From Kroppenstedtia eburnea (GTDB taxonomy: Bacteria > Bacillota > Bacilli > Thermoactinomycetales > DSM-45169): DNA of 64,000 nucleotides. Position 1 is the first letter of the stretch; each line of letters starts with the position of its first letter. The stretch is taken from assembly GCF_013282215.1 (NCBI RefSeq), contig NZ_CP048103.1, forward strand, positions 372,001 through 436,000, read 5' to 3'. Below the pieces are notes generated by a model, which saw only the letters and a list, made by a program, of their open reading frames with translations, had not been told where the DNA came from and did not search any database. Positions 1 through 64,000 of the stretch are shown here, piece after piece. The position numbers and the translations under genes were made by a program.

Positions 1-188
1 AAGAATGTGGCTGGAATGGATTCCTACCAGTGAGACAGCACGGCCAATCCCGCCATGAAAACGCTCACTCGATCCCCGAAAAAAACGAAATTAATTTTTC
101 TGGGAAGCCCTTTATGAGGATGCGTAAAATGACACAAAAATTCAGACAAGACACGAATAACTAAATAGATCATAAAGGAGGTTTTCTT
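1..188. other. Window edge, no gene assigned
   Basis: Short open stretches run in from the left edge in several frames, so the tail of an upstream gene may be present, but none is recognisable. Positions 174-181 hold the ribosome binding site of the next gene. Confidence 0.4.
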
Positions 189-443
189 TTGCTGAGAAAA
201 ATTCTATCCGTTTGCGTTGTGATTACTCTATTGTTGACGGTTTGGACGGGTACAGTAAGTGCTCATCAAATGGAGCAAGGGACAAGAGAAGCCTTAGGTC
301 ATAAGCATACTTCAAATTTGGGTATCGAAATGGGACTTCTACAAAAACCCAAACCGACTAAACTGGGGATAGACCAGGGTAAGCATACCCCCGAAAGAGA
401 AGTCAACGATTTTGTTCTTCGATGGACCGGCTTTTTTAGTTGA
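189..443 (+). CDS. Small secreted peptide, unknown function
   Basis: An 84-residue protein with a TTG start, chosen because a strong AAAGGAGG ends 7 bases before it. The N-terminus is a clear Sec signal peptide: MLRKI, a hydrophobic core to about residue 22, then a likely cleavage after VSA. The remaining ~58 residues are hydrophilic and contain two related segments, NLGIEMG and KLGIDQG, each near a KHT motif. A terminator follows. I recognise no family. Size and secretion would fit a Phr-like signalling peptide or a small exported effector, but no Rap-type or other partner is visible before the window edge. Confidence 0.6.
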   Translation: MLRKILSVCVVITLLLTVWTGTVSAHQMEQGTREALGHKHTSNLGIEMGLLQKPKPTKLGIDQGKHTPEREVNDFVLRWTGFFS

Positions 444-456
444 ACCCTGTTGAGAC

Positions 457-488
457 AAAAAAGCCCTCATAGGATGAGAGGGTTTTTT
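457..488. terminator. Bidirectional rho-independent terminator
   Basis: A run of A, an imperfect stem (CCCTCAT / ATGAGAGGG) and a run of T lie between two convergent genes, so it can end transcription from both sides. Confidence 0.8.
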
Positions 489-498
489 AGCTGCGAGG

Positions 499-999
499 TC
501 AGTCCGGCTCTAGCACCGTGGCGAGCATGTGGTGGACGACCTCGTGGTCACGTGGATCGTACAGGCGGTAGTCCTCACCCGGCAGCGTGTACCAATCCTC
601 GGCGCCGACATACGTGATGGCGAGCGTGAGGGCGCCGTCGTCATCGCAGGTAGTACGCAGTTCAAGCTCCCCGCTGATCAGCTTCGTACCGATGGTTCCT
701 CTTTCATATCCGGCCATGAGTGCTTTGAGCTTGTTTACCGCTTGATTTTTCTCTTCTTTGGCTTCCTCTTCCTTCACCTTCGCTCGTTGGAACTGTTCGA
801 TGAGTTGCATTGCTTCCTTCGGCAGATGCGTCTCGCCATCGCCTTCCGGGTAGCGTTGCTTCAGAAACAATCGGTCCCCATTGGGCATCAATGATGACCA
901 AAGCTGTTTTTTCCAAAGAATAGCCTCCCTCTTTGATGAATGGGTGTTCCAAATGTTTTTCACGACGATGGGTTTAGACTTCTCCTCAAATTTTGCCAT
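499..999 (-). CDS. Hypothetical protein with central coiled coil
   Basis: The ATG at 999 is chosen because AAGGAGG lies 8 bases upstream; longer in-frame starts lack such a site. It gives a 166-residue soluble protein. Residues ~70-95 are a charged helical stretch (AKVKEEEAKEEKNQAVNKLK) that probably forms a coiled coil. The following segment (LKALMAGYERGTIG, then a short beta-rich part) faintly resembles the C-terminal tail of YqaJ-type phage exonucleases, but the nuclease core is absent, so I do not assign that function. It may be a phage-derived remnant or a lineage-specific protein. It converges on the secreted-peptide gene across a shared terminator. Confidence 0.5.
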   Translation of the reverse strand: MAKFEEKSKPIVVKNIWNTHSSKREAILWKKQLWSSLMPNGDRLFLKQRYPEGDGETHLPKEAMQLIEQFQRAKVKEEEAKEEKNQAVNKLKALMAGYERGTIGTKLISGELELRTTCDDDGALTLAITYVGAEDWYTLPGEDYRLYDPRDHEVVHHMLATVLEPD

Positions 1000-1187
1000 G
1001 GTCATCGCCTCCTTCACCTTTTGATTTGAATGATATTCGACAGATGGAATGTCCCCATCCTTCACGGATCAAGAAATAAGCACCGGTATGGTTGATGGTG
1101 AACATCTGCTGATTTTTATCTGCCCTTCGTTTTCGGAAGAAGGGGTTCCGATCGGGAGCAGATGTCAGCCGCCCTGTTACGGCGATT

Positions 1188-1394
1188 CTATTCTTCCTCC
1201 ACAAAACAGGCCAGCAACCCCAACTTTTCCCGGAGGCGACGGAGCTCCAGCTTCCAGAACGTGAGGTCGGCAGTCAATGCTTCGGCGGTTTGCCGATGGC
1301 CCGCCGCCAAGGCTTGATCCCGGAGTTTTCCCCCCTCCAGGATTTTTTCCGTCAAAAAGAGTGCCCGCTGTTGTTCATGATAAATCTGGGACAT
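1188..1394 (-). CDS. Small hypothetical helical protein
   Basis: A 68-residue protein, MSQIYHEQQRALFL..., rich in Leu, Glu, Arg and Lys and predicted to be all-helical. An AAAGGAAG site lies about 7 bases before the ATG. It is read in the same direction as the next leftward gene but separated by ~190 bases. No motif or family is recognised. It could be a small lineage-specific protein or a spurious frame; the good ribosome binding site favours a real gene. Confidence 0.45.
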   Translation of the reverse strand: MSQIYHEQQRALFLTEKILEGGKLRDQALAAGHRQTAEALTADLTFWKLELRRLREKLGLLACFVEEE

Positions 1395-1761
1395 GAGGAT
1401 CTTCCTTTACCGGAATATGAAACAGCCCGCAGGATGCGGGCTGTTGAACAGAGGATAAGGGAATAATGGTATGAATGAGTCCGCTTAAGGACATGTTCAG
1501 TGTATTCCGGAAATCTCTTTGAAACAATACGACGGAAGGCGCATTTTACTAGGTGATTCAGCTGTCGTCCCCCTGGCGGGCCCCATCACCGAAGGGTATA
1601 GGTTGGAGGGTTCGGGGTGAAAAGCATTAAGATCTCGTGAATCCGTACACAAAACCGGGTAAGGTTGATAAAATGTAGACACGGATCCTTGCATCCGCTC
1701 TCTTTTGTCTGTCTCAGGCGGGGGAAATCAATCCTCCCCTGGTTGAAGGGGGAGACAAACC
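1395..1761. other. Intergenic region with a perfect hairpin
   Basis: No convincing gene. Positions 1421-1445 form a perfect 11-bp stem (AACAGCCCGCA / TGCGGGCTGTT) with a 3-base loop. Read on the minus strand it is followed by TTTC, so it could be a weak terminator or a 5' leader hairpin of the small gene to its left. A second, looser pairing (GGTGAT 1553-1558 with ATCACC 1586-1591) encloses a GC-rich stretch. I recognise no known riboswitch class. Confidence 0.5.
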
Positions 1762-2757
1762 ATGAAAAGCTCCTTGCGGGAAGTGCATGTGACAGAGGCG
1801 GTGGGGATGGTGTTGGCTCACGACCTGACCCAAGTGGTCCCGGGGCGGTTTAAGGGACCCCGTTTCCGCAAAGGACACGTGATTCGGGAAGAGGATTTTG
1901 AAACCCTCTTGTCGATTGGAAAGGAACATATCTATGTGATGGAATTGGCGGCGGGGGAACTCCACGAGAATGACGCCGCCCGTCGGATCGCCCGGGCCGT
2001 CGGCGGCCCCCGGCTCACTCTGACTGCGCCGTCGGAAGGGAAGGTTCAGTTGGTTGCCGACGGGGAGGGGCTTTTAAAAGTGGACGCCACCCGGGTTCAT
2101 GCCATCAATGAAGTGGAACAGGCGGTTTTATCCACTCTGAAAACGGACATACCGGTTAAAGAGGGAGAAGTGGTGGCTGCATCGAGGGTGATTCCGTTGA
2201 TCTATCCTGTGGAACGGATCGAACAGGTGGAGCGGATTGCCGCCGGGGGAAAAGGGCCGGTTCTGGAGGTGCTCCCATTCCGGCGCTTGAAGGTGGGAGT
2301 GGTCACCACCGGCAGTGAAATCTACCATGGTCGCATCCGGGATCGGTTCGGCCCGGTGATCCAGGAGAAGCTTCAATCTTTCGGTTCCACCGTGATGGGA
2401 CAGACACTGGCCGGTGACGACAAAGGATTGATCCAGTCCCAGATCCGCGCCTTTGTGGATCGGGGAGCCGATCTGGTCCTGGTGACCGGGGGCATGTCCG
2501 TCGACCCCGATGACCGGACCCCCGGTGCCATCGCATCCCTCGGTGCAGAAGTGATCAGCTATGGAACCCCGATGTTGCCGGGGTCCATGTTGATGATCGC
2601 TTATTATCGGGAGATTCCAATCCTGGGTCTTCCCGGTTGTGTGATTCATGATGCATACACTTCCTTTGATCTCTTCTTGCCCCGCATTCTGGCCGGGGAG
2701 AAGGTGAAACGGGAGGATATCGTCCGGTTGGGTTACGGCGGGTTGCATTCATGCTGA
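1762..2757 (+). CDS. MoeA-like molybdopterin-binding protein
   Basis: A 331-residue protein of the MoeA-like family found in Bacillota and Clostridia. The N-terminal ~160 residues (VREVHVTEAVGMVLAHD type start) form a linker domain. Residues ~175-310 form a MoCF/MogA-type molybdopterin-binding fold, seen in VGVVTTGSEIY, LVLVTGGMSVDPDDRTP and the end segment GLPGCVIHD. It is shorter than catalytic MoeA (~400 residues). It may bind molybdopterin or act in cofactor insertion; the precise reaction is not established for this subfamily. GGGGGAG precedes the ATG. It lies just upstream of rex, and probably shares a transcript with it. Confidence 0.8.
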   Translation: MKSSLREVHVTEAVGMVLAHDLTQVVPGRFKGPRFRKGHVIREEDFETLLSIGKEHIYVMELAAGELHENDAARRIARAVGGPRLTLTAPSEGKVQLVADGEGLLKVDATRVHAINEVEQAVLSTLKTDIPVKEGEVVAASRVIPLIYPVERIEQVERIAAGGKGPVLEVLPFRRLKVGVVTTGSEIYHGRIRDRFGPVIQEKLQSFGSTVMGQTLAGDDKGLIQSQIRAFVDRGADLVLVTGGMSVDPDDRTPGAIASLGAEVISYGTPMLPGSMLMIAYYREIPILGLPGCVIHDAYTSFDLFLPRILAGEKVKREDIVRLGYGGLHSC

Positions 2758-2821
2758 CCCGATGGATTCACCGCTCAAGAGAGCCGGTGCTTGAAACCGA
2801 CCGATACTTCGGAGGCTGGAT

Positions 2822-3502
2822 ATGTCAGATATGAAGATTCCTCAGGTGACGGCCAAGCGGTTGCCCCTTTATTACCGCTACCTGGAGAAACTGCACGCCA
2901 TCGGAAAAAGACGCGTCTCCTCGGCGCAATTGAGCGATGCTTTGCAGATCGACCCCGCCACGATTCGCCGGGATTTTTCTTACCTGGGTGAACTGGGGAA
3001 AAAGGGATATGGCTACAACGTCAACTATCTGCTGCAGTTTCTGCGGGATTTTTTGCGCCAGGACGAGGTGACCAATGTGGTTCTGGTGGGGGTCGGTCAT
3101 CTGGGCACAGCATTGCTGGGATACAATTTTTACCGGAGTCACAGTACCAAGATCGTGGCCGGCTTTGATACGGACCCGGGCAAAGTGGGGACTGAAGTGG
3201 AGGGGATTCCCGTATTCTCCATGGACCGCTTTGCCGAAGTGAGGGAGTTGCATCATGTGGAGGTGGCCATTTTGACGGTTCCGGCCAATGAGGCTCAGGC
3301 CACCACGGATCGGATCGTTGCTAGCGGGATCCGGGGAATACTCAATTTCACTCCGGCCCGGCTGACGGTGCCGCGAAACGTTCGGTTACATCACATCGAT
3401 CTGACGATTGAACTGCAGACACTGATCTACTTTCTGAAAAATTTCCCCCCGGAAGAAGACATCCCTCTCACGGAAGATGGGCAACCGGATGGACAGGGCT
3501 GA
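2822..3502 (+). CDS. rex: Redox-sensing transcriptional repressor Rex
   Basis: A 226-residue Rex protein. Residues ~1-80 are the winged-helix DNA-binding domain ([22 protein letters not shown]), which includes the highly conserved recognition helix. Residues ~85-200 form the Rossmann NAD(H)-binding domain with the glycine motif [10 protein letters not shown]. The C-terminal helix that swaps across the dimer is present ([19 protein letters not shown]). In Bacillota, Rex senses the NADH/NAD+ ratio and represses fermentation and respiration genes. GGAGG stands 6 bases before the ATG. It sits between the molybdopterin-binding protein and tatC, as in related genomes. Confidence 0.96.
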
Positions 3503-3538
3503 CGGGGCGGGTGGAAAAGGGAGAGGGAAGGGACAGCC

Positions 3539-4336
3539 ATGAGTGGTGAAGAGCAGAAGCATTGGACCGAACATCTGGGTGAACTCCGCAGCAGGATTTT
3601 GCTCACCCTGGCCACATTCATCATTATGTTGGTCGTCGGCTTTCTGTTTGCACAACCGATGATCCATTTTATGAAAGAGGATCTGTTGCAGGGGTCTCTG
3701 GAGGAGACCCTTCAGCTGCATATCTTTTCTCCGGGTGAAGCTCTCAGCATCTATATGCAGTTCGCCTTTGTGGCTGCGGTCACATTTACACTTCCCATCG
3801 CGTTATACCAGGCCTGGGCCTTTGTGCGGCCGGGATTGACGAGCCGCGAGCAGCGGGCGACATTGCGGTACATTCCTTCCGCGGTCCTGCTGTTTATCGT
3901 GGGACTCCTGTTCGGTTATTATTGGATCTTTCCTTTCCTTCTCAACTTCATGTTTAAGTTGACTGCTTCTCTGGGGGCGACGGAAACCTACGGGATGTAC
4001 GAGTTTTTTCGCTTTATGTTCCGGGTGGTGTTTCCGATTGCCGTCTTTTTTGAGATGCCGGTGGTCATTCTGTTTCTGACGCGGATCCGGCTGTTAAACC
4101 CGCATCTTTTGCGGAAAGGGCGCCGCTTTGCTTATCTGATCATGGTGGTGTTGGCCGCCCTGGTGACGCCACCGGATTTTGTCAGCAACATCCTGGTGAC
4201 GATTCCGCTCATTCTCCTCTATGAGGTGAGTATCTGGCTGTCGGCCCGGGTCTACAGAAGGATCGAGGCGGAAGATGAAGAGCGGGAGCGCCGATGGAGA
4301 GAACGGGAGAAAGCGGACACGGAAGACGGATGGTAA
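3539..4336 (+). CDS. tatC: Twin-arginine translocase subunit TatC
   Basis: A 265-residue membrane protein with the six TatC segments. The conserved N-terminal signature EHLGELRSRIL (residues ~11-21) and the FSPGEA and PFxL motifs are present. TatC is the receptor that recognises twin-arginine signal peptides and, with TatA, forms the export pore in the cytoplasmic membrane. The charged tail after residue ~240 is cytoplasmic. The 36-base gap to rex suggests cotranscription. Unusually, no tatA lies beside it; Bacillus places tatAy between rex and tatCy. A TatA must therefore be encoded elsewhere. Confidence 0.96.
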   Translation: MSGEEQKHWTEHLGELRSRILLTLATFIIMLVVGFLFAQPMIHFMKEDLLQGSLEETLQLHIFSPGEALSIYMQFAFVAAVTFTLPIALYQAWAFVRPGLTSREQRATLRYIPSAVLLFIVGLLFGYYWIFPFLLNFMFKLTASLGATETYGMYEFFRFMFRVVFPIAVFFEMPVVILFLTRIRLLNPHLLRKGRRFAYLIMVVLAALVTPPDFVSNILVTIPLILLYEVSIWLSARVYRRIEAEDEERERRWREREKADTEDGW

Positions 4337-4345
4337 AGGGAAAGT

Positions 4346-4375
4346 GGGAAAGGGGGATCCCCCTTCCCTTTTCTT
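4346..4375 (+). terminator. Terminator after tatC
   Basis: The stem GGAAAGGGGGAT / ATCCCCCTTCCC is followed by TTTTC just after the tatC stop codon. Confidence 0.7.
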
Positions 4376-4422
4376 GTGAGTTGAAACCGCGAAGGCATGG
4401 GAGATCGGAATTTGGCAGTGAT

Positions 4423-4561
4423 CTAGAAGCGTTGTGAAAAAGCTATTCACAGGGAGGGTTGGGTTTCACATGGAGTGATTTTGGATCGGAAGAACAACGA
4501 AAACGACATGTGAAACCCAATCCCGACCGTCTCCAAACGCAGTAAATCACAATACTTCTAG
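4423..4561 (+). repeat. Palindromic repeat element, copy 1 (complete, no tandem module)
   Basis: A 139-bp element bounded by imperfect terminal inverted repeats: CTAGAAGCGTTGTGA on the left and TCACAATACTTCTAG on the right, matching at 13 of 15 positions. The interior is a long hairpin with GGGTTTCACATG on one arm and CATGTGAAACCC on the other, flanked by GGGAGGGTT and AATCCCGACCG. It contains no reading frame. Related elements occur at five other places in this window, so it is mobile or was so recently. It is small enough to be a MITE. Confidence 0.85.
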
Positions 4562-4619
4562 GAATAGGGAATTTCCTGGCTTCCGCCATCACGGTGAACA
4601 ATTTTTTTCAGAGGAGGTC

Positions 4620-4648
4620 TTGCAAAACGAAGTCAGTGGAGATATTAT
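4620..4648 (+). promoter_or_regulatory. Housekeeping promoter of groESL
   Basis: TTGCAA (4620-4625), a 17-base spacer and TATTAT (4643-4648) form a good sigma-A promoter. The CIRCE operator begins 10 bases downstream and overlaps the expected transcription start. Confidence 0.75.
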
Positions 4649-4658
4649 GTAATTGGTG

Positions 4659-4685
4659 TTAGCACTCAGGCTTGATGAGTGCTAA
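4659..4685 (+). promoter_or_regulatory. CIRCE operator (HrcA binding site)
   Basis: A perfect 9-9-9 inverted repeat, TTAGCACTC, nine bases, GAGTGCTAA, matches the CIRCE consensus exactly. HrcA binds it to repress groESL until heat stress. hrcA itself is not in this window. Confidence 0.97.
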
Positions 4686-4722
4686 CAGAAAAAATTTCAC
4701 CCATAAAGGAGGGTGTACAGAC

Positions 4723-5004
4723 GTGATCAAACCGTTGGGGGATCGAGTCGTTCTGCAAGCCATCGAGCAAGAAGAGAAAACAGCCAGCGGCATTGTCCTG
4801 CCGGAGACGGCCAAGGAGAAGCCTCAGGAAGGCAAAGTGGTTGCCGTGGGCACCGGCCGTTATGAAAACGGACAAAAAGTCGACCTCGAAGTAAAAGAGG
4901 GAGACCGGGTGATCTTCTCCAAATATGCGGGTACGGAAGTGAAAGTGGGAGACACGGAATATCTGATTCTGCGGGAAAGCGATATTCTGGCTGTTCTCGA
5001 CTGA
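4723..5004 (+). CDS. groES: Co-chaperonin GroES
   Basis: A 93-residue GroES starting at a GTG ([12 protein letters not shown]). This start is chosen because AAAGGAGG lies ~10 bases upstream and it matches the usual family N-terminus; an upstream in-frame ATG at 4672 lies inside the CIRCE operator. The mobile loop ([17 protein letters not shown]) and the conserved GTG...NG core are present. GroES caps the GroEL ring during ATP-driven folding in the cytoplasm. It forms a two-gene operon with groEL, 50 bases downstream, controlled by HrcA through CIRCE. Confidence 0.97.
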
Positions 5005-5039
5005 TCTTTCCACCCAGTCGAATAAAAACCCCTACATAG

Positions 5040-6689
<1,650 letters not shown>

Positions 6690-6708
6690 GCCCGTTCCCC
6701 CAACCCCA

Positions 6709-6736
6709 CCCTGCGGATTCCTCCGCAGGGTTTTTT
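6709..6736 (+). terminator. groESL terminator
   Basis: A perfect stem (CCCTGCGGA / TCCGCAGGG, TTCC loop) is followed by six T. Confidence 0.95.
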
Positions 6737-6849
6737 CCATTCAGAGGGGATTTTCCTTCTCCGGGCTTGAAGCGGGAAATGATTTTCAGATATACTTTGC
6801 GTGAATCAACCGGTTCGGCAGACCGGGAACATCGGTTGGGAGGCAGATG

Positions 6850-7209
6850 ATGGAACAGGAGAGCAATCCCCCGTCCGTGGAACGGAAATCAAAATCGTCA
6901 GTCGACCTGGAGCCCAAAGTGTCGGCGGTGTTAAGTTATCTGTTGCTGTGGGTGAGCGGTCTCATCTTTTTACTCCTGGAGAAGGAGAACCGGTTTGTCC
7001 GGTTTCACGCAGCACAATCGATTGTCACCTTTGGTTCCCTCACCCTTTTAAATTTGATAGCGGGAGTGATCCCGATTCTGGGATGGATCATTCAAGTTCT
7101 GATCTGGCCTGTCACGCTGGTTCTCTGGATCGTCTTGATGGTGAAGGCCTACCAAGAAGAGTGGTATCGCTTGCCGGTGGCAGGTGAAATCGCGGAAAAA
7201 CTGTTGTAA
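6850..7209 (+). CDS. DUF4870-type small membrane protein
   Basis: About 119 residues. Two ATG codons are adjacent (6847, 6850); the second has the better distance from GGGAGG. After a ~20-residue hydrophilic N-terminus there are three hydrophobic segments (~26-44, ~60-78, ~80-98). The family motif LLLEKENRFVRFHAAQS lies between the first two and is diagnostic of the DUF4870/Tic20-like group. The function is unknown; members are small integral membrane proteins. It is followed 60 bases later by the CDGSH protein gene, probably on one transcript. Confidence 0.8.
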   Translation: MEQESNPPSVERKSKSSVDLEPKVSAVLSYLLLWVSGLIFLLLEKENRFVRFHAAQSIVTFGSLTLLNLIAGVIPILGWIIQVLIWPVTLVLWIVLMVKAYQEEWYRLPVAGEIAEKLL

Positions 7210-7268
7210 CGGGGAAGTTGTCTCATTCGCAGGAAAAAACCATAGTTAACCACCCGAGGAGGATGTTC

Positions 7269-7475
7269 ATGGCGGATGTCAAGATTCAGATCAGGGACAA
7301 AGGACCCCTGATTGTGCGCGGTGATGTGGAGCTGACAGATGCGGAGGGGAACCGGTTTGAAACCAAGCAACAATTTGCCCTCTGCCGGTGCGGCTTGTCC
7401 CGGAACAAGCCCTTCTGCGATGCCAGTCACAGAGATCACTTTGAGGACTGTGCCCGGGCGGAAAAGGTATTGTAA
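7269..7475 (+). CDS. CDGSH-type iron-sulfur protein
   Basis: A 68-residue protein with one CDGSH (mitoNEET-like) motif: CRCGLSRNKPFCDASH at residues ~45-60. The three Cys and one His expected to hold a [2Fe-2S] cluster are all present; the usual DGSH is DASH here. The ATG at 7269 is preferred because AGGAGG lies 6 bases before it. Small bacterial CDGSH proteins are soluble and probably transfer electrons or clusters, but their partners are mostly unknown. A strong terminator follows. Confidence 0.88.
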   Translation: MADVKIQIRDKGPLIVRGDVELTDAEGNRFETKQQFALCRCGLSRNKPFCDASHRDHFEDCARAEKVL

Positions 7476-7483
7476 ACGAAGAC

Positions 7484-7515
7484 AAAAAAAGGCGTATTCA
7501 CCGACGCCTTTTTTT
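7484..7515 (+). terminator. Terminator after CDGSH gene
   Basis: AAAAAAAGGCGT pairs with ACGCCTTTTTTT; a classical A-stem-T terminator, active in both directions in principle. Confidence 0.92.
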
Positions 7516-7573
7516 GTGGATGTCAGCAGATATTTGAAACGGATTGGGGTAACGGAAAAAACGGGGTGGAACC

Positions 7574-8289
7574 ATGGAGGATTGGATCCTGTTATTACTG
7601 GTTGTATGGATTGCTTCGATGTTACAAACAAGCACAGGGTACGGGTTTTCCATCATCGGTACCCCCTTTTTGCTCATCTTTTACCCTGCACATACAGCGA
7701 TTCAAATAAATATGATCCTGTCACTTTGTATTTCCGCTGTTATGATTTTCAGAGTACGAAGCGAGCTGGATAAGTTTTTGTTGATCAGACTGATCAAAGG
7801 CAGCGGGGTCGGGCTTGTACTGGGCCTTTTTCTTTATCTGTATTCAGACGTTCAATGGTTGAAAGTTTCCGTTGGCGCTCTGATTCTCGTATCGACCGTG
7901 ATGCTGATCTTGAAAGTCAGCATCAAGCAAACATCCCATCGGGATCTGATCGCCGGGGGAATATCCGGTTTCTTGACGACGGGGATCGGAGTACCAGGTC
8001 CTCCATTGCTCCTTTATTTTGCCGGGACCGGGACGGAAAAGGAGACTCTTCGCAGCACCACACTGGCCTATTACCTCTTTGTGTACTCGATCAGTTTGGT
8101 TTTGCAAATCAGTTTTGGCGGTACCGCCAAGGAAGTATGGATATCTTCTCTTTATGCGCTTCCTGCCCTTTTATCGGGATCCTCTCCGGGCAATTATTGT
8201 TCAAGTGGATGAACCCGCAGATATTTAAAACCGTCACGTATATCATACTTCTCGTTACGGGACTTTACCTGTTGGTCAGCAGGATCTGA
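7574..8289 (+). pseudogene. TauE/SafE family permease, frameshifted
   Basis: The first ~198 codons encode a TauE/SafE (PF01925) membrane protein: QTSTGYGFSIIGTP near the N-terminus, GGISGFLTTGIGVPGPPLLLY in the middle repeat, and several hydrophobic helices. The frame then fails, ending at 8212 with SSPGNYCSSG. The proper C-terminus (FIGILSGQLLFKWMNPQIFK... to VSRI) continues in another frame up to 8289. Restoring one base at the TTTT run 8169-8172 joins them into a ~238-residue protein. The family exports or imports sulfonates and other organic anions; the substrate here is unknown. The lesion may be a real mutation or a sequencing error. Confidence 0.85.
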
Positions 8290-8419
8290 GTGGTGGTGAT
8301 ACACAACTTCCTTCTGATCTGTTTTGGGTCAAGCACGGAATCTGATCATCCGGGGAGGCTGATTGTACAAGCAGAAGTCGTATCAAGCTCCAAAAAAGGA
8401 GAGACCCCATCCTGGTAAC

Positions 8420-8457
8420 TGGAAGTGTTGTGATTTTGTTTTCACAACGCTTCCAGA
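8420..8457 (+). repeat. Minimal terminal-repeat hairpin of the palindromic element
   Basis: CTGGAAGTGTTGTGA and TCACAACGCTTCCAG, separated by only 8 bases, form a near-perfect hairpin. These are the two ends of the repeat family found at 4423-4561 and elsewhere, with the interior missing. It probably arose by internal deletion or is a solo end pair. Confidence 0.7.
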
Positions 8458-8502
8458 GGATGCGGGTCACTTTTCACGTTCTGAAGGCAGCTGGCTTGGG
8501 CC

Positions 8503-9001
8503 TTAGAAGCGTTGTGAAAAAGCCATTCATACCCATGGGGCACAAGTCTCGCCAAGGTCACTCCGTTCCCGGTCTCGCTATGCACTCACCAGCACAAGTC
8601 TCGCCAAGGTCACTCCGTTCCCGGTCTCGCTATGCACTCACCAGCACAAGTCTCGCCAAGGTCACTCCGTTCCCGGTCTCGCTATGCACTCACCAGCACA
8701 AGTCTCGCCAGGTCACTCCGTTCCCGGTCTCGCTATGCACTCACCAGCACAAGTCTCGCCAGGTCACTCCGTTCCCGGTCTCGCTATGCACTCACCAGCA
8801 CAAGTCTCGCCAGGTCACTCCGTTCCCGGTCTCGCTATGCACTCACCAGCACAAGTCTCGCCAGGTCACTCCGTTCCCGGTCTCGCTATGTAGGGAGGGT
8901 TGGGTTTCACATGGAGTGACTTTGGCTCGTCAGAACTTTGGCACGAAATGTGAAACCCAATCCCGACCGCCTTCAAACGCACTAAATCACAATGCTTTTA
9001 G
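8503..9001 (+). repeat. Palindromic repeat element, copy 2 (with tandem array)
   Basis: A ~499-bp element with a left end TTAGAAGCGTTGTGA and right end TCACAATGCTTTTAG. Between them are a tandem array (8540-8891) and the family hairpin GGGTTTCACATG ... AATGTGAAACCC. The right end overlaps the last codons and stop codon of the 6-phospho-beta-glucosidase gene. Together with the minimal hairpin at 8420-8457 it fills the gap between that gene and the TauE gene. Confidence 0.85.
8540..8891 (+). repeat. Seven tandem 51-52 bp units
   Basis: Units start at 8540, 8592, 8644, 8696, 8747, 8798 and 8849 with GCACAAGTCTCGCC. The first three have CCAAGG (52 bp) and the last four CCAGG (51 bp); otherwise they are identical. 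The final unit stops at GGTCTCGCTATG, where the hairpin module begins. Single or double units recur in other copies of the element. Because 51 is a multiple of three, artificial reading frames run through the array. Confidence 0.95.
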
Positions 9002-10335
9002 GTCGTGGGGAGCCGGTTCTCCCGGAAAAATTGTGGCAGGTGATCCCGATGGGCTTCCAACATCTCATCCAGGATCTGTTTGGCCACGGTGTCTGAGGGG
9101 ACCAGGGGATTGATCGTCATGGCCAACAGGGCCTGGTGATAATCCCCGGTGACGGCAGCCTCGATCGCGACCCGTTCAAAGGATTTGATCTGCTGAACCA
9201 AGCCGCGGACCGCCACGGGAAGCTCGCCGACGGTGAGGGGCCGGGGGCCTTCCCGGGTGATCACACAGTTAACCTCCACTGCCGACTCGGGGGGGATGCC
9301 GGCGATGGTGCCGTTGTTGCGGACGTTGACCGGTTGGATATCCCCTGTGTCGTTGTGGATGGAGTGGATCAAACTGCAAGCCGCATCACTGTAATAGGCA
9401 CCCCCGCGTTTTTCCAGTTGCGGCGGTTTGATGTTCAGGTCGGGATCTTTGTACAGTTCAAAGAGATCCTGCTCCAACTGTTTCACCACTTCGGCCCGGG
9501 TCCCCTTCTCCTGTGCGGCTTCCTTTTCTTCTTTCAGGATCTTGTCGGTCTGGTAGTAATAGCGGTGATAGGGACAAGGCAACAATCGCAACCCTTTGAT
9601 AAAGTCGGGCTCCCAACCGAGATCGACGATATTTTCCATGGTGACGCCGGATTTTTCTCCGCTGGTCAGCTGTTCCAGCAAGCGGTCGGTGATATTTCTG
9701 CCATCGAGATACACATGAAGACCGAACACCATATGGTTCAAACCGGCGAAATCGATCTGAACGCGATCCGCCTCCACATCGAGGAGTTTGGCGACGCCCA
9801 TGCGCATGCCGATGGGAACGTTGCACAGACCGACGACTTTTTGGATGTTGCTGTACCGGAGGACGGCCTCGGTGATCATCCCGGCGGGATTGGAGAAGTT
9901 GATCATCCACGCCTGTGGACACAGCTCTTCCATCTCCCGGGCGATGTCGAGGATGACCGGGATGGTGCGAAGGCCCTTCATCAATCCCCCCGGGCCGTTG
10001 GTTTCCTGTCCGATCACCCCGTATTTCAGGGGGATCTGTTCATCCTTGATCCGGGCTTCCAACAATCCGACGCGGATCTGTGTGGTCACGAAGTCGGCAT
10101 CCTTCAATGCTTCCCGTCGGTCCAGGGTGAGATGGATCTTCATCGGGATCCCGGCTTTCTCCACCATTCGCCGGGCCAGTGCACCGACGATGTTCAGCTT
10201 TTTCTCCCCTTCCGGAATGTCGACCAGCCACAGCTCCCGTACCGGAAGTTCGTCATACCGTTTGATAAATCCCTCCACCAATTCGGGAGTGTAGCTGGAT
10301 CCTCCGCCGATGGTGGCAATTTTCAGCCCCTTCAT
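8998..10335 (-). CDS. licH: 6-phospho-beta-glucosidase, glycoside hydrolase family 4
   Basis: A 445-residue GH4 enzyme. The N-terminal Rossmann motif [17 protein letters not shown] binds NAD+. The manganese-ligand motif GLCNVPIG (Cys ~174) and the His in GLNHMVFG (~203) are present, as are GQETNGPGG and [10 protein letters not shown]4 enzymes cleave phosphorylated beta-glucosides by an NAD+/Mn2+-dependent redox-elimination route in the cytoplasm. It is the last gene of the PTS operon and its start overlaps the EIIA gene by 4 bases. Its TAA lies within the end of a repeat element, so its last few residues (...RLPTT) may not be ancestral. Confidence 0.93.
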
Positions 10336-10664
10336 CTTTGAACACCTCCGGAAATATGAATCCCTTCATACAGATCGACAAACTCCGCGGCGAGGTCCTT
10401 GATGGAGATGGCATTCATCAGATGATCCTGTGCATGTACCATCAACAAGGTGATCGGCTGGGGATCTCCGCCGGCTTCCCGTTGAATCAAAGTGGTCTGA
10501 ATCCGGTGGGCTTTAATAATCTCTTCCCCGGCTTGGTCCAGTTTGCTGCGCGCGTTGACAAAGTCCCCTTTTTTTGCAAAGCTGATCGCTTCCATGGCGC
10601 AACTCCGTGCGTTGCCCCCGTACAGGATCATTTCAAATACGGTTTCCTCTGAAGATGCATCCAT
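10332..10664 (-). CDS. licA: PTS lactose/cellobiose-family EIIA component
   Basis: About 110 residues starting at an ATG ([13 protein letters not shown]) that has GGGGAG 7 bases upstream; a longer GTG start at 10685 lacks one. The EIIA-Lac fold is a helical bundle. The phosphorylation site is His77 in [16 protein letters not shown] passes phosphate from HPr to EIIB. It lies between chbG and licH in the operon. Confidence 0.92.
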
Positions 10665-10686
10665 CGGCTTTCTCCCCTTATCCACA

Positions 10687-11427
10687 TCAGACTTCTTTGT
10701 ATGAAATCAATTCCAACCCCTGTGTCCGGATCCAATCTTTGATTTCAGGATCGGTCAAGATGGCCAGCTCTTTTGCCCGCGGCAGGGCATAGGAGCTGCC
10801 GGTGAGCAGATCATGGTCGAGATAGGCGGGATGACACATGATTTCCGCGGTTTCAACAGTTGTCCCCCGCTCCAGGATCCGCCGAAGTCCGGCCTTCGTC
10901 ACTCCGTCCCCGTAGAAATCAGGGAAGAAGGTATCCGTTGTTTTAAGCTCCCGGTTTGTCATGTGCCGGGGATCGGCGGAAATTTTGCGGACCGGCAGGC
11001 GATACTGTTTGGCCAACTTCAGGACGATGGGAGCCACTTTTTCGTGGCTGTGGACATGATGGTGACTGTCGAGGTGAGTCGGTTTCAGTCCGAGAGAGAA
11101 AAAGGCTTCCACCTGTCTGGTCAATTCCCGTTCAATGTGCTCCGGTTCGGCCACCTTCTCCAGTTCCTTCCCGGATCGAAAGAGGCCTTGGTCATCCACC
11201 AAGGAGGGTACATCCTCGCACAAGGGGGCGCCACATGTCAGCACCAGATGAATCCCGACACCCAGATCCGGATGTGCCTTGGCCAGCATGGCGGCATGTT
11301 CGGCCCCCGGCATATTGGTCATCAGAGTGGTGGAGGTGACCACCCCGTTTTTGAAACTTTCCAGGATTCCCAGATTGACTCCCTTGGAATATCCGAAGTC
11401 ATCGGCGTTGATAATCAGTCGGGTCAT
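10687..11427 (-). CDS. chbG: ChbG/YdjC carbohydrate deacetylase
   Basis: A 246-residue YdjC-family protein starting at [18 protein letters not shown]. The catalytic/metal motif NADDFG is at residues 7-12, followed by [23 protein letters not shown] (metal-binding His residues) and EIMCHPAY. The family removes acetyl groups from chitooligosaccharides such as diacetylchitobiose phosphate. It lies between EIIC and EIIA in the PTS operon, which suggests that the transported sugar may be an acetylated disaccharide such as chitobiose rather than only cellobiose. The reading frame upstream stays open into the EIIC gene only because that gene is frameshifted. Confidence 0.9.
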
Positions 11428-11441
11428 ACCACACCCACTTT

Positions 11442-12786
11442 CTACACAGCTGCTTGATTGGAGGATTGCTCCATTCCTTGCTCTTCCTTCAGTTTTTGTT
11501 TGTCCCAGATCCTCAGGAAAGGATAGTAGAGAACGATGGCGATGACAAAGTTGATGGCTTGCAAGACAATGCCGGATATTTTCCCGCCGGTGGCCAAGTA
11601 ACCGCTGATCAGAGGCGGGGTCGTCAAGGGGAACCGCCACGCCGCTGGGTTTGGCGACGAGGCCGGTGGACATGGCCACATAGGTGGTCACTGTCAGCAC
11701 GAGGGGGATCAGCACAAAGGGAATAATCAACAAGGGATTCAACACAATCGGCATACCGAAGGTGATCGGCTCATTAATATTGAAGATCCCCGGCCCGATG
11801 GCGAGGCGGCCCAAGCTTTTCACCTGGGTGCTCCTTGCCCGAAGAATCATGACCACCACCAAGGCGAGAGTGGCACCGGAGCCCCCGATATAGACCCAAA
11901 GATCAAAAAATTGGGTTGTGATCACATTGGGTAAATCTGCGGAGGGATCCGCCTGGAACACTTTTCGGTTCTCGTCCATCAGGGAAAGCCAGATCGGCCC
12001 CATCACTCCACCTACGATGGTGGCGCCATGCAAACCCGAAGACCACAGGAGATGAACCAGCAATACGGCGATGAGAGCCCCGATCAGACTGCCGCCCAGC
12101 AGTCCCAAGGGTTTGCTGAGCATTGTGGAGACCACATTGTGAATGCTTTCGAAGGAAGTGAGTTCGATCAACAGGCGGATCGCCCACACCACCAAAATGA
12201 CCACCAGACCGGGAATCAGGGCGACGAAGGATCTGGCAACCGCCGGCGGCACCCCTTCCGGCATCTTGATGACGATGTTTTTCTGAATGATATAACGGTA
12301 AATTTCCGTTGCGACCAGTCCCAGCAGCATCGCCACAAACAAGCCTTGGCTGCCCATGAACTGAACCGGGATCACTCCGCCGACATCAATGGCATCCTTG
12401 GTCCCATCCGGAGTGAAGGACAAGGTGTACGGGGTGGCCAGCAAAAAGGCCGACACGGAAATGGCACCCGCCGACACCGGATCGACTTTGTATTTTTCCG
12501 CCAGCCGGTACGCGACACCAAAACTGACGATCAGTGCCATAATGTCAAAGGTGGCGTTCACCGGATATAACAGTTTGGTCTGCCATTCCTCACCGAAGAC
12601 ATCCGCCATAAATTCCGGGTAGCCCGGGATCGGCAGGGCGGCCACCACCAAGAAGATGGATCCGATAATCAACAGGGGCATGGCCAGAACCAGTCCATCA
12701 CGAATCGCTTGCAAATGCCTCTGCTCGGCAATTCTCCCCGCAATGGGCATCACGTTTTTTTCTAAAAAACCCACCAGACCTCCCAC
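11442..12786 (-). pseudogene. licC: PTS cellobiose-family EIIC permease, frameshifted near the C-terminus
   Basis: The first ~384 codons encode a standard EIIC of the Lac/cellobiose family with about ten membrane segments; typical motifs are LWSSGLHGATIVGGVM, GPGIFNINEPITFGMPIVLNP and VAKPSGVAVP. The frame then breaks. The expected continuation TTPPLISGYLATGGKISG...NQAAV lies one frame over and ends at 11442. Removing one base at the GGGG run 11628-11631 (CCCC on the coding strand) gives a 447-residue protein. As it stands, the ribosome would read into the downstream chbG frame and make a 699-residue hybrid. This is either a sequencing error or a lesion that inactivates sugar uptake. Confidence 0.88.
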
Positions 12787-12799
12787 AGGAAATCCCTCC

Positions 12800-13102
12800 T
12801 TATTTCATCAGGTTGATGGCAAACTCCAGCACTCTCTTTCCGTCCACTCTCCCGTAATCCGCCGGGTTGATGACATCCACCGGGATCCCTTGTTGATCCG
12901 CCGCTTTTTTCAACAGCGGCAGCTTATAGCGGATCTGGGGACCCACCAGCAATACGTTGGCATCTTGGAGATGAGTGTTCACTTCATCCGCCGAAACCGC
13001 CCATATTTTTGCCTCGACCCCCTTCTCCTTGGCGGCTTGTTCCATCCGTGACACCAATAAGCTCGTCGACATTCCCGCTGCACAGCACAACAAAATATTC
13101 AC
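12800..13102 (-). CDS. licB: PTS lactose/cellobiose-family EIIB component
   Basis: A 100-residue EIIB. The phosphocysteine loop is at the N-terminus ([14 protein letters not shown], active Cys7), and the conserved [13 protein letters not shown] follows. It receives phosphate from EIIA and passes it to the sugar entering through EIIC. It is the first gene of the operon, directly behind a sigma-54 promoter. Confidence 0.94.
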
Positions 13103-13140
13103 TGAACATTCCTCCTTCTCAGGTGCACTTTATTTATTAG

Positions 13141-13156
13141 AGCAAAAGATGTGCCA
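13141..13156 (-). promoter_or_regulatory. Sigma-54 promoter of the PTS operon
   Basis: On the minus strand TGGCAC, five bases, TTGCT matches the -24/-12 consensus exactly (TGGCAC-N5-TTGCW). It lies ~40 bases before licB. The activator gene just upstream encodes a GAFTGA-containing AAA+ domain, the feature that contacts sigma-54, so the pairing is well supported. A partial inverted repeat around 13190-13220 is a possible activator site. Confidence 0.9.
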
Positions 13157-13246
13157 ACCTTATTGGAGCCTGTGGGAGGCCGATGGTTTCACTACTGTGT
13201 AAAATGTGTCATCAGTGTGTCGCTGAAGGGACCCCTTGTGTACACT

Positions 13247-15898
13247 CTATGAAGAAGTCCGCTTGGAAGAATCGAAAAAACTCATCATGTAACAGATTTC
13301 GTCATCGGACAACTGAATGCGGTAGGTGGTCTCCAGTCTGCTCAACACGTTCCGTGTGGTGGTGTAAAGAGAGGGATGGGATCGGATGTATTCCTCCTTG
13401 TTTTTGAAGATGACCGTTGAATCCCCGGCAAGCAGACGATCCACCATACAACAGGCGTGAAGCACCATCCCGATCAGATCCTTGGTGGGAACGGAGACCT
13501 TCAGCCGCTGTTGAAGTTCCTCAAAGCAACTCTTGACATCGGGGACCACCTGGCCCGGATCCGCATGCAACAGATGGTGTTGCAGTGTATCGGCCATTTT
13601 GTCATAAGCTTCTTCTGTGTCGATCAGGTGCTGAATCCGCTCGATCCCTTGGAGGTGGATCACCTCATCCATATGAAATTGCCGCAGATCCAGCCGGACG
13701 AAAAAGTCGCTCACGATGCATACAATCGGTCTGGACTGTTTCAGGTGCAAAAGTTTCCGTTCCAGCTCCTCCCGGTCGGTACTCTCCAGGTAAATAATTT
13801 CCAGTCCGTCGGGATCAAAGCTTAAATGTTTTGTCAACACCTTCTGAATGGTATGAGGGTCGCCGTGACCCGATGAACACATCGTCACGATGGCCCGTTT
13901 GTTCCCTCTGTCACTCCCGTTTTTCAAGGGTGGGTCCGAATCGAAGAGAGTGAGCTGTTTGATGTCATCCACCAACTGTTCCAGGGAGTATCCGAGGATG
14001 GCTTTTCTGGTCGCTTCCAATACGTGAGGCGTACTCACCATCGGGAGGGTTCGGATCGGGATCCCGAGCTCCCCTTCCAACATTTCGCCGAAGGTCATCA
14101 GCGATCCCATGTCCACCATCAACAACACCCCCCTGTCGGTGGCATGCTTTTTCAGATGGTTTTTGGTTTGCTCATAGATCTCGATCGGATCCATATGAAG
14201 AGGCATATCGATGGCAGCCGGCCCCTCGGTACCCAACAGTTCCCGGGTGACCTCCGCCATCGTGGTTGCACCGCTGTTGCCGTGGCTGATCACCAGGATG
14301 TGCACACTCTCCTCCGCATCCTCCGCGTCCGCATCATCGAGCACAAAAAACATGGTGAGGAATCCGGCCTCATCGATGGGGACGTCCACCCCCGTCTTTT
14401 CCTCAATCATTTTTATGCAATCCAAGGCCACACCAAACTCTTCCTTGTACATTCGCCGCAGGTGGTTGAGCTGCGGATTGACGATGGTTTTTCCGTTTTC
14501 GATACGCTGAATGGAAGTCTGGATATGCAGAGCCAGCCCTTGCATCACTTTTTCGCTCAACTTGGTGCCCAGCTTTGCTTCCGCATAACGGACAATCTTT
14601 TCCGTCAGTCCGATCATGGCGGGGTTGACCAGCTTGGCCAGGTTGCCTTTCCCCAGCTTCCGGTTCATCCTTTTGAAATACTGTGTAAAGTAGTTTTCGA
14701 TATCGATTGCCATCAGCGAATGGAGTTCGTCCTCCTGCAGGCCGCGTGATTTCAGTTCGTTGTATCTCTTTTCAATTTTTTTGTAGACGGAGGGGGAAGG
14801 ATCCTCCGGTGCCACGGCAAATAGCGTATCCGCCTGCCGGGGATGAAACAGATACAGACCGTCATGAATATCCACCCTCTTCCGGGATCCTTTGCTCAAA
14901 AGGAGCCCCTCTTTCGCAACGGGGGGCAGATCGGAGCTGTGGATCTGGACACGCCCTTTTTTGGCACTGACGAAGTCGGCGTACACTTTGGCGCAGGTGA
15001 GCTGAATATCGGTTTTCAGCTGACCGATGTTGTTCAGGCAAGGATAATACAATAAGGCCCGAATCGTGTTGGCTGAGACATGGATCTCTTTTCCCAGGCG
15101 AATCGCCTCTTCCTTGAAAAAATGCAACACCAGCCGATACCGCTCCTCCACGCTCCGTTCTCTCAGGGGTGGAATCCGGATCACCATGGGGATCCGTCTC
15201 TTGAACGTCCGCAACAGGCCGGAGTCCGTGTCCTCGGTGGTGGCGGCGATCAGGAGCACCCGGGCATTTCTCTCCGTTTCCGACTCTCCCAGACGGCGAT
15301 AACTTCCTTTATCGATCAATGTGAATAACATTTCCTGTCCTTCGGCGGGCAGACGGTGAACTTCATCCAAAAACAGAATCCCGCCATGCGCTTTTTCGAT
15401 CATCCCTTTCTGTTCGCGGGCTCCGGTGAAGGCCCCCCGATGAACACCGAATAACTGACCCAGCAGCAACTGGGGGTTGTTCGCGTAATCGGCGCAGTTA
15501 AAGATGACGAAGGGAGCATCATCAGCCAGCCTGTCCACTTCAATGGCATAGCGGTGCAAACATTCCGCCAACATCGATTTGCCGACACCGGTTTCACCCA
15601 AAAGGAGGATGTGCATACCGTGGGGCGGATAGAGAAGTGCCGCCTTTCCTTGTTGGATCACGTTTTTCAAACTGCCGTCAACTCCCAGCAACCGATCCAG
15701 AGTGGTCCGGGCCGGCGGGGAATACTCCCGCCCGGCAGCCGTGAAGAGGACCGGTCTTCCCGCCCTTTTGACCACCTTTCCCTCCCGCCACAGCTGGTTC
15801 AACAGACGACTCACATTGGCCCGGTCCAACTCCAACAAATCAGCCAGTTCGCCGGCACTGATCTCTGTGTTGGCCCCCAACTCATCCAATTTCCGCAA
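13247..15898 (-). CDS. levR: LevR-type sigma-54-dependent activator with PTS regulatory domains
   Basis: An 883-residue LevR/CelR-family regulator. Domains in order: winged helix (~5-60), AAA+ sigma-54 interaction domain (~75-330; Walker A GETGVGKS, sigma-54 contact motif GAFTGA, Walker B GGILFLDEVH), PRD1 (~420-520), an EIIA-mannose-like domain (~545-670; VISHGNSG), an EIIB-like domain (~690-770; VTMCSSGHG) and PRD2 (~780-880). Phosphorylation of these domains by the PTS sets activity. The TTG at 15898 has AGGAAAGAG upstream. A CTG at 15952, eight bases after a stronger AAGGAGG, is in frame and would add 18 residues that extend the N-terminal helix. Confidence 0.92.
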   Translation of the reverse strand: MRKLDELGANTEISAGELADLLELDRANVSRLLNQLWREGKVVKRAGRPVLFTAAGREYSPPARTTLDRLLGVDGSLKNVIQQGKAALLYPPHGMHILLLGETGVGKSMLAECLHRYAIEVDRLADDAPFVIFNCADYANNPQLLLGQLFGVHRGAFTGAREQKGMIEKAHGGILFLDEVHRLPAEGQEMLFTLIDKGSYRRLGESETERNARVLLIAATTEDTDSGLLRTFKRRIPMVIRIPPLRERSVEERYRLVLHFFKEEAIRLGKEIHVSANTIRALLYYPCLNNIGQLKTDIQLTCAKVYADFVSAKKGRVQIHSSDLPPVAKEGLLLSKGSRKRVDIHDGLYLFHPRQADTLFAVAPEDPSPSVYKKIEKRYNELKSRGLQEDELHSLMAIDIENYFTQYFKRMNRKLGKGNLAKLVNPAMIGLTEKIVRYAEAKLGTKLSEKVMQGLALHIQTSIQRIENGKTIVNPQLNHLRRMYKEEFGVALDCIKMIEEKTGVDVPIDEAGFLTMFFVLDDADAEDAEESVHILVISHGNSGATTMAEVTRELLGTEGPAAIDMPLHMDPIEIYEQTKNHLKKHATDRGVLLMVDMGSLMTFGEMLEGELGIPIRTLPMVSTPHVLEATRKAILGYSLEQLVDDIKQLTLFDSDPPLKNGSDRGNKRAIVTMCSSGHGDPHTIQKVLTKHLSFDPDGLEIIYLESTDREELERKLLHLKQSRPIVCIVSDFFVRLDLRQFHMDEVIHLQGIERIQHLIDTEEAYDKMADTLQHHLLHADPGQVVPDVKSCFEELQQRLKVSVPTKDLIGMVLHACCMVDRLLAGDSTVIFKNKEEYIRSHPSLYTTTRNVLSRLETTYRIQLSDDEICYMMSFFDSSKRTSS

Positions 15899-15952
15899 TA
15901 TGATCTCTTTCCTGCTCAGAGCAGGCTTGATGGGTTCTCGATGATTGGACAG

Positions 15953-16277
15953 CTCTCTTCCCTCCTTAAAGCCCGGCTGTTGACAATTTCTCCATCACCG
16001 GGTGAAGTCCTTTTCACCGAGGGCACTTGGCGGGAGGATCCAGGGCCCGGGTGACGAACTCGATTGGGAACAAGTCCATCGTGGGGGTTAATAGAATCGA
16101 AAGGATCGAACCGGATGAAAAAGATGGTTTCCCCAAACAAAAGGCATCCAGCGAAGGGATGTCTTTTGTATGGTGGAGAAGGTTGAATGAACGGTTCGTG
16201 ACCGATTTCGTGTTGTATAATGATTCCATACACCCGGCCCGACGGGGATGCGGGGAGAAAAAGCGGGGTGGAAGCAG
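15953..16277. other. Intergenic region upstream of levR
   Basis: Apart from AAGGAGG (15961-15967, minus strand) I see no gene. Positions ~16130-16165 contain a weak inverted repeat (AAAGGCATCC ... GGATGTCTTTTG) that could be a terminator-like hairpin. The segment separates divergently read levR and the small gene at 16278. Confidence 0.4.
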
Positions 16278-16478
16278 ATGCAGAGGGATGACGATCAGGG
16301 GAGAAAGTTGTACCACCACCTGGTGGGCAGGCTGGAACTGACTCCGGAGCAGAAACAGATCCTCTGGGATGAACTGCAAAACTGGTTCGGAACCGACCCG
16401 GAGGAACCCCCGGAGCCACCGGAGACGGAGGAGTCGGCGAAGGAACAGGTTCTGCAACTGATCCAGCGGATGGGATAG
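16278..16478 (+). CDS. Small acidic hypothetical protein
   Basis: A 66-residue protein, MQRDDDQGRKLYHHLVGRLEL..., with a ribosome binding site GGTGGAAGC before the ATG. It consists of a predicted helix (to about residue 37), a proline/glutamate linker (DPEEPPEPPETEE) and a short C-terminal helix (AKEQVLQLIQRMG). No family is recognised. Codon use looks protein-like and the composition is not that of a shadow frame. A start 10 codons further upstream is possible. Confidence 0.5.
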   Translation: MQRDDDQGRKLYHHLVGRLELTPEQKQILWDELQNWFGTDPEEPPEPPETEESAKEQVLQLIQRMG

Positions 16479-16550
16479 AAGGCGGTTTGCGGCATGTGTC
16501 ATCGTTTGCCGCTCAAAACAGTGGGGAGGCAAAAGTCTTTGCAAGAGATT

Positions 16551-16630
16551 GGATCCTTTCCGCCCCCTGCCAAAAAACCAGGTCAAAGCCGAAGGGACAA
16601 GTGTCCTCTTCGGCTGGTATGGCAGGATCC
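16551..16630 (+). repeat. Long imperfect palindrome
   Basis: About 80 bases fold on themselves: GGATCC pairs with GGATCC, CTGCCA with TGGCAG, and the inner AGCCGAAGGGACA with TGTCCTCTTCGGCT around a 2-base loop. No T run follows, so it is not a standard terminator. It may be a structured RNA leader, a recombination site or a decayed mobile element. It does not match the other repeat family in this window. Confidence 0.6.
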
Positions 16631-16697
16631 GATCTTGCTGTCGCTCGTAAAGGAATTGCAAAAAAGTCATTGAAGAAAGGTCCGGACTTCAACAGAT

Positions 16698-16753
16698 GAT
16701 GCCTCGACAGATCAGGTTCCGGGTATACACCCCCAACCAAGCGGGAGGCATCA
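16698..16753 (+). promoter_or_regulatory. Inverted repeat in the leader of the ABC operon
   Basis: GATGCCTC and GAGGCATC close a ~40-base loop that contains TTCCGGGTATACACC. The second arm lies 30 bases before the TTG start of the ATPase gene. It could be a leader hairpin or part of an operator; the GGGTATA core resembles half of the PadR-like operators seen at other exporter genes here. Confidence 0.35.
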
Positions 16754-16781
16754 CAACATCTATATGGGTGGAGGGATCTGT

Positions 16782-17507
16782 TTGATTGAAGTCAAGGGCT
16801 TGGGGAAGCGAAATCGCTCTGATGAACGGTCCGTGGTGAAAGGCGTCAATCTTCGGGTGAAAAAAGGAGAGTTTGTAGCAATCATGGGACCCAGCGGTTC
16901 GGGAAAAAGTACGCTTTTAAACCTTATGGGCGGATTGGATGTACCCGACGAAGGAGAGGTGATCCTGGATGGTTTGCCACTCCATTCTATGCCGGAAAAA
17001 CGTCGGACGTTGATCAGGCGGCAAAAGATCGGCTATGTGTTTCAAAACTGTCAACTCCTGCCGATGTTAAATGTGTGGGAAAATATTGCTTTTCCGATGT
17101 TGATGAATCGCTGTCTGCGGGGGGAAATCCAATGGAGGGTTCAGCGGTTGATTGAGTCTTTTGGATTGGAAGGCAAAGAAGACTCATTTCCGAATGAACT
17201 ATCCGGTGGACAACAGTCGCGGGTGGCGATTGCCAGAGCACTGATAATGGAACCCAAAGTGATCTTGGTCGATGAGCCGACGGGAAACTTGGATCGTCAT
17301 CGGGGGCGGGAAGTGCTGGATATTTTATCGCGTCTTCACAGGGAGGAGCAGATGACGATTGTGATGGTCACACATGATTTATCAGTGGCCGGTTTTGCGG
17401 AGCGGATCCTTTTGTATAAGGACGGTCGAATGGAGTCGGAGATCCGGCGGGGGGAGGGGGGGATGGCACATGTTTTGGAAGATTTCTTGGCGAAACTTCA
17501 AGCGTAA
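16782..17507 (+). CDS. ABC transporter ATP-binding protein (MacB/LolD type)
   Basis: About 241 residues starting at TTG (GGAGGG six bases upstream; MIEVKGLGKR). It has Walker A GPSGSGKST, Q-loop YVFQNC, signature LSGGQQSRVAIARAL, Walker B VILVDEPT and a switch His in VTHDLS. It belongs to the ATPase group that works with FtsX-like permeases in mechanotransmission exporters (MacB, LolCDE, BceAB). The permease gene follows and overlaps by 38 bases. A close paralogue is encoded at 51641-52372; the two share almost all motifs, including EKRRTLIRR and the tail HVLEDFL. Confidence 0.9.
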   Translation: MIEVKGLGKRNRSDERSVVKGVNLRVKKGEFVAIMGPSGSGKSTLLNLMGGLDVPDEGEVILDGLPLHSMPEKRRTLIRRQKIGYVFQNCQLLPMLNVWENIAFPMLMNRCLRGEIQWRVQRLIESFGLEGKEDSFPNELSGGQQSRVAIARALIMEPKVILVDEPTGNLDRHRGREVLDILSRLHREEQMTIVMVTHDLSVAGFAERILLYKDGRMESEIRRGEGGMAHVLEDFLAKLQA

Positions 17508-19929
17508 ACCGTTACGTAATTTTCTCACTCTGTTGGGGATCACTGTTGGTGTGGTCTCTCTTCTCGCCGTAACCAGCAGTGTCGCCACTACAAATCGTTT
17601 GATTAACGAACAGGTCCAGGAAACTTTGGGAACCACCGATTTTACGATTCAGTCCACCGAAGGAAACTTTCCGAAACAAGTACTGAAGGAAGTGGAGGAA
17701 GTTTCCGGTGTGGAAAAGGCCCTTGGACTGACCCATTTATCAGCTGAGGTTGATATTCCCGGTAAAAATGAAGCGGACTTGCCTGTTCGATTGACCGGTT
17801 TAAGCAAGATGGATTCTTCTTTGGTTCCGTTGAAGGTGATTCAAGGGAGTCCAAATTCATCGGGACTGTTCCTCTCCAATGCCACTGCCCGGTTATGGAG
17901 TGTGAAGCCGGGTGATTCGGTGAGCCTTAAAATCGACGGAAAAAAACATACTGTACCTGTTGCCGCAGTGGTTCGGGATACGATGTTTCTGAAGTACCCC
18001 GTCAGCGGGAATGAAGCGGCAGCCCGAAACCGGCATGCGGCAGCCCTGCCCATTGATCTTCTGGAAAAGTTGAGCGGCAAAAAAGGTGTTTTGCAGGAAG
18101 TCCGCATTCAGACAATGGAATCCGGCAAAGATCAAAGTATGAAAGAGATAGAAAGCCGGATGCACCATAAAGGTTATCCGGTTTATATCGAAGCGGCCAT
18201 AGCGGATCCCCGTCAGAAGAATCGGTTGGATGAATTGTATCTTTTTTTGCTGGTTTTGGGTGGGACAGCACTTCTCATCAGTTGCATGATCCTGTTCCAG
18301 ACCTTTTATACGAATATTGCCGAGCGGGAACGGGAATTTGCCATTATGAAAAGCTTTGGATCCACCCCGGATCAGATCCGGGGAATCGTTTTACGGGAGG
18401 CCTTGATTCTGTCGAGTGTGGGAACTTTGTTGGGAATCCTCCCGGGTATTTGGATGGCGGTTACATTGCAAAAGGGGATTTTCAGGTCTTTTCATGTGGA
18501 CTTTGATTATGAGATACAACTGGGAACAGCCCTGCCGGTTACTGTGGCCCTTGGAATCATTTTGCCGGTAATCGCTTCTCTGCTGCCTGTAAGTAGGGCC
18601 AGCCGGATCAGTGTGATACAGCTTCAAAAAATGGAAAAGGATGCATTGTCCCGTCCATCCAAGTGGAGAATCCTTTTTGGAGGAGCACTCCTGGGAATAT
18701 CCCTGTTTGATCATGACTGGTCCTATCTTCCTGCCATTCTTGGGGCGTTTATTCTTATCCCGTTTGCTTTTCGGGGAGTTCAACGATTGATGTGGAAGTT
18801 CTTGCGGAACCGGGTGGAAAGTGAAGTGGCTTTACGTAATGCCATTCGGCAGGGTCGGCGTCACTCCAATATGGCAGCTGTGCTGATGTTGGGCATAGCT
18901 CTCTCGCTATTGATGACATCTTTTTTTAACTACCAGGATAATTACTTGGAGAGGGATATGGCAAGCACCTTCGGGGGGCACCTGCAATTCCGGGCCGAAA
19001 ACCCTTTTACCAAACAGGAGATTGACGCGATACGGGAAGAAAAAGGTGTCAAGGATACAACCCGGCTGGGAGAGGCTTCGGTGATCTGGGGCTCCGGTGG
19101 AGAACAGCGGCGGATGAATGTATTGGGCGTGGATCCGGAGTGGCAACATTCCCATCCGTTGTACACTTTACAAAGAGGAGAGGAGAAAGCGACGGATTTA
19201 AGTGCAAAAGGGACCATTTTGCTGGGGGATTATGCTTTTCAACAATGGGGAGGGGAAATCGGGGAAATGATCCGATTGAAGACTCCCGGGGGTGAGGAGA
19301 AGTTCAGGGTCACCGGTGTGGTGAGAACCGGTTTTGATTCCAGTTATGTTGGATTTGTGGGAAAGGAGCGAATGAAAGAAGAGTTTGGCGTGGCGAAGGA
19401 GGTGCGGGGGTTGTTGGCACTTCATGATCAGCAGGATCAAGAAAAGATGAAAGAGACACTTCTGCATAACATGGGGAATCGTCTGGTTGAGGTACGCACT
19501 CTGGATGAAGAGATCAAATGGCAGCGTCGGTATTTTCCGGGCCTTTCCTTTCTTTTCGCCGGGTTGTTAGCGGTTGCGCTCGGTACGGTTGGGATAGGAA
19601 TTGTGAATCTCCTGCTGATGAGTGTGACTGAACGGCTGTCGGAGTATAAAACGATGAGGGCCATCGGGGCCGGGCGTTCACAGGTCTTCGGGATGGTTAT
19701 TGGAGAGGGGGCTGTGATCGGAGTGACCGGGATTCTCGTTGGCTCCTTACTCGGGTTCTGGTTGATCGGGTTGAATGCGATTTCCGATTTGGTGGATATG
19801 GAGTTTATTATACCCTGGACTGAATGGGTTATGATCTGTTTAAGTGGAGCTCTTGTCACCTTTGTCGCCACTTCCATTCCAGCTGCCCGGGCCGCTTTTG
19901 TTTCCATGCCCCCTGTATCTTCGGATTAA
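17470..19929 (+). CDS. ABC transporter permease, two FtsX domains
   Basis: An 819-residue membrane protein starting at MFWKISWRNFKRKPLRN, the usual FtsX-family entry; GGAGGGGGGG precedes the ATG. One N-terminal helix (~14-36) is followed by a ~200-residue extracellular domain. A first FtsX core has three helices (~255-390; REREFAIMKSFGSTPDQI). After a further helix and a second extracellular domain comes a second FtsX core near the C-terminus (~690-810; YKTMRAIGAGRSQV). Such permeases extrude lipoproteins, peptides or antibiotics. With the overlapping ATPase it forms an exporter next to a PadR gene and upstream of a peptide cluster. Confidence 0.88.
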   Translation: MFWKISWRNFKRKPLRNFLTLLGITVGVVSLLAVTSSVATTNRLINEQVQETLGTTDFTIQSTEGNFPKQVLKEVEEVSGVEKALGLTHLSAEVDIPGKNEADLPVRLTGLSKMDSSLVPLKVIQGSPNSSGLFLSNATARLWSVKPGDSVSLKIDGKKHTVPVAAVVRDTMFLKYPVSGNEAAARNRHAAALPIDLLEKLSGKKGVLQEVRIQTMESGKDQSMKEIESRMHHKGYPVYIEAAIADPRQKNRLDELYLFLLVLGGTALLISCMILFQTFYTNIAEREREFAIMKSFGSTPDQIRGIVLREALILSSVGTLLGILPGIWMAVTLQKGIFRSFHVDFDYEIQLGTALPVTVALGIILPVIASLLPVSRASRISVIQLQKMEKDALSRPSKWRILFGGALLGISLFDHDWSYLPAILGAFILIPFAFRGVQRLMWKFLRNRVESEVALRNAIRQGRRHSNMAAVLMLGIALSLLMTSFFNYQDNYLERDMASTFGGHLQFRAENPFTKQEIDAIREEKGVKDTTRLGEASVIWGSGGEQRRMNVLGVDPEWQHSHPLYTLQRGEEKATDLSAKGTILLGDYAFQQWGGEIGEMIRLKTPGGEEKFRVTGVVRTGFDSSYVGFVGKERMKEEFGVAKEVRGLLALHDQQDQEKMKETLLHNMGNRLVEVRTLDEEIKWQRRYFPGLSFLFAGLLAVALGTVGIGIVNLLLMSVTERLSEYKTMRAIGAGRSQVFGMVIGEGAVIGVTGILVGSLLGFWLIGLNAISDLVDMEFIIPWTEWVMICLSGALVTFVATSIPAARAAFVSMPPVSSD

Positions 19930-20041
19930 GTCGGGGTGATGTTGGGGAGTGATGGCTGATCCCCCCCTTGGAGAATCTTGGGTTGCTGAACGCCGACAAT
20001 TCGAGGCTCCGGAATAAGAACTCCGTATTCAGGTAAATTAT

Positions 20042-20071
20042 CCGTCGGGGCAAAGCCCCAAATACCGACGG
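20042..20071 (+). promoter_or_regulatory. Nested hairpin upstream of the PadR gene
   Basis: CCGTCGG (20042-20048) pairs with CCGACGG (20065-20071), and inside it GGGGC pairs with GCCCC around AAA. It lies 20 bases before the PadR ATG, with no T run. It may shape the leader mRNA or mark the end of the exporter transcript. Confidence 0.4.
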
Positions 20072-20090
20072 TAGAACTGAGGAAAGAATT

Positions 20091-20600
20091 ATGTCAGTGA
20101 AGCATGCCATTTTGGCTTTGTTGTATCAGAGAAACAGACACGGGTACGATATCAAGGTCAAATTTGAGAGGATGGTCCACGGCCAATGGCCTTTGAACGC
20201 AGGTCAGGTATACACCACTTTGGATCGACTGATCAGGGACGGTTTGGTTAAACCCGTGACGGATTCGGGTGACGATCGCAAAGAGTATCAGATCACCGAT
20301 GCCGGGAGAGAGGAACTGCACCGGTGGTTGTTGATGCCTGTGGAACGGTATCTGCTGAAGGATGCTTTTTTCTTTAAACTCCTGTGTGCCCAGGAGATTG
20401 ATTTCCACCAGGAGTCGGAAATATTGAGTCGACAGCGGGCTTCCCTGATTCGGAATATGATGCAGTTGCGCCAACTGCGGGCGGGACTGGACCCAGAGCG
20501 CCATCGGTCCATGATTTATCTGGTGGAAGGCGGGATTCTCCATTTGGAAGCGGATATGAAATGGGTGGAAATGCTTTTGGAAGAGATAAAAGAGGAATGA
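20091..20600 (+). CDS. PadR family transcriptional regulator
   Basis: A 169-residue PadR. The N-terminal winged helix (~1-80) shows the family pattern: ILALLYQRNRHGYDIKVKFE, then QVYTTLDRLIRDGLVKPV and KEYQITDAGREEL in the wing. The C-terminal helical part (~95-165) resembles the PadR C-terminal dimerisation domain of the Vir-like subgroup. PadR proteins usually repress exporters or stress genes and bind AT-rich palindromes. The palindromes at 20796, 48437 and 51602, each before an envelope or efflux gene, are the obvious candidate targets, although that link is inferred. Confidence 0.9.
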   Translation: MSVKHAILALLYQRNRHGYDIKVKFERMVHGQWPLNAGQVYTTLDRLIRDGLVKPVTDSGDDRKEYQITDAGREELHRWLLMPVERYLLKDAFFFKLLCAQEIDFHQESEILSRQRASLIRNMMQLRQLRAGLDPERHRSMIYLVEGGILHLEADMKWVEMLLEEIKEE

Positions 20601-20795
20601 ATATCCTCTATTGGAAGTTTCTGCATTAGGCCCCGGTTTTACCGGGGAGGAGATTTCCGGCGAACAGGTGGGTCGGTTTGAAAATGGCGGCCATCGTGCA
20701 ACAGATGGCCTGTTCTGTATTTTTCCCAGTTGGGCAATAACAACCGGGATCCGGGGAATCGGCTCGAGTCCCTGTTGCTTTTTTTCCGCTCAGCA

Positions 20796-20826
20796 ATATA
20801 CTTAGTATATAGATACCGGGTATATA
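20796..20826 (+). promoter_or_regulatory. Tandem palindromic operator A (candidate PadR site)
   Basis: A perfect palindrome ATATACTTAGTATAT (20796-20810) is followed by ATACCGGGTAT (20813-20823), 15 bases centre to centre. The same pair of palindromes recurs at 48437 and 51602. It stands ~110 bases before the DUF4097 gene and ~200 bases after the PadR gene. The 20601-20936 gap holds no gene. Confidence 0.8.
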
Positions 20827-20936
20827 TTGTGTGCGTCATTATGCTGCGGATATCAAACAGATCTGGTGACAGGGATGGACGAATTCATTCGATCCCAACG
20901 AACCATGAACAATCGTTTTTATGGGAGTGAATCATA

Positions 20937-21686
20937 ATGGTCAAGAAATTCCTTTCGATCTTTTCCGCCTTTTTAATGTTGCTGACGGGGTCTGCATGTT
21001 CTGCAAAAGGGGACCCTGTGACGGAGAAGGATTCGGTGGATGGTAACGGCATCAAAACCGTCTCAGTCAATTATCGAAACGTTCATCTCGTTGTGGAAAA
21101 AGGAACCTCAAACCAGCTGGAAGTGGAATTGGATACCTATGAACGGGGTCCGGAGCTTTCCGTGAACAAGAACGGAGATCACGTGGATGTTGTGGCGGAA
21201 GGGGGGATCTTCCAACTGGGTTTCATCAAAGTGGGCGGTTTTTCGGGGAAATCCCCAAAGATGACGATCAAAGTTCCTGAAAACTACAGGCAAAATCTCA
21301 ATTTTGAAGGGACGGCGGGAAACGTGAAGCTCCGAAACCTCAACTTGAATGAAGTTAGTTTCTCAACCAAAGCCTCTCATGTGGACGGGGCGGGAATCAC
21401 AGCCCGTCGGATCAACGGCAACAGTGCCAGCGGTAATATCTCCATCGCTTTCGAGAAGTTTGCCACCGAGATGAATTTATCCAGTGCAAGCGGAAATATT
21501 CGGCTGGAACTGAATGACAAACATCCGGATTTAACCCTGGAAACGACAACCGCTTCCGGATCAAGGGAGATTGATTTTCCCATTAAGGGTTCGAAAAACA
21601 GCGAAGGCTTTTCGGGAACGATAGGAAAGGGAACACATCATGTCCGTTTGAAAACATCATCCGGCAGCATATCACTCACCCCCTGA
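20937..21686 (+). CDS. DUF4097 family exported envelope protein
   Basis: A 249-residue protein with a signal peptide (MVKKFLSIFSAFLMLLTGSAC). Cys21 could be a lipid anchor, but the lipobox (GSAC) is weak. The rest is a repetitive beta-strand region with alternating N-A-S-G-N motifs (NGNSASGNISI, NLSSASGNIRL, TASGSREI), typical of DUF4097 beta-solenoids such as LiaG and the C-terminal part of LiaX. These act in envelope stress sensing or protection against antimicrobial peptides. It stands alone behind operator A, so it is probably PadR-controlled. Its TGA lies at the left edge of a repeat element. Confidence 0.8.
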   Translation: MVKKFLSIFSAFLMLLTGSACSAKGDPVTEKDSVDGNGIKTVSVNYRNVHLVVEKGTSNQLEVELDTYERGPELSVNKNGDHVDVVAEGGIFQLGFIKVGGFSGKSPKMTIKVPENYRQNLNFEGTAGNVKLRNLNLNEVSFSTKASHVDGAGITARRINGNSASGNISIAFEKFATEMNLSSASGNIRLELNDKHPDLTLETTTASGSREIDFPIKGSKNSEGFSGTIGKGTHHVRLKTSSGSISLTP

Positions 21687-21811
21687 GCATTGTGAAAAAA
21701 CCGTTCACAGGGAGGGGCGGGTTTCACATGGAGTGTCTTTGGATCGTCAGAACGTTGGCGCCGGTATGTGAAACCCAATCCCGGCCGACCCGGGCAGCAC
21801 AACGCTTCTAA
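21684..21811 (+). repeat. Palindromic repeat element, copy 3
   Basis: About 128 bp with a degenerate left end (TGAGCATTGTGAA) and right end CACAACGCTTCTA. It contains the family hairpin GGGTTTCACATG ... TATGTGAAACCC but no tandem module. Its left edge coincides with the stop codon of the DUF4097 gene. Confidence 0.8.
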
Positions 21812-21890
21812 AATCGGATGGTTGAAGGGCCGGATGCCCTCGGTGCAGTTTTTTGCGTGAAACACTAAATACCTTTTTTGTTTTGTTTTT

Positions 21891-21896
21891 TATAAT
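21891..21896 (+). promoter_or_regulatory. Possible -10 box of the first NRPS gene
   Basis: A consensus TATAAT lies ~60 bases before the synthetase start, downstream of a T-rich tract. No good -35 is visible at the proper distance, so an activator may be needed. Confidence 0.4.
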
Positions 21897-21953
21897 CGGA
21901 AGAGGGGCAATTTTGTGTTGAAAGCAAGGATGATCCGATCCGGGGGTGATCAG

Positions 21954-24900
21954 ATGAATAAGTCAGGGAGTATGAATGTTCAACAAGATGTTTTTGTGTT
22001 ACCTGCTTCCTATGCACAGGAACAACTATGGTTTTTTGAACAGATGCAGCCGGAAAGCCCTGTTTATAATTTGGTGTTCGGTTACCGTTTGACCGGTCCG
22101 TTGGACCTTGGCGTGTTAAAAAGGTGTCTCGATGAGCTCATCCGTCGTCATGAAACGCTTCGTACGACTTTTTCCAAACAGAATGGAAAGCCGGTTCAAG
22201 TGGTGCATCCCCCTTTTTCTTTATCGATACCTGTGGTCGATTTGGCATCTTCTCCTCTTGAGGATCGGCTCGACCTTGGGTTGCAAGAGGCGAAAAATGA
22301 GGGAGCCCGTCCTTTTAACCTCACAGAAGGACCCTTGTTCAGGGTGAAGTTGATTCGGTTGGAGAATCTGGATCATTTGTTAATCTTCAATGTGCATCAT
22401 ATTGTGTTTGATGGCTGGTCAGCCAATGTTTTCTTAAAGGAACTGACACAATTGTACAGGTCTTTTTCCCTTGGGGAGCCCTCCCCTCTTCCGGAATTGA
22501 CTCTGCAATATGCAGACTTTGCTTACTGGCAAAAGGAAAAGATGGAGGAGAAGGAGATTGAGGATCGTATTTCTTATTGGGAGAAGAAGTTGAAGCCGGA
22601 ACCTCCCCGGCTGGAGTTGCCGACTGATGATCCTTATTCAACAACACAGACGTTTTCGGGGGCGATTGAGACTTTTTCATTGCCACAGTCCATCACCAAA
22701 CGGCTGAAGGTATTGGGAGAGGAAGAGGGATCCTCACTGTTCATGGTGCTTTTGGCGGCGTTCAAGTCATTTCTCCACCGTTACACAGGCCAAACCGATT
22801 TGACTTCCGGTGTCGCTGTGACAAGTCGGAATCGCAGTGAACTGGAAGGAATGATCGGATATTTCGTTAATCAGCTGGTGGTCCGGACCGATGTATCGGG
22901 AATGCCCAGCTTTCGTGAGTTGATCCAACGTGTACGCAAGGAATTTCTTGAATCCGTCCATCATGACATTCCTTTCGGCAAGCTGGTGGAGCATCTGAAG
23001 CCGGAGCGAATAGCGAATCATAATCCTTTTTTTCAAGTGATGTTTCTCTTTGAAGATGAATCCGACGGACAAAAAGAGTTGGCACCGGGTATTGAGATGA
23101 AGCCGTTGGAAATTGACAATGGAACGGCTAAATTTGAGTTGGCCCTCCGTTTTAAGAATGATCGGGATTCTCTGATTGGAGAGTTGGAGTACAACAGCGA
23201 CTTGTTTCGTCGGGACAGTATTCAGAATATGATTGAACATTTAATTACATTGCTTAAACATGCCACGGAACACCCGGATCAATCGGTTGCCTCGTTGCCC
23301 ATCTTAACCGAGAAGGAGCGGCATCTATTCTCGCAAGAGCGGAGCAAAGAGAGTTTTCAGTATCCGGATCTCAGGTTGGTTCACCAACTGATTCAGGAGC
23401 AAGCAGAGCGGATCCCCGATGTGGTGGCAGTGGTTGGAGAACAAGGAAGACTTACCTACGGTGAATTAAATCGAAGAGCAAACCGGTTGGCCCACTATCT
23501 ACGGAAAAAGGGGGTTGGTCCGGGGGTATTGGTGGGAGTTCATCTGGAACGATCCTGGGAACTCATGATCAGTCTCTTGGCCATCTGGAAAGCAGGTGGG
23601 GTTTATCTGCCGCTGGATCCATTCTATCCAAAAGAACGGATCGCGATGATAGTGAAAGATGCCAAGGCTTCTCTCTTGCTGACCAGCCGGAAATTGAGTG
23701 AATCCCTTTCCTCCGGGATAAAGGTGCCGCTTCTCTTAATGGATGAGGAATGGAAGGCCATTGAAGAGGAATCTTCGGCCAACGGAACATTGGCTGGGGC
23801 ATGGAGTCCGGATCACTTGGCTTATGTGATCTTCACTTCCGGATCTACGGGAAGACCCAAAGGGGTCAGCGTGACTCACCGGGCTCTGATGCACCAAATG
23901 GAGTGGACCCGTCGCAAATATCCGTTGGAGATGGAGGATGCAGTCTTGTTTAAAACCTCCATCTGTTTTGACCCCTCTTTAATGGAGATGTGCAATCCGC
24001 TTCTTTGCGGTGCGCGGGTGGTGTTGGGTCCTCCGGGGACGGAAATGCGTCCGGAAAAACAAGTGGAGATCATTCAAAACGAGGGTGTCACCCGTCTACT
24101 GTTGGTTCCATCGATTTTGGAACGGTTGCTGGATCTCCCCTCCTTCTCTGAATGTACCAGTCTGAAAGAAGTTTGGACCGGGGGGGAAATCCTGACTCCC
24201 GATCTGGAGAGACGTTTTTTTTCCAAAATGAAAGCCAACCTGGTGAACATGTACGGGCCCACGGAGTGCTGTATCGGGGTGACCGCATGGGACTGCACTC
24301 CGGAAAAAACCGAGGGCCGCATCCCCATCGGTTCCGGGGCACCTTTTGCACAATTGTATGTACTGGACCATCACATGCAGCCTGTTCCCGCCGGTGTGGT
24401 AGGTGAATTGTATCTCGGAGGGCCGATGCTGGCCGAAGGATATATCAACCGGCCGGATTTAACGGAGGAAGTTTTTATTTCCCATCCCTTTTCCGGGGAA
24501 CCTGGAGCCCGGCTGTACAAGACGGGGGATCGGGTCCGTTATCGGGAGGATGGAACCTTGGAGTGTTTGGGGAGGGTGGACCACCAGGTCAAAGTACGCG
24601 GAGTCCGTATTGAACTGCAAGAGATAGAAGCCCTGTTGAGGAAACATCAGAGCGTGAAAAAAGCGGCGGTTTTGGCACGGGAGGACGAATCAGGTGAAAC
24701 CGGTTTGGTGGCTTACCTGATCCCTGAAGAGGAACCGGTGGCAACGGCCAAACTACGATTATATCTGCAGGATTTCCTGCCGGCATATATGATCCCGACC
24801 CACTTTATCTTTATGGATGCCTTTCCTGTCCACGAGAACAATGGAAAGCTGGATTACAAGGCATTTCCCTCTCCGATACCATCCCGGGACAAGGAAGTAT

Positions 24901-25961
24901 ATCTGGCGGCGCGGGACCGAATGGAACTGGAGATGGTCAAACTCTGGGAAAAGGTTCTTCATATCAACGATATTGGATTGACGGACAATTTTTTTGATAT
25001 AGGTGGACACTCCCTGAAAGCGGTGGAGTTGTTGGATGCCATTCATGAAACATTTGATGTGGAATTGCCCCTTACCACCCTGTTTCAAAAATCCACAGTC
25101 ATGGAACTTTGCGACCATATCCGGGATGAAGTTCCGATATGGGGAGAGATTTTGGTTTGCATGCAGAAAGGGGATGGTTCCGAGGCTCCCTTTGTAATGA
25201 TCCATCCCGGCGGAGGTGGAGTATTATGTTATTATCATTTGACCAAGGCCTTGGGAGCTCATCAAACCGTTTATGGCATACAAGCCGTGGGGTATGATTC
25301 CGGGGAATCCCCATTGACGGACATTCACGAGATGGCCGATCTTTATGTGGAACGGTTATGCGCACAGTTGCCCCGTGGACCATACCGGTTCTTGGGTTGG
25401 TCTTTTGGAGCGACGCTGGCTTATGAGATGACCCGAAGAATGGAGAAGAGAGGAGAAAAGGTGGAGTTTCTGGGGCTTTTGGATGCACATCCTTTTGATT
25501 GCCGGGATGAGAGTTCACTCACGATTTCGAGAAACTCAGACTCATTGGTGGCTTGGGCAGAAAGGATGGGAATGGATAAAAAAGAACTGGAAGGATTGGA
25601 TCGGGAGCAACAACTGTTGAGGATTCTTCGCCTGGGGCAGGAGCGTCAAATCTTGCCTGTGAGCGCAGATGTATCCACCGTTAAAAAATATCTCGAGATC
25701 ATGATGGCCAACCGCAGTGCAGCCCGCAGTTATACGGTAACAAAACCGATTCAGACGGATTTGCACTTGTTTCAGGTGCAAGAATTGTCACCCCTCGATC
25801 CGGTTTCTTTGGTGGATCCGAGCCGGTGGTACAGGCGAACTGCCGGTCATGTGCGGGAATATTCCATCAAAGGTCACCATCATAATCTGATCGATCCTCC
25901 ACATGTGGAATTTTTGGCGAAACAGATTCGACGGGCGCTGATAAAAACGGAAGTGGTTTAA
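21954..25961 (+). CDS. Nonribosomal peptide synthetase, one module with thioesterase (C-A-T-TE)
   Basis: About 1335 residues from an ATG with GGGGGTG upstream; an alternative GTG is at 21915. Domains: condensation (~10-440; active HHIVFDG, His148-149), adenylation (~460-960; FTSGSTGRPKG, YKTGDR, C-terminal GKLDYK lysine), thiolation (Ser1020 in GGHSLK) and type I thioesterase (~1085-1330; nucleophile Ser1150 in GWSFGA, His in GHHHNL). The ten-residue adenylation code I read is DPMLWGMIGK; the leading Asp indicates an alpha-amino acid but I cannot name it. The thioesterase makes this the release module, although it is encoded before the three-module synthetase. Confidence 0.93.
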   Translation: MNKSGSMNVQQDVFVLPASYAQEQLWFFEQMQPESPVYNLVFGYRLTGPLDLGVLKRCLDELIRRHETLRTTFSKQNGKPVQVVHPPFSLSIPVVDLASSPLEDRLDLGLQEAKNEGARPFNLTEGPLFRVKLIRLENLDHLLIFNVHHIVFDGWSANVFLKELTQLYRSFSLGEPSPLPELTLQYADFAYWQKEKMEEKEIEDRISYWEKKLKPEPPRLELPTDDPYSTTQTFSGAIETFSLPQSITKRLKVLGEEEGSSLFMVLLAAFKSFLHRYTGQTDLTSGVAVTSRNRSELEGMIGYFVNQLVVRTDVSGMPSFRELIQRVRKEFLESVHHDIPFGKLVEHLKPERIANHNPFFQVMFLFEDESDGQKELAPGIEMKPLEIDNGTAKFELALRFKNDRDSLIGELEYNSDLFRRDSIQNMIEHLITLLKHATEHPDQSVASLPILTEKERHLFSQERSKESFQYPDLRLVHQLIQEQAERIPDVVAVVGEQGRLTYGELNRRANRLAHYLRKKGVGPGVLVGVHLERSWELMISLLAIWKAGGVYLPLDPFYPKERIAMIVKDAKASLLLTSRKLSESLSSGIKVPLLLMDEEWKAIEEESSANGTLAGAWSPDHLAYVIFTSGSTGRPKGVSVTHRALMHQMEWTRRKYPLEMEDAVLFKTSICFDPSLMEMCNPLLCGARVVLGPPGTEMRPEKQVEIIQNEGVTRLLLVPSILERLLDLPSFSECTSLKEVWTGGEILTPDLERRFFSKMKANLVNMYGPTECCIGVTAWDCTPEKTEGRIPIGSGAPFAQLYVLDHHMQPVPAGVVGELYLGGPMLAEGYINRPDLTEEVFISHPFSGEPGARLYKTGDRVRYREDGTLECLGRVDHQVKVRGVRIELQEIEALLRKHQSVKKAAVLAREDESGETGLVAYLIPEEEPVATAKLRLYLQDFLPAYMIPTHFIFMDAFPVHENNGKLDYKAFPSPIPSRDKEVYLAARDRMELEMVKLWEKVLHINDIGLTDNFFDIGGHSLKAVELLDAIHETFDVELPLTTLFQKSTVMELCDHIRDEVPIWGEILVCMQKGDGSEAPFVMIHPGGGGVLCYYHLTKALGAHQTVYGIQAVGYDSGESPLTDIHEMADLYVERLCAQLPRGPYRFLGWSFGATLAYEMTRRMEKRGEKVEFLGLLDAHPFDCRDESSLTISRNSDSLVAWAERMGMDKKELEGLDREQQLLRILRLGQERQILPVSADVSTVKKYLEIMMANRSAARSYTVTKPIQTDLHLFQVQELSPLDPVSLVDPSRWYRRTAGHVREYSIKGHHHNLIDPPHVEFLAKQIRRALIKTEVV

Positions 25962-26390
25962 AAGAAGGGATTCGCTCTTTCCGTGAAAGACCCCCTGTCT
26001 TCAGAAGTGTAAACTGACAAAACGGTGTCTTTTTTTAAAGAACGTTTGGTTCATGAAGGAACCAAGCGTTCTTTGCTTGTTGAAAAATTGCGGGGAATAC
26101 GGTGGTTGATGTATTGCAGGTGCTTTATGATGTCTTTGAAAGTTTGTAAGAAGTGAATAACCCTCTCTTTTGTTGAAAAGGTTGGTTTTAATTGGGCTCA
26201 TGGGTGTGATCACCAAAGATTAAAGGGTTACGGAGGTTGGGAAAATGGTTCTCAGTTAAGACTCCTTTGTGCCGGGTTGGGAAGATGTGGATCTTTGTTT
26301 CCCCTGGGTAGAGGAGTTTTTGTCGTTGAGTGGAGAGGATGTAAAGGCAAGTCTCGATTAAAAAGATAATGGATGAAAGGAGCCGATGAG
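25962..26390 (+). other. Gap between synthetase and oxygenase genes, with a strong hairpin
   Basis: No gene. Positions 26036-26074 form a long stem (AAAGAACG, then TTGGTTC / GAACCAA, then CGTTCTTT) with a 6-base loop, placed 75 bases after the synthetase stop. It is likely a terminator, though its T run is short. The oxygenase therefore probably has its own promoter somewhere in 26080-26370. Confidence 0.55.
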
Positions 26391-27425
26391 GTGAAAACTT
26401 CATGGGAAAAGAGAAAGAAGTTTGCCAAACCGACCCCGATTCGTACAGATCAGCAGGAGATGATCCAGATCGGAAATCTTTTTGATACAGGCCAGTTGCC
26501 GATGTTGGTCACTCCCCGGGTCCCCGACGTGGATCTGACGGAATGGGTAAAGAGCCGGAGAGATTTTATTGAACAGAAATTAAGGATACACGGCGGCATT
26601 CTTTTCAGAGGATTTGATATTCATACAGAAAAGGATTTTCAAACATTCACTGATAAAAACATTCTTGTTCCCATGCAATACAAGGAGGGAGCCACACCTC
26701 GATCCAAGGTGACTGAAAACACGTACACTTCCACTGAATTTCCCTCCGATCAGCATATTGCGTTGCATAATGAACTGTCCTATGTGACCACTTGGCCACA
26801 AAAGATATGTTTTTGCAGTATAACTCCTCCGAAGGTGGGTGGAGAAACGCCGATTGTGGATGTGCGCCGGGTTTATGAGCGATTGGATGTTTCTCTCAGA
26901 GATAAATTCGCAGAAAAAGGCTGGATGCTGGAGCGGAACTATGGCGACGGTTTCGGATTGAGATGGCAGGATGTTTTCCATACAGAGGATCCAAAGGAAG
27001 TGGAAAAGTATTGCAAAGAAAATCAAATAGAATTTGAGTGGAAAGACGAAATCCACCTCAGGACTCGACAAGTTCGGTCTGCTGTGAGAAAACACCCGGA
27101 TACCGGTGAGTGGTTGTGGTTCAATCATATTGTTTTCTGGCATGAGTCCAGCCTGGAGTCGAAAGTACGGGAGATGCTCATTGAAAGCTTTGGAAGGGGG
27201 AACCTCCCTTACAACACCTATTATGGAGACGGTACGCCCATAGATTACAAAGATGCGGAGCATATTCGGAATGCTTATGATCAGGAGACCGTGTCCTTCC
27301 GATGGGAAAAAGGGGATGTTTTGTTGTTGGATAACATGTTGGTGGCCCATGGGCGAAATCCTTTTAGCGGAGACCGGAAGATACTGGTTTCGATGGGGGA
27401 GCCGTACACTCCGGAGAATTTGTGA
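26391..27425 (+). CDS. SyrP/TauD-type Fe(II)/2-oxoglutarate oxygenase
   Basis: About 344 residues from a GTG eight bases after AAAGGAG. It is a TauD/TfdA (clavaminate synthase-like) fold. Iron ligands: His126-x-Glu128 in ALHNELSYV and distal His320 in MLVAHGRNPFSGDRKIL; the following Arg would bind 2-oxoglutarate. The HNE variant is typical of SyrP-like enzymes that hydroxylate amino acids held on NRPS carrier domains. It lies 15 bases before the three-module synthetase, whose first domain is a non-catalytic condensation-like domain. I infer beta-hydroxylation of the first residue, which has a glutamine-like code. Confidence 0.88.
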   Translation: MKTSWEKRKKFAKPTPIRTDQQEMIQIGNLFDTGQLPMLVTPRVPDVDLTEWVKSRRDFIEQKLRIHGGILFRGFDIHTEKDFQTFTDKNILVPMQYKEGATPRSKVTENTYTSTEFPSDQHIALHNELSYVTTWPQKICFCSITPPKVGGETPIVDVRRVYERLDVSLRDKFAEKGWMLERNYGDGFGLRWQDVFHTEDPKEVEKYCKENQIEFEWKDEIHLRTRQVRSAVRKHPDTGEWLWFNHIVFWHESSLESKVREMLIESFGRGNLPYNTYYGDGTPIDYKDAEHIRNAYDQETVSFRWEKGDVLLLDNMLVAHGRNPFSGDRKILVSMGEPYTPENL

Positions 27426-27440
27426 TGAGGGGGCTGTTTG

Positions 27441-30400
27441 ATGGAAAGTCAGCTGCAAGGTTTCGAGCTTTCACCGATTCAGAAAAGGATCTGGAAACTG
27501 AGACCGGAGAATGAGCGACATCCGTATCAGATGAAATTGGCTATTTCCATTGAAGGAAATCTGGACCGCAGACGACTGAAGGAAGCGTTGGGACGATGGG
27601 TTGAAAGGCATGAGAGCCTGCGCACGGAATATCACTGGGTTGTCGGGATGAGATATCCCCTGCAAGTGATCAAGGAGCAGAGGGAGTTTTCTATTGAGGA
27701 ATCGGATTGGGATCCCGGGAGAAGTGAAAAGGAAGTTCTGAGGGAAATAGGGGGATCTGATGGATTGTCAGCTCGGCTGATCCGTCAATCTCCTGACCGG
27801 CACGTACTCCTTTTGTCGATTCCGACGATTTGTGCTGACTTGGAGACGAAAACTATTCTCAGGGAGTTGGTCCGCTTATACAGCGATCCGGAGAGCGAAA
27901 GAGAAGAAGCACTTCAATATGTGGCTGTTTCCGATTGGCTCAACGAAGTTCTTCATTCGGAGGAAGGAAGAACAGGCAGAGAATACTGGGACCGGGTTGA
28001 TTATCAATCCCTTCTCGATATTGGTCTTCCCGGAGAAAAAAAACACAAGTCTCCTTTTGAGCCTTCTCTTGTTTCGTTTCCAATAAAAGAAGAAACAAAA
28101 GAAAAAATAGATAGGTTCTCCCGCAAATATCAACTGCCCCACTGGCAGATCCTCCTGTCAGCTTGGGCGGTGTTGTTACGTTTTTTGACCGGCAAAGAGG
28201 ATGTTTTGGTGGGAACCGGCTTTACCGGAAGAACAGATGAAGAACTGGCGGAAGTCATTGGGAGTTTATCACGGTATGTTCCGATTCGGAGCAAGATCAC
28301 TTCGGAAACTCCTTTTGAAAAAGTTTTGACACAGATTGGCAGACTGACAGGGGAAGCAGAGCAGTGGCAGGAATGCTTTAACCCCGGAGGGGGAGACAGA
28401 GAGGATCGCCGTTTTCCCTTTGCTTTTGATGCGTTGGATTTGGCGGGGAAATGTTCCGGAGGAGGGGTCTCTTTCTCCATCCGGGATCAGGTGGTGCATC
28501 TGGAACCTTTTCATGTCAGGTTATCCTTTGTGATGAAGGAAAACGGCTGGTTTGTGGAATTCAACTACGATAAAAATGTGTTAACAGAGCAGAGTGTCCG
28601 GATATTGGGAGGCCAGCTTTTCACCTTATTGGATAGTGCACTGGAACACCCGGAGTCACCCATCCGACAATTGAAGATGATAAGCGCTTCGGAAAAGCAG
28701 CAGGTTCTGTCCGGGTTTAATCGGGGGACCGTGTCGAAGCCTCCGGAAAAATGTTTGCACGAGTTGTTTGAGGAGCAAGTGGCGAAAACGCCGAACCGGA
28801 TGGCTGTCAAAATGGGAAGCCGATCTTTGACTTATGAAGAACTGGATCGGAAGGCGAACGGTCTGGCGGAACAGCTGGTCCGCATAGGAGTGCGGCCCGA
28901 GTCAATCATTGGAATTTGTGCCGATCGTTCGCTTGAAATGGTGATGGGGATGTTGGGAGTCCTGAAAGCGGGCGCCGCCTATCTACCTCTCGATCCCGGC
29001 CAACCGGAATCCAGGATCCATTCCATCTTGGAAGATGCCACTCCCGTTGCGGTCTTAACTCAGAAAAAATGGGTCCGCCATTTCGAAGGATTTACAGGAC
29101 AAAAGGTTTTTCTGGAAGAGAGTGATGGTTGGAATCAAACAGTTCCTCCCAATGTACATGTGAAGTCGGAATCCCCGGCATATGTCATCTATACCTCGGG
29201 CTCCACAGGCCTTCCCAAAGGTGTTGTTGTGGAACACCGAGCTGTCTGCAACCATATGGAGTGGATGAATCAACGGTTTCCCTTGACCAAAGGGGATCGG
29301 GTTTTGCAAAAAACCTCCATGAGTTTCGATGCATCCATTTGGGAATTTTATGCTCCCTTGTTGTCAGGGGCCTGTCTGGTGATGGCTGAACCGGGAATTC
29401 ACACGGACCCCTTTGATTTGGCGGATGCTGTGATCCGGGAACGGATTTCCGTTCTTCAGGTTGTTCCTTCCATGTTGCGGATGTTGTTGGAAGAAAGCCG
29501 CTTCCATGAGTGTACAGGCTTAAAACGGGTGTTCAGCGGTGGAGAGGAATTAACAGTCGAACTGACGGGAGAATTTTTCCGCTGTTTGCCTGAGACTGCT
29601 TTAATCAACCTTTATGGGCCCACGGAGACGTGCATTCAGGTTTTGTATTATGAATGCAGAGGTGAGGAGTCGGGAAGCATTCCGATCGGAACTCCCATAT
29701 CCAACATGGGAATTTTCATTTTGGATGAAAGTATGGAGCCTGTTCCCATCGGCATGGTCGGTGAAATTTATGTGGCAGGTCCCGGCTTGGCGAAAGGATA
29801 TCTCAACCGTCCGAAGTTAACGAATGAGAGGTTCCTTCCCCATCCCTTTGGCAAAGGGCGGCTGTATAAAACCGGAGATTTGGGAAGATGGTTGCCTGAT
29901 GGAAATGTGGAATTTGTGGGGCGGCGGGACCACCAGCTCAAAATCAGAGGTTTTCGGGTGGAGCCGGGAGAGGTTGAAGAAGCGCTGCGTAAACATGATT
30001 CCATCCGTGATGTGGTGGTGGTCGGAGGAAAAACCCCGGGGGAAAGTGTCTCGCTATGTGCATATGTCATCACCAAAGGGAAATCAGATGTGGCCACTTT
30101 GAGAAACCACCTTTCACAGTGGTTGCCTGATTATATGATTCCTTCCCATATAGTATTTATGGAACAGTTTCCGATGACACTCAGCGGGAAGGTGGATCGT
30201 GACGCGCTTCCGGAACCACAGGTGGCACAGATGGTGAAGGAGGACTCAGGTGGGCAACCCACCACTGCCTGGGAAGAAGAAGCGGTCCGTATTTGGTCGG
30301 AAGTACTCGGGGTGGGACGGGTGGGTATCCACCACAACTTTTTTGAATTGGGAGGGCATTCCTTGTTGGCTGTACAGGTAACCTCCCAAGCCCGCCGTCA

Positions 30401-33400
30401 ATTTGGTATTCATGTTCCTATCCAATGGATTTTTGACTACCCGGTTCTCTGCGAATGGGCAAAACAGATCGAGAAGCAAAAGAGCGGCGGGAAAAAAGAG
30501 GAGCGCCCCACCCTTCAGGCACTTGCCCGAAGAAATCAAACAATTCCTCTGACTTATTCTCAGCAAGGTTTATGGTTTATTGAACAGTTGGAGCCGGAGT
30601 CGCCGCTTTACAACGTTCCGAGGCTTTATCGACTGAAAGGGAAGTTAAACCGTGAGTCCGCCGAAAAAAGCTTTATGGCATTGGCCAATCGACACGAAAT
30701 CCTTCGAGCCACTTTTTATGAGGAAGACGGAAAGCCTGTCCAAATCATCAATGATTCCTCCTTTCCGGAAATAGTTTTCCATCCTGTAATGTCGGAAGCG
30801 GAGGCCAGGCGGCGAGTGGATGAGAAAGCACGACAGCCATTTGATTTGGAGAAGGGTCCGTTGTTGAGAGTGGATTTTTTCTCATTGGACACTGAACAAC
30901 ATCTGTTACTTGTGAACATGCATCATTTGATCTGTGATTTGTGGTCCATGGACATATTGATCAAGGATTGGATGAGTTTTTATGAGAGTGATCGTACCGG
31001 TCAGCACCCTTCTCAGGAAAAGTTGCCGATCCAATTCACGGATTATGCCCGCTGGGAAAAGGACCTGTTGACTGCAGAGACGATGGAGCGGCAACTGGAG
31101 TTCTGGAAAAACAAATTGGGAGGAGATCTCCCCGCTCTAACTCTCTTTCCGGATCAATCCCGCAGTGTTACACGTTCTTTCCATGGAAAGGAAGAACGGT
31201 TCCGGATTCCCGCGGATGTGATGGAAGGGTTGCGAAGGGTCGGAGAACGTCGGAATGCGACGTTGTATATGACGATGATGGCGGCTTTTCAGGCACTGTT
31301 GCACCGGTACTCCGATCAGAAGGAGATGGTGGTTGGAACACCTGTTGCCGGACGGACAGAAGCGGGAACGGAAGATATGATTGGATGTTTCGTCAACACT
31401 TTGGCGATTCGGACGGATCTTTCCGGAGATCCCACGTTTAACACCTTGTTGGACAGGGTGAAAGAGGAGTTTTTGCAGGCTTTTGATCATCAGGATATAC
31501 CCTTTGAAAAAATCGTGCAGGGATTGCAACCGGATCGGGATCTGAGCCATTCCCCGCTGTTTCAGGTGATGCTCGCTTTTCAGAGTCGGGCTCATTCCAT
31601 TCAGGGCTTATCAGGTCTTGAAATCAAAGGAAACGAGTATATCCATACAGGAACCTCCAAATTTGATTTGACCCTTTATATTGAATCAGAAGAAGAAGAT
31701 TGGGTCGGTTATTGGGAATACCGGACAGATCGTTTTGAAGAGGAAGCCATCCGACGGATGTCTGATCATTTTTTGAATCTGCTCCAAGCAATTGCAAGGG
31801 CGCCGGAAGAGCCGATTGCCAGGATGGATATACTCACGGAAAAGGAAAAACAGAAGGTTCTCTGTGAATGGAACGATACCGATGTGTCCTACCCTTCAGA
31901 TCGATGCCTGCATCAATTGTTTGAAGAGCAGGTGGATTTGACACCGGATGCCGTGGCGGCTGTTTTCAAGAATGATGAAATCACCTATCGCTGTTTGGAA
32001 GAGCAATCGAACCGTCTGGCGCACTTTCTTAAGGAACATGGAATCCGGGAAGAGACTTGTGTAGGTGTTTACATGGAACGTTCCTTGGAGCTGGTGACAG
32101 CGCTTATGGGAATATTGAAAGCCGGGGGAACCTTTTTGCCCTTGGATACTGAGGCACCTACTTCCAGAACCCTTGGCATCCTGCAGGATGCCAATGCTCC
32201 CCTTTGCCTGACACAAGCACATCTGGCCGTGAGATTTGCCACGGATTCCCCCATCAGGTTTCTATCTGTGGATGCAATGGATAATAAGCTGGACAGATAT
32301 CCGTCTTCCCGGGTACAGTCGGGAGTTTCCCCCGATCATCTGGTTTCCGTCTACTATACTTCGGGATCCACCGGTCAGCCGAAGGGAGTGGCGAGCACCC
32401 ACAGGGGATGGGTGAATCGCATGCATTGGATGCAGCGGCAACACCGGTTACAGCCGGGGGAATCAGTGCTGCAGAAAACGACATTAACTTTTGATGATGC
32501 AGCAGTTGAATTTTTTTGGCCGTTAATGGTGGGTGCCAAGATTTCACTGATGGAACCGGGGATGCATCGGGATCCGCGGGCGATTCTGGATGAGGGGAAG
32601 CGCCATCAAGTCTCCGTGATGCAGTTTGTCCCCAGTATGCTCAAAATGGTGTTGGACGAGATAACAGAGGAAGACAAACGTGCGCTGGATCGATTGCGTG
32701 TAGTGATCTCCAGCGGAGAAGCACTTCACGGTGATTTGGTGAAAAGGTTTTTGCAGCGCATGCCGGGCAAGCTTTTTAACACTTGGGGAGCAACTGAAGT
32801 TTCCATTGATTCCACCATGCATGCTTGTTCAGAAGCCGACGTGCAGGATGCTGTAGTATCCGTGGGACGTCCTATAGACAATAACCAAGTCTATGTATTG
32901 GACCGGAATCTGCAACCGGTTCCCACGGGTGTGGCCGGAGACCTCTACATCGGCGGGCTTGGAGTGGCCCGGGGGTATCTGAACCAACCGGAACGCACCG
33001 TGCAGGCTTTTTTACCTCATCCGTTCCGTGAGGGGCTGCGGATGTATCGAACCGGTGATCGTGGCTATTTCCGAGAGGACGGCAGAATCATGTTCCTCGG
33101 TCGGGAAGACAATCAGGTGAAAATCAGGGGCATGCGGGTGGAAATCGGAGAAATCGAGAATGCAATTTTGCAGCATGAAGAAGTCAAGGAAGCTGTTGTG
33201 ATTCTTCGGGAGGATGATCCTTCGGCCAAGAAGTTGGCAGCTTATCTCGTCAGTGCCGCAGATGGGCCCTTGGATTATGGAAAGCTGAGAGCGGATCTTC
33301 AGAATAAGCTTCCGGAATACATGATCCCTGCATACTACGTCGGTTTGGATCGACTCCCGCTTAATTCCAATGGGAAAGTGGACCGTTCGGCTCTGCCTGC

Positions 33401-36400
33401 TCCGGATTCCTCCCACTTGGCATGGGAAGAGGATTTTGTTGAGCCTGGAACGGAAACGGAAAAAACCGTGGCAGCCATTTGGGCTGATTTGCTGGGGTTG
33501 GATCAGGTGGGGATACGGGATGACTTTTTCAAATTGGGTGGACATTCCCTGTTGGCTGTTCAGGCCATTTCCCGGATCATGGATATCACGGGAGTGAAGC
33601 TTCCGCTCCGCGTATTCTTTGAAAAGTCGACCATTGAAGATCTTGCTGCCCGGATTGATCGAAAAAAAGGAAAAAAACCGTCTTCAAAGTCCATCAAAAG
33701 GACAGGGCGTACTGAAAACCTGCCTCTTTCCTTCGCACAGCAGAGGTTGTGGTTTTTGCAACAGCTCAACCCGGAGAGTTCTGTTTACAATATGCCGATG
33801 TGTTACATCATCCATGGGGATCTGAGTGTACAAGCATTCAAAGAGAGCCTGAATCAGTTGATGGATCGACACACGATCTTGCGCACCGTATTTGAAGCGA
33901 ATGCGGATGGTCATCCACTTCAATCCGTCAGAATGCAGTGTCGATTGCCCTTTGAATACAAGGATTTGTCCCACCTTCCTCCGGAAGAAAAAGAAGAAAT
34001 GTTGCAGAGGATTTTTCACGAGGAAGCTCGTCGTCCCTTTCAATTGACCCAAGGTCCTCTGTTTCGGGTACAGTTGGTTCACTGTGGTGAACGGGAATAC
34101 CGTTTGATCTTCAATATGCATCACATTATTTCCGACGGTTGGTCCGTGGGACTCCTGATTCGGGAGATTTCGTCGATTTACACAGGAATGGTTGAAGGGA
34201 AAAGGGCTGATTTACCTCCCCTCCCCATTCAATATTCCGATTATGCTCTTTGGCAGCAGGAACATCTGACAGACGAACTTTTAAAAGACCAGTTGACTTA
34301 TTGGAAGAGGCAGTTGGGGGGAGAGATCCCCACCTTGCAACTGCCGGTGGACAAGAGCAGTGAATCGGAGGCTCCATGCAACAGCCGAATGAGTTGCCGT
34401 TTACCGGAGGACTTGGTGAAGCGGTTGAAAGAGATCAGCCATAAGGAACAGGCGACGTTGTTTATGACTTTGTCGGCCGCTTTTAATGTCCTATTACACC
34501 GAATGACAGATCAGGATGATATTTTGGTGGGGACACCGATTGTCAACCGGGATCAAAAGGAACTGGAGAGCTTGATCGGTCTGTTTCTCAATACGCTGGT
34601 ATTGCGGACGGACCTGTCCGGAAACCCGTCTTTCACTGAATTACTGAAACGGGTGCATCAAACCTCCCTGGATGCTTATTCCCACAAGGATGTTCCTTTT
34701 GAACGGGTGGTTGAGGAAGTGCAACCGAAACGCTCGTTAAACCGGAATCCCTTGTTTGATGTCATGATCAACTATGTCACCCGGGAGGAGATTGATGACC
34801 ATCTGTGGGATATTCCCGGATTAAAAGTGGAGGAACAAGACTCTCTCGAAATGGAGTCCAAATTTTTCATGACCCTCTACTTCTTTGAAAAGGAGCAGGG
34901 ATTGCAACTGGATTTGGTCTATCGAGCGGACAAGTTTTCCGATTCACGAATGAAGGAAATGTTGAACCAATACCGAGGTCTTTTGCATCAAATTGCCAAA
35001 GAACCTCACCGGGACATCCATTCCTATTCATTGGTGACTCCGGAAGCTGAGAAAACCTTGCCGGATCCCAGTGTCCCGATACAGGAAGTCGAATTAAAAC
35101 CGGTGACAAAGATGTTTGAAGAACAGGCGGAACGTCTGCCTGAGCAGGTTGCTGTCATTCAGGGGGAGAATCGGTGGACTTACCGTGACCTGAAAAAGCA
35201 CTCCGACTATTTAGCATGGAAGTTGTATAAAAAAGGGGTTCAAAAGGGAGAGACAGTGGCTGTAACCGGTGGGAAAAGCTTTGAGTTGATCGCAGGGATT
35301 CTCGCAGTTTGGAAAATAGGCGGCATCTTTTTACCTGTGGATGAACATCTTCCCTCAAAACGAAGGGAACATCTTTTACAGGAAGCCCAAGCTGCAATCC
35401 TGTTGAATTTCTCACAAGAGAAACTTGAATCCCGTCCATCCTCCATCCAAGTTTGGCGTCCGGATCCAGAGGATGTGGAGCTTCGCCTTCCCGGTTCGGA
35501 GGAATATATGAAACATCCGGAACTGAATGATCCCGCCTATATATATTTCACTTCCGGGACAACGGGCAGACCGAAAGGTATTATGGGGCAGCATAAAGGG
35601 TTGAGTCATTTCCTCGATTGGCAGAGAAAAGAGTTTGGGATTCAACCCCGGGACCGTTTTGCTCAACTGACACATATTTCATTTGATGCTTTTCTGAGAG
35701 ATGTGTTTATGCCTTTGGTCAGCGGAGCCACGATCTGTTTGCCTCAGGAACCGATAAGTTATGAAGCGGATCACATTTTTCCATGGCTGGAAAGGGAAAA
35801 GATCAGTGTATTGCATCTCGTTCCGTCCCTGATTCAGTCGTGGCTGACCGACAAGGTGGTTCCCGGCCGGTTGCCATCGTTGCGTTATGTGTTCTTTTCC
35901 GGGGAAGCACTGACCGCTTCCCTGATTGAAAGGTGGCGGAATAAATTTTCGTCGGATATCCAGTTGATCAATCTCTACGGCCCTACAGAAACGACAATGG
36001 TCAAAAGCTATACCCGTGTACCCCGGAAAATATCGGCCGGTGTTCAACCCTTGCAACAACCGATGCCTCAAACACAAGTTCTGATCTTTAACCGAAGGCA
36101 AAATCTGTGCGGTATCGGCGAAGTGGGAGAAGTGGTTATCCGCACTCCTTACCGGACAAAGGGTTATATCAACGATCCCGAAAAAAATGCCGAGTCCTTT
36201 GTACCCAATCCCTTTAACCCCGACTCGGATGAGGATTTGTTGTTTAGAACGGGAGATCTGGGGAGGTACAGACCAGATGGTTCACTGGAGATCCTGGGCA
36301 GGCGGGATCACCAAGTGAAGATCCGGGGAATCCGGGTGGATCTGAACGAAGTGGTTTCCACTTTGGCTCAGCACCCGCAGGTTGCTTTCTCTGCGGCAAA

Positions 36401-36938
36401 GGTTTGGGACATTGAGGGGGATTCGGTTCTTGCCGCTTATGTCATTCCTTCAAATGAAAGTTGTGCAGAGAACGTTTTGAGGAGTTACCTCGGAAATCAT
36501 CTTCCTGCAACAATGGTTCCATCCTTCTTTCTGTTTTTGGATCAAATGCCGTTGACAAGCAGTGGAAAGGTGGACTACAGTCAGCTGCCCAAGCCGGTGA
36601 GAAAGACAAACCACGCCCGGAAAAACGAATTTTCCACATCGGAGCAGAAAGCGTTGGCAAAGATTTGGTCAGATATTCTGGGAAGAAAGAAAGCCAGCGT
36701 GGATGACAACTTCTTTGAGCTGGGCGGACATTCGTTGATGGCTTTGAGAATCATCTCACGCATCAAGGATGTATTTGGCATTTCCCTGGAGCTGAAATCA
36801 ATTTTTGAAGCGCCGACCATTTCTGAATTGGCGGCATTGATCCAGGAGAGGAAGAGACAGAAGACATCCTTTGCTGAATCGGAAATCCAAGCGCTTCAAA
36901 GGGATCGTTATCGGGTGAGTCATTTTGTCAAGAAGTGA
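27441..36938 (+). CDS. Nonribosomal peptide synthetase, three modules (C*-A-T-C-A-T-C-A-T)
   Basis: 3165 residues. Module 1: condensation-like domain (~1-430) in which HHxxxDG is replaced by PTICADL (128-134), adenylation (~450-955, code DAWQFGLIQK, one residue from a known Gln code), carrier Ser974. Module 2: condensation (His1161-1162, Asp1166, HHLICDL with Leu for Gly), adenylation (code DDVQISTIDK), carrier Ser2036. Module 3: condensation (His2227-2228, HHIISDG), adenylation (FDAFLRDVF type, code DARHFSLMVK), carrier Ser3098. No epimerase, methyltransferase or thioesterase is present, so the chain should pass to the C-A-T-TE protein. Codes for modules 2 and 3 are not assigned. GAGGGGG precedes the ATG. 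Confidence 0.95.
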   Translation: MESQLQGFELSPIQKRIWKLRPENERHPYQMKLAISIEGNLDRRRLKEALGRWVERHESLRTEYHWVVGMRYPLQVIKEQREFSIEESDWDPGRSEKEVLREIGGSDGLSARLIRQSPDRHVLLLSIPTICADLETKTILRELVRLYSDPESEREEALQYVAVSDWLNEVLHSEEGRTGREYWDRVDYQSLLDIGLPGEKKHKSPFEPSLVSFPIKEETKEKIDRFSRKYQLPHWQILLSAWAVLLRFLTGKEDVLVGTGFTGRTDEELAEVIGSLSRYVPIRSKITSETPFEKVLTQIGRLTGEAEQWQECFNPGGGDREDRRFPFAFDALDLAGKCSGGGVSFSIRDQVVHLEPFHVRLSFVMKENGWFVEFNYDKNVLTEQSVRILGGQLFTLLDSALEHPESPIRQLKMISASEKQQVLSGFNRGTVSKPPEKCLHELFEEQVAKTPNRMAVKMGSRSLTYEELDRKANGLAEQLVRIGVRPESIIGICADRSLEMVMGMLGVLKAGAAYLPLDPGQPESRIHSILEDATPVAVLTQKKWVRHFEGFTGQKVFLEESDGWNQTVPPNVHVKSESPAYVIYTSGSTGLPKGVVVEHRAVCNHMEWMNQRFPLTKGDRVLQKTSMSFDASIWEFYAPLLSGACLVMAEPGIHTDPFDLADAVIRERISVLQVVPSMLRMLLEESRFHECTGLKRVFSGGEELTVELTGEFFRCLPETALINLYGPTETCIQVLYYECRGEESGSIPIGTPISNMGIFILDESMEPVPIGMVGEIYVAGPGLAKGYLNRPKLTNERFLPHPFGKGRLYKTGDLGRWLPDGNVEFVGRRDHQLKIRGFRVEPGEVEEALRKHDSIRDVVVVGGKTPGESVSLCAYVITKGKSDVATLRNHLSQWLPDYMIPSHIVFMEQFPMTLSGKVDRDALPEPQVAQMVKEDSGGQPTTAWEEEAVRIWSEVLGVGRVGIHHNFFELGGHSLLAVQVTSQARRQFGIHVPIQWIFDYPVLCEWAKQIEKQKSGGKKEERPTLQALARRNQTIPLTYSQQGLWFIEQLEPESPLYNVPRLYRLKGKLNRESAEKSFMALANRHEILRATFYEEDGKPVQIINDSSFPEIVFHPVMSEAEARRRVDEKARQPFDLEKGPLLRVDFFSLDTEQHLLLVNMHHLICDLWSMDILIKDWMSFYESDRTGQHPSQEKLPIQFTDYARWEKDLLTAETMERQLEFWKNKLGGDLPALTLFPDQSRSVTRSFHGKEERFRIPADVMEGLRRVGERRNATLYMTMMAAFQALLHRYSDQKEMVVGTPVAGRTEAGTEDMIGCFVNTLAIRTDLSGDPTFNTLLDRVKEEFLQAFDHQDIPFEKIVQGLQPDRDLSHSPLFQVMLAFQSRAHSIQGLSGLEIKGNEYIHTGTSKFDLTLYIESEEEDWVGYWEYRTDRFEEEAIRRMSDHFLNLLQAIARAPEEPIARMDILTEKEKQKVLCEWNDTDVSYPSDRCLHQLFEEQVDLTPDAVAAVFKNDEITYRCLEEQSNRLAHFLKEHGIREETCVGVYMERSLELVTALMGILKAGGTFLPLDTEAPTSRTLGILQDANAPLCLTQAHLAVRFATDSPIRFLSVDAMDNKLDRYPSSRVQSGVSPDHLVSVYYTSGSTGQPKGVASTHRGWVNRMHWMQRQHRLQPGESVLQKTTLTFDDAAVEFFWPLMVGAKISLMEPGMHRDPRAILDEGKRHQVSVMQFVPSMLKMVLDEITEEDKRALDRLRVVISSGEALHGDLVKRFLQRMPGKLFNTWGATEVSIDSTMHACSEADVQDAVVSVGRPIDNNQVYVLDRNLQPVPTGVAGDLYIGGLGVARGYLNQPERTVQAFLPHPFREGLRMYRTGDRGYFREDGRIMFLGREDNQVKIRGMRVEIGEIENAILQHEEVKEAVVILREDDPSAKKLAAYLVSAADGPLDYGKLRADLQNKLPEYMIPAYYVGLDRLPLNSNGKVDRSALPAPDSSHLAWEEDFVEPGTETEKTVAAIWADLLGLDQVGIRDDFFKLGGHSLLAVQAISRIMDITGVKLPLRVFFEKSTIEDLAARIDRKKGKKPSSKSIKRTGRTENLPLSFAQQRLWFLQQLNPESSVYNMPMCYIIHGDLSVQAFKESLNQLMDRHTILRTVFEANADGHPLQSVRMQCRLPFEYKDLSHLPPEEKEEMLQRIFHEEARRPFQLTQGPLFRVQLVHCGEREYRLIFNMHHIISDGWSVGLLIREISSIYTGMVEGKRADLPPLPIQYSDYALWQQEHLTDELLKDQLTYWKRQLGGEIPTLQLPVDKSSESEAPCNSRMSCRLPEDLVKRLKEISHKEQATLFMTLSAAFNVLLHRMTDQDDILVGTPIVNRDQKELESLIGLFLNTLVLRTDLSGNPSFTELLKRVHQTSLDAYSHKDVPFERVVEEVQPKRSLNRNPLFDVMINYVTREEIDDHLWDIPGLKVEEQDSLEMESKFFMTLYFFEKEQGLQLDLVYRADKFSDSRMKEMLNQYRGLLHQIAKEPHRDIHSYSLVTPEAEKTLPDPSVPIQEVELKPVTKMFEEQAERLPEQVAVIQGENRWTYRDLKKHSDYLAWKLYKKGVQKGETVAVTGGKSFELIAGILAVWKIGGIFLPVDEHLPSKRREHLLQEAQAAILLNFSQEKLESRPSSIQVWRPDPEDVELRLPGSEEYMKHPELNDPAYIYFTSGTTGRPKGIMGQHKGLSHFLDWQRKEFGIQPRDRFAQLTHISFDAFLRDVFMPLVSGATICLPQEPISYEADHIFPWLEREKISVLHLVPSLIQSWLTDKVVPGRLPSLRYVFFSGEALTASLIERWRNKFSSDIQLINLYGPTETTMVKSYTRVPRKISAGVQPLQQPMPQTQVLIFNRRQNLCGIGEVGEVVIRTPYRTKGYINDPEKNAESFVPNPFNPDSDEDLLFRTGDLGRYRPDGSLEILGRRDHQVKIRGIRVDLNEVVSTLAQHPQVAFSAAKVWDIEGDSVLAAYVIPSNESCAENVLRSYLGNHLPATMVPSFFLFLDQMPLTSSGKVDYSQLPKPVRKTNHARKNEFSTSEQKALAKIWSDILGRKKASVDDNFFELGGHSLMALRIISRIKDVFGISLELKSIFEAPTISELAALIQERKRQKTSFAESEIQALQRDRYRVSHFVKK

Positions 36939-36976
36939 ATGGTTGTGCCGATCCGAGACCTGGGTGGGATATTTGT

Positions 36977-37004
36977 AAAGAGGCCGATGCTTGGCCTCTT
37001 TTTT
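36977..37004 (+). terminator. Terminator after the large synthetase
   Basis: AAAGAGGCC pairs with GGCCTCTTT around a 7-base loop, followed by T. It separates the synthetase from the downstream GNAT-to-ACP operon. Confidence 0.92.
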
Positions 37005-37134
37005 ATTAGGAAATGAAGACTGTGGTTTTTGTGGTCAGTTATTTGCGTAAATTACGGATGTGGTGGCAAAGGAGCTGTTTTAATCTAATGGTAAGAAAAA
37101 GATTGGATGTAATTAGTGGAAAGGGTTGGTATCG

Positions 37135-37773
37135 ATGAAGGGGCATTTGGTTCAAATTGCTCCCCTTGAAGAAGAGGACTTCAAGCTGATGTCCCAATGG
37201 CTGCGACCATCAATGGCCAGTGCCCTCGGAAGCGGGAAGCAGGACTTTGTCAGGGCGGATCAATTGAAGGAGGAAATTACAAAGGGGCCTGTTAATTATG
37301 TCACCATTTTGACCCATCATGATGAAAAAATAGGATTTGTTTCGTGGAAAAAAATGCAATATGAAGGCAGTTATGAGTTGGGAGGGATCGTTGGGGATCA
37401 GAAACTTTGGGATTCCGGTTGCGGGGCGGAAGCCACTTTTCTGGTGATGGACCACCTTTTTCAATTTAAGAATGCTCATCGGGTTCAATTTATCACCGGC
37501 CTGTTCAATAAGCGAACCATGAGCATGCTGATGAAACATCATGTTGTTATGGAAGGAATTTTAAGAGACTACAATTTTGTGGACGGAGAGTACCACGATG
37601 CTGTGATTTGGTCGGTGCTGAGGGATGAATACTATTCCGTGGCGGAGTATGGAACCCCCACCACAGTGATTCCCGAAGAGGAAAAAGCACAAGCGAAAGA
37701 AGAATTCCGGAAATTTTTAGAGGAGAAGTGGAGCACGGAAATCTTTGACAATCTGGTTCGGGACGGGAGGTGA
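37135..37773 (+). CDS. GNAT family N-acetyltransferase
   Basis: About 212 residues, MKGHLVQIAPLEEEDFKLM, with AAAGGG before the ATG. The GNAT fold is seen in IGFVSWKKMQ, YELGGIVGDQKLWDSGCGAEATFLVMDHLF (a RimJ/RimL-like acetyl-CoA segment) and the end of the fold near residue 165, followed by a charged helical tail. It may acylate an amine in the peptide or a precursor, or modify the product for self-protection. Its stop overlaps the region of the next gene's start, so it heads a tight operon that runs to the ACP gene. Confidence 0.78.
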   Translation: MKGHLVQIAPLEEEDFKLMSQWLRPSMASALGSGKQDFVRADQLKEEITKGPVNYVTILTHHDEKIGFVSWKKMQYEGSYELGGIVGDQKLWDSGCGAEATFLVMDHLFQFKNAHRVQFITGLFNKRTMSMLMKHHVVMEGILRDYNFVDGEYHDAVIWSVLRDEYYSVAEYGTPTTVIPEEEKAQAKEEFRKFLEEKWSTEIFDNLVRDGR

Positions 37774-37778
37774 TCTTC

Positions 37779-38531
37779 TTGCTGACCGACAAGGTGGCTC
37801 TGGTAACGGGTGGGTCCAGAGGAATCGGCAAGGAAATTTGCAAACAGTTTGTTCGCCACGGCGGAAAAGTGATCATCGGCTATCATTCCAACCAAATGAT
37901 GGCAGAAGAGCTGTTGCGAAGTTTGGAAAAGGAGTATCCCCAGACCGAGTTGATGGCAAAACAAATCGATGTCACTGATTATCAGCAAGTCCATCAAGTG
38001 GTTACCGAAATCGTGGATCGGTTTGGACAAATCGATGTATTGGTGAACAATGCCGCCATCGGGATTGAAGGAGCTGTAATTCCGACGAATCCGATGGAGG
38101 ATTGGGTTAAAGTGATTGAGACCAACCTCATCGGAACTCTTCACTGTATTAAGGCGGTTTCTCTCCATATGTTGCTCGCACAGTCAGGCTCCATCGTAAA
38201 TGTAACTTCCATTGCCGGGATCTCCGGGATTGAGAGAATCAGCAGTTATTGCGCAAGCAAAGCAGGGGTCATCGGGCTGACCAGGTCTTTAAGCAAAGAG
38301 TATGCTCCGTACAATGTTCGAGTGAACGCTGTTGCACCCGGTTATACGGAGGATACCGGCATGTTGTATCGGATTCCGGAAGAGCAATTGAAAAAAATCA
38401 AGGATCGGGTCCCGTTGCAACGTTTTGCCCTTCCGAAAGAGATTGTGGATTCCGTCTCTTTCTTAGCTTCGGACCAATCGACTTACATCACGGGACAAAC
38501 CCTTGTTGTCGATGGTGGGTACACCGCTTAA
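37779..38531 (+). CDS. Short-chain dehydrogenase/reductase, FabG-like
   Basis: About 250 residues starting at TTG after GGGAGGTG. Cofactor motif TGGSRGIGKEI, NNAAIG, catalytic Ser in NVTSIAGISG and the YCASK motif (Tyr and Lys) are present, and the C-terminal segment ITGQTLVVDGGYTA is typical of FabG. It probably reduces a beta-ketoacyl thioester made by the KAS III and carried on the ACP encoded downstream, giving a beta-hydroxyacyl group. It is cotranscribed with the acyltransferase genes. Confidence 0.88.
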   Translation: MLTDKVALVTGGSRGIGKEICKQFVRHGGKVIIGYHSNQMMAEELLRSLEKEYPQTELMAKQIDVTDYQQVHQVVTEIVDRFGQIDVLVNNAAIGIEGAVIPTNPMEDWVKVIETNLIGTLHCIKAVSLHMLLAQSGSIVNVTSIAGISGIERISSYCASKAGVIGLTRSLSKEYAPYNVRVNAVAPGYTEDTGMLYRIPEEQLKKIKDRVPLQRFALPKEIVDSVSFLASDQSTYITGQTLVVDGGYTA

Positions 38532-38560
38532 CACATTTTTAAACACAGAGGTGTTGCCTG

Positions 38561-39493
38561 ATGACCAAAACAGCGGTTTTGTTTCCCCCGTTTCTGGTCA
38601 ATATCCAGCCTGGAGCCTACAGAGATCTTTATGACCGTTATTCCTGTATCAGAGAGAAATTTGAGGAAGCCAGCGATGCATTGGGGGTGGACCTCCGCAA
38701 AACTTTTTTTTCCGATGATGAGAAAAAGGTGAATCACGGCCCCAGCGCACGCTCTTCCATTATCACCATCAGTACGGCCATCTTTGAAATGGTGAAGGAC
38801 CGGTTTCCCCAAGGAGACTATTACCTGGGTTTAAGTCTGGGTCAACTGTGTGCCGCCCATGCCAGTGAGTGTTACAGTTTTGCCGATATGATCCGTATGG
38901 TTTACAAGATGGCTTTCATGGAGTACAAGGCTTTTCACGGTTCAAATTACGGCGTTTACTTTTATTACAACACCGATTCCCGGTGGCTTTTGCAAACCAT
39001 GGAGAAACTGATGGACGAAGGGCATTATCTGAAACCCTGTGCGTTCATGGCTGACAGCCAGATGTTGGTGACAGGGGATATCGAGGGTTTGGAAAAGCTG
39101 AACCAAAAAGTCAGCGATCATGGTGGATTGGGAATCATCAATCCCAACGGATTTCCTGCACATTGCCCCCTGATGCAGGATGTAAAAGAGGATTTTAAAC
39201 GAAGCGTGATCGACCCTCTGACCATTGAAGCTCCCCGTGTCCCTCTGGTATGCAATTATACAGCGGAGATCTTGACCACCAGTGAGGAAGTACGGACAGG
39301 CTTGATCGAGCAGTACACTTCCCCTGTTTTGTGGAGACAATCCATGGAGCGTTTGCACAAGGAAGGGGTTCAGAACGTTGTGATTATCGGGCCCGGAAAT
39401 ATGATCTTCAAATCGATGGCTTACCTCCCCTATTCTTTTAACATCCTGACATATTTGAATCTTGAGGAGTTGGAAAGGTCTCAAGCCGGTTAG
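38561..39493 (+). CDS. FabD-like acyltransferase 1
   Basis: A 310-residue protein of the malonyl-CoA:ACP transacylase fold. The nucleophile is Ser92 in GLSLGQ and the catalytic His201 in PAHCPLM. The start MTKTAVLFPPF is the usual FabD entry but the GQGxQ motif is altered to FPPFLVN. AGAGGTG precedes the ATG. A second FabD-like gene follows 12 bases later. In trans-AT polyketide clusters such pairs are often one extender-loading enzyme and one hydrolytic editing enzyme; here the altered motif leaves the role open. Confidence 0.82.
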   Translation: MTKTAVLFPPFLVNIQPGAYRDLYDRYSCIREKFEEASDALGVDLRKTFFSDDEKKVNHGPSARSSIITISTAIFEMVKDRFPQGDYYLGLSLGQLCAAHASECYSFADMIRMVYKMAFMEYKAFHGSNYGVYFYYNTDSRWLLQTMEKLMDEGHYLKPCAFMADSQMLVTGDIEGLEKLNQKVSDHGGLGIINPNGFPAHCPLMQDVKEDFKRSVIDPLTIEAPRVPLVCNYTAEILTTSEEVRTGLIEQYTSPVLWRQSMERLHKEGVQNVVIIGPGNMIFKSMAYLPYSFNILTYLNLEELERSQAG

Positions 39494-39505
39494 GAGAGGA
39501 TTCAA

Positions 39506-40420
39506 TTGAAAACAGCAGTTGTGTTTCCAGGCTTTTCCCCCTCTTCGTATCCAGAGGTCCAAGAGTTTATTGAATCCAATGGGTATGCGGAAAAATGGTA
39601 CAGCAGGGCGGAAGATATATTGGGCTACTCCCTGAAGGAGGCTTTTCGAGAAGCAACAGAAGCAGATTGGGAAATCAATGAACTTGCCTTTTTGATTAAT
39701 ACTCTCGCTTTGGCCGACTATGCCGGAGAAAATCATTCTTTAACTCCTGAATATTGTATGGGGTCCAGCTTCGGGGGGATGATCGGGGCGGTTTATACCG
39801 GAAGTCTTTCATTGGCTGATGCGCTTTGGCTGTCCTATCAAAGTACAAACCGGGAGAAACGTTATATGACTGAACGGATTTTCAACCGGTATCAGACAGA
39901 TTTCATCTATCAATATCCGGCGGAGCGGGTCATGCAAGATGTTCGGGATTATACGGAGAAAGGAAAATACCTGGAGATCTCCTCTTATTTATCGAGAAAC
40001 TTGGTAGCAGTTTCAGGTGAAATGGATGTCATCCGAGAGATGAAGAAGAAGGTGAGACAAGCACGGGGGATATCTCTTTTTACGATGGATCGTTTGATTC
40101 ATTGCAAAAAGTTGAAAGAAATTAAAGAAATTGTCGGACGGGAGGTTCATAGCAAAGTCTCTTTCCGTCCTCCGAGAATACCTATGATCTCTGATATCGA
40201 CGGCAGTATTTTGGTGGAACCCGTTAAGATTAAAAACCTGTTGCTGGACTGGTTTGATCAGCCGGTGCGGATGCATTTGGCGAAAACAACGATGAAAAAA
40301 TGCGGAATTGAAAAGGTGTTTGTGGTGGGTCCCCGCAGTATATTCGGTTCGTTGATGAGCGAAGACTTTTCAGTCGAGGTGATCAGCCCGGAGACTGCAT
40401 GTCAAACAGCCACCGGGTGA
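39506..40420 (+). CDS. FabD-like acyltransferase 2
   Basis: 304 residues from a TTG with AGGAGAGG upstream. It has the FabD entry MKTAVVFPGFSPSSYPEV, nucleophile Ser88 in GSSFGG, and catalytic His199 in RLIHCKKL. It is related to but clearly different from its upstream neighbour. No Arg in the usual malonate-carboxylate position is obvious to me, so it may use another acyl unit or act as an acyl hydrolase. It overlaps or nearly touches the acyl-activating enzyme gene. Confidence 0.8.
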   Translation: MKTAVVFPGFSPSSYPEVQEFIESNGYAEKWYSRAEDILGYSLKEAFREATEADWEINELAFLINTLALADYAGENHSLTPEYCMGSSFGGMIGAVYTGSLSLADALWLSYQSTNREKRYMTERIFNRYQTDFIYQYPAERVMQDVRDYTEKGKYLEISSYLSRNLVAVSGEMDVIREMKKKVRQARGISLFTMDRLIHCKKLKEIKEIVGREVHSKVSFRPPRIPMISDIDGSILVEPVKIKNLLLDWFDQPVRMHLAKTTMKKCGIEKVFVVGPRSIFGSLMSEDFSVEVISPETACQTATG

Positions 40421-40434
40421 ATGGGGTGGAACTG

Positions 40435-41883
40435 ATGGACATTTCACAGAGACAGGGGAGATTGCTGCTCCCTGATCGCTCCTTCTCTCACTGGGAATTC
40501 AAAGCGGATGTCATCCGGTTTGCTGATGAGCTGCAAGTGAAGGGGTTGGCTACCGATGAACGTGTCATCCTCAAATGTTCCAATTCCTACACCTTTTGTG
40601 TGGCATTATTCACCTTGATGCATCTCAATACATCCGTTGTCCTGATGGATGTGGAGATGAATCCCAATGAGATGGATGAAATCCAATGCCGAACAGGAGC
40701 GAAATGGTTTTTGACAGATGATGATTCCCGTTTATCCGATTCCGCTTGTGTTCAAATCAAACTTCCTTGTTTTGAAGAAAGGGCACAGCCTGAGGGGGAT
40801 GGGGATCGGGAAATCTCCCTGATGGGGTGGTTGGAACGAAAGGATGCTGTCATTCTGTTTTCCTCCGGTTCCACTGGAAAGCCAAAGGGGATTGTGAAGT
40901 CGGGAAAATCGGTTGTTTGCAATTTGAGAGCGACGGCGGAAGCAATGCAGTATCGGACCGACGACGTTCTGTTGCCGATGGTTCCGTTTTTCAACACCTG
41001 GGGGTTCTTTTTGCTCCTCATTTGGTGGTTGACCGGATGTTCTTTGCTGATCTGTAATTATCGGTATACCAAAAATCTGGTGCGTTATCTTCTTCGCCAT
41101 CGAGTGACGATTGTGGAGGCGACCATCTCGACGACCTATTCCACTTTGCAATTATTGAAACGTCAACCAGAGGTTATGGAGAAGGTCAAGAATTCCTCAC
41201 TCCGTATGTGGTACACCAGTGGCGCCCCTGTTCCCAACAATCTGAAAAGGGATTTTTACGATCATCTGGGACAACCTCTCTTGGATTACTATGGCTCGAC
41301 AGAGGCCGGGAATTTGACGGCTGGTCATCCGGATGACTGGGTCGGAAGTGGGAAGATCATCGCCGGTGTCGATGTGAAGGTGGTGGATTCAGAAGGAAAA
41401 CAACTTCCACCGGGGCAGATCGGTGAAGTTTTTGCCAAAGGAAATGCCCTTATGGAAGGGTATATCCTGTCACCTGGAGAGTATCATCTGGATTTGCAGG
41501 ACGGATGGATGGATATGAAAGACTTTGGATACTTTGATGAATCTGGTCACTTGCATGTGTTGGGAAGAAAAGACGAAGCCATACATCGGATGGGGTCCAC
41601 TTTTTATCTCTGTCACATGGAAAGATTGGTGGAAGATTTGGGTGTTCTGTCCAAGGTCGTGGCTCTTCCAGATGAGAGAAAGGGTGCATACTTAGTGCTG
41701 TTTGTACAGCACCCGGAGTCCGAAATTGCTGCCATCCGTAAAAAAATCCTCAGAACCCTTCCCACCTATATGTATCCGGATAAACTCATCTGCCTGGAAG
41801 AATTTCCGTTTTTGCCCGTTGGAAAAGTGGACGGAAAATCTTTGGAGAGAAGAGCGGAGGAACTGATCGCGCCCGTACTGTAA
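40435..41883 (+). CDS. Acyl-activating enzyme (AMP-dependent synthetase/ligase)
   Basis: About 482 residues from an ATG with GGGGTGG before it; an upstream ATG at 40399 would overlap the previous gene. ANL-family motifs: FSSGSTGKPKG (P-loop), YYGSTEAGN, a hinge LGRKDEAIH and the C-terminal catalytic lysine in VGKVDGKS. It activates a carboxylic acid as an adenylate and passes it to CoA or an ACP. It carries no carrier domain of its own. It is a plausible source of the starter acyl unit for the KAS III or for the peptide N-terminus. Confidence 0.85.
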   Translation: MDISQRQGRLLLPDRSFSHWEFKADVIRFADELQVKGLATDERVILKCSNSYTFCVALFTLMHLNTSVVLMDVEMNPNEMDEIQCRTGAKWFLTDDDSRLSDSACVQIKLPCFEERAQPEGDGDREISLMGWLERKDAVILFSSGSTGKPKGIVKSGKSVVCNLRATAEAMQYRTDDVLLPMVPFFNTWGFFLLLIWWLTGCSLLICNYRYTKNLVRYLLRHRVTIVEATISTTYSTLQLLKRQPEVMEKVKNSSLRMWYTSGAPVPNNLKRDFYDHLGQPLLDYYGSTEAGNLTAGHPDDWVGSGKIIAGVDVKVVDSEGKQLPPGQIGEVFAKGNALMEGYILSPGEYHLDLQDGWMDMKDFGYFDESGHLHVLGRKDEAIHRMGSTFYLCHMERLVEDLGVLSKVVALPDERKGAYLVLFVQHPESEIAAIRKKILRTLPTYMYPDKLICLEEFPFLPVGKVDGKSLERRAEELIAPVL

Positions 41884-41944
41884 AGCAGGGAACAGCCGGT
41901 TTGCCGGGGGAAACAGATCAGCTCGGAAAAAGGGGGAAAGCGGA

Positions 41945-43000
41945 TTGGGAGCGGAATTGTTGAACGTGGAGAGAACTGTCAACACCAGTGGTCTATCAGT
42001 TCCGGTTGGGATCAGCGGGACAGGAATGTATGTGCCCGACCAGCTGGTGACCAATGAGGATCTCGTTCAAAATCTGGATACTTCGGATGAATGGATTGTT
42101 ACAAAAACGGGAATCCGGGAACGGCGGTTTTTGCGGGAGGGCGAACTCACTTCCGACATGTGCGTAAAGGCGGCGGAGGCTGCCATGGCAGACGCTGGGG
42201 TGACTCCCGGGGATTTGGATGCCATCATTATCTCTACATTCACATTTGATCAACTGCTGCCGTCCACAGCATTGATTGTCAGAGAACGGCTGGGGGCGGA
42301 CCGGGCGATTCCGATCGATTTGAATCAAGCGGCATGTGCCGGAAGTATTTATGCCATTTGGACAGGATGTCACTTGATGCAAAATCAACAGATCCGCTGT
42401 GTATTAGTGATTGGAGCGGAAGCGCTTTCCCGCATCACCGACCCGGAAGATCGGAGTACCCGCGTGTTTTTTGGAGATGCGGCAGGGGCCGTGGTTTTGA
42501 ATCGAACGCAATCCAATTACGGCATTTTGTCATGGGATTTGGATGCCGCTTTGTCTTACAGTGTGGAAGTGCCCGCCGGCGGAGCCAAAAGCCCAACCAC
42601 AGCAGACACGGTACGCCAAAGGGAACACTTTTTGAAAATGGATGGGAGAAAAGTTTGGACGGAAGCAAACCAACGCCTTCCGAATACGATTCAATCCGTA
42701 ATAAAAAAAGCCGGTTTGCATTTCGGGGAAATTGATCATTTTTTGATACACCAAGCAAATTTGAACATTGTAAAAGAGGTTTTCAACACTTTGGGAGAGT
42801 CGATGAGCAAAGCCACAAACAATGTGGACCGGTTTGGGAATACAGGTGCAGCGACTGTGTTTACGGTATTGCATGAAGCCTTGGCAAGGGGTCGGATTAA
42901 ACATGGAGACCGTATCATCATGGCTGCGATTGGTGCCGGATTTATTTGGGGCTCCTTGTGTTTCCGATACTCTGATGAATCATGGAAAGGAGATCAGTGA
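41945..43000 (+). CDS. Beta-ketoacyl-ACP synthase III-like enzyme
   Basis: 351 residues from a TTG with GGGGGA upstream. FabH fold with the triad Cys131 (NQAACAGSIYA), His in FLIHQANLNI and Asn in FGNTGAAT, where FabH usually has NTSAA. The GIRERRF entry and FGDAAGAVVL are conserved. It condenses an acyl starter with a malonyl-type ACP. Clustered with the free ACP directly downstream, two acyltransferases and an SDR, it probably makes a specialised short acyl unit and is not the housekeeping FabH. Confidence 0.9.
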   Translation: MGAELLNVERTVNTSGLSVPVGISGTGMYVPDQLVTNEDLVQNLDTSDEWIVTKTGIRERRFLREGELTSDMCVKAAEAAMADAGVTPGDLDAIIISTFTFDQLLPSTALIVRERLGADRAIPIDLNQAACAGSIYAIWTGCHLMQNQQIRCVLVIGAEALSRITDPEDRSTRVFFGDAAGAVVLNRTQSNYGILSWDLDAALSYSVEVPAGGAKSPTTADTVRQREHFLKMDGRKVWTEANQRLPNTIQSVIKKAGLHFGEIDHFLIHQANLNIVKEVFNTLGESMSKATNNVDRFGNTGAATVFTVLHEALARGRIKHGDRIIMAAIGAGFIWGSLCFRYSDESWKGDQ

Positions 43001-43001
43001 A

Positions 43002-43265
43002 ATGACGAAAGAGAAGGTTAAGCAAATGTTTATTGACTGCTTCGAGCTGTCCATGACCAAGGATGAGTTAAAAGATGATGTCGCGCTCTTCGGGCCCAAT
43101 TCCCCCTTTGGTCTGGATTCTATGGATATCCTGAAGTTTATCACGATTATAAAGGATGAATTTCAGATTAATCTGGGCTCGATCAGAACGGACACCTTCA
43201 GCACGGTAAACCAAATCACTCAAACCATAGAGGAGCACCAAGGGGCTCCAGCTCAAAATTCATAG
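43002..43265 (+). CDS. Acyl carrier protein
   Basis: An 87-residue ACP, MTKEKVKQMFIDCFELS, with Ser40 in the phosphopantetheine site FGLDSMDIL. Its ATG follows AAGGAGATCAGTGAA and lies 2 bases after the KAS III stop. It is the last gene of the GNAT-to-ACP operon and should be activated by the Sfp-type transferase encoded next. Confidence 0.9.
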   Translation: MTKEKVKQMFIDCFELSMTKDELKDDVALFGPNSPFGLDSMDILKFITIIKDEFQINLGSIRTDTFSTVNQITQTIEEHQGAPAQNS

Positions 43266-43293
43266 TTCGTTTCAGATGACAAAGAAGGGTTTG

Positions 43294-43335
43294 AAAGGAG
43301 TAGATCGGGAGATGCCCCTTCTACTCCTTGTTTTG
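43294..43335 (+). terminator. Terminator after ACP gene
   Basis: AAGGAGTAGA (43295-43304) pairs with TCTACTCCTT (43320-43329), followed by GTTTTGATTT. Confidence 0.85.
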
Positions 43336-43387
43336 ATTTACAGCCTTATATGGATAATTCTGATATTCCGCTTGTGGGGTGGGCCCG

Positions 43388-44110
43388 ATGTGTGTCGATT
43401 TTGAAGGGATGGGGATGGAGAAAGGCCACTCGGAACTGCATCTGTGGGTCTTGAACTTGAATGAACTGGTGAAGTCAATTGACATGTTGAAAAACCTCCT
43501 GAGCAAAGATGAACATGAGCGGGCGAATCGTTTTGCATTTGTAAAGGACCGGAATCGGTTTATTTGCTTTCGGGGAGTATTGAGATGTCTTCTGGGGCGT
43601 TACATGGGTCAAAATCCCCGTGAGGTGCAGATCATGTATGGGGAATTTGGGAAGCCGTTTCTGAAACAGGAAAGGATTTTCTTTAACGTTTCACATTCCC
43701 ACCACATGGGATTGATCGGAATATCCCGTTCCGATCCGCTGGGAGTGGATATTGAACAGATTCGCTCATTTCCGGAAGCACAGCTGTTGTCGGAGCAATT
43801 CTTTTCAGATCGGGAAAAAAGAATGATCCGACAAACACAAGGGGATATAAAGGCCTTCTTTCGGATTTGGGCCCGCAAAGAGGCTTTTATCAAAGCTCTG
43901 GGGCGCGGATTGAGCCAATCCTTGGAGCGTTTTGATGTTGTGGATGAGTCGGGCGGTTGGATTGAATATATCAATGATTCACGGGGAAGTGAAAGGTATC
44001 AAGTTCGGGATTTATCGGTAGATCCGGATTACTCAGCCGCCTTATGCTTCCAAGGTAATGGAAAACCACATATTCGCATGCAAACTTTTCTGCTAAAGTC
44101 TTTCTTTTGA
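43388..44110 (+). CDS. Sfp-type 4'-phosphopantetheinyl transferase
   Basis: About 240 residues; the start is uncertain between ATG codons at 43388 and 43415. Family motifs are in order: RFICFRGVLRCLLG, GKPFL, FNVSHSH, GVDIEQI (magnesium-binding Asp and Glu) and FFRIWARKEAFIKALGRG. It transfers phosphopantetheine from CoA to the serine of carrier domains, activating the four NRPS carriers and the free ACP. It sits between two terminator-like or repeat regions and is probably transcribed alone. Confidence 0.93.
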   Translation: MCVDFEGMGMEKGHSELHLWVLNLNELVKSIDMLKNLLSKDEHERANRFAFVKDRNRFICFRGVLRCLLGRYMGQNPREVQIMYGEFGKPFLKQERIFFNVSHSHHMGLIGISRSDPLGVDIEQIRSFPEAQLLSEQFFSDREKRMIRQTQGDIKAFFRIWARKEAFIKALGRGLSQSLERFDVVDESGGWIEYINDSRGSERYQVRDLSVDPDYSAALCFQGNGKPHIRMQTFLLKSFF

Positions 44111-44179
44111 AATCGTAGCTGCAAGATAGAGGGTGGAAATGACAAATATTGTAGCTTTGTTTCCGGTCCGGGGAGACCA

Positions 44180-44422
44180 CTAGAAGCGTTGTGATTTATA
44201 CGTTCATGGCCGGTCGGGATTGGGTTTCACATGTCGTTTTCGTTGTTCTTACGATCCAAAATCACTCCATGTGAAACCCAACCCTCTCTCCATAGCGAGA
44301 CCAGGGGCGGAAGCCCCCTGGCGAGACTTGTACTGGTGAGTGCATAGCCTGACCGGGGAGAAAAGCGACCTTAGGTACGACTTGTGCCATATGGGTATGA
44401 CGGGTTTTTCACAACACTTCAA
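44180..44422 (-). repeat. Palindromic repeat element, copy 4 (inverted)
   Basis: About 243 bp with ends CTAGAAGCGTTGTGA and TTCACAACACTTCAAG. Inside, the hairpin module and then a partial tandem module (ATAGCGAGACC ... GGCGAGACTTGTACTGGTGAGTGCATAG) occur in the opposite order and strand from copy 2. The tandem part is degenerate, with an internal GGGGGC-type hairpin. The element separates the biosynthetic genes from the regulator/exporter genes. Confidence 0.85.
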
Positions 44423-44729
44423 GTACTGTCTTGAGTATTACTTCGGGAGAGTCAATTCCGGGACTATGGTAGTGAACAGTAAAAAATGTATTTTCAATAT
44501 ACATAGACTGATAAGTTTTTCTTAAAATCGAAAACTTCCTATTGCCATTTTGATTGGGCTACTATATATTGAGTATATATAAATAAATACCATTTAAGTA
44601 TTCTTTATTTATTATTTATGAAGAATACCAAATTATTTATTAAGATTCCTCAACACCTATATCCTGCTGCTAGCAAGAAGTTGATTTGACCGGGTTGTTC
44701 GTTCTTAACATGGGTATGAGGTGATGATC
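44423..44729 (+). promoter_or_regulatory. AT-rich leader of the LuxR gene
   Basis: No gene. This is the most AT-rich stretch of the window. GTATTCTT (44598-44605) and AAGAATAC (44621-44628) form an 8-bp inverted repeat with a 15-base spacer, a possible regulator site. ATATATTGAGTATAT near 44563-44577 differs by two bases from the PadR-like operator palindrome. The promoter of the regulator gene must lie here. Confidence 0.45.
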
Positions 44730-45395
44730 ATGAGCCAAGATATTCGAGTATTGTCAGTGGGGAACTTTGCCTATTCAAAAAGTTTGGAACACATCCTTAA
44801 ATTTGATTCACACATTGAGTACGATGTATGCCGGACGAAAGAATTGACCAGCAAAGGTAAAAACGCGGATGTGATTGTGGCCTTTTCCGCGAGTTTGAAG
44901 GCCGCAGACAAAATTATTCGAGTATTCAATTCAAATTTCGTCGGACTTCAAACACGGGTGATTTTTGTGGTAAATCATTTTGTTGAAGGGTACCTCCAAT
45001 TTCTTGAGAGAGGGGCGGGAGGTATCGTTCTTCAAAAAAACACAACCGAATTGGTTCGGGCGGTACAAGTGGTTCGGAACGGAGGCTGGTATTTTTCTTC
45101 GGATTTGATAGAACGGATCCATCACTTGATTCATGGTAATCTGCATCCTCATAAGTTGCCATTGACAGCTATGGAAATGAAGGTTGTTCAGGAGTTGCTC
45201 AAAGATAAAACCAATCAACAGATTGCGGAAGCGCTTTATGTCAGCAGACGAACAGTGGAATATCACATTGCTTCTGCTATACAGAAATTAGGTGTCAATT
45301 CCAGAGTGGGTCTTGCAGTGAAGATCATGCAATGTTATCGACCTTTTTTTCATGGAACCTTTGAAGAGAACGTTGAAAAACTGGCAATTACGTAA
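44730..45395 (+). CDS. LuxR-type regulator with degenerate receiver domain
   Basis: 221 residues from an ATG with GAGGTGAT upstream. The N-terminal half (~5-125) has the size and layout of a response-regulator receiver, but the phospho-acceptor region reads DVIVAFSASL, with no Asp at the usual place. The C-terminal LuxR helix-turn-helix (~145-205) is intact: LTAMEMKVVQELLKDKTNQQIAEALYVSRRTVEYHI. No histidine kinase gene is nearby. It is likely a phosphorylation-independent regulator of the peptide cluster or of the exporter that follows. Confidence 0.85.
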   Translation: MSQDIRVLSVGNFAYSKSLEHILKFDSHIEYDVCRTKELTSKGKNADVIVAFSASLKAADKIIRVFNSNFVGLQTRVIFVVNHFVEGYLQFLERGAGGIVLQKNTTELVRAVQVVRNGGWYFSSDLIERIHHLIHGNLHPHKLPLTAMEMKVVQELLKDKTNQQIAEALYVSRRTVEYHIASAIQKLGVNSRVGLAVKIMQCYRPFFHGTFEENVEKLAIT

Positions 45396-45485
45396 ATAAA
45401 TAACGAAATATTAAAAAAACACTGGATCTATAAAGTTATTTTTCATCCCATGAGAATAAGTTTTTACTTCAATCAAAGGGAAGTG

Positions 45486-46463
45486 TTGGGTTTGGGTTCC
45501 ATCATAGAAGTGAAGAAGTTGAAAAAAAGTTTTGTCCGAAAAGGTGGAAAACCAATCAACGCTGTTGATGACATCTCTTTTTCAGTTCAAGAGGGGGAGA
45601 TTTTCGGATTGCTGGGACCCAACGGGGCCGGTAAATCCTCCGTCATACGTATGATGTGTGGACTCTTGACTCCGGAACAGGGAGATATACGGATATGTGG
45701 CCATCAAGTAAAAAATAACCGCAGAAAATCATTGCGCCATATCAGTGCGGTTTTAGAAGGGAACCGCAATTTGTACTGGCGGATGACGGTGAAGGAGAAT
45801 ATAGCATATTTTGTGGGGAACAGGGGTTATTCTTACCGACAGATTCAGTCCGATGTGGATCGATTGATGAAACAATTCAAGATTGAGCATAAAGAAGACG
45901 AATTGGTAGGGAATCTCTCCAGAGGAATGCAACAGAAGTTGGCAATTTTGATTTCCCTGGCAATCGGAACGGAAGCGATTCTGCTGGATGAACCTACTCT
46001 CGGCTTGGATGTGGAGACGACAGAGGAGCTGAAGAGAATTCTTGTCCAAATTTGCATGGACTTTAAAAAGACCATTATCGTCAGTACACATGACATGAAG
46101 TTGGTTGAAGAGATTTGCGACCGGGTGGTCATTGTTAATCAGGGGAAAAAAGTGGTGGAGGACTCTGTTGAGAATTTGCTTGATCTGTTTCGTACCAAAA
46201 CATATCAGATGAGAGTAAAAGGAGGGAAAATCTCCGAAGAGGTTTTTGATCGCATCCAATCCCGGTTTCCATGGGTTCGGTTTGATGCCGAGAACAGAGT
46301 TTACCTGGTGAATATCAAAGAAGGAGAGATGTTTTTCCCTTTGATGGAGGTATTGAAAGAAGAATCGGTTTCCCTTGAGAGTATTGAGACGGTGACAGTT
46401 GATTTTGAGCGGGTATACACTACCTTGTGTGAGAGGAACTTCAAAGATGTTATCCATGTTTAA
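45486..46463 (+). CDS. ABC transporter ATP-binding protein (ABC-2 exporter)
   Basis: About 325 residues. The start is uncertain: TTG codons at 45486 and 45492 follow AAAGGGAA, while an ATG at 45450 has no ribosome binding site. Motifs: Walker A GPNGAGKSS, signature NLSRGMQQKLAI, Walker B AILLDEPTLGLD, switch STHDM. The ~80-residue C-terminal extension is typical of ATPases of the drug-exporting ABC-2 class (DrrA/NodI-like). The permease gene overlaps by 17 bases. The pair probably exports the peptide or confers self-resistance. Confidence 0.9.
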   Translation: MGLGSIIEVKKLKKSFVRKGGKPINAVDDISFSVQEGEIFGLLGPNGAGKSSVIRMMCGLLTPEQGDIRICGHQVKNNRRKSLRHISAVLEGNRNLYWRMTVKENIAYFVGNRGYSYRQIQSDVDRLMKQFKIEHKEDELVGNLSRGMQQKLAILISLAIGTEAILLDEPTLGLDVETTEELKRILVQICMDFKKTIIVSTHDMKLVEEICDRVVIVNQGKKVVEDSVENLLDLFRTKTYQMRVKGGKISEEVFDRIQSRFPWVRFDAENRVYLVNIKEGEMFFPLMEVLKEESVSLESIETVTVDFERVYTTLCERNFKDVIHV

Positions 46464-47217
46464 AATGAATATTCTTAAACAGTACTTTGAGTTTAAAAGA
46501 TATTTTTTCAACACGCTTCTGGAAGTGATCAGTCTTTATATTGTTTTGATGGGACTTCTCCTCGGTTTCAGCATGGTTGGTGGAGAAGTGGATCATTTTG
46601 AGGAAAAAATGGAGTATGTGGTGGCCGGATATATTATTTGGATCATTTCTTATACCGCTGTCCAGGCGATCGGTTATGAAGTATATAACGATTTGCAGAG
46701 AGGGACGTTGGATCAACTGTATATGACTCCGTTGCCGGTTTGGCAAATTATGCTGGGACGGATGGTTGGAAATGTAATGTTTCGGATTGTGGGAGTTGTA
46801 TTGTTGTTATTGCTGTCCATGGTGACAACGGGCATATATCTTTACTTTGATCTACTCACTTTGTTACCAATTTTCTTGGTCACATTGATCAGTATGTTCG
46901 GTGTGGGGTATATGGTTGCCGGATTGTGTCTGTTATTGAAACAGGTGTCCAACTTATTGATGTTTTCCCAACTCCTCATGATGTCAGTCATTTACATACC
47001 TTTGGAATCGGCCCCTTATCTAAAGTATTTACCATTCATTTACGGAGTGGACCTCCTTAAAAAAACGATGCTCTATGAAGCGCATTTAATTGATTTTTCC
47101 TTGTGGCAATATGGATTCTTGGCATTGAATTCCCTGTTTTATTTTATACTGGGAATCTACTGCTATTCTCTTTGTGAAAAAACAGCTTTAGATCGGGGGA
47201 TTCTGGGAAAGTATTGA
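46447..47217 (+). CDS. ABC-2 type transporter permease
   Basis: About 256 residues starting MLSMFKMNILKQYFEFKRYF. Six hydrophobic segments lie at ~20-45, 58-80, 105-135, 140-170, 175-195 and 225-250. The motif EVYNDLQRGTLDQLYMTPLP is the conserved ABC-2 element before the third helix. It works with the overlapping ATPase gene as a small exporter. The substrate is inferred from position only. Confidence 0.85.
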   Translation: MLSMFKMNILKQYFEFKRYFFNTLLEVISLYIVLMGLLLGFSMVGGEVDHFEEKMEYVVAGYIIWIISYTAVQAIGYEVYNDLQRGTLDQLYMTPLPVWQIMLGRMVGNVMFRIVGVVLLLLLSMVTTGIYLYFDLLTLLPIFLVTLISMFGVGYMVAGLCLLLKQVSNLLMFSQLLMMSVIYIPLESAPYLKYLPFIYGVDLLKKTMLYEAHLIDFSLWQYGFLALNSLFYFILGIYCYSLCEKTALDRGILGKY

Positions 47218-47235
47218 GACTTCGTAATTACCAAA

Positions 47236-47478
47236 ATGTTAACTGGTTGCAGATCCGGGAACGGATTGGAATCCGACACCATTTGTTTGGTAAGCGGTCA
47301 TCCAATTCCACTTCACCCTTTCGACGGATTTTAAACAGAAAGAGACAGAGTTCAATCAGATCAGTGCAGAGTGGGAAGACCGGGAGAGAAAGGTGGAGGA
47401 TGCGATTCTACTATCAAAGCGGCTATTTCCAATGAGGAGGATTCAACCCGATGATCGGTTCAAATGAAATGTTAAAAG
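47236..47478 (+). pseudogene. Possible small frameshifted gene
   Basis: Two protein-like pieces lie in adjacent frames. One is ~32 codons from an ATG at 47236 ending HPIPLHPFDGF. The second runs to a TGA near 47478 (TEFNQISAEWEDRERKVED, then LLSKRLFPMRRIQPDDRF). They would join into ~76 residues if one T of the TTTT run near 47333 were removed. No ribosome binding site precedes the first piece and no family is recognised, so it may be noise. The second piece overlaps the start of the kinase gene. Confidence 0.25.
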
Positions 47479-48362
47479 GAAAGGGAAGTTCTTTTGGAAC
47501 CTTCGGTGAATTGCTCCAAGGTGTGGATACGGAGGGACGGGATTTTTTAGTCACTTTCCCCATATGCCGATATTCACATGCTTTTTTTACCCCGGACAGC
47601 CATCAGAAAGGGGTGATGGTGGAGCCCGATTTTAAAGAAAAGTCCCGCTTGCTGGCAGAATGGATTTTAGATCATTATTCATTTCCGGTGGGGGGCAAGC
47701 TGAAGATCGAAAGTGAACTTCCCGTGGGAAAAGGGATGTCCAGCTCTTCGGCTGACCTTGTGGCCACTGCACGGGCAGTGGAGTCCTGCATGGGGATCGA
47801 GGTCCCGTTGGATCTGCTGCAAAGGTTGATGAGGAGGATTGAGCCTTCCGATGGAGTGATGTATCCCGGCGTGGTCTCCTATTATCATCGCAACGTTTCA
47901 TTATGTGAATTTCTGGGTTGGCTACCCGGGTTGACAGTTGTGGGTCTGGATGAGGGTGGTGAGGTGGATACCATCCAGTTCAACCAGATTCCGAAGATGT
48001 TTTCGAAGTCGGAAAAAATGTTGTACAGTCAATTGTTGAAAAGTGTAACTGAGGCTCTGAAAAGAAGAGATCTGATTACGGTTGGACAGGTGGCCACCCA
48101 AAGTGCTTTGATGAATCAAAAGTTGAAGCCAAAAAAGAACTTGCAGGAATTGATATCCTTATGTGATACGGTGGACGGCCTGGGGGTGATTGTGGCCCAC
48201 AGCGGTACTTGTTTGGGAGTGTTGTTGGACCAGAGTCGTCCGGATTACGATGAACAATTGAGTGAATTGATGGAAAGGACACAAAAGTTGTTGCTTGCAC
48301 CGGAACTTTTTTATTCATTGAATGTCTCCCCGTCCCCGATGGGAAAACTGGCGGTTTATTAA
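47451..48362 (+). CDS. GHMP kinase, PduX/L-threonine kinase-like
   Basis: 303 residues, ATG ten bases after GAGGAGG. The entry GTFGELLQGVD and FLVTFPICRYS match the PduX-type GHMP subgroup, and the phosphate-binding loop is LPVGKGMSSSSADLV (~residues 90-104). GHGH-like C-terminal motif appears as AHSGTCLGVLL. PduX phosphorylates L-threonine for cobalamin synthesis, but no cobalamin gene is present here. In this setting it may phosphorylate an amino acid precursor or the peptide product itself. A terminator follows, so it ends the exporter transcript. Confidence 0.82.
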   Translation: MIGSNEMLKGKGSSFGTFGELLQGVDTEGRDFLVTFPICRYSHAFFTPDSHQKGVMVEPDFKEKSRLLAEWILDHYSFPVGGKLKIESELPVGKGMSSSSADLVATARAVESCMGIEVPLDLLQRLMRRIEPSDGVMYPGVVSYYHRNVSLCEFLGWLPGLTVVGLDEGGEVDTIQFNQIPKMFSKSEKMLYSQLLKSVTEALKRRDLITVGQVATQSALMNQKLKPKKNLQELISLCDTVDGLGVIVAHSGTCLGVLLDQSRPDYDEQLSELMERTQKLLLAPELFYSLNVSPSPMGKLAVY

Positions 48363-48374
48363 CAGAGAGGGAAC

Positions 48375-48402
48375 GGAGCACGATTATGTGCTCTGTTTTT
48401 TA
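48375..48402 (+). terminator. Terminator after GHMP kinase gene
   Basis: GGAGCAC pairs with GTGCTCT around a 6-base loop, followed by TTTTTT. Confidence 0.88.
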
Positions 48403-48436
48403 ATTTCTGTGATTGACATTTTGGCTGTCCAGCATT

Positions 48437-48465
48437 ATATACTTAGTATAGTATACTGAGTATAT
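48437..48465 (+). promoter_or_regulatory. Tandem palindromic operator B (candidate PadR site)
   Basis: ATATACTTAGTATA (from 48437) and GTATACTGAGTATAT (48451-48465) are adjacent palindromes, 14 bases centre to centre, ~22 bases before the RND exporter start. The same pattern occurs at 20796 and 51602. Confidence 0.8.
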
Positions 48466-48486
48466 AGGGGAGAGTGCTAAATAACA

Positions 48487-51400
48487 ATGACTTGGTTAAC
48501 GCGATTCAGTCTGAAAAATATCATTGCCGTATTTATCCTTGTGGTTCTGATATCGGCTTTGGGCATCTATGCAGGACTTCATTTCAACCAGGAAGCGTTG
48601 CCCGATGTTTCAGATCCCCGAATCATTGTCCAAACAGGGTTTCCGGGTGCTTCCTCCCTTCAGGTTCAGGATCAGGTGACTCAACCCTTGAAGCAGGCTC
48701 TGGAACAAGTGGAGGGTCTGAAAAATATTCGCAGCCAGTCGGCAAACAATTTCTCGGTTATTGATCTTGTTTTTGAAGACCGGGCAGATGTAAATGAGAA
48801 AAAAGCTTGGGTCGAGGAACAGCTCAATTCAGTCCAACTGCCTGAGGGGACGGGAAAACCGGAGGTGATCAAGGCTTCCTTAACAAACTTTCCGGTGATT
48901 TATGCGGCTGTCACCGCCAAGGAGGACAAGGAAAAGGAAGCGGAAAAGCTTCAATCGCTGGTGAAGGATCGTATCATTCCATCTTTGGAAAGAGTCGATG
49001 GCGTTTCAAAAGTTGAAGAAGCGGGGCTGGCACCCAAATCGATCACGATCAATTTGAAAGTGGACAAAATGAAGAAAGAAGGGATTTCCCTTCAGGAAAT
49101 TCAACAAGGGATGGGGTCCGTAAATCAATCCCTGGCCGTGGGAAGCCTTCAGATAAATGAGAAAGAGCAGCCATTGGTTGTAACCGGACAGTTTGACTCT
49201 GCCGAGGAAGTAGAGAACTTCATTGTACGATCCCAACCGGAATTGCGGCTAAAGGAGATTGCCGAAGTGGTCCGGGGATCCGACCGACAAGAAACGATCA
49301 GTTATTTCCAGGGGAAGCCAGGGATCTCCCTGACGATTCATAAAACACCGGATACCAACACTGTGAAGATGACGAAGGACGTTCAGAAAGAATTGGAGAC
49401 CTTCAAAGAAGAAGCAGATATCGAACTCGTTTACAATGATGCTCAAGAGATCGAACGGTCCATTGCCGGGATGCTGGAAAAAGGATTACTGGGGGCTCTT
49501 CTCGCTTCCGTTGTCGTTTTATTGTTCTTGCGGGACTTTCGTGCAACCCTGGTTGCAATTATCTCCATTCCGCTGTCAGTCTTGGTGACTCTCTCTTTGC
49601 TCAAGTATTTCACGGATATCAGCTTGAACATTATGACATTGAGTGGTATGACCGTGGCGGTTGGACGTGTGGTGGATGACAGTATTGTAGTGATGGAGAA
49701 CATCATCAGGAGGCTTCAAAAAGAGCGACTATCCAGGGAGATGGTTTTGGATGCCACAAAAGAGGTTGGAAGGGCGATTACGGGTTCCACGATTACCACG
49801 ATTGCTGTTTTTGCCCCTTTAATCCTGGTCAGTGGAATGATCGGAAAAATGTTTGCTCCCTTCGGTCTGACAGTGGTCTTTGCTCTTTTGGCATCACTGC
49901 TGGTTGCTGTGACCGTGGTTCCCGCCTTGAGCTTCCTGTTTATACGTCGGAAAACCAGAAAGGAGTCTCACGACGCGGGGATTTATTCCCTCTATCGTCG
50001 AAGCTTGAAGTGGTCCTTGAATCACAAGGCAACGGTATTAACCTTGTCACTAATTCTCTTTTTGGCCAGCCTGCCTCTGGCCGGGATGTCTCCTTTCACC
50101 TTCCTGCCTGAGCAGGAGGAGAAATATGTGGAGGCCCGATTGGAGATGCCCCGGGGTTCCGGTTTGGACGCGCTGGATCGGGAAGCCAAAAGATTGGATG
50201 GGATCATAAGTGAATCGGATGATGTGGAATTATCTCAAGTGGTGATCGGTAAAAGGTTAGGTGATGGGCTGGGGGATTCCAGCAATCAGGCGGATTGGAT
50301 GGTCAAACTGAAAACTTCGGCGGATACAGGCGCTTTTGTAGAAAAAATGAAAAGGAAACTGACTCCCAATACGCAAGGTGCAAAAATGGACATTTATGAA
50401 ATGGCGGGTGCCGGTTCAGCCCAAATCAATGTGACAGTGAAAGGAAAGGATACCGGGGATCTCAGGTTGGCCGCAGAGAAGATTACGGAAGAGATTGCTC
50501 AGATCAAAGGAACTCAAAATGTGGAAAACTCATTGGTGTCCGATGTTAAAACACTGGAGTTGAGCATCCGTCCCAAAGAAGCCCTAGCCAATGGATTGAG
50601 CACGATGCAGGTGGCCCAATCGATTCAACCATTCTTGTCGAAGCAGAAAATTGGTGAAGTGGGTGAAGGCGGGGAAAAAGAGGATCTTCATCTTCAAGTG
50701 ACCGGACAATCGATGAATTCGGAAAAGGAGCTTGGAAAACTTCCGCTGTTCTCCCCATCCGGGGAACTGCTGCAAGTGAAAGATATTGCGGAAATAAAGG
50801 AAGTAAACATGCCCAGCACCTTGCAATACGACGGTGAGGAACCTTATGCAACGATCAGTGGGACGATTTCGGATGAAGATGCGGGTGGAGTGAATCAGCA
50901 AATCCGGGACAAGGTAAACAAATTATCTCTGCCTGATGGGGTGAAGGTTCAGTTTGGGGGTAGTGATGAACAAATTCAGCAGATGGTGACTGATATGGGT
51001 ATAGCCATACTGGTCGCAATCGGTCTGGTATACTTGGTGATGGTAGTCACATTTTCGGAAGGGCGAGCTCCTTTTGCCATTCTTTTCTCCCTGCCGCTGG
51101 CGGTGATCGGTGCTTTGGGAGCCACCGTCCTCACCAAGCAGCCGATCTCCTTGTCCAGTCTGATCGGTATGTTGATGCTGATCGGAATTGTAGTCACCAA
51201 TGCCATTGTGTTGGTTGATCGAGTGCAACAGCAAAAAAACAGAGGGCTTACAGTTCGGGAATCTCTGTTGGAAGCCGGATCGACACGCTTGCGCCCGATC
51301 TTGATGACAGCGGTGGCTACGATCGGTGCATTGTTGCCTCTTTCCTTCGGGGTGGGTGAAGGGGCACTGGTCTCTACCGGGCTGGCTGTTGTTGTGATCG

Positions 51401-51510
51401 GGGGCCTGATCACTTCCACGCTGCTGACATTGTGGGTGGTACCTGTCATGTATGAGTTGCTTCATCGGAGGCAAGTGAAAAAACAGAGCGCTCTCAAAAA
51501 TGTCGTTTGA
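48487..51510 (+). CDS. RND family efflux transporter (SwrC/YerP-like)
   Basis: A 1007-residue RND (HAE1/AcrB-type) protein with the expected 12 helices: one at the N-terminus (~12-32), a large extracytoplasmic loop (~33-330), six helices (~335-540), a second loop, and five C-terminal helices. Motif A is GMTVAVGRVVDDSIVVMENI. Gram-positive members include B. subtilis SwrC, which gives self-resistance to the lipopeptide surfactin; by analogy this may expel the product of the adjacent cluster. No membrane fusion or outer membrane partner is needed or seen. Operator B directly upstream suggests PadR control. Confidence 0.92.
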   Translation: MTWLTRFSLKNIIAVFILVVLISALGIYAGLHFNQEALPDVSDPRIIVQTGFPGASSLQVQDQVTQPLKQALEQVEGLKNIRSQSANNFSVIDLVFEDRADVNEKKAWVEEQLNSVQLPEGTGKPEVIKASLTNFPVIYAAVTAKEDKEKEAEKLQSLVKDRIIPSLERVDGVSKVEEAGLAPKSITINLKVDKMKKEGISLQEIQQGMGSVNQSLAVGSLQINEKEQPLVVTGQFDSAEEVENFIVRSQPELRLKEIAEVVRGSDRQETISYFQGKPGISLTIHKTPDTNTVKMTKDVQKELETFKEEADIELVYNDAQEIERSIAGMLEKGLLGALLASVVVLLFLRDFRATLVAIISIPLSVLVTLSLLKYFTDISLNIMTLSGMTVAVGRVVDDSIVVMENIIRRLQKERLSREMVLDATKEVGRAITGSTITTIAVFAPLILVSGMIGKMFAPFGLTVVFALLASLLVAVTVVPALSFLFIRRKTRKESHDAGIYSLYRRSLKWSLNHKATVLTLSLILFLASLPLAGMSPFTFLPEQEEKYVEARLEMPRGSGLDALDREAKRLDGIISESDDVELSQVVIGKRLGDGLGDSSNQADWMVKLKTSADTGAFVEKMKRKLTPNTQGAKMDIYEMAGAGSAQINVTVKGKDTGDLRLAAEKITEEIAQIKGTQNVENSLVSDVKTLELSIRPKEALANGLSTMQVAQSIQPFLSKQKIGEVGEGGEKEDLHLQVTGQSMNSEKELGKLPLFSPSGELLQVKDIAEIKEVNMPSTLQYDGEEPYATISGTISDEDAGGVNQQIRDKVNKLSLPDGVKVQFGGSDEQIQQMVTDMGIAILVAIGLVYLVMVVTFSEGRAPFAILFSLPLAVIGALGATVLTKQPISLSSLIGMLMLIGIVVTNAIVLVDRVQQQKNRGLTVRESLLEAGSTRLRPILMTAVATIGALLPLSFGVGEGALVSTGLAVVVIGGLITSTLLTLWVVPVMYELLHRRQVKKQSALKNVV

Positions 51511-51520
51511 CTCTGGTCTG

Positions 51521-51554
51521 CAAATCCGGTTTCTTCTTCGAGGAACCGGATTTG
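51521..51554 (+). terminator. Hairpin terminator after RND gene
   Basis: CAAATCCGGTTTC pairs with GAGGAACCGGATTTG; the T-rich tail is weak (TTTGCCTCTT). Confidence 0.65.
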
Positions 51555-51601
51555 CCTCTTCGTTTCGGTCTAAAATGTATTTGCATTCGGGGGGATATAA
51601 A

Positions 51602-51629
51602 ATATACTTAGTATATATACCGGGTACAT
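51602..51629 (+). promoter_or_regulatory. Tandem palindromic operator C (candidate PadR site)
   Basis: ATATACTTAGTATAT (51602-51616) overlaps ATATACCGGGTACAT (51615-51629), 13 bases centre to centre, ending 12 bases before the ATPase start. Its first palindrome is identical to that of operator A. Confidence 0.8.
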
Positions 51630-51640
51630 GAATGGGAGAG

Positions 51641-52372
51641 ATGATGTTGATCGTGATGGAGGGATTGTGCAAAAGATATCCGTCAGGGGAGCGCCCGGTG
51701 GTGGACGGAGTGAATTTGCACGTAGAGCAAGGGGAATTTGTTGCCGTGATGGGGCCCAGCGGTTCCGGGAAAAGCACACTGTTAAATTTGATGGGTGGAT
51801 TCGATTCGCCGGACCAGGGAAAGGTCTGTGTGGATGGGTTGTCTCTTTATGATCTGTCGGAAAAGAGGAGAACGTTGATCAGGCGGCGTAAGATAGGTTT
51901 TGTTTTCCAAAATTACAATCTGATTCCCACGCTGAACGTAAGGGAGAATATCGCTTTTCCCATGGCCGTGGATCGTTGTCCACGAGAGGAAATCCAGATG
52001 CGAGTAAAGCAATTGGTCCAAGACTTGGAGCTGGAAGGGAAAGAGGAATCCTTTCCGGCGGAACTCTCCGGAGGTCAACAACAGCGGGTCGCCATCGCCC
52101 GGGCATTGTCCATGCAACCCAGAGTCATCTTGGCCGATGAACCCACGGGAAATCTGGATCGTCGACGCAGTCGGGAGGTTCTGGAAATACTCTCACGACT
52201 CCACCGGAAAGAACGACTGACCATTGTGATGGTAACCCATGATTTGTCTGCGGCAGGTTATGCGGAAAGGATTCTCCTTTACAAAGACGGACGTATTGAA
52301 TCGGATATCAGGCAATCGGCAGGGGATTTGCAACATGTTTTAGAGGATTTTCTGACCATCCTTCGAACATAG
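51641..52372 (+). CDS. ABC transporter ATP-binding protein (MacB/LolD type), no adjacent permease
   Basis: About 243 residues from ATG codons at 51641/51644 after GGGAGAG. Walker A GPSGSGKST, Q-loop FVFQNY, signature LSGGQQQRVAIARAL, Walker B VILADEPT and VTHDLS are present. It is a close paralogue of the ATPase at 16782-17507, down to the C-terminal HVLEDFL. No FtsX permease follows, unlike its paralogue, so it may share the permease at 17470 or use one elsewhere. It is probably controlled with the RND and DUF4097 genes through operator C. Confidence 0.9.
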   Translation: MMLIVMEGLCKRYPSGERPVVDGVNLHVEQGEFVAVMGPSGSGKSTLLNLMGGFDSPDQGKVCVDGLSLYDLSEKRRTLIRRRKIGFVFQNYNLIPTLNVRENIAFPMAVDRCPREEIQMRVKQLVQDLELEGKEESFPAELSGGQQQRVAIARALSMQPRVILADEPTGNLDRRRSREVLEILSRLHRKERLTIVMVTHDLSAAGYAERILLYKDGRIESDIRQSAGDLQHVLEDFLTILRT

Positions 52373-52496
52373 AGGCATTCCATTTCATGTGTTTCCATAT
52401 TCGTGTGGTTTTTTTGAAGAGGCTTTATTCCGAGGGAAGAGATAGTGACAGAGAGAGCCGGAATTTGAAACGAAAACAGTTTGGGGGAACAATACG

Positions 52497-53165
52497 TTGT
52501 TGGAGTGGATTGCGACTCACCGCTGGTGGTTTCTCATCGCTGTTGAGGTCTCTTTTTGGGTGTTGATCATCGGGTTTCTGGTCATGCGCTACGGTTTCGG
52601 GATTCGGTCCCACCGGGTGTTCCTGTGGCTGCTCGCTTTGAATCTGCTCAGCTTTCTGGCTCTCGGGATCATCGATTACCGGGAAACGGGACAATTCTCC
52701 ACCTTTCAGGTGGTGGTCGTGGTCGCTTTGCTATACAGTATCACTTACGGTCCCAAAGATCTGAAACGTCTCGATCGGTACATACGACTCAAAATGGCCC
52801 GCTGGAAAGGGGAAAGCCTCCCTCCGGAAGAGGAAGCCCGCCTGCGGGAAGAGAGGGAAAAGGAAGAGAAGAAGAATTATGGGCGCCTCCATGCCCGCGG
52901 GCAACGAAGGGGTTGGTATCTCCATCTGCTGTTGTTCTTGATCGCTCATTTCGTCTTTGCCTATCTATTTGGCTGGAAACCGGCGAGCGGGGTCGGGGGA
53001 TGGGTGGAGACTTGGATCGATTCGTGGAATACGCCGGAACTTTTCCCCTTCCGCAAGGAAGAGGTCAACCAGATCAGCCGCATCTGGACGCTCATCCTCT
53101 TGATCGATGGGATCAATTCCTTCTATTACACGATTTTTCCGAAGAAGAAAAAGAAGACGGATTAG
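52497..53165 (+). CDS. Hypothetical multi-pass membrane protein
   Basis: 222 residues from a TTG after GGGGGAAC. Three hydrophobic helices occupy ~8-30, ~40-60 and ~65-85. A charged cytoplasmic segment follows (~95-140; PPEEEARLREEREKEEKK), then two more helices (~143-162 and ~195-215) and a lysine-rich tail (FPKKKKKTD). The order and charge suggest an integral membrane protein with a cytoplasmic C-terminus. No family is recognised. A terminator is shared with the convergent hsp20 gene. Confidence 0.7.
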   Translation: MLEWIATHRWWFLIAVEVSFWVLIIGFLVMRYGFGIRSHRVFLWLLALNLLSFLALGIIDYRETGQFSTFQVVVVVALLYSITYGPKDLKRLDRYIRLKMARWKGESLPPEEEARLREEREKEEKKNYGRLHARGQRRGWYLHLLLFLIAHFVFAYLFGWKPASGVGGWVETWIDSWNTPELFPFRKEEVNQISRIWTLILLIDGINSFYYTIFPKKKKKTD

Positions 53166-53198
53166 GGCATTCCCGATCAATATTCAATAAAGGCAAGC

Positions 53199-53240
53199 CA
53201 AAGCCGTTTCCCGTAGCGAGTCAGGGGAAACGGCTTCTTC
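53199..53240. terminator. Bidirectional terminator
   Basis: AAAGCCGTTTCCC pairs with GGGGAAACGGCTT between convergent genes. T-rich tails are short on both sides. Confidence 0.7.
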
Positions 53241-53246
53241 AAGGTC

Positions 53247-53681
53247 TCAGGAACTTTCCTCCTCAAAACGAACCTCCACCTCTTTGCCTACCATTTCTTT
53301 GAGCAAACGAATTTCCAGGAGGCCGCTTTTGTAACTGGCTTGGATCCGGTCGGGGGAATAGTGGAAAGGGAGTTGAATCCTCCGTTTGAAGCGGCCGAAC
53401 CGCCGCTCGCCCAAGGCGATTTTTTCCTTTGGCACCGGATATCCATAGGGAATCTCCCCCTGCAGGATCAAGTTTTGTGACTCCAGGGTGATCTGGATAT
53501 CATTCGGGGAGGAAAGTCCGGGGATTTCCACCACGATGACCCCTTCCCGCTCCGTCTCATAGATGTCCACACCGGGTCCCCTACGGGGGAGGGCTTGATG
53601 CAGTTCGTTCCAAAACTTATCACCAAAGACGCCTCCCACTTTCCCCTGAACATTGGACCAATCGTAAGAGTCTTTTTTCAA
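53247..53681 (-). CDS. Hsp20/alpha-crystallin small heat-shock protein
   Basis: A 144-residue small heat-shock protein. The alpha-crystallin domain spans ~35-125, from VDIYETEREGVIVVEIPGLS to YKSGLLEIRL, where the usual A-x-x-x-N-G-V-L motif reads ASYKSGLLEI. The N-terminal region is short and contains a FWNELHQ segment. It acts as an ATP-independent holdase in the cytoplasm. No CIRCE element is seen before it, so it is not obviously HrcA-controlled. Confidence 0.9.
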   Translation of the reverse strand: MKKDSYDWSNVQGKVGGVFGDKFWNELHQALPRRGPGVDIYETEREGVIVVEIPGLSSPNDIQITLESQNLILQGEIPYGYPVPKEKIALGERRFGRFKRRIQLPFHYSPDRIQASYKSGLLEIRLLKEMVGKEVEVRFEEESS

Positions 53682-53921
53682 CCCGATCCCACCTCTGATC
53701 CCGTTACCGGTTGTCGACGAACCGGAATGGAGTTTGATATTTCACTCTATGCGGCAAACCGGGCTTCCGTGACCGGACTGTGAGAGGAGACCACACAAAA
53801 ATGTTTTGGGACCGGGCTTTCATCTTCCTCGTATTTTGTAGGATAATAAGTTTATTATATCCTCAAATCTTTTTATTTTTTTACAGTTTTATTGGCAGTA
53901 TGGATGGGGGAGGTTGATGAA

Positions 53922-54161
53922 ATGGGAAAATTTGAACAGGTGGCTTCACTCTCCTCGGACATTCAGGATCTTTGCAAATCACCCCGGGAGGGGGAGAAGC
54001 CGGAAACCAAACTGATCGAGATGTTGGTGGAGATCGCCAAGGGAACCCGATATTGGGACGATGTTGAAGCGGCTGTCAACGCCTATGAAGCTTATCACCG
54101 CGATCAGTCTGAACGGGAAAAACACGTATACAAACCCAAGAGGTTACCCTGGAGGGTGTAG
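53922..54161 (+). CDS. Small hypothetical protein
   Basis: A 79-residue soluble protein, MGKFEQVASLSSDIQDLCKS, with GGGGGAGG eight bases before the ATG. It is predicted mostly helical, acidic in the middle (YWDDVEAAVNAYEAYHRD) and basic at the end (KHVYKPKRLPWRV). No family is recognised. The upstream sequence has an AT-rich near-palindrome (GATAATA ... TATTATATC around 53839-53858) that may be a regulator site. Confidence 0.55.
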   Translation: MGKFEQVASLSSDIQDLCKSPREGEKPETKLIEMLVEIAKGTRYWDDVEAAVNAYEAYHRDQSEREKHVYKPKRLPWRV

Positions 54162-54210
54162 AATTCTCAAGGCTGTTGATTAACCGAAAAATGGGTGGTG
54201 GAGAGAGTCG

Positions 54211-54280
54211 TGTACTGCCATAACGAGACCGGGAGCGAAAGCTCCCTGGCGAGACTTGTGCCCTATGGGTGCAACGGTCG
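54211..54280 (-). repeat. Palindromic repeat element, copy 5 (fragment)
   Basis: CCATAACGAGACCGGGAGC, then GAAA, GCTCCCTGGCGAGACTTGTG and CCCTATGGGT match one tandem unit of the repeat family in inverted orientation. GGGAGC and GCTCCC form an internal hairpin. The long hairpin module and clear terminal repeats are missing. Confidence 0.7.
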
Positions 54281-54390
54281 CGTGGTAGAACACGATCTCC
54301 CCATTCAAAATGTGGTTAATTAACACACCTTGTAGGATCTCAAAATTGCCATATAACACATTGGAGCAACATCATCCATTGGGAGTTGAA

Positions 54391-54420
54391 CGCCCGCCGC
54401 AGAGGCGGGCTTTCTTATTT
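54391..54420 (+). terminator. Terminator-like hairpin
   Basis: GCCCGCC and GGCGGGC pair around a short loop, followed by TTTCTTATTT on the plus strand. It lies beside the 3' end of the threonine dehydratase gene and ~230 bases beyond the small gene at 53922. Confidence 0.65.
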
Positions 54421-54430
54421 CCAACACCCA

Positions 54431-55396
54431 TCATTCCCCTTGGGAGATCTCAGCCAGCACCGAGGGATCGATGTTGCCGCCGCTGATGATGACTCCGATG
54501 CGTCGCAGGTTTCGGGGCAGGCGCCGGAACAGCAAAGCAGCCAAGGGAACGGCGCCGGAGGGCTCCACCACCAGCTTCATGCGGAAGAGAGCGAATCGCA
54601 GAGCTGCCCGGATTTCCCGCTCGGATACGGTGACGATCTTCTCCGCGTGTTGTTGGATTACGGGAAAGGTGGCCTCACCGGGGATGGTGACGCGGAGTCC
54701 GTCGGCCAGAGTGTGAGGGGCGGGGATGGCGATTCGTTTCCCGGCTTGGAGGGAGCGGCGGGTGTCGTCGGCGGTTTCGGGTTCCACACCAAAGACACAG
54801 ATTTGAGGACGAACCCCTTTGGCCGCGACGGAGGTGCCGGACAGCAGTCCGCCTCCCCCCACCGGAGCGATGACGGAGTCCAGGTCGGGCACCTCCCGGA
54901 GCAGTTCCAGGGCGGCTGTCCCCGCCCCCGCCATAATGTGAGGGTGATCGTACGGGGGGATCAGGGTCAGACTGCGGTCTGTTGCGGTGCGGGTGGCCAC
55001 CTCCTCCCGGTCTTCCTTGAACCGGTCGTAAAAAATGACTTCTGCGCCGTACTCCCGGGTGGCATCCACTTTAACGCCAGGGGCATCCATCGGCATGCAC
55101 AACACGGCCGGCACCCCCAACAGTCCGGCGGCGAGGGCGGTCGCCTGTGCATGATTTCCGGAGGAGAAGGCGATCACCCCCCTTCTCTTCTGTTCCTCGG
55201 TCAGGCGGCTGATCCTGTTGTATGCCCCACGGAATTTGAAGGCGCCCATCCGTTGCAGATTTTCACATTTGAGCCAGACTTCACAGCCGGCCCGTTGATT
55301 CAGGGTGCGGGAGGTGAGGACCGGGGTTTGATGGCTGACACCCGCCAGTTGTTTTTCTGCGGAGAGGATCTCTTGGAAGTTCAATGTGGGTTGCAA
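54431..55396 (-). CDS. Threonine/serine dehydratase (PLP fold type II)
   Basis: 321 residues, the length of catabolic TdcB-type enzymes without the regulatory ACT domains of IlvA. The PLP lysine is in MGAFKFRGAYN (~residue 53). The substrate loop is SSGNHAQ, the phosphate loop GGGGLLSG, and the end of the fold ISGGNID. It deaminates L-threonine (or serine) to 2-oxobutyrate (or pyruvate) and ammonia. In theory it competes with the PduX-like kinase for threonine, but distance and strand give no evidence of a shared pathway. Confidence 0.9.
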   Translation of the reverse strand: MQPTLNFQEILSAEKQLAGVSHQTPVLTSRTLNQRAGCEVWLKCENLQRMGAFKFRGAYNRISRLTEEQKRRGVIAFSSGNHAQATALAAGLLGVPAVLCMPMDAPGVKVDATREYGAEVIFYDRFKEDREEVATRTATDRSLTLIPPYDHPHIMAGAGTAALELLREVPDLDSVIAPVGGGGLLSGTSVAAKGVRPQICVFGVEPETADDTRRSLQAGKRIAIPAPHTLADGLRVTIPGEATFPVIQQHAEKIVTVSEREIRAALRFALFRMKLVVEPSGAVPLAALLFRRLPRNLRRIGVIISGGNIDPSVLAEISQGE

Positions 55397-55551
55397 TCGT
55401 TGTCCACCTCTTCTGTTCAGGTTCTCATCCTTTTCGGTTTTTCAGCTGCCGAATCCTTCTATTTGAGGAGGGTATGGGGGAGGCGGAACGTTTATGGTTC
55501 AATTACAAAAAGGTATAATAGTTTGACAAAGGGTGCTTAAGGGGGTACAAA

Positions 55552-56526
55552 ATGAACTGGAATACGGAGGCAGACGCACTGGATAGGGAACATCCCGGAA
55601 TTGCCAAGGTGGTTGCCAATGTGGAGAAGGTGATGATCGGAAAGCGGGAACCCATTCAGATGTGCTTGGTGGCCCTCCTGTGTGGGGGGCATGTCCTGCT
55701 GGAGGATGTGCCCGGGGTTGGCAAAACGATGCTGGTGAGAGCCCTCGCCCGTTCGGTGGGATGCGGATTCAGCAGGATCCAGTTCACACCGGATCTATTG
55801 CCATCCGATGTGACGGGGGTATCCGTCTTTAACCAGCAGACATCGCAATTTGAATTCCGTCCCGGGCCGGTGATGTCCCAGGTGGTACTGGCCGATGAGA
55901 TCAACCGGACCTCTCCCAAAACCCAGGCCGCCCTCCTGGAGGCCTTGGAGGAAGGCAGTGTCACCGTGGATGGAGATACCTATGAGCTGGAGAAGCCCTT
56001 CTTCGTGATGGCCACTCAGAATCCCATCGAATACGAAGGGACTTTTCCCTTGCCGGAAGCGCAATTGGATCGTTTTCTGCTGAAGTTGAAACTGGGATAT
56101 CCCGATCACCGGGAAGAGATGGAGATGTTGGACCGGATCCGGGAGCATCATCCCATTGACGACCTCGGCGAGGTGCTTTCCCGTGAGGAATTGATAAACC
56201 TCCAGCGGGAGGTGCGGAGGGTGCGGGTGGATCCTTCCATCAGCGATTATATCGTCAGAATTGTCCGGGCGACCCGCAATCCGGAGGAGGTTTATCTGGG
56301 GGCCAGCCCCCGGGGGTCCATCGCCCTGTATCAAACGGCTCAAGCCTTGGCATGGGTGAGAGGGCGTCCCTATGTGATACCCGACGATGTGAAGAAATTG
56401 GTCCCACTCACTTTATCCCATCGGATCATCCTGAAATCAGAGGCCCGTTTGAGTGGACGATCCGTGGAACAGCTGCTTCAGGAACTCCTGCGGCGCATCC
56501 CGGTCCCCGTCTCGGTGGGGGATTGA
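55552..56526 (+). CDS. yeaC: MoxR family AAA+ ATPase
   Basis: 324 residues. Walker A is VPGVGKTM (~54-60), Walker [10 protein letters not shown], sensor 1 ATQNP, and the MoxR signature [17 protein letters not shown]. The C-terminal lid lies at ~230-320. MoxR ATPases are chaperone-like and act with neighbouring DUF58/VWA-type proteins. The gene order MoxR-DUF58-transglutaminase matches B. subtilis yeaC-yeaD-yebA; the symbol is by synteny. The next start is 4 bases after this stop. Confidence 0.92.
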
Positions 56527-56529
56527 GAG

Positions 56530-57741
56530 ATGCGGCGGCGGGGACATGGATTCGTGTGGGGATTGACAGTGATCGCCTACGTTTTCGGCCGGTTTCAGGG
56601 GGGATTTGTTCCCTGGTTTCTCTTTTATGCTTCTCTGGTGATATCCATTTACATCACATCAGTGGTGTGGTTCTCCCTCCGGGAACCGGAAGTGAAGCGC
56701 CGGCTGTCCGTCCACCGGTTGACGGCGGGAGAGCGGTTGACCGTCCGCTTGCGGTATCGCTGGCACGCTCCCCTGCCTCCCTCCTGGATTTATTTCAAAG
56801 ATGAGGGAGATCTGAAGCCGCGAGAGGGCATGGGGTGGCTCCGGTTTCCCGGCTGGTCCCGGGAAGGAGTCTTTGAATATGTGCTTCGGGATTTGCCCCG
56901 GGGCAGACATCGATTTCAAGGGGTGGAGATCAAATCAGGGGATGTGTTCGGCCTGGTGGAGAAGAAGTGGGACATCTCCCTGCTGGAGGAAATCGTGGTC
57001 TACCCGCGAATCCGGGAGATCCGTGTCTGGCAACCGTTGAATGAACAGAACACGGGTCGATCCACCTCCACCCTGCGGGTCGGCGAAGATGTCACCTCCG
57101 TCGTGGGTGTCCGGGAGTACTCTCAGCGCGATCCTCTCAGCCGGATTCACTGGAAAGCCACTGCCAGGGGACAGGGATTGAAGGCGAAGGAGTTTGAGCA
57201 TCAGGTGAGCAACGACTTCATGTTTCTGCTGGATTGCCGGGATTCCTCTTTTGCGGGAAAAGGGGATCCCCTCTTTGAACGGTCGGTCAGTCTGACAGCC
57301 TCCTTGGCCCGGTATGCTGTGAGTCGGCGGTTCAGTGCAGGACTGATCGCCTGGGGGAACCGGCGGTTGCATCTGCCGACGGGGCGAAGTCAGGAGCATC
57401 TCCTGCGCCTGTTTGAGCCTTTGGCAGTGATCCAACCGGAGGGGGAAATTGCGGTGGGTGAGCTTCTTTTGCGGGAATCGGTTCATCTGCCCCGTGGAAC
57501 CACCACAGTCGTCATTACTCCCGGTCTGACATCGTCGGATGTGCGGGCCATCGGGTTGCTGGTTTTGCGAAAGATCAAGGTGGAGGTCTTTTGGGTGTGC
57601 CACCCGGATTCCTGGGAGGAGAAGGAGCGGTCGGCTGTGGGGATGCTGGATTCCCTGGGGGTGCGGGTCCATCCCGTTCCCCACGATGATTTTGGCAAGA
57701 TCACCGAAGGGGGTGTCTCCTTTGGCCAAGGCTCGGCCTGA
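56530..57741 (+). CDS. yeaD: DUF58 domain protein
   Basis: 403 residues. Two hydrophobic helices lie at ~8-25 and ~28-48. The DUF58 core at ~185-260 contains VGVREYSQRDPLSRIHWKATAR, the family signature. A distant von Willebrand A-like fold probably follows (FLLDCRDSSF). It is membrane-anchored with a cytoplasmic domain and is the usual partner of the MoxR ATPase upstream. Its end overlaps the TTG start of the transglutaminase gene by 20 bases. Confidence 0.9.
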   Translation: MRRRGHGFVWGLTVIAYVFGRFQGGFVPWFLFYASLVISIYITSVVWFSLREPEVKRRLSVHRLTAGERLTVRLRYRWHAPLPPSWIYFKDEGDLKPREGMGWLRFPGWSREGVFEYVLRDLPRGRHRFQGVEIKSGDVFGLVEKKWDISLLEEIVVYPRIREIRVWQPLNEQNTGRSTSTLRVGEDVTSVVGVREYSQRDPLSRIHWKATARGQGLKAKEFEHQVSNDFMFLLDCRDSSFAGKGDPLFERSVSLTASLARYAVSRRFSAGLIAWGNRRLHLPTGRSQEHLLRLFEPLAVIQPEGEIAVGELLLRESVHLPRGTTTVVITPGLTSSDVRAIGLLVLRKIKVEVFWVCHPDSWEEKERSAVGMLDSLGVRVHPVPHDDFGKITEGGVSFGQGSA

Positions 57742-59936
57742 TTCCCGCTCTCCCCTCTCCCCTGCGGCGCGGGTGGGCGGCTTTCTGTTTGCTTTTTTGA
57801 TCGGATGGGAGTGTCTGCTTCCCTTGGTCCAAGTATTGGAGTCAGGTCGGGTCGGAGGGTTTTTGGCGGCGTTTCTCTTTTTTCTCGTCATCACTTTTGT
57901 GGGTGGAAACCGATGGATCACCGTGCCCCTCCGTCTTCTCCTGCTCCCGGTCTTCCTCCATCCCCTGCTGTTCCATCAGATGCCCTGGGAGGATCCGGCA
58001 TGGATCCAGCTGGCGGTCTCCCATCTGATCACAGATCTGGAACATCTCTTCACAGGGGAAGTCGTTCCGGCTCCGGTGCTGCAGACGTTGGGATTTTTGT
58101 TGATGTTGTGGTTAATAGCCTCTGGATATCGCCGGTTTCAGGAGAGAGGCGGCGGGGTGTTGGTATTGTTTTTGGCGGCGGTGATCCATCTGTCTATCCT
58201 GGACAGTTTCACTTCCTTTGACGGAGGGTGGGCGATCGTCCGTGTGCTGGTTTACGGTTTTATCGCCCTGTCCGCCTCCCGCCTGGTTGGTTTGCGCTCA
58301 AAGACAGCGGGGGATCCGCCGAAGCCCGGCGGCTGGGTTCCCCTCACCCTGTCGCTGCTTCTGCTGGCGTTGGGGGTGGGGTGGGTTGCCCCCAAACCGG
58401 AGGCAGGCTGGCCGAATCCCGTCGAATGGATCGCCAGTCAGGATGACCGGGCCCAAGGCCGGAAAATTGCCAAGATCGGTTACGGAAACCACGACCAACA
58501 GCTGGGCGGTCCTTTCAAGCAGAATTCTTCGCCGATACTCTTTGCAACTGTGGATGTTCCGTACTATTGGCGGGGGGAAACCCGGGATTTCTACACGGGG
58601 AAAGGCTGGCAGTCGACTCTGAAAAAGACGCCCGTCGATCCGGTGAAGCCCGACAGGGGGGAGTCTGAACTCCAATCCGGTTTTGAGGGGATTGCCGTAA
58701 AGAAAAACGACAGCATAGTGATGGTGGAAAGGAAATACCCTGTTTTGTTCACCCCGGGCTGGCTCAGGTGGGTGGAGGGGATCAACGCCGACAATCGATG
58801 GGAGCAGATTCCGGAGATGGGGGGACTCACCACCCCGGACGATGAATGGCCGGCCCGGTACCGGCTGCGAACGGAGATCCCCGTGATCGATGAGGATCAA
58901 CTCCGTCAGACGGGGACCGAGTACCACGATCTGGGTGAGGCCGGGAATGTGTATCTGCAACTGCCGGAAAGCTTGCCTGACCGGGTGCGGCAGAAAGCGG
59001 AGGAACTGACCCGGGGGGAGGACAATCCTTACGACCGGGCAGCGGCGGTGGAAAACTGGCTGAGAAGCGGCGGTGGGTTTCGCTACGAAACCGAAGATAT
59101 ACCGGTGCCGGGGCAGAGGGAGGATTTTGTGGATCAGTTCCTCTTCGACAGTCAACGGGGCTATTGTGACCATTTTTCCACCTCGATGGTGGTGATGCTC
59201 CGCAGTGTGGGCATCCCCGCCCGTTGGATGAAGGGGTTTGCACCCGGAGAAGGTGAGATGGTGGAAGTTGACGATCCGAAGCAAAAGGGAAAAACCGTCA
59301 CCGAACACCGCATCACCGTCCGGAACAGCGACGCCCATTCCTGGGTGGAAGTCTATTTTGCGGGAGTGGGCTGGATTCCCTTTGAACCCACCCCGGGCTT
59401 CGCCAACCCCACCCCCCGTCATGGAGGATGAGAGGGGGGCCGATGCAGGTGCTTCAGAGGGAGAGGAGCAGGGGACGGCCACCAACCGGGAACAGCGGCT
59501 CAACCGGATGGAACGGGAACTGGCCCGGACGGGCGGCGAAACAGAAGGGGGTTCACCACAGGGCAGTTGGGATTGGAAAATGGGATTGGCTTGGATTGGC
59601 GGGAGCCTGGTTGTGGCCTTTTTCCTGCTTCGGATGTTGCGCCGGCGGATCGCCTGGATGGTTCTGGATCGGAGGAACCGGAAAAACCGGGATTTGGTGG
59701 ATGCTTTTCATGGATTTCTCCGTTGGCTGGCCTGGAGCCGGGGTCCCCGCAAACCCCACGAGACGGTGCGGGAGTATCTGTTTCAACGGGACCCTTTTTC
59801 CCAAGCCTCCCCGGAGTTGCGACGCCTGAGCCAGGCTTACGAAGCGGTTCGCTACGGGGGTGTGCGGGGAGGCAAAGCGGGGTTGGACAGGATTCGGGAG
59901 CTTTGGCAAAGAGTCTTGAAACAGTTTCGTCCCTGA
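57722..59936 (+). pseudogene. yebA: TgpA-type transmembrane transglutaminase, frameshifted
   Basis: Start TTG after AAGGGGGTG, matching the overlap with the DUF58 gene. The N-terminal ~220 residues contain six to seven helices. The external transglutaminase-like domain has Cys in SQRGYCDHFST, His in NSDAHSWVEVY and the WIPFEPTPG strand. The frame then ends at 59431. The missing C-terminal helix (LAWIGGSLVVAFFLL) and DUF4129 domain continue one frame over to 59936. Dropping one base of the CCCCCC run 59412-59417 gives ~738 residues, the family length. In a core operon a real loss would be surprising, so sequencing error is likely. Confidence 0.88.
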
Positions 59937-59953
59937 GGTGAAGAGGAGAGATA

Positions 59954-60829
59954 TCAATGATCCGAAGAGGAGTCGGGAGAGCCATCCGGCTCCACATGGA
60001 TATGGGTCTGCCGCACCTGATGTCTGCGGGCCATCTCCGCTTCCAGGAGCTCGGTGATCCGGTGGCTCTCTTCCACAGTGAGCTCCCGATCCACCTCAAT
60101 CACCGCATCGAGGATGACCTCGTTCCCCTGCATGCGGCCTTTCAGATCGACCACGGATTTCACGCCTTTCACCTCCTCCATGGTGTCCCGGTACCGGGAG
60201 AGCTCCCCTTCGTGAAATCCGTCGGTCAAAAGGTGGGACATCTCCTTGAAGATCCCCCAGGCCGTCTTCAGGATGATCAAACCGACGATGATGGCGGCTG
60301 CCGGATCCAGCCAGGGCATGCCCCATTGGGAGCCGATGATACCCGCGGCAGCGCCGATGCTGACCATGGCATCGGAGAGGTTGTCCTTGGAGACGGCCGA
60401 CAAAGCGCTGCTGCGGGTGCGATGGGCGAGGTGCCGGGTGTAGCCGAATACGGCGAACATCACCCCGGCACATCCCAGGGCGATCCAGGCCGCCCACAGG
60501 TCCGGAGGAGACGCCGTGCCCTTCCATGCGGTCCGGATTCCGCTTTGCAGCACTTCCAATCCAATCGTGGCCATGATGAAGGAAGCGATGAGAGCGGAGA
60601 TGCTCTCCGCACGGGAATGTCCGTATGGGTGATCTTCGTCCCGGGGTTTCCGGGCGATCCGCAATCCGATGAGGACCCCGCCGGCGGCGAGCACATCCGT
60701 GACATTATTCAGTCCATCCGCTGTCAGGGCCTGGGAGGAGAGCCAATAGCCCAAGCCCACTTTGGTTGTGCTCAGGAGAAGATAGGCGATCAGGCTGACC
60801 CAGACTCCCGTTTCCGCTCGATTCGACAT
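59954..60829 (-). CDS. yeaB: Cation diffusion facilitator family transporter
   Basis: 291 residues. Six helices fill ~1-205; metal-site motifs ADGLNNVTDV (helix 2, usually D-x-x-x-D) and DNLSDAMVS (helix 5), with HPYGHSRAE between helices 2 and 3. The cytoplasmic C-terminal domain (~210-285) has the CDF fold and His residues near its end (THIHVEPDG). The family exports Zn2+, Mn2+ or Fe2+ against protons; motif details do not let me choose. It converges on the transglutaminase gene, as in B. subtilis. Confidence 0.9.
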   Translation of the reverse strand: MSNRAETGVWVSLIAYLLLSTTKVGLGYWLSSQALTADGLNNVTDVLAAGGVLIGLRIARKPRDEDHPYGHSRAESISALIASFIMATIGLEVLQSGIRTAWKGTASPPDLWAAWIALGCAGVMFAVFGYTRHLAHRTRSSALSAVSKDNLSDAMVSIGAAAGIIGSQWGMPWLDPAAAIIVGLIILKTAWGIFKEMSHLLTDGFHEGELSRYRDTMEEVKGVKSVVDLKGRMQGNEVILDAVIEVDRELTVEESHRITELLEAEMARRHQVRQTHIHVEPDGSPDSSSDH

Positions 60830-61460
60830 GGATGATTCTCTCCCCCGATGTGATCAACCATAGGGTACCCGACAAAGATCGTGTGGGTCTACAGCAAGAT
60901 GATTGCTCCGGCGCAAGCTTTTCACACCTGGTAAAACAGAGTTGGACCGGGGCAAAGGGCAGGCGGTCGTCTCTGCAGGCGTGTCGGGTAATTCAAATGT
61001 CTAGGCAAAGACGGTACCACCTGATTTGCATCAAAACAGGATCCTCCCGGAAGCGTGGTGATCATATCGTCATACCCACAGGGCACAAGTCTCGCCAAGG
61101 TCACTCCGTTCCCGGTCTCGCTATGCACTCACCAGTAGAAAGTCTCGCCAGGGTCGCTTCGCTCCCCGGTCTCGCTATGCACTCACCAGTACAAGTCTCG
61201 CCAGGGTCGCTTCGCTCCCCGGTCTCGCTATGGGAGGGTTGGGTTTCGCATGGAGTGACTTTGGCTCGTAAGAACAACGGAAGGACATGTGAAACCCAAT
61301 CCCGACCGGCCCGCCCCCATCTGGATTTGACCTGCCACACCCTGGAGCCTTAGTCGGATGGGAGGTTGGAAAATACGTCCTTCGCTTGATTTCATTTTTC
61401 CCGATTGGTATCATGTACGCATGCAGAAATTGCATAGTTATTTCCACATGGTTGATCTGA
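60830..61460 (+). other. Gap upstream of guaA: no gene, contains repeat copy 6
   Basis: No credible gene. The left ~220 bases show nothing recognisable. A repeat element fills 61049-61306. The remainder leads into the guanine riboswitch; a promoter for guaA should lie near 61380-61455, where the sequence becomes AT-rich. Confidence 0.6.
61049..61306 (+). repeat. Palindromic repeat element, copy 6
   Basis: Left end GGAAGCGTGGTGA is degenerate. Three tandem-type units follow (GCACAAGTCTCGCC, GTAGAAAGTCTCGCC, GTACAAGTCTCGCC), the second and third with GTCGCTTCGCTCCC in place of GTCACTCCGTTCCC. The hairpin module GGGTTTCGCATG ... CATGTGAAACCC ends the element. A clear right terminal repeat is missing. 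Confidence 0.8.
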
Positions 61461-61527
61461 CTCGTATATATTCAGGAATAGGGCCTGAACGTTTCTACCC
61501 GGCCACCGTAAATGGCTGGACTACGAG
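61461..61527 (+). promoter_or_regulatory. Guanine riboswitch (purine aptamer)
   Basis: P1 pairs CTCGTA with TACGAG; P2 is TTCAGG / CCTGAA; the junction has GTTTCTACC; P3 is CGGCC / GGCTG with loop ACCGTAAAT. These are the conserved purine aptamer parts. The base before P1's 3' strand reads GACTACG, with C at the specificity position, which indicates guanine or hypoxanthine, not adenine. A terminator at 61572-61625 follows. Confidence 0.95.
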
Positions 61528-61571
61528 CGCTTGGTCACCGGTGCTTTTCTTTTGTGAACAACGAAAGAAAT

Positions 61572-61625
61572 GACCGGGGCTTCGTGTCGCTTGGGTAGAA
61601 GCGGTGCGGGCGCCGGTCTTTTTCT
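61572..61625 (+). terminator. Riboswitch-controlled terminator
   Basis: GACCGG pairs with CCGGTC at the base of a long hairpin followed by TTTTTCTT, ~40 bases before the guaA start. The sequence GGTCACCGGTGC downstream of the aptamer can pair with it as an alternative, so purine binding should favour termination. Confidence 0.85.
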
Positions 61626-61661
61626 TATGAAATTCCTGAATTGAAGAAGGTGGGGTCTTCG

Positions 61662-63188
61662 ATGGAACAAGTGGTAGTGCTGGACTTCGGTGGACAATAC
61701 AATCAACTGATCGCCCGGCGGATTCGGGATCTGGGAGTCTACAGCGAGCTGTTGCCACCTCATACCGATGCGGAGCGGCTGAAAAAGTTGGCGCCGAAAG
61801 GAATTGTATTTTCGGGGGGGCCGGCCAGTGTCTATGCTGAAGGTGCTCCAAAATGTGATCCGGCCATCTTTGAACTGGGGATTCCGATTTTGGGCATCTG
61901 TTACGGGATGCAACTGATCAGTGCCCATTTTGGAGGCGAAGTCAAGCGGGCGGAAAAGCGCGAGTACGGAAAAGCCGACGTTGAGATCCTCTCCGACTCT
62001 CCCCTTTTCCAAGGACCCGGTACCCGGGAAAGCGTCTGGATGAGCCACAGTGATGTGGTGACTGCTCCCCCGCGGGGCTTTCAGGTGGACGGTCGAACCG
62101 CTTCCGCCCCGGTGGCGGCGATGAGTGACCCGGACCGTCGGATCCATGCGGTTCAATTTCATCCCGAGGTGCGTCACACACAGCACGGGGATGAAATGAT
62201 TCGGAGTTTCCTGTACGAAGTGTGCCGATGTGAGGGAAACTGGAGTATGGAGACTTTCATCGGGGATACGGTGAGAGAACTGCAGGAGAAGATCGGGGAG
62301 AAACGGGTCCTCTGCGCCCTGAGCGGTGGAGTGGATTCTTCCGTTGTCGCCGCGCTGATCCATCGTGCCATCGGAGACCAACTCACCTGTGTGTTTGTCG
62401 ATCACGGCCTGCTTCGTAAAGGGGAAGCGGACAGCGTCATGGGCACTTTTGCCGACCATTTTCACATGAATGTGGTCAAAGTGGATGCCCGGGAGCGATT
62501 CCTGAGCAAATTGAAGGGTGTGACCGACCCCGAGAAGAAACGGAAGATCATCGGCAATGAGTTTATCCGTGTCTTTGAAGAGGAGACGGAGAAGCTGGGT
62601 AAACATGATTTTCTGGCACAGGGAACCTTGTATACCGACATTGTGGAATCCGGGACGGAGACGGCACAGACGATCAAGTCCCATCACAATGTGGGTGGTT
62701 TGCCGGAAGATATGCAGATGGATCTGGTGGAACCGGTCAACACCCTGTTTAAGGATGAGGTGCGCAAAGTCGGCGAGGAACTGGGGCTTCCCCGGGAAAT
62801 CGTCTGGCGCCAACCCTTCCCCGGGCCGGGACTGGGAATTCGTGTGATCGGTGAAGTGACGGAGGAGAAGCTGGAAATCGTCCGGGAATCGGATGCCGTC
62901 CTGCGGGATGAAATACAAAAAGCAGGATTGGACAGCGAGATCTGGCAATACTTCACCACCCTCCCGGATTTCAGAAGTGTCGGCGTGATGGGGGATGCCC
63001 GCACCTATGCCTATACGGTCGGCGTCCGGGCGGTCACCTCCATCGACGGCATGACCGCCGATTGGGCCAGAATTCCACACGACATACTCGAGCGGATCTC
63101 CAACCGGATCATCAATGAAGTGGACGGGGTCAACCGGGTGGTGTACGATATCACCTCCAAACCGCCGGCCACCATTGAGTGGGAATAA
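61662..63188 (+). CDS. guaA: GMP synthase (glutamine-hydrolysing)
   Basis: 508 residues from an ATG preceded by AAGGTGGGG; a TTG at 61641 is less likely. The N-terminal class I glutamine amidotransferase (~1-190) has the nucleophile in GICYGMQ and His-Glu in QFHPEV. The ATP-pyrophosphatase domain (~200-385) begins at [14 protein letters not shown]. The C-terminal dimerisation domain ends with the conserved PPATIEWE. It converts XMP to GMP. It is controlled by the upstream guanine riboswitch and is followed by a purine permease gene 31 bases later. Confidence 0.98.
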
Positions 63189-63219
63189 CCAACTCAATGT
63201 CGGAAGGGGACCCTGACAC

Positions 63220-64000
63220 GTGGACAACGAACCGAATGCCCTGGCCCGTTATTTCCGGTTCGGGCAACATGGCACCAACCTGAAAACCGAAATACTGGCC
63301 GGAATCACCACCTTTTTGACCATGGCATACGTGCTCCTGGTCAACCCTTTCCTCCTCGGGAAAGAGGCGGGGATGGATTTTGGAGCCGTCTTCGTCGCCA
63401 CTGCGGTGGCGGCGGCGATTGGGTCACTCTTGATGGGCCTGTTTGCCAATTACCCGATCGTGCTGGCCCCGGGAATGGGGTTGAATGCATATTTCACTTA
63501 TACAGTGGTCCTCGGGATGAAGGTGCCTTGGCAGACGGCACTGGGTGCGGTCTTTATCTCCGGGCTGATCTTTTTGCTGCTGACGGTGACCAAAGTCCGG
63601 GAGTTGATCATCAACTCGATCCCACCGGTGCTGAAGCATTCGGTGTCGGCGGGAATCGGCCTCTTCATCGCTTTTATCGGGTTGAAAAACGCCGAGCTGA
63701 TCGTTGCCAATAAAGCTACTTACATTTCCCTGAACAGCGATCTGATGCAACCGGAAATTTTGCTGACCATCTTCGGCCTGGTGCTCACCCTGTTCCTGAT
63801 GGTGCGCCGGGTGAAGGGGGCCGTCTTTTTCGGGATGATCGGAACGGCGGTGGTGGGGATGATCACCGGCGTGGTGGAGATCCCCACCCAGTTTTTCTCC
63901 GCGCCGCCGAGTCTGGCTCCCACCTTTCTGAAGATGGATATTGTCGGAGCCTTGGACATGGGCTTTTTCGCCATCATCTTTGCTTTTCTTTTCGTGGATC
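63220..64000 (+). CDS. pbuG: Hypoxanthine/guanine permease, PbuG/AzgA family (partial)
   Basis: The gene starts at GTG after AAGGGGA and runs off the window after 260 codons. The start is MDNEPNALARYFRFGQHGTNLKTEILAG in effect, a typical AzgA/PbuG entry, followed by FLTMAYVLLVNP, the substrate-binding APGMGLNAYFTYTVV, and SVSAGIGLFIAFIGLKNA. About seven helices are visible. Family members import hypoxanthine and guanine by proton symport. The guaA-pbuG order matches B. subtilis, and both genes probably share the riboswitch-controlled transcript. Confidence 0.93.
   Translation, partial: MDNEPNALARYFRFGQHGTNLKTEILAGITTFLTMAYVLLVNPFLLGKEAGMDFGAVFVATAVAAAIGSLLMGLFANYPIVLAPGMGLNAYFTYTVVLGMKVPWQTALGAVFISGLIFLLLTVTKVRELIINSIPPVLKHSVSAGIGLFIAFIGLKNAELIVANKATYISLNSDLMQPEILLTIFGLVLTLFLMVRRVKGAVFFGMIGTAVVGMITGVVEIPTQFFSAPPSLAPTFLKMDIVGALDMGFFAIIFAFLFVD

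Follow-up and report, generated by a model that had tools for sequence, protein, structure and literature searches.

Gene content and extent of the cluster

The window (the whole stretch of 64,000 nucleotides that was analysed) contained a real and intact nonribosomal peptide synthetase (NRPS) cluster. All of the genes listed in the first-pass annotation were confirmed within 21954-48362; each is an open frame on the + strand that matches a protein family. The last module was a C-A-T-TE protein (21954-25961, +; Pfam and motifs) with the A-domain code DPMLWGMIGK. A second NRPS protein (27438-36938, +; Pfam) was organized as C*-A-T-C-A-T-C-A-T, with the codes DAWQFGLIQK, DDVQISTIDK, and DARHFSLMVK. 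Pfam matches in the latter comprised four condensation-like, three AMP-binding, and three PP-binding domains, and the matches to both proteins bore out the four-module layout. The Gln-type residue proposed earlier was supported by the module-1 code DAWQFGLIQK, which reads as Gln-like under the position rule and code meanings used for A domains.

GGHSL was kept in all four T domains, the TE motif was GWSFG, and HHxxxD was seen in the second, third, and TE-module C domains. The first-pass annotation had all catalytic motifs that it checked intact except that of the first condensation-like domain. Two points are added to this: the second C domain has HHLICDL in place of HHxxxDG, and both FabD-like proteins lack the malonate-binding Arg.

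A LuxR-type regulator (44721-45395, +; Pfam GerE, 1.8e-15) had homologues in the loci of all seven relatives. The ABC exporter (45450-47217, +; Pfam), formed by an ATPase (45450-46463) and an ABC-2 permease (46399-47217), was 64% identical to that of genome G004 and 57-59% to those of G001 and G009.

The bounds 21954-48362 given in the first-pass annotation were too narrow, and about 16764-53165 is proposed instead, since flanking genes recur beside the clusters of relatives. Those recurring at 16764-21686 (+) were an ABC ATPase (16764-17507) and a large ABC permease (17374-19929), whose counterparts next to the NRPS genes of G009 and G001 were 68-69% and 55% identical; a PadR-family regulator (20091-20600; Pfam PF03551, 9.6e-19; 83% G009, 79% G001); and a DUF4097 protein (20937-21686; Pfam, 3.8e-23; 60% G009, 56% G001, 33% G004). 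On the other side (51632-53165, +) lay a second ABC ATPase of the cluster type (51632-52372), 78-79% identical to G009 and G001 genes, and a conserved membrane protein (52497-53165) that had no Pfam match and was present in the loci of all seven relatives.

Among 398 genomes of the class, FabD2 homologues were found in 10 at E<=1e-15, eight of these at E<=2e-68. Judged by sequence, FabD2 is the marker of a cluster family present in 8 of the 398 genomes, and the cluster of the window is not unique. All eight carried a GHMP kinase, and two of their A domains had codes in common, namely DDVQ(I/V)STIDK in module 2 and D(A/V)RHF in the next module. By eye, the module-2 pocket recurred in two more genomes, whose cluster has kinase, CysK-like, and lyase genes. 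Because gene sets were common to seven other genomes, chance was excluded. Homologues in the relatives' loci were compared at E<=1e-5 among the best three matches per query per locus, and weak NRPS and ABC matches were left out of the comparison tables.

Paludifilum halophilum DSM 102817 (G009) carries a larger orthologous cluster, of which no description was found in the literature searched. It shares both NRPS proteins (C-A-T-TE, 69%; three-module, 71%), all three codes of the latter being the same, as well as TauD (78%), GNAT (78%), SDR, FabD1, FabD2, ligase, KAS III, ACP, GHMP, exporter, LuxR, PadR, and DUF4097. It differs in its additional ALDH, TPP, FabI, KAS II, FabZ, ASL, CysK-like, ATP-grasp, and aldolase genes; its acyl genes were 38-65% alike, and no PPTase homologue was found in the G009 loci examined. 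Identities to the G001 NRPS proteins were 70% (C-A-T-TE) and 61% (three-module). In G001 the first C domain is intact and the code Ser-type; N-terminal acylation by a C domain may therefore occur elsewhere in the family.

No description of such a cluster was found in the literature searched, most searches having been aimed at single parts or parallels, and the cluster and its family are apparently undescribed. Gramicidin S and cyclic dipeptides, already reported from Paludifilum (PMC5551467), do not fit the cluster. An NRPS cluster, that of thermoactinoamide, is also found in a bacterium that we take to be related. It belongs to Thermoactinomyces vulgaris, and it differs in having, according to PMC7253712, two trimodular NRPSs for a cyclohexapeptide; thermoactinoamide does not fit the present cluster either.

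The first condensation domain and the TauD oxygenase

The N-terminal condensation-like domain of the three-module protein (27438-28790, +) has SIPTICAD instead of HHxxxDG, and Pfam Condensation still matches at its place; it is predicted to be an interface-like docking domain. A TauD-family Fe(II)/2-oxoglutarate oxygenase (26373-27425, +; Pfam PF02668, 8.3e-48) is the predicted beta-hydroxylase of residue 1. Relatives of the degenerate C domain lacked HHxxxDG in all 11 cases opened, with a TauD homologue just upstream in 10. The corresponding count for relatives with an intact HHxxxDG was 0 of 5, three of which (H12, H14, and H16) are weak controls because their C domains are internal to long genes. 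G001, whose C domain at this place is intact, had no TauD in the 80 kb of the locus examined. Of seven cyanobacterial cases, five had an A domain after the degenerate C domain that looked Asn- or Asp-like; those of H9 and H10 looked like neither.

Given this TauD homologue in 10 of the 11 relatives, a first C domain that docks TauD for hydroxylation of residue 1 appears likelier than decay. Mere decay, with TauD working on another substrate such as a free amino acid, would account for the loss of HHxxxDG, for the intact C domain at the same place in G001, and for G123, a degenerate-C relative with no TauD found nearby. This explanation is quite improbable in view of the cyanobacterial relatives, which have a replacement motif in common (LPALCAD, for example), and of the difference in TauD association between degenerate and intact domains. 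The first C domain, singled out in the first-pass annotation as the exception among intact motifs, is not an isolated loss, and its TauD-associated type occurs in other bacteria. Interface domains of beta-hydroxy siderophore NRPSs likewise are C-like, lack HHxxxDG, and stand beside a TauD-type hydroxylase; the present case differs in its Gln-like residue. Interface domains were described by Reitz 2019, as cited in PMC12230676. TauD-type beta-hydroxylases and interface domains are treated as siderophore markers in PMC12230676 and PMC12971057, which favours a siderophore with a beta-hydroxylated residue as the product. Among the 20 proteins scanned with Pfam, however, there was no siderophore-uptake, catechol, or hydroxamate family, nor any further chelator gene. 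The module-1 code is also presumably Gln-like, not Asp-like, and a siderophore is considered very unlikely.

Acyl genes and the two FabD-like proteins

The extra acyl piece proposed in the first-pass annotation was backed by a set of acyl-building genes. The GNAT acyltransferase (37126-37773, +; Pfam PF13302, 8.8e-8), with a predicted role in tailoring N-acylation or self-protection, was 78% identical to its G001 homologue, 57% to that of G004, and 52-55% to those of three g47 genomes. The SDR (37770-38531, +) matched NCBIfam NF009466 (237 bits; cut-off 222) as a FabG-like 3-oxoacyl reductase and was 74% identical to its G004 homologue. The acyl-activating enzyme (40399-41883, +; Pfam AMP-binding, 7.2e-49) is an AMP ligase of FusF-like type, with 50% identity to G004 and 36% to the protein that occupies the FusF position in G271. 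The FabH-like KAS III (41945-43000, +; NCBIfam TIGR00747, 298.8 bits; cut-off 292.1) has the Cys, His, and Asn motifs of KAS III enzymes by eye. Its identity was 62% to G001 and G009, 53-54% to the g47 genomes, and 41% to the nearest other KAS III copy in the genome. The stand-alone ACP (42996-43265, +; GLDSMD motif; 65% to G004) was the weakest call, with a Pfam score of 19.9 bits against a cut-off of 20.8 and NCBIfam acyl-carrier matches (5e-6) below their cut-offs. A phosphopantetheinyl transferase (43379-44110, +; Pfam ACPS, 2e-18) had homologues only in the three g47 loci among the seven relatives (25-28%).

The acyl genes were closest to those of G004, not to those of the NRPS-nearest relatives; by these comparisons the cluster is a mosaic whose NRPS genes and acyl genes are nearest to different relatives. 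Although the acyl genes of G004 were the closest, KAS III was not found in its locus (60 kb, E<=1e-5), and the G115 locus (40 kb, E<=1e-5) had no GNAT, SDR, FabD1, KAS III, or ACP. As these genes are missing from one or the other locus, KAS III, GNAT, SDR, FabD1, and ACP are dispensable in some members.

FabD1 (38561-39493, +) and FabD2 (39506-40420, +) have the acyltransferase fold and keep the Ser and His; the malonate-binding Arg of FabD is replaced by Met in FabD1 and by Ser in FabD2. This Arg was lost in 7/7 FabD1, 8/8 FabD2, and 7/7 actinomycete VinK-like proteins, and kept in the housekeeping FabD of the genome and in the AT of its second cluster. A malonyl transferase role for FabD1 or FabD2 is accordingly unlikely, the Arg being lost in every family member compared. 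FabD2 aligned with the VinK structure (PDB 5czd) over 292 residues at E 4.6e-40, compared with 3.5e-11 for the best MCAT structure, and split off together with actinomycete VinK-like proteins, apart from FabD (100/99, with a long-branch warning). By sequence, FabD2 resembles VinK, a carrier-to-carrier acyltransferase. A similar ligase stood directly before the VinK-like gene in four of seven actinomycete loci. VinK, from vicenistatin biosynthesis, differs in that it serves a PKS, and no PKS gene was seen in the cluster of the window; according to PMC11284099, VinK hands a dipeptide to the PKS loading ACP.

Two other readings of the acyl genes were weighed. FabD1 could be a proofreading acyl hydrolase like PksD and not a transferase: it lacks the malonate-binding Arg, as PksD-like hydrolases do, and matches PksD weakly (8e-6). 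This is doubtful, as ordinary MCATs match it far better (2.9e-24) and the main split puts FabD1 together with FabD. A fusaricidin-like role for the acyl genes, producing a long omega-guanidino fatty acid, was also considered; the product would then be a guanidino lipopeptide. Here the ligase is FusF-like (36%), and FusE- and FusD-like genes were present in G001, G009, G115, and the three g47 genomes. According to Table 1 of PMC6829208, the source of the fus gene list, the fusaricidin (fus) operon of Paenibacillus polymyxa also has a FusF-like acyl ligase in an NRPS cluster. The window differs from it in having no FusD/FusE, FabZ, FabI, or KAS II homologues, and it has KAS III, SDR, ACP, and two FabD-like proteins instead. 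No ALDH (FusE), TPP (FusD), KAS II (for FusC), or FabZ (FusB) homologue was found in the window at E<=1e-5, the FabI (FusG) query matched only the SDR there, and the genome gave no TPP match at E<=1e-90. The acyl genes moreover group with those of G004, which likewise lacks ALDH and TPP. With TPP and ALDH missing, a guanidino chain of this type is unlikely for the window. Edeine was considered as a parallel for the acyl residue and dropped for want of a gene list with which to compare it.

Proposed diamino-acid supply and product

The GHMP kinase (47451-48362, +; Pfam GHMP, 2.2e-11) is predicted to phosphorylate an amino acid, Thr or Ser, in a 2,3-diamino-acid route. Matches to family models, and to solved structures in a profile search, pointed only weakly to mevalonate kinases. 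A homologue occurred together with SbnA-like and lyase genes in all seven relatives. The CysK-like protein of G004 had TIGR03945 (SbnA) as its best match (265.8 bits, under the cut-off of 349.95). In these relatives the kinase is accompanied by lyase, CysK-like, ATP-grasp, and aldolase genes, none of which had a homologue in the window (E<=1e-5), whereas SbnA-like and argininosuccinate-lyase-like genes were both located in the second cluster of the genome (G000:C1:1340679-1343303). The kinase appears to go with 2,3-diamino-acid genes, the rest of which lie in the second cluster, with Thr or Ser as its predicted substrate; because the window lacks the partner genes, the second cluster is only assumed to supply these steps. 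In dabABC of friulimicin, dabC is the kinase. The present system is like the dabABC and SbnA genes in its GHMP-type kinase and in the SbnA-like and lyase genes of the relatives, and it differs in the location of its own SbnA-like and lyase genes, which belong to another cluster of the genome. The dabABC genes are given as 2,3-diamino-acid genes in PMC11117518.

The product of the cluster is probably a peptide of four residues that also carries an acyl group. The earlier reading of its product and parts was partly supported. The best explanation, held with somewhat more confidence than doubt, is that this intact NRPS cluster makes a short tetrapeptide that is both acylated and beta-hydroxylated, and that it is a mosaic member of a family apparently not yet described. 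The three-module protein would begin with a Gln-like residue, which TauD, docked on the degenerate C domain, would hydroxylate on the carrier. Module 2 would add a 2,3-diamino acid, either diaminobutyrate or diaminopropionate, with the GHMP kinase performing the first step of its synthesis and the second cluster of the genome supplying the SbnA-like and lyase steps. Two further residues would be added by module 3 and then by the C-A-T-TE protein, which would also release the product. For the acyl group, the ligase would activate a short acid, which KAS III would extend once with malonyl-ACP from the housekeeping FabD, and the SDR would reduce the extended acid to 3-hydroxyacyl-ACP. FabD2, with FabD1, may move acyl groups between carriers. 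As no condensation is expected of the first C domain, attachment of the acyl group by the GNAT or at another carrier is more likely than attachment by a starter C domain.

A more specific version is put forward only tentatively. In it, the two non-malonate FabD-fold enzymes would relay a type II-built 3-hydroxyacyl group from the stand-alone ACP into the NRPS line, directly or via the GNAT, following the logic of VinK with an NRPS in place of a PKS; the diamino acid would come from the second cluster, two clusters thus sharing one precursor route.

A single orphan cluster has thereby become one of a family with at least eight members, among which genes have been gained and lost naturally, so that the role of each part can be tested by comparison of members with or without TauD, guanidino-type starter genes, or KAS III. 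The family offers a compact system for studying the possible recruitment of a hydroxylase by a degenerate C domain, the question of whether NRPSs are served by acyltransferases of the VinK type, and that of whether clusters within one genome share precursor supply.

Synthetases and the first condensation-like domain

All genes named in the first-pass annotation were found on the + strand, each with family matches, in a genome consisting of one contig of 3.56 Mb. The synthetase architecture was as annotated, with C*-A-T-C-A-T-C-A-T at 27438-36938 and C-A-T-TE at 21954-25961. The first condensation-like domain (C*), reported without an intact motif, read SIPTICAD; HHxxxD was present in the other three of the four C domains.

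In the class sample (398 genomes, evenly drawn out of a larger group), C* had six matches at E<=1e-40, the window included. The plasmid search gave 458 records; of the 20 listed (H1-H20), 11 were compared (H1, H5-H10, H12-H14 and H16). HHxxxDG was missing in 11 relatives beyond the window: four class genomes, G009 (Paludifilum halophilum DSM 102817), G251, G218 and G123, and seven plasmid records from cyanobacteria (H1, H5-H10). A TauD homologue, 42-78% identical to the window TauD, lay within about 1 kb upstream in 10 of these 11. One gene, a methyltransferase (annotated as hypothetical in H9), stood between it and the C* NRPS in H6, H9 and H10, and in H5, H9 and H10 the TauD-homologous stretch was the end of an upstream NRPS or C-domain gene. 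No TauD homologue was found near the G123 domain (VPALHAD, locus L131) over 13.6 kb of upstream and 5 kb of downstream sequence, nor upstream of any of the five relatives with intact HHxxxDG (H12, H13, H14, H16 and G092; 1.5 to 5 kb read). H12, H14 and H16 are weak controls because they are internal domains within long genes; G001 is a better one, having an intact first C domain at the matching position of an orthologous NRPS and no TauD in 80 kb. On plasmids of Nostoc carneum (L119) and Trichormus variabilis (L120), a phytanoyl-CoA dioxygenase gene was also seen two or three genes past the degenerate-C NRPS, besides the upstream TauD homologue.

By eye, the A domain after C* looked Asn-like in H1, H7 and H8, Asp-like in H5 and H6, and different from both in H9 and H10; the G251 code starts DAWQ, like that of the window. 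PMC12230676 and PMC12971057 describe interface domains of siderophore NRPSs as docking sites for beta-hydroxylation. The C* domain fits such a role and may be a docking domain of this kind.

A-domain codes follow the position rule and come from an alignment whose anchor was set by eye in window module 1. The module-2 code DDVQ(I/V)STIDK and the code of the module after it, D(A/V)RHF(S/A)(L/F)(M/L)(V/A/I)K, were present in 8/8 family genomes. The module-1 code differed among members (window and G009, DAWQFGLIQK; G001, DVWHFSLVDK; the three genomes of genus g47, DVWHI(S/G)LIDK). The last-module code, compared in the window, g47, G115 and G004, was also variable (window, DPMLWGMIGK; g47 and G115, DP(T/S)(Q/H)FGL(V/I)(A/V)K; G004, DALQIGLIDK).

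Related clusters and the diamino-acid genes

FabD2 (39506-40420) was used as the marker for related clusters. It had a strong match in 4 of 10 genomes of the bacterial family, its own counted. Ten of the 398 class genomes matched at E<=1e-15, among them eight at E<=2e-68 (G000, the window's own genome, G001, G004, G009, G115, G138, G295 and G322); the other two, G123 and G387, were weak. At E<=1e-15 it was absent from G003, of the same genus as the window's. A search of genome contigs gave 31 loci, headed by Paludifilum halophilum DSM 102817 and followed by seven actinomycete loci (29-31% identity); the other 23 gave weak matches of FabD-like type.

Neighbourhoods were compared by tblastn and rechecked in a single table. 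In G009, orthologues of the NRPS pair (69% and 71%), TauD (78%) and GNAT (78%) preceded ABC, permease and PadR genes; the acyl and diamino-acid genes lay to the opposite side. G001 was similar (NRPS pair 70% and 61%), but without TauD. The g47 order was KAS II, NRPS A-T-C-A-T-C-A-T, NRPS C-A-T-TE, ASL, GHMP, CysK-like, ATP-grasp, aldolase, LuxR-like, GNAT, SDR, FabD1, FabD2, ligase, ALDH, TPP, KAS III, ACP and PPTase. The G115 locus retained FabD2, ligase, ALDH, TPP, KAS II, FabI, FabZ, NRPS and diamino-acid genes; its 40 kb gave no match to GNAT, SDR, FabD1, KAS III or ACP at E<=1e-5. The G004 cluster had five modules, and its diamino-acid genes were distributed to the left and right of the acyl genes; KAS III, ALDH and TPP were absent from its 60 kb.

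In 7/7 relatives the GHMP kinase came with homologues of ASL, CysK-like, ATP-grasp and aldolase; none was found in the window at E<=1e-5. In G004, the CysK-like protein best matched SbnA (2,3-diaminopropionate biosynthesis), under the cut-off, and the aldolase matched the GntG family, over the cut-off. The ATP-grasp protein had the first half of PRK02186 as best match and the lyase had the second half as second-best, both under the cut-off. All four genes, with their own GHMP kinase, occurred in a second cluster of the window genome (about G000:C1:1340679-1372269), and the module-2 pocket was seen by eye next to such genes, GHMP included, in G252 and G216. The kinase had relatives at E<=1e-40 in 35/398 class genomes and is therefore by itself no marker of the family. 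In the second NRPS/PKS cluster, the NRPS gene at G000:C1:1357187-1364326 (L031) fell into two frames of 681 and 1689 aa, the break lying inside an A domain; its G252 and G216 relatives were single long frames.

Acyl genes and FabD-like proteins

Over 292 residues, FabD2 matched VinK structures with an E value of 4.6e-40, against 3.5e-11 for the best ordinary MCAT. A tree of 24 sequences placed FabD2 and actinomycete VinK-like proteins apart from FabD1 (38561-39493) and FabD (support 100/99, with a long-branch warning). Ser and His were conserved in 24/24. The malonate-binding Arg was replaced in 7/7 FabD1 (Met, one Leu), 8/8 FabD2 (Ser) and 7/7 actinomycete VinK-like proteins (Leu or Met); it was kept in the housekeeping FabD of the window genome and in the second-cluster AT. 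Four actinomycete loci out of the seven (L043, L045, L046, L048) had, directly before the VinK-like gene, a ligase sharing 35-37% identity with that of the window. By eye, L045 and L046 also had an amine-oxidase-like gene, with a large PKS after it in L045 and a nitrilase-like gene in L046; these sets are reminiscent of 4-guanidinobutyryl starter loading. VinK itself is described in PMC11284099 as handing a dipeptide from VinL to the PKS loading ACP.

The fusaricidin genes fusG-F-E-D-C-B are listed in Table 1 of PMC6829208 as FabI, acyl ligase, ALDH, acetolactate-synthase-like, KAS and FabZ, an order also seen in G271. Compared with this set, the window retained the ligase, whereas ALDH, TPP, KAS II and FabZ were all absent at E<=1e-5. 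TPP matches at E<=1e-90 occurred in 7/398 class genomes, with none in the window genome or G004.

Composition of the cluster

The window SDR (74%), FabD1 (64%), FabD2 (58%), ligase (50%), ACP (65%), GHMP kinase (63%) and exporter (64%) were closest to G004; the NRPS, TauD, GNAT, PadR and DUF4097 were nearest in G009 and G001. KAS III was the exception to the G004 pattern (62% to G009 and G001, absent from G004). KAS III aside, the trees, which carried long-branch warnings, were consistent with the identities: the window grouped with G004 for ligase (100/100) and for FabD1 and FabD2 (100/98), and with G009 and G001 for A domains of module 2 (93/72) and module 3 (98/96). By sequence, the cluster appears to be a mosaic of G004-like acyl genes and a G009/G001-like NRPS side. 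Exchange of the acyl cassette would account for the missing ALDH and TPP.

An AcrB-type RND transporter gene (48487-51510) adjoined the cluster end, with no homologue in the loci of seven relatives (E<=1e-5; second half of the G001 locus at 1e-15). A cluster-type ABC ATPase flanked the cluster in two copies (16764-17507 and 51632-52372), both matching one single gene in G009 and in G001. The right-hand copy was closer to that gene (78-79% vs 68-69%), and the large permease did not come after it. Tandem arrays with a similar 51-53 base unit lay 52 kb apart (8540-8890 and 61085-61232).

The ACP is predicted from Pfam and NCBIfam matches under threshold and a GLDSMD motif. Literature queries, mostly aimed at single parts, found no comparable cluster in open-access papers. 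The cluster is real; its product, place of acylation and kinase substrate are what we infer, and it merits attention from chemists.
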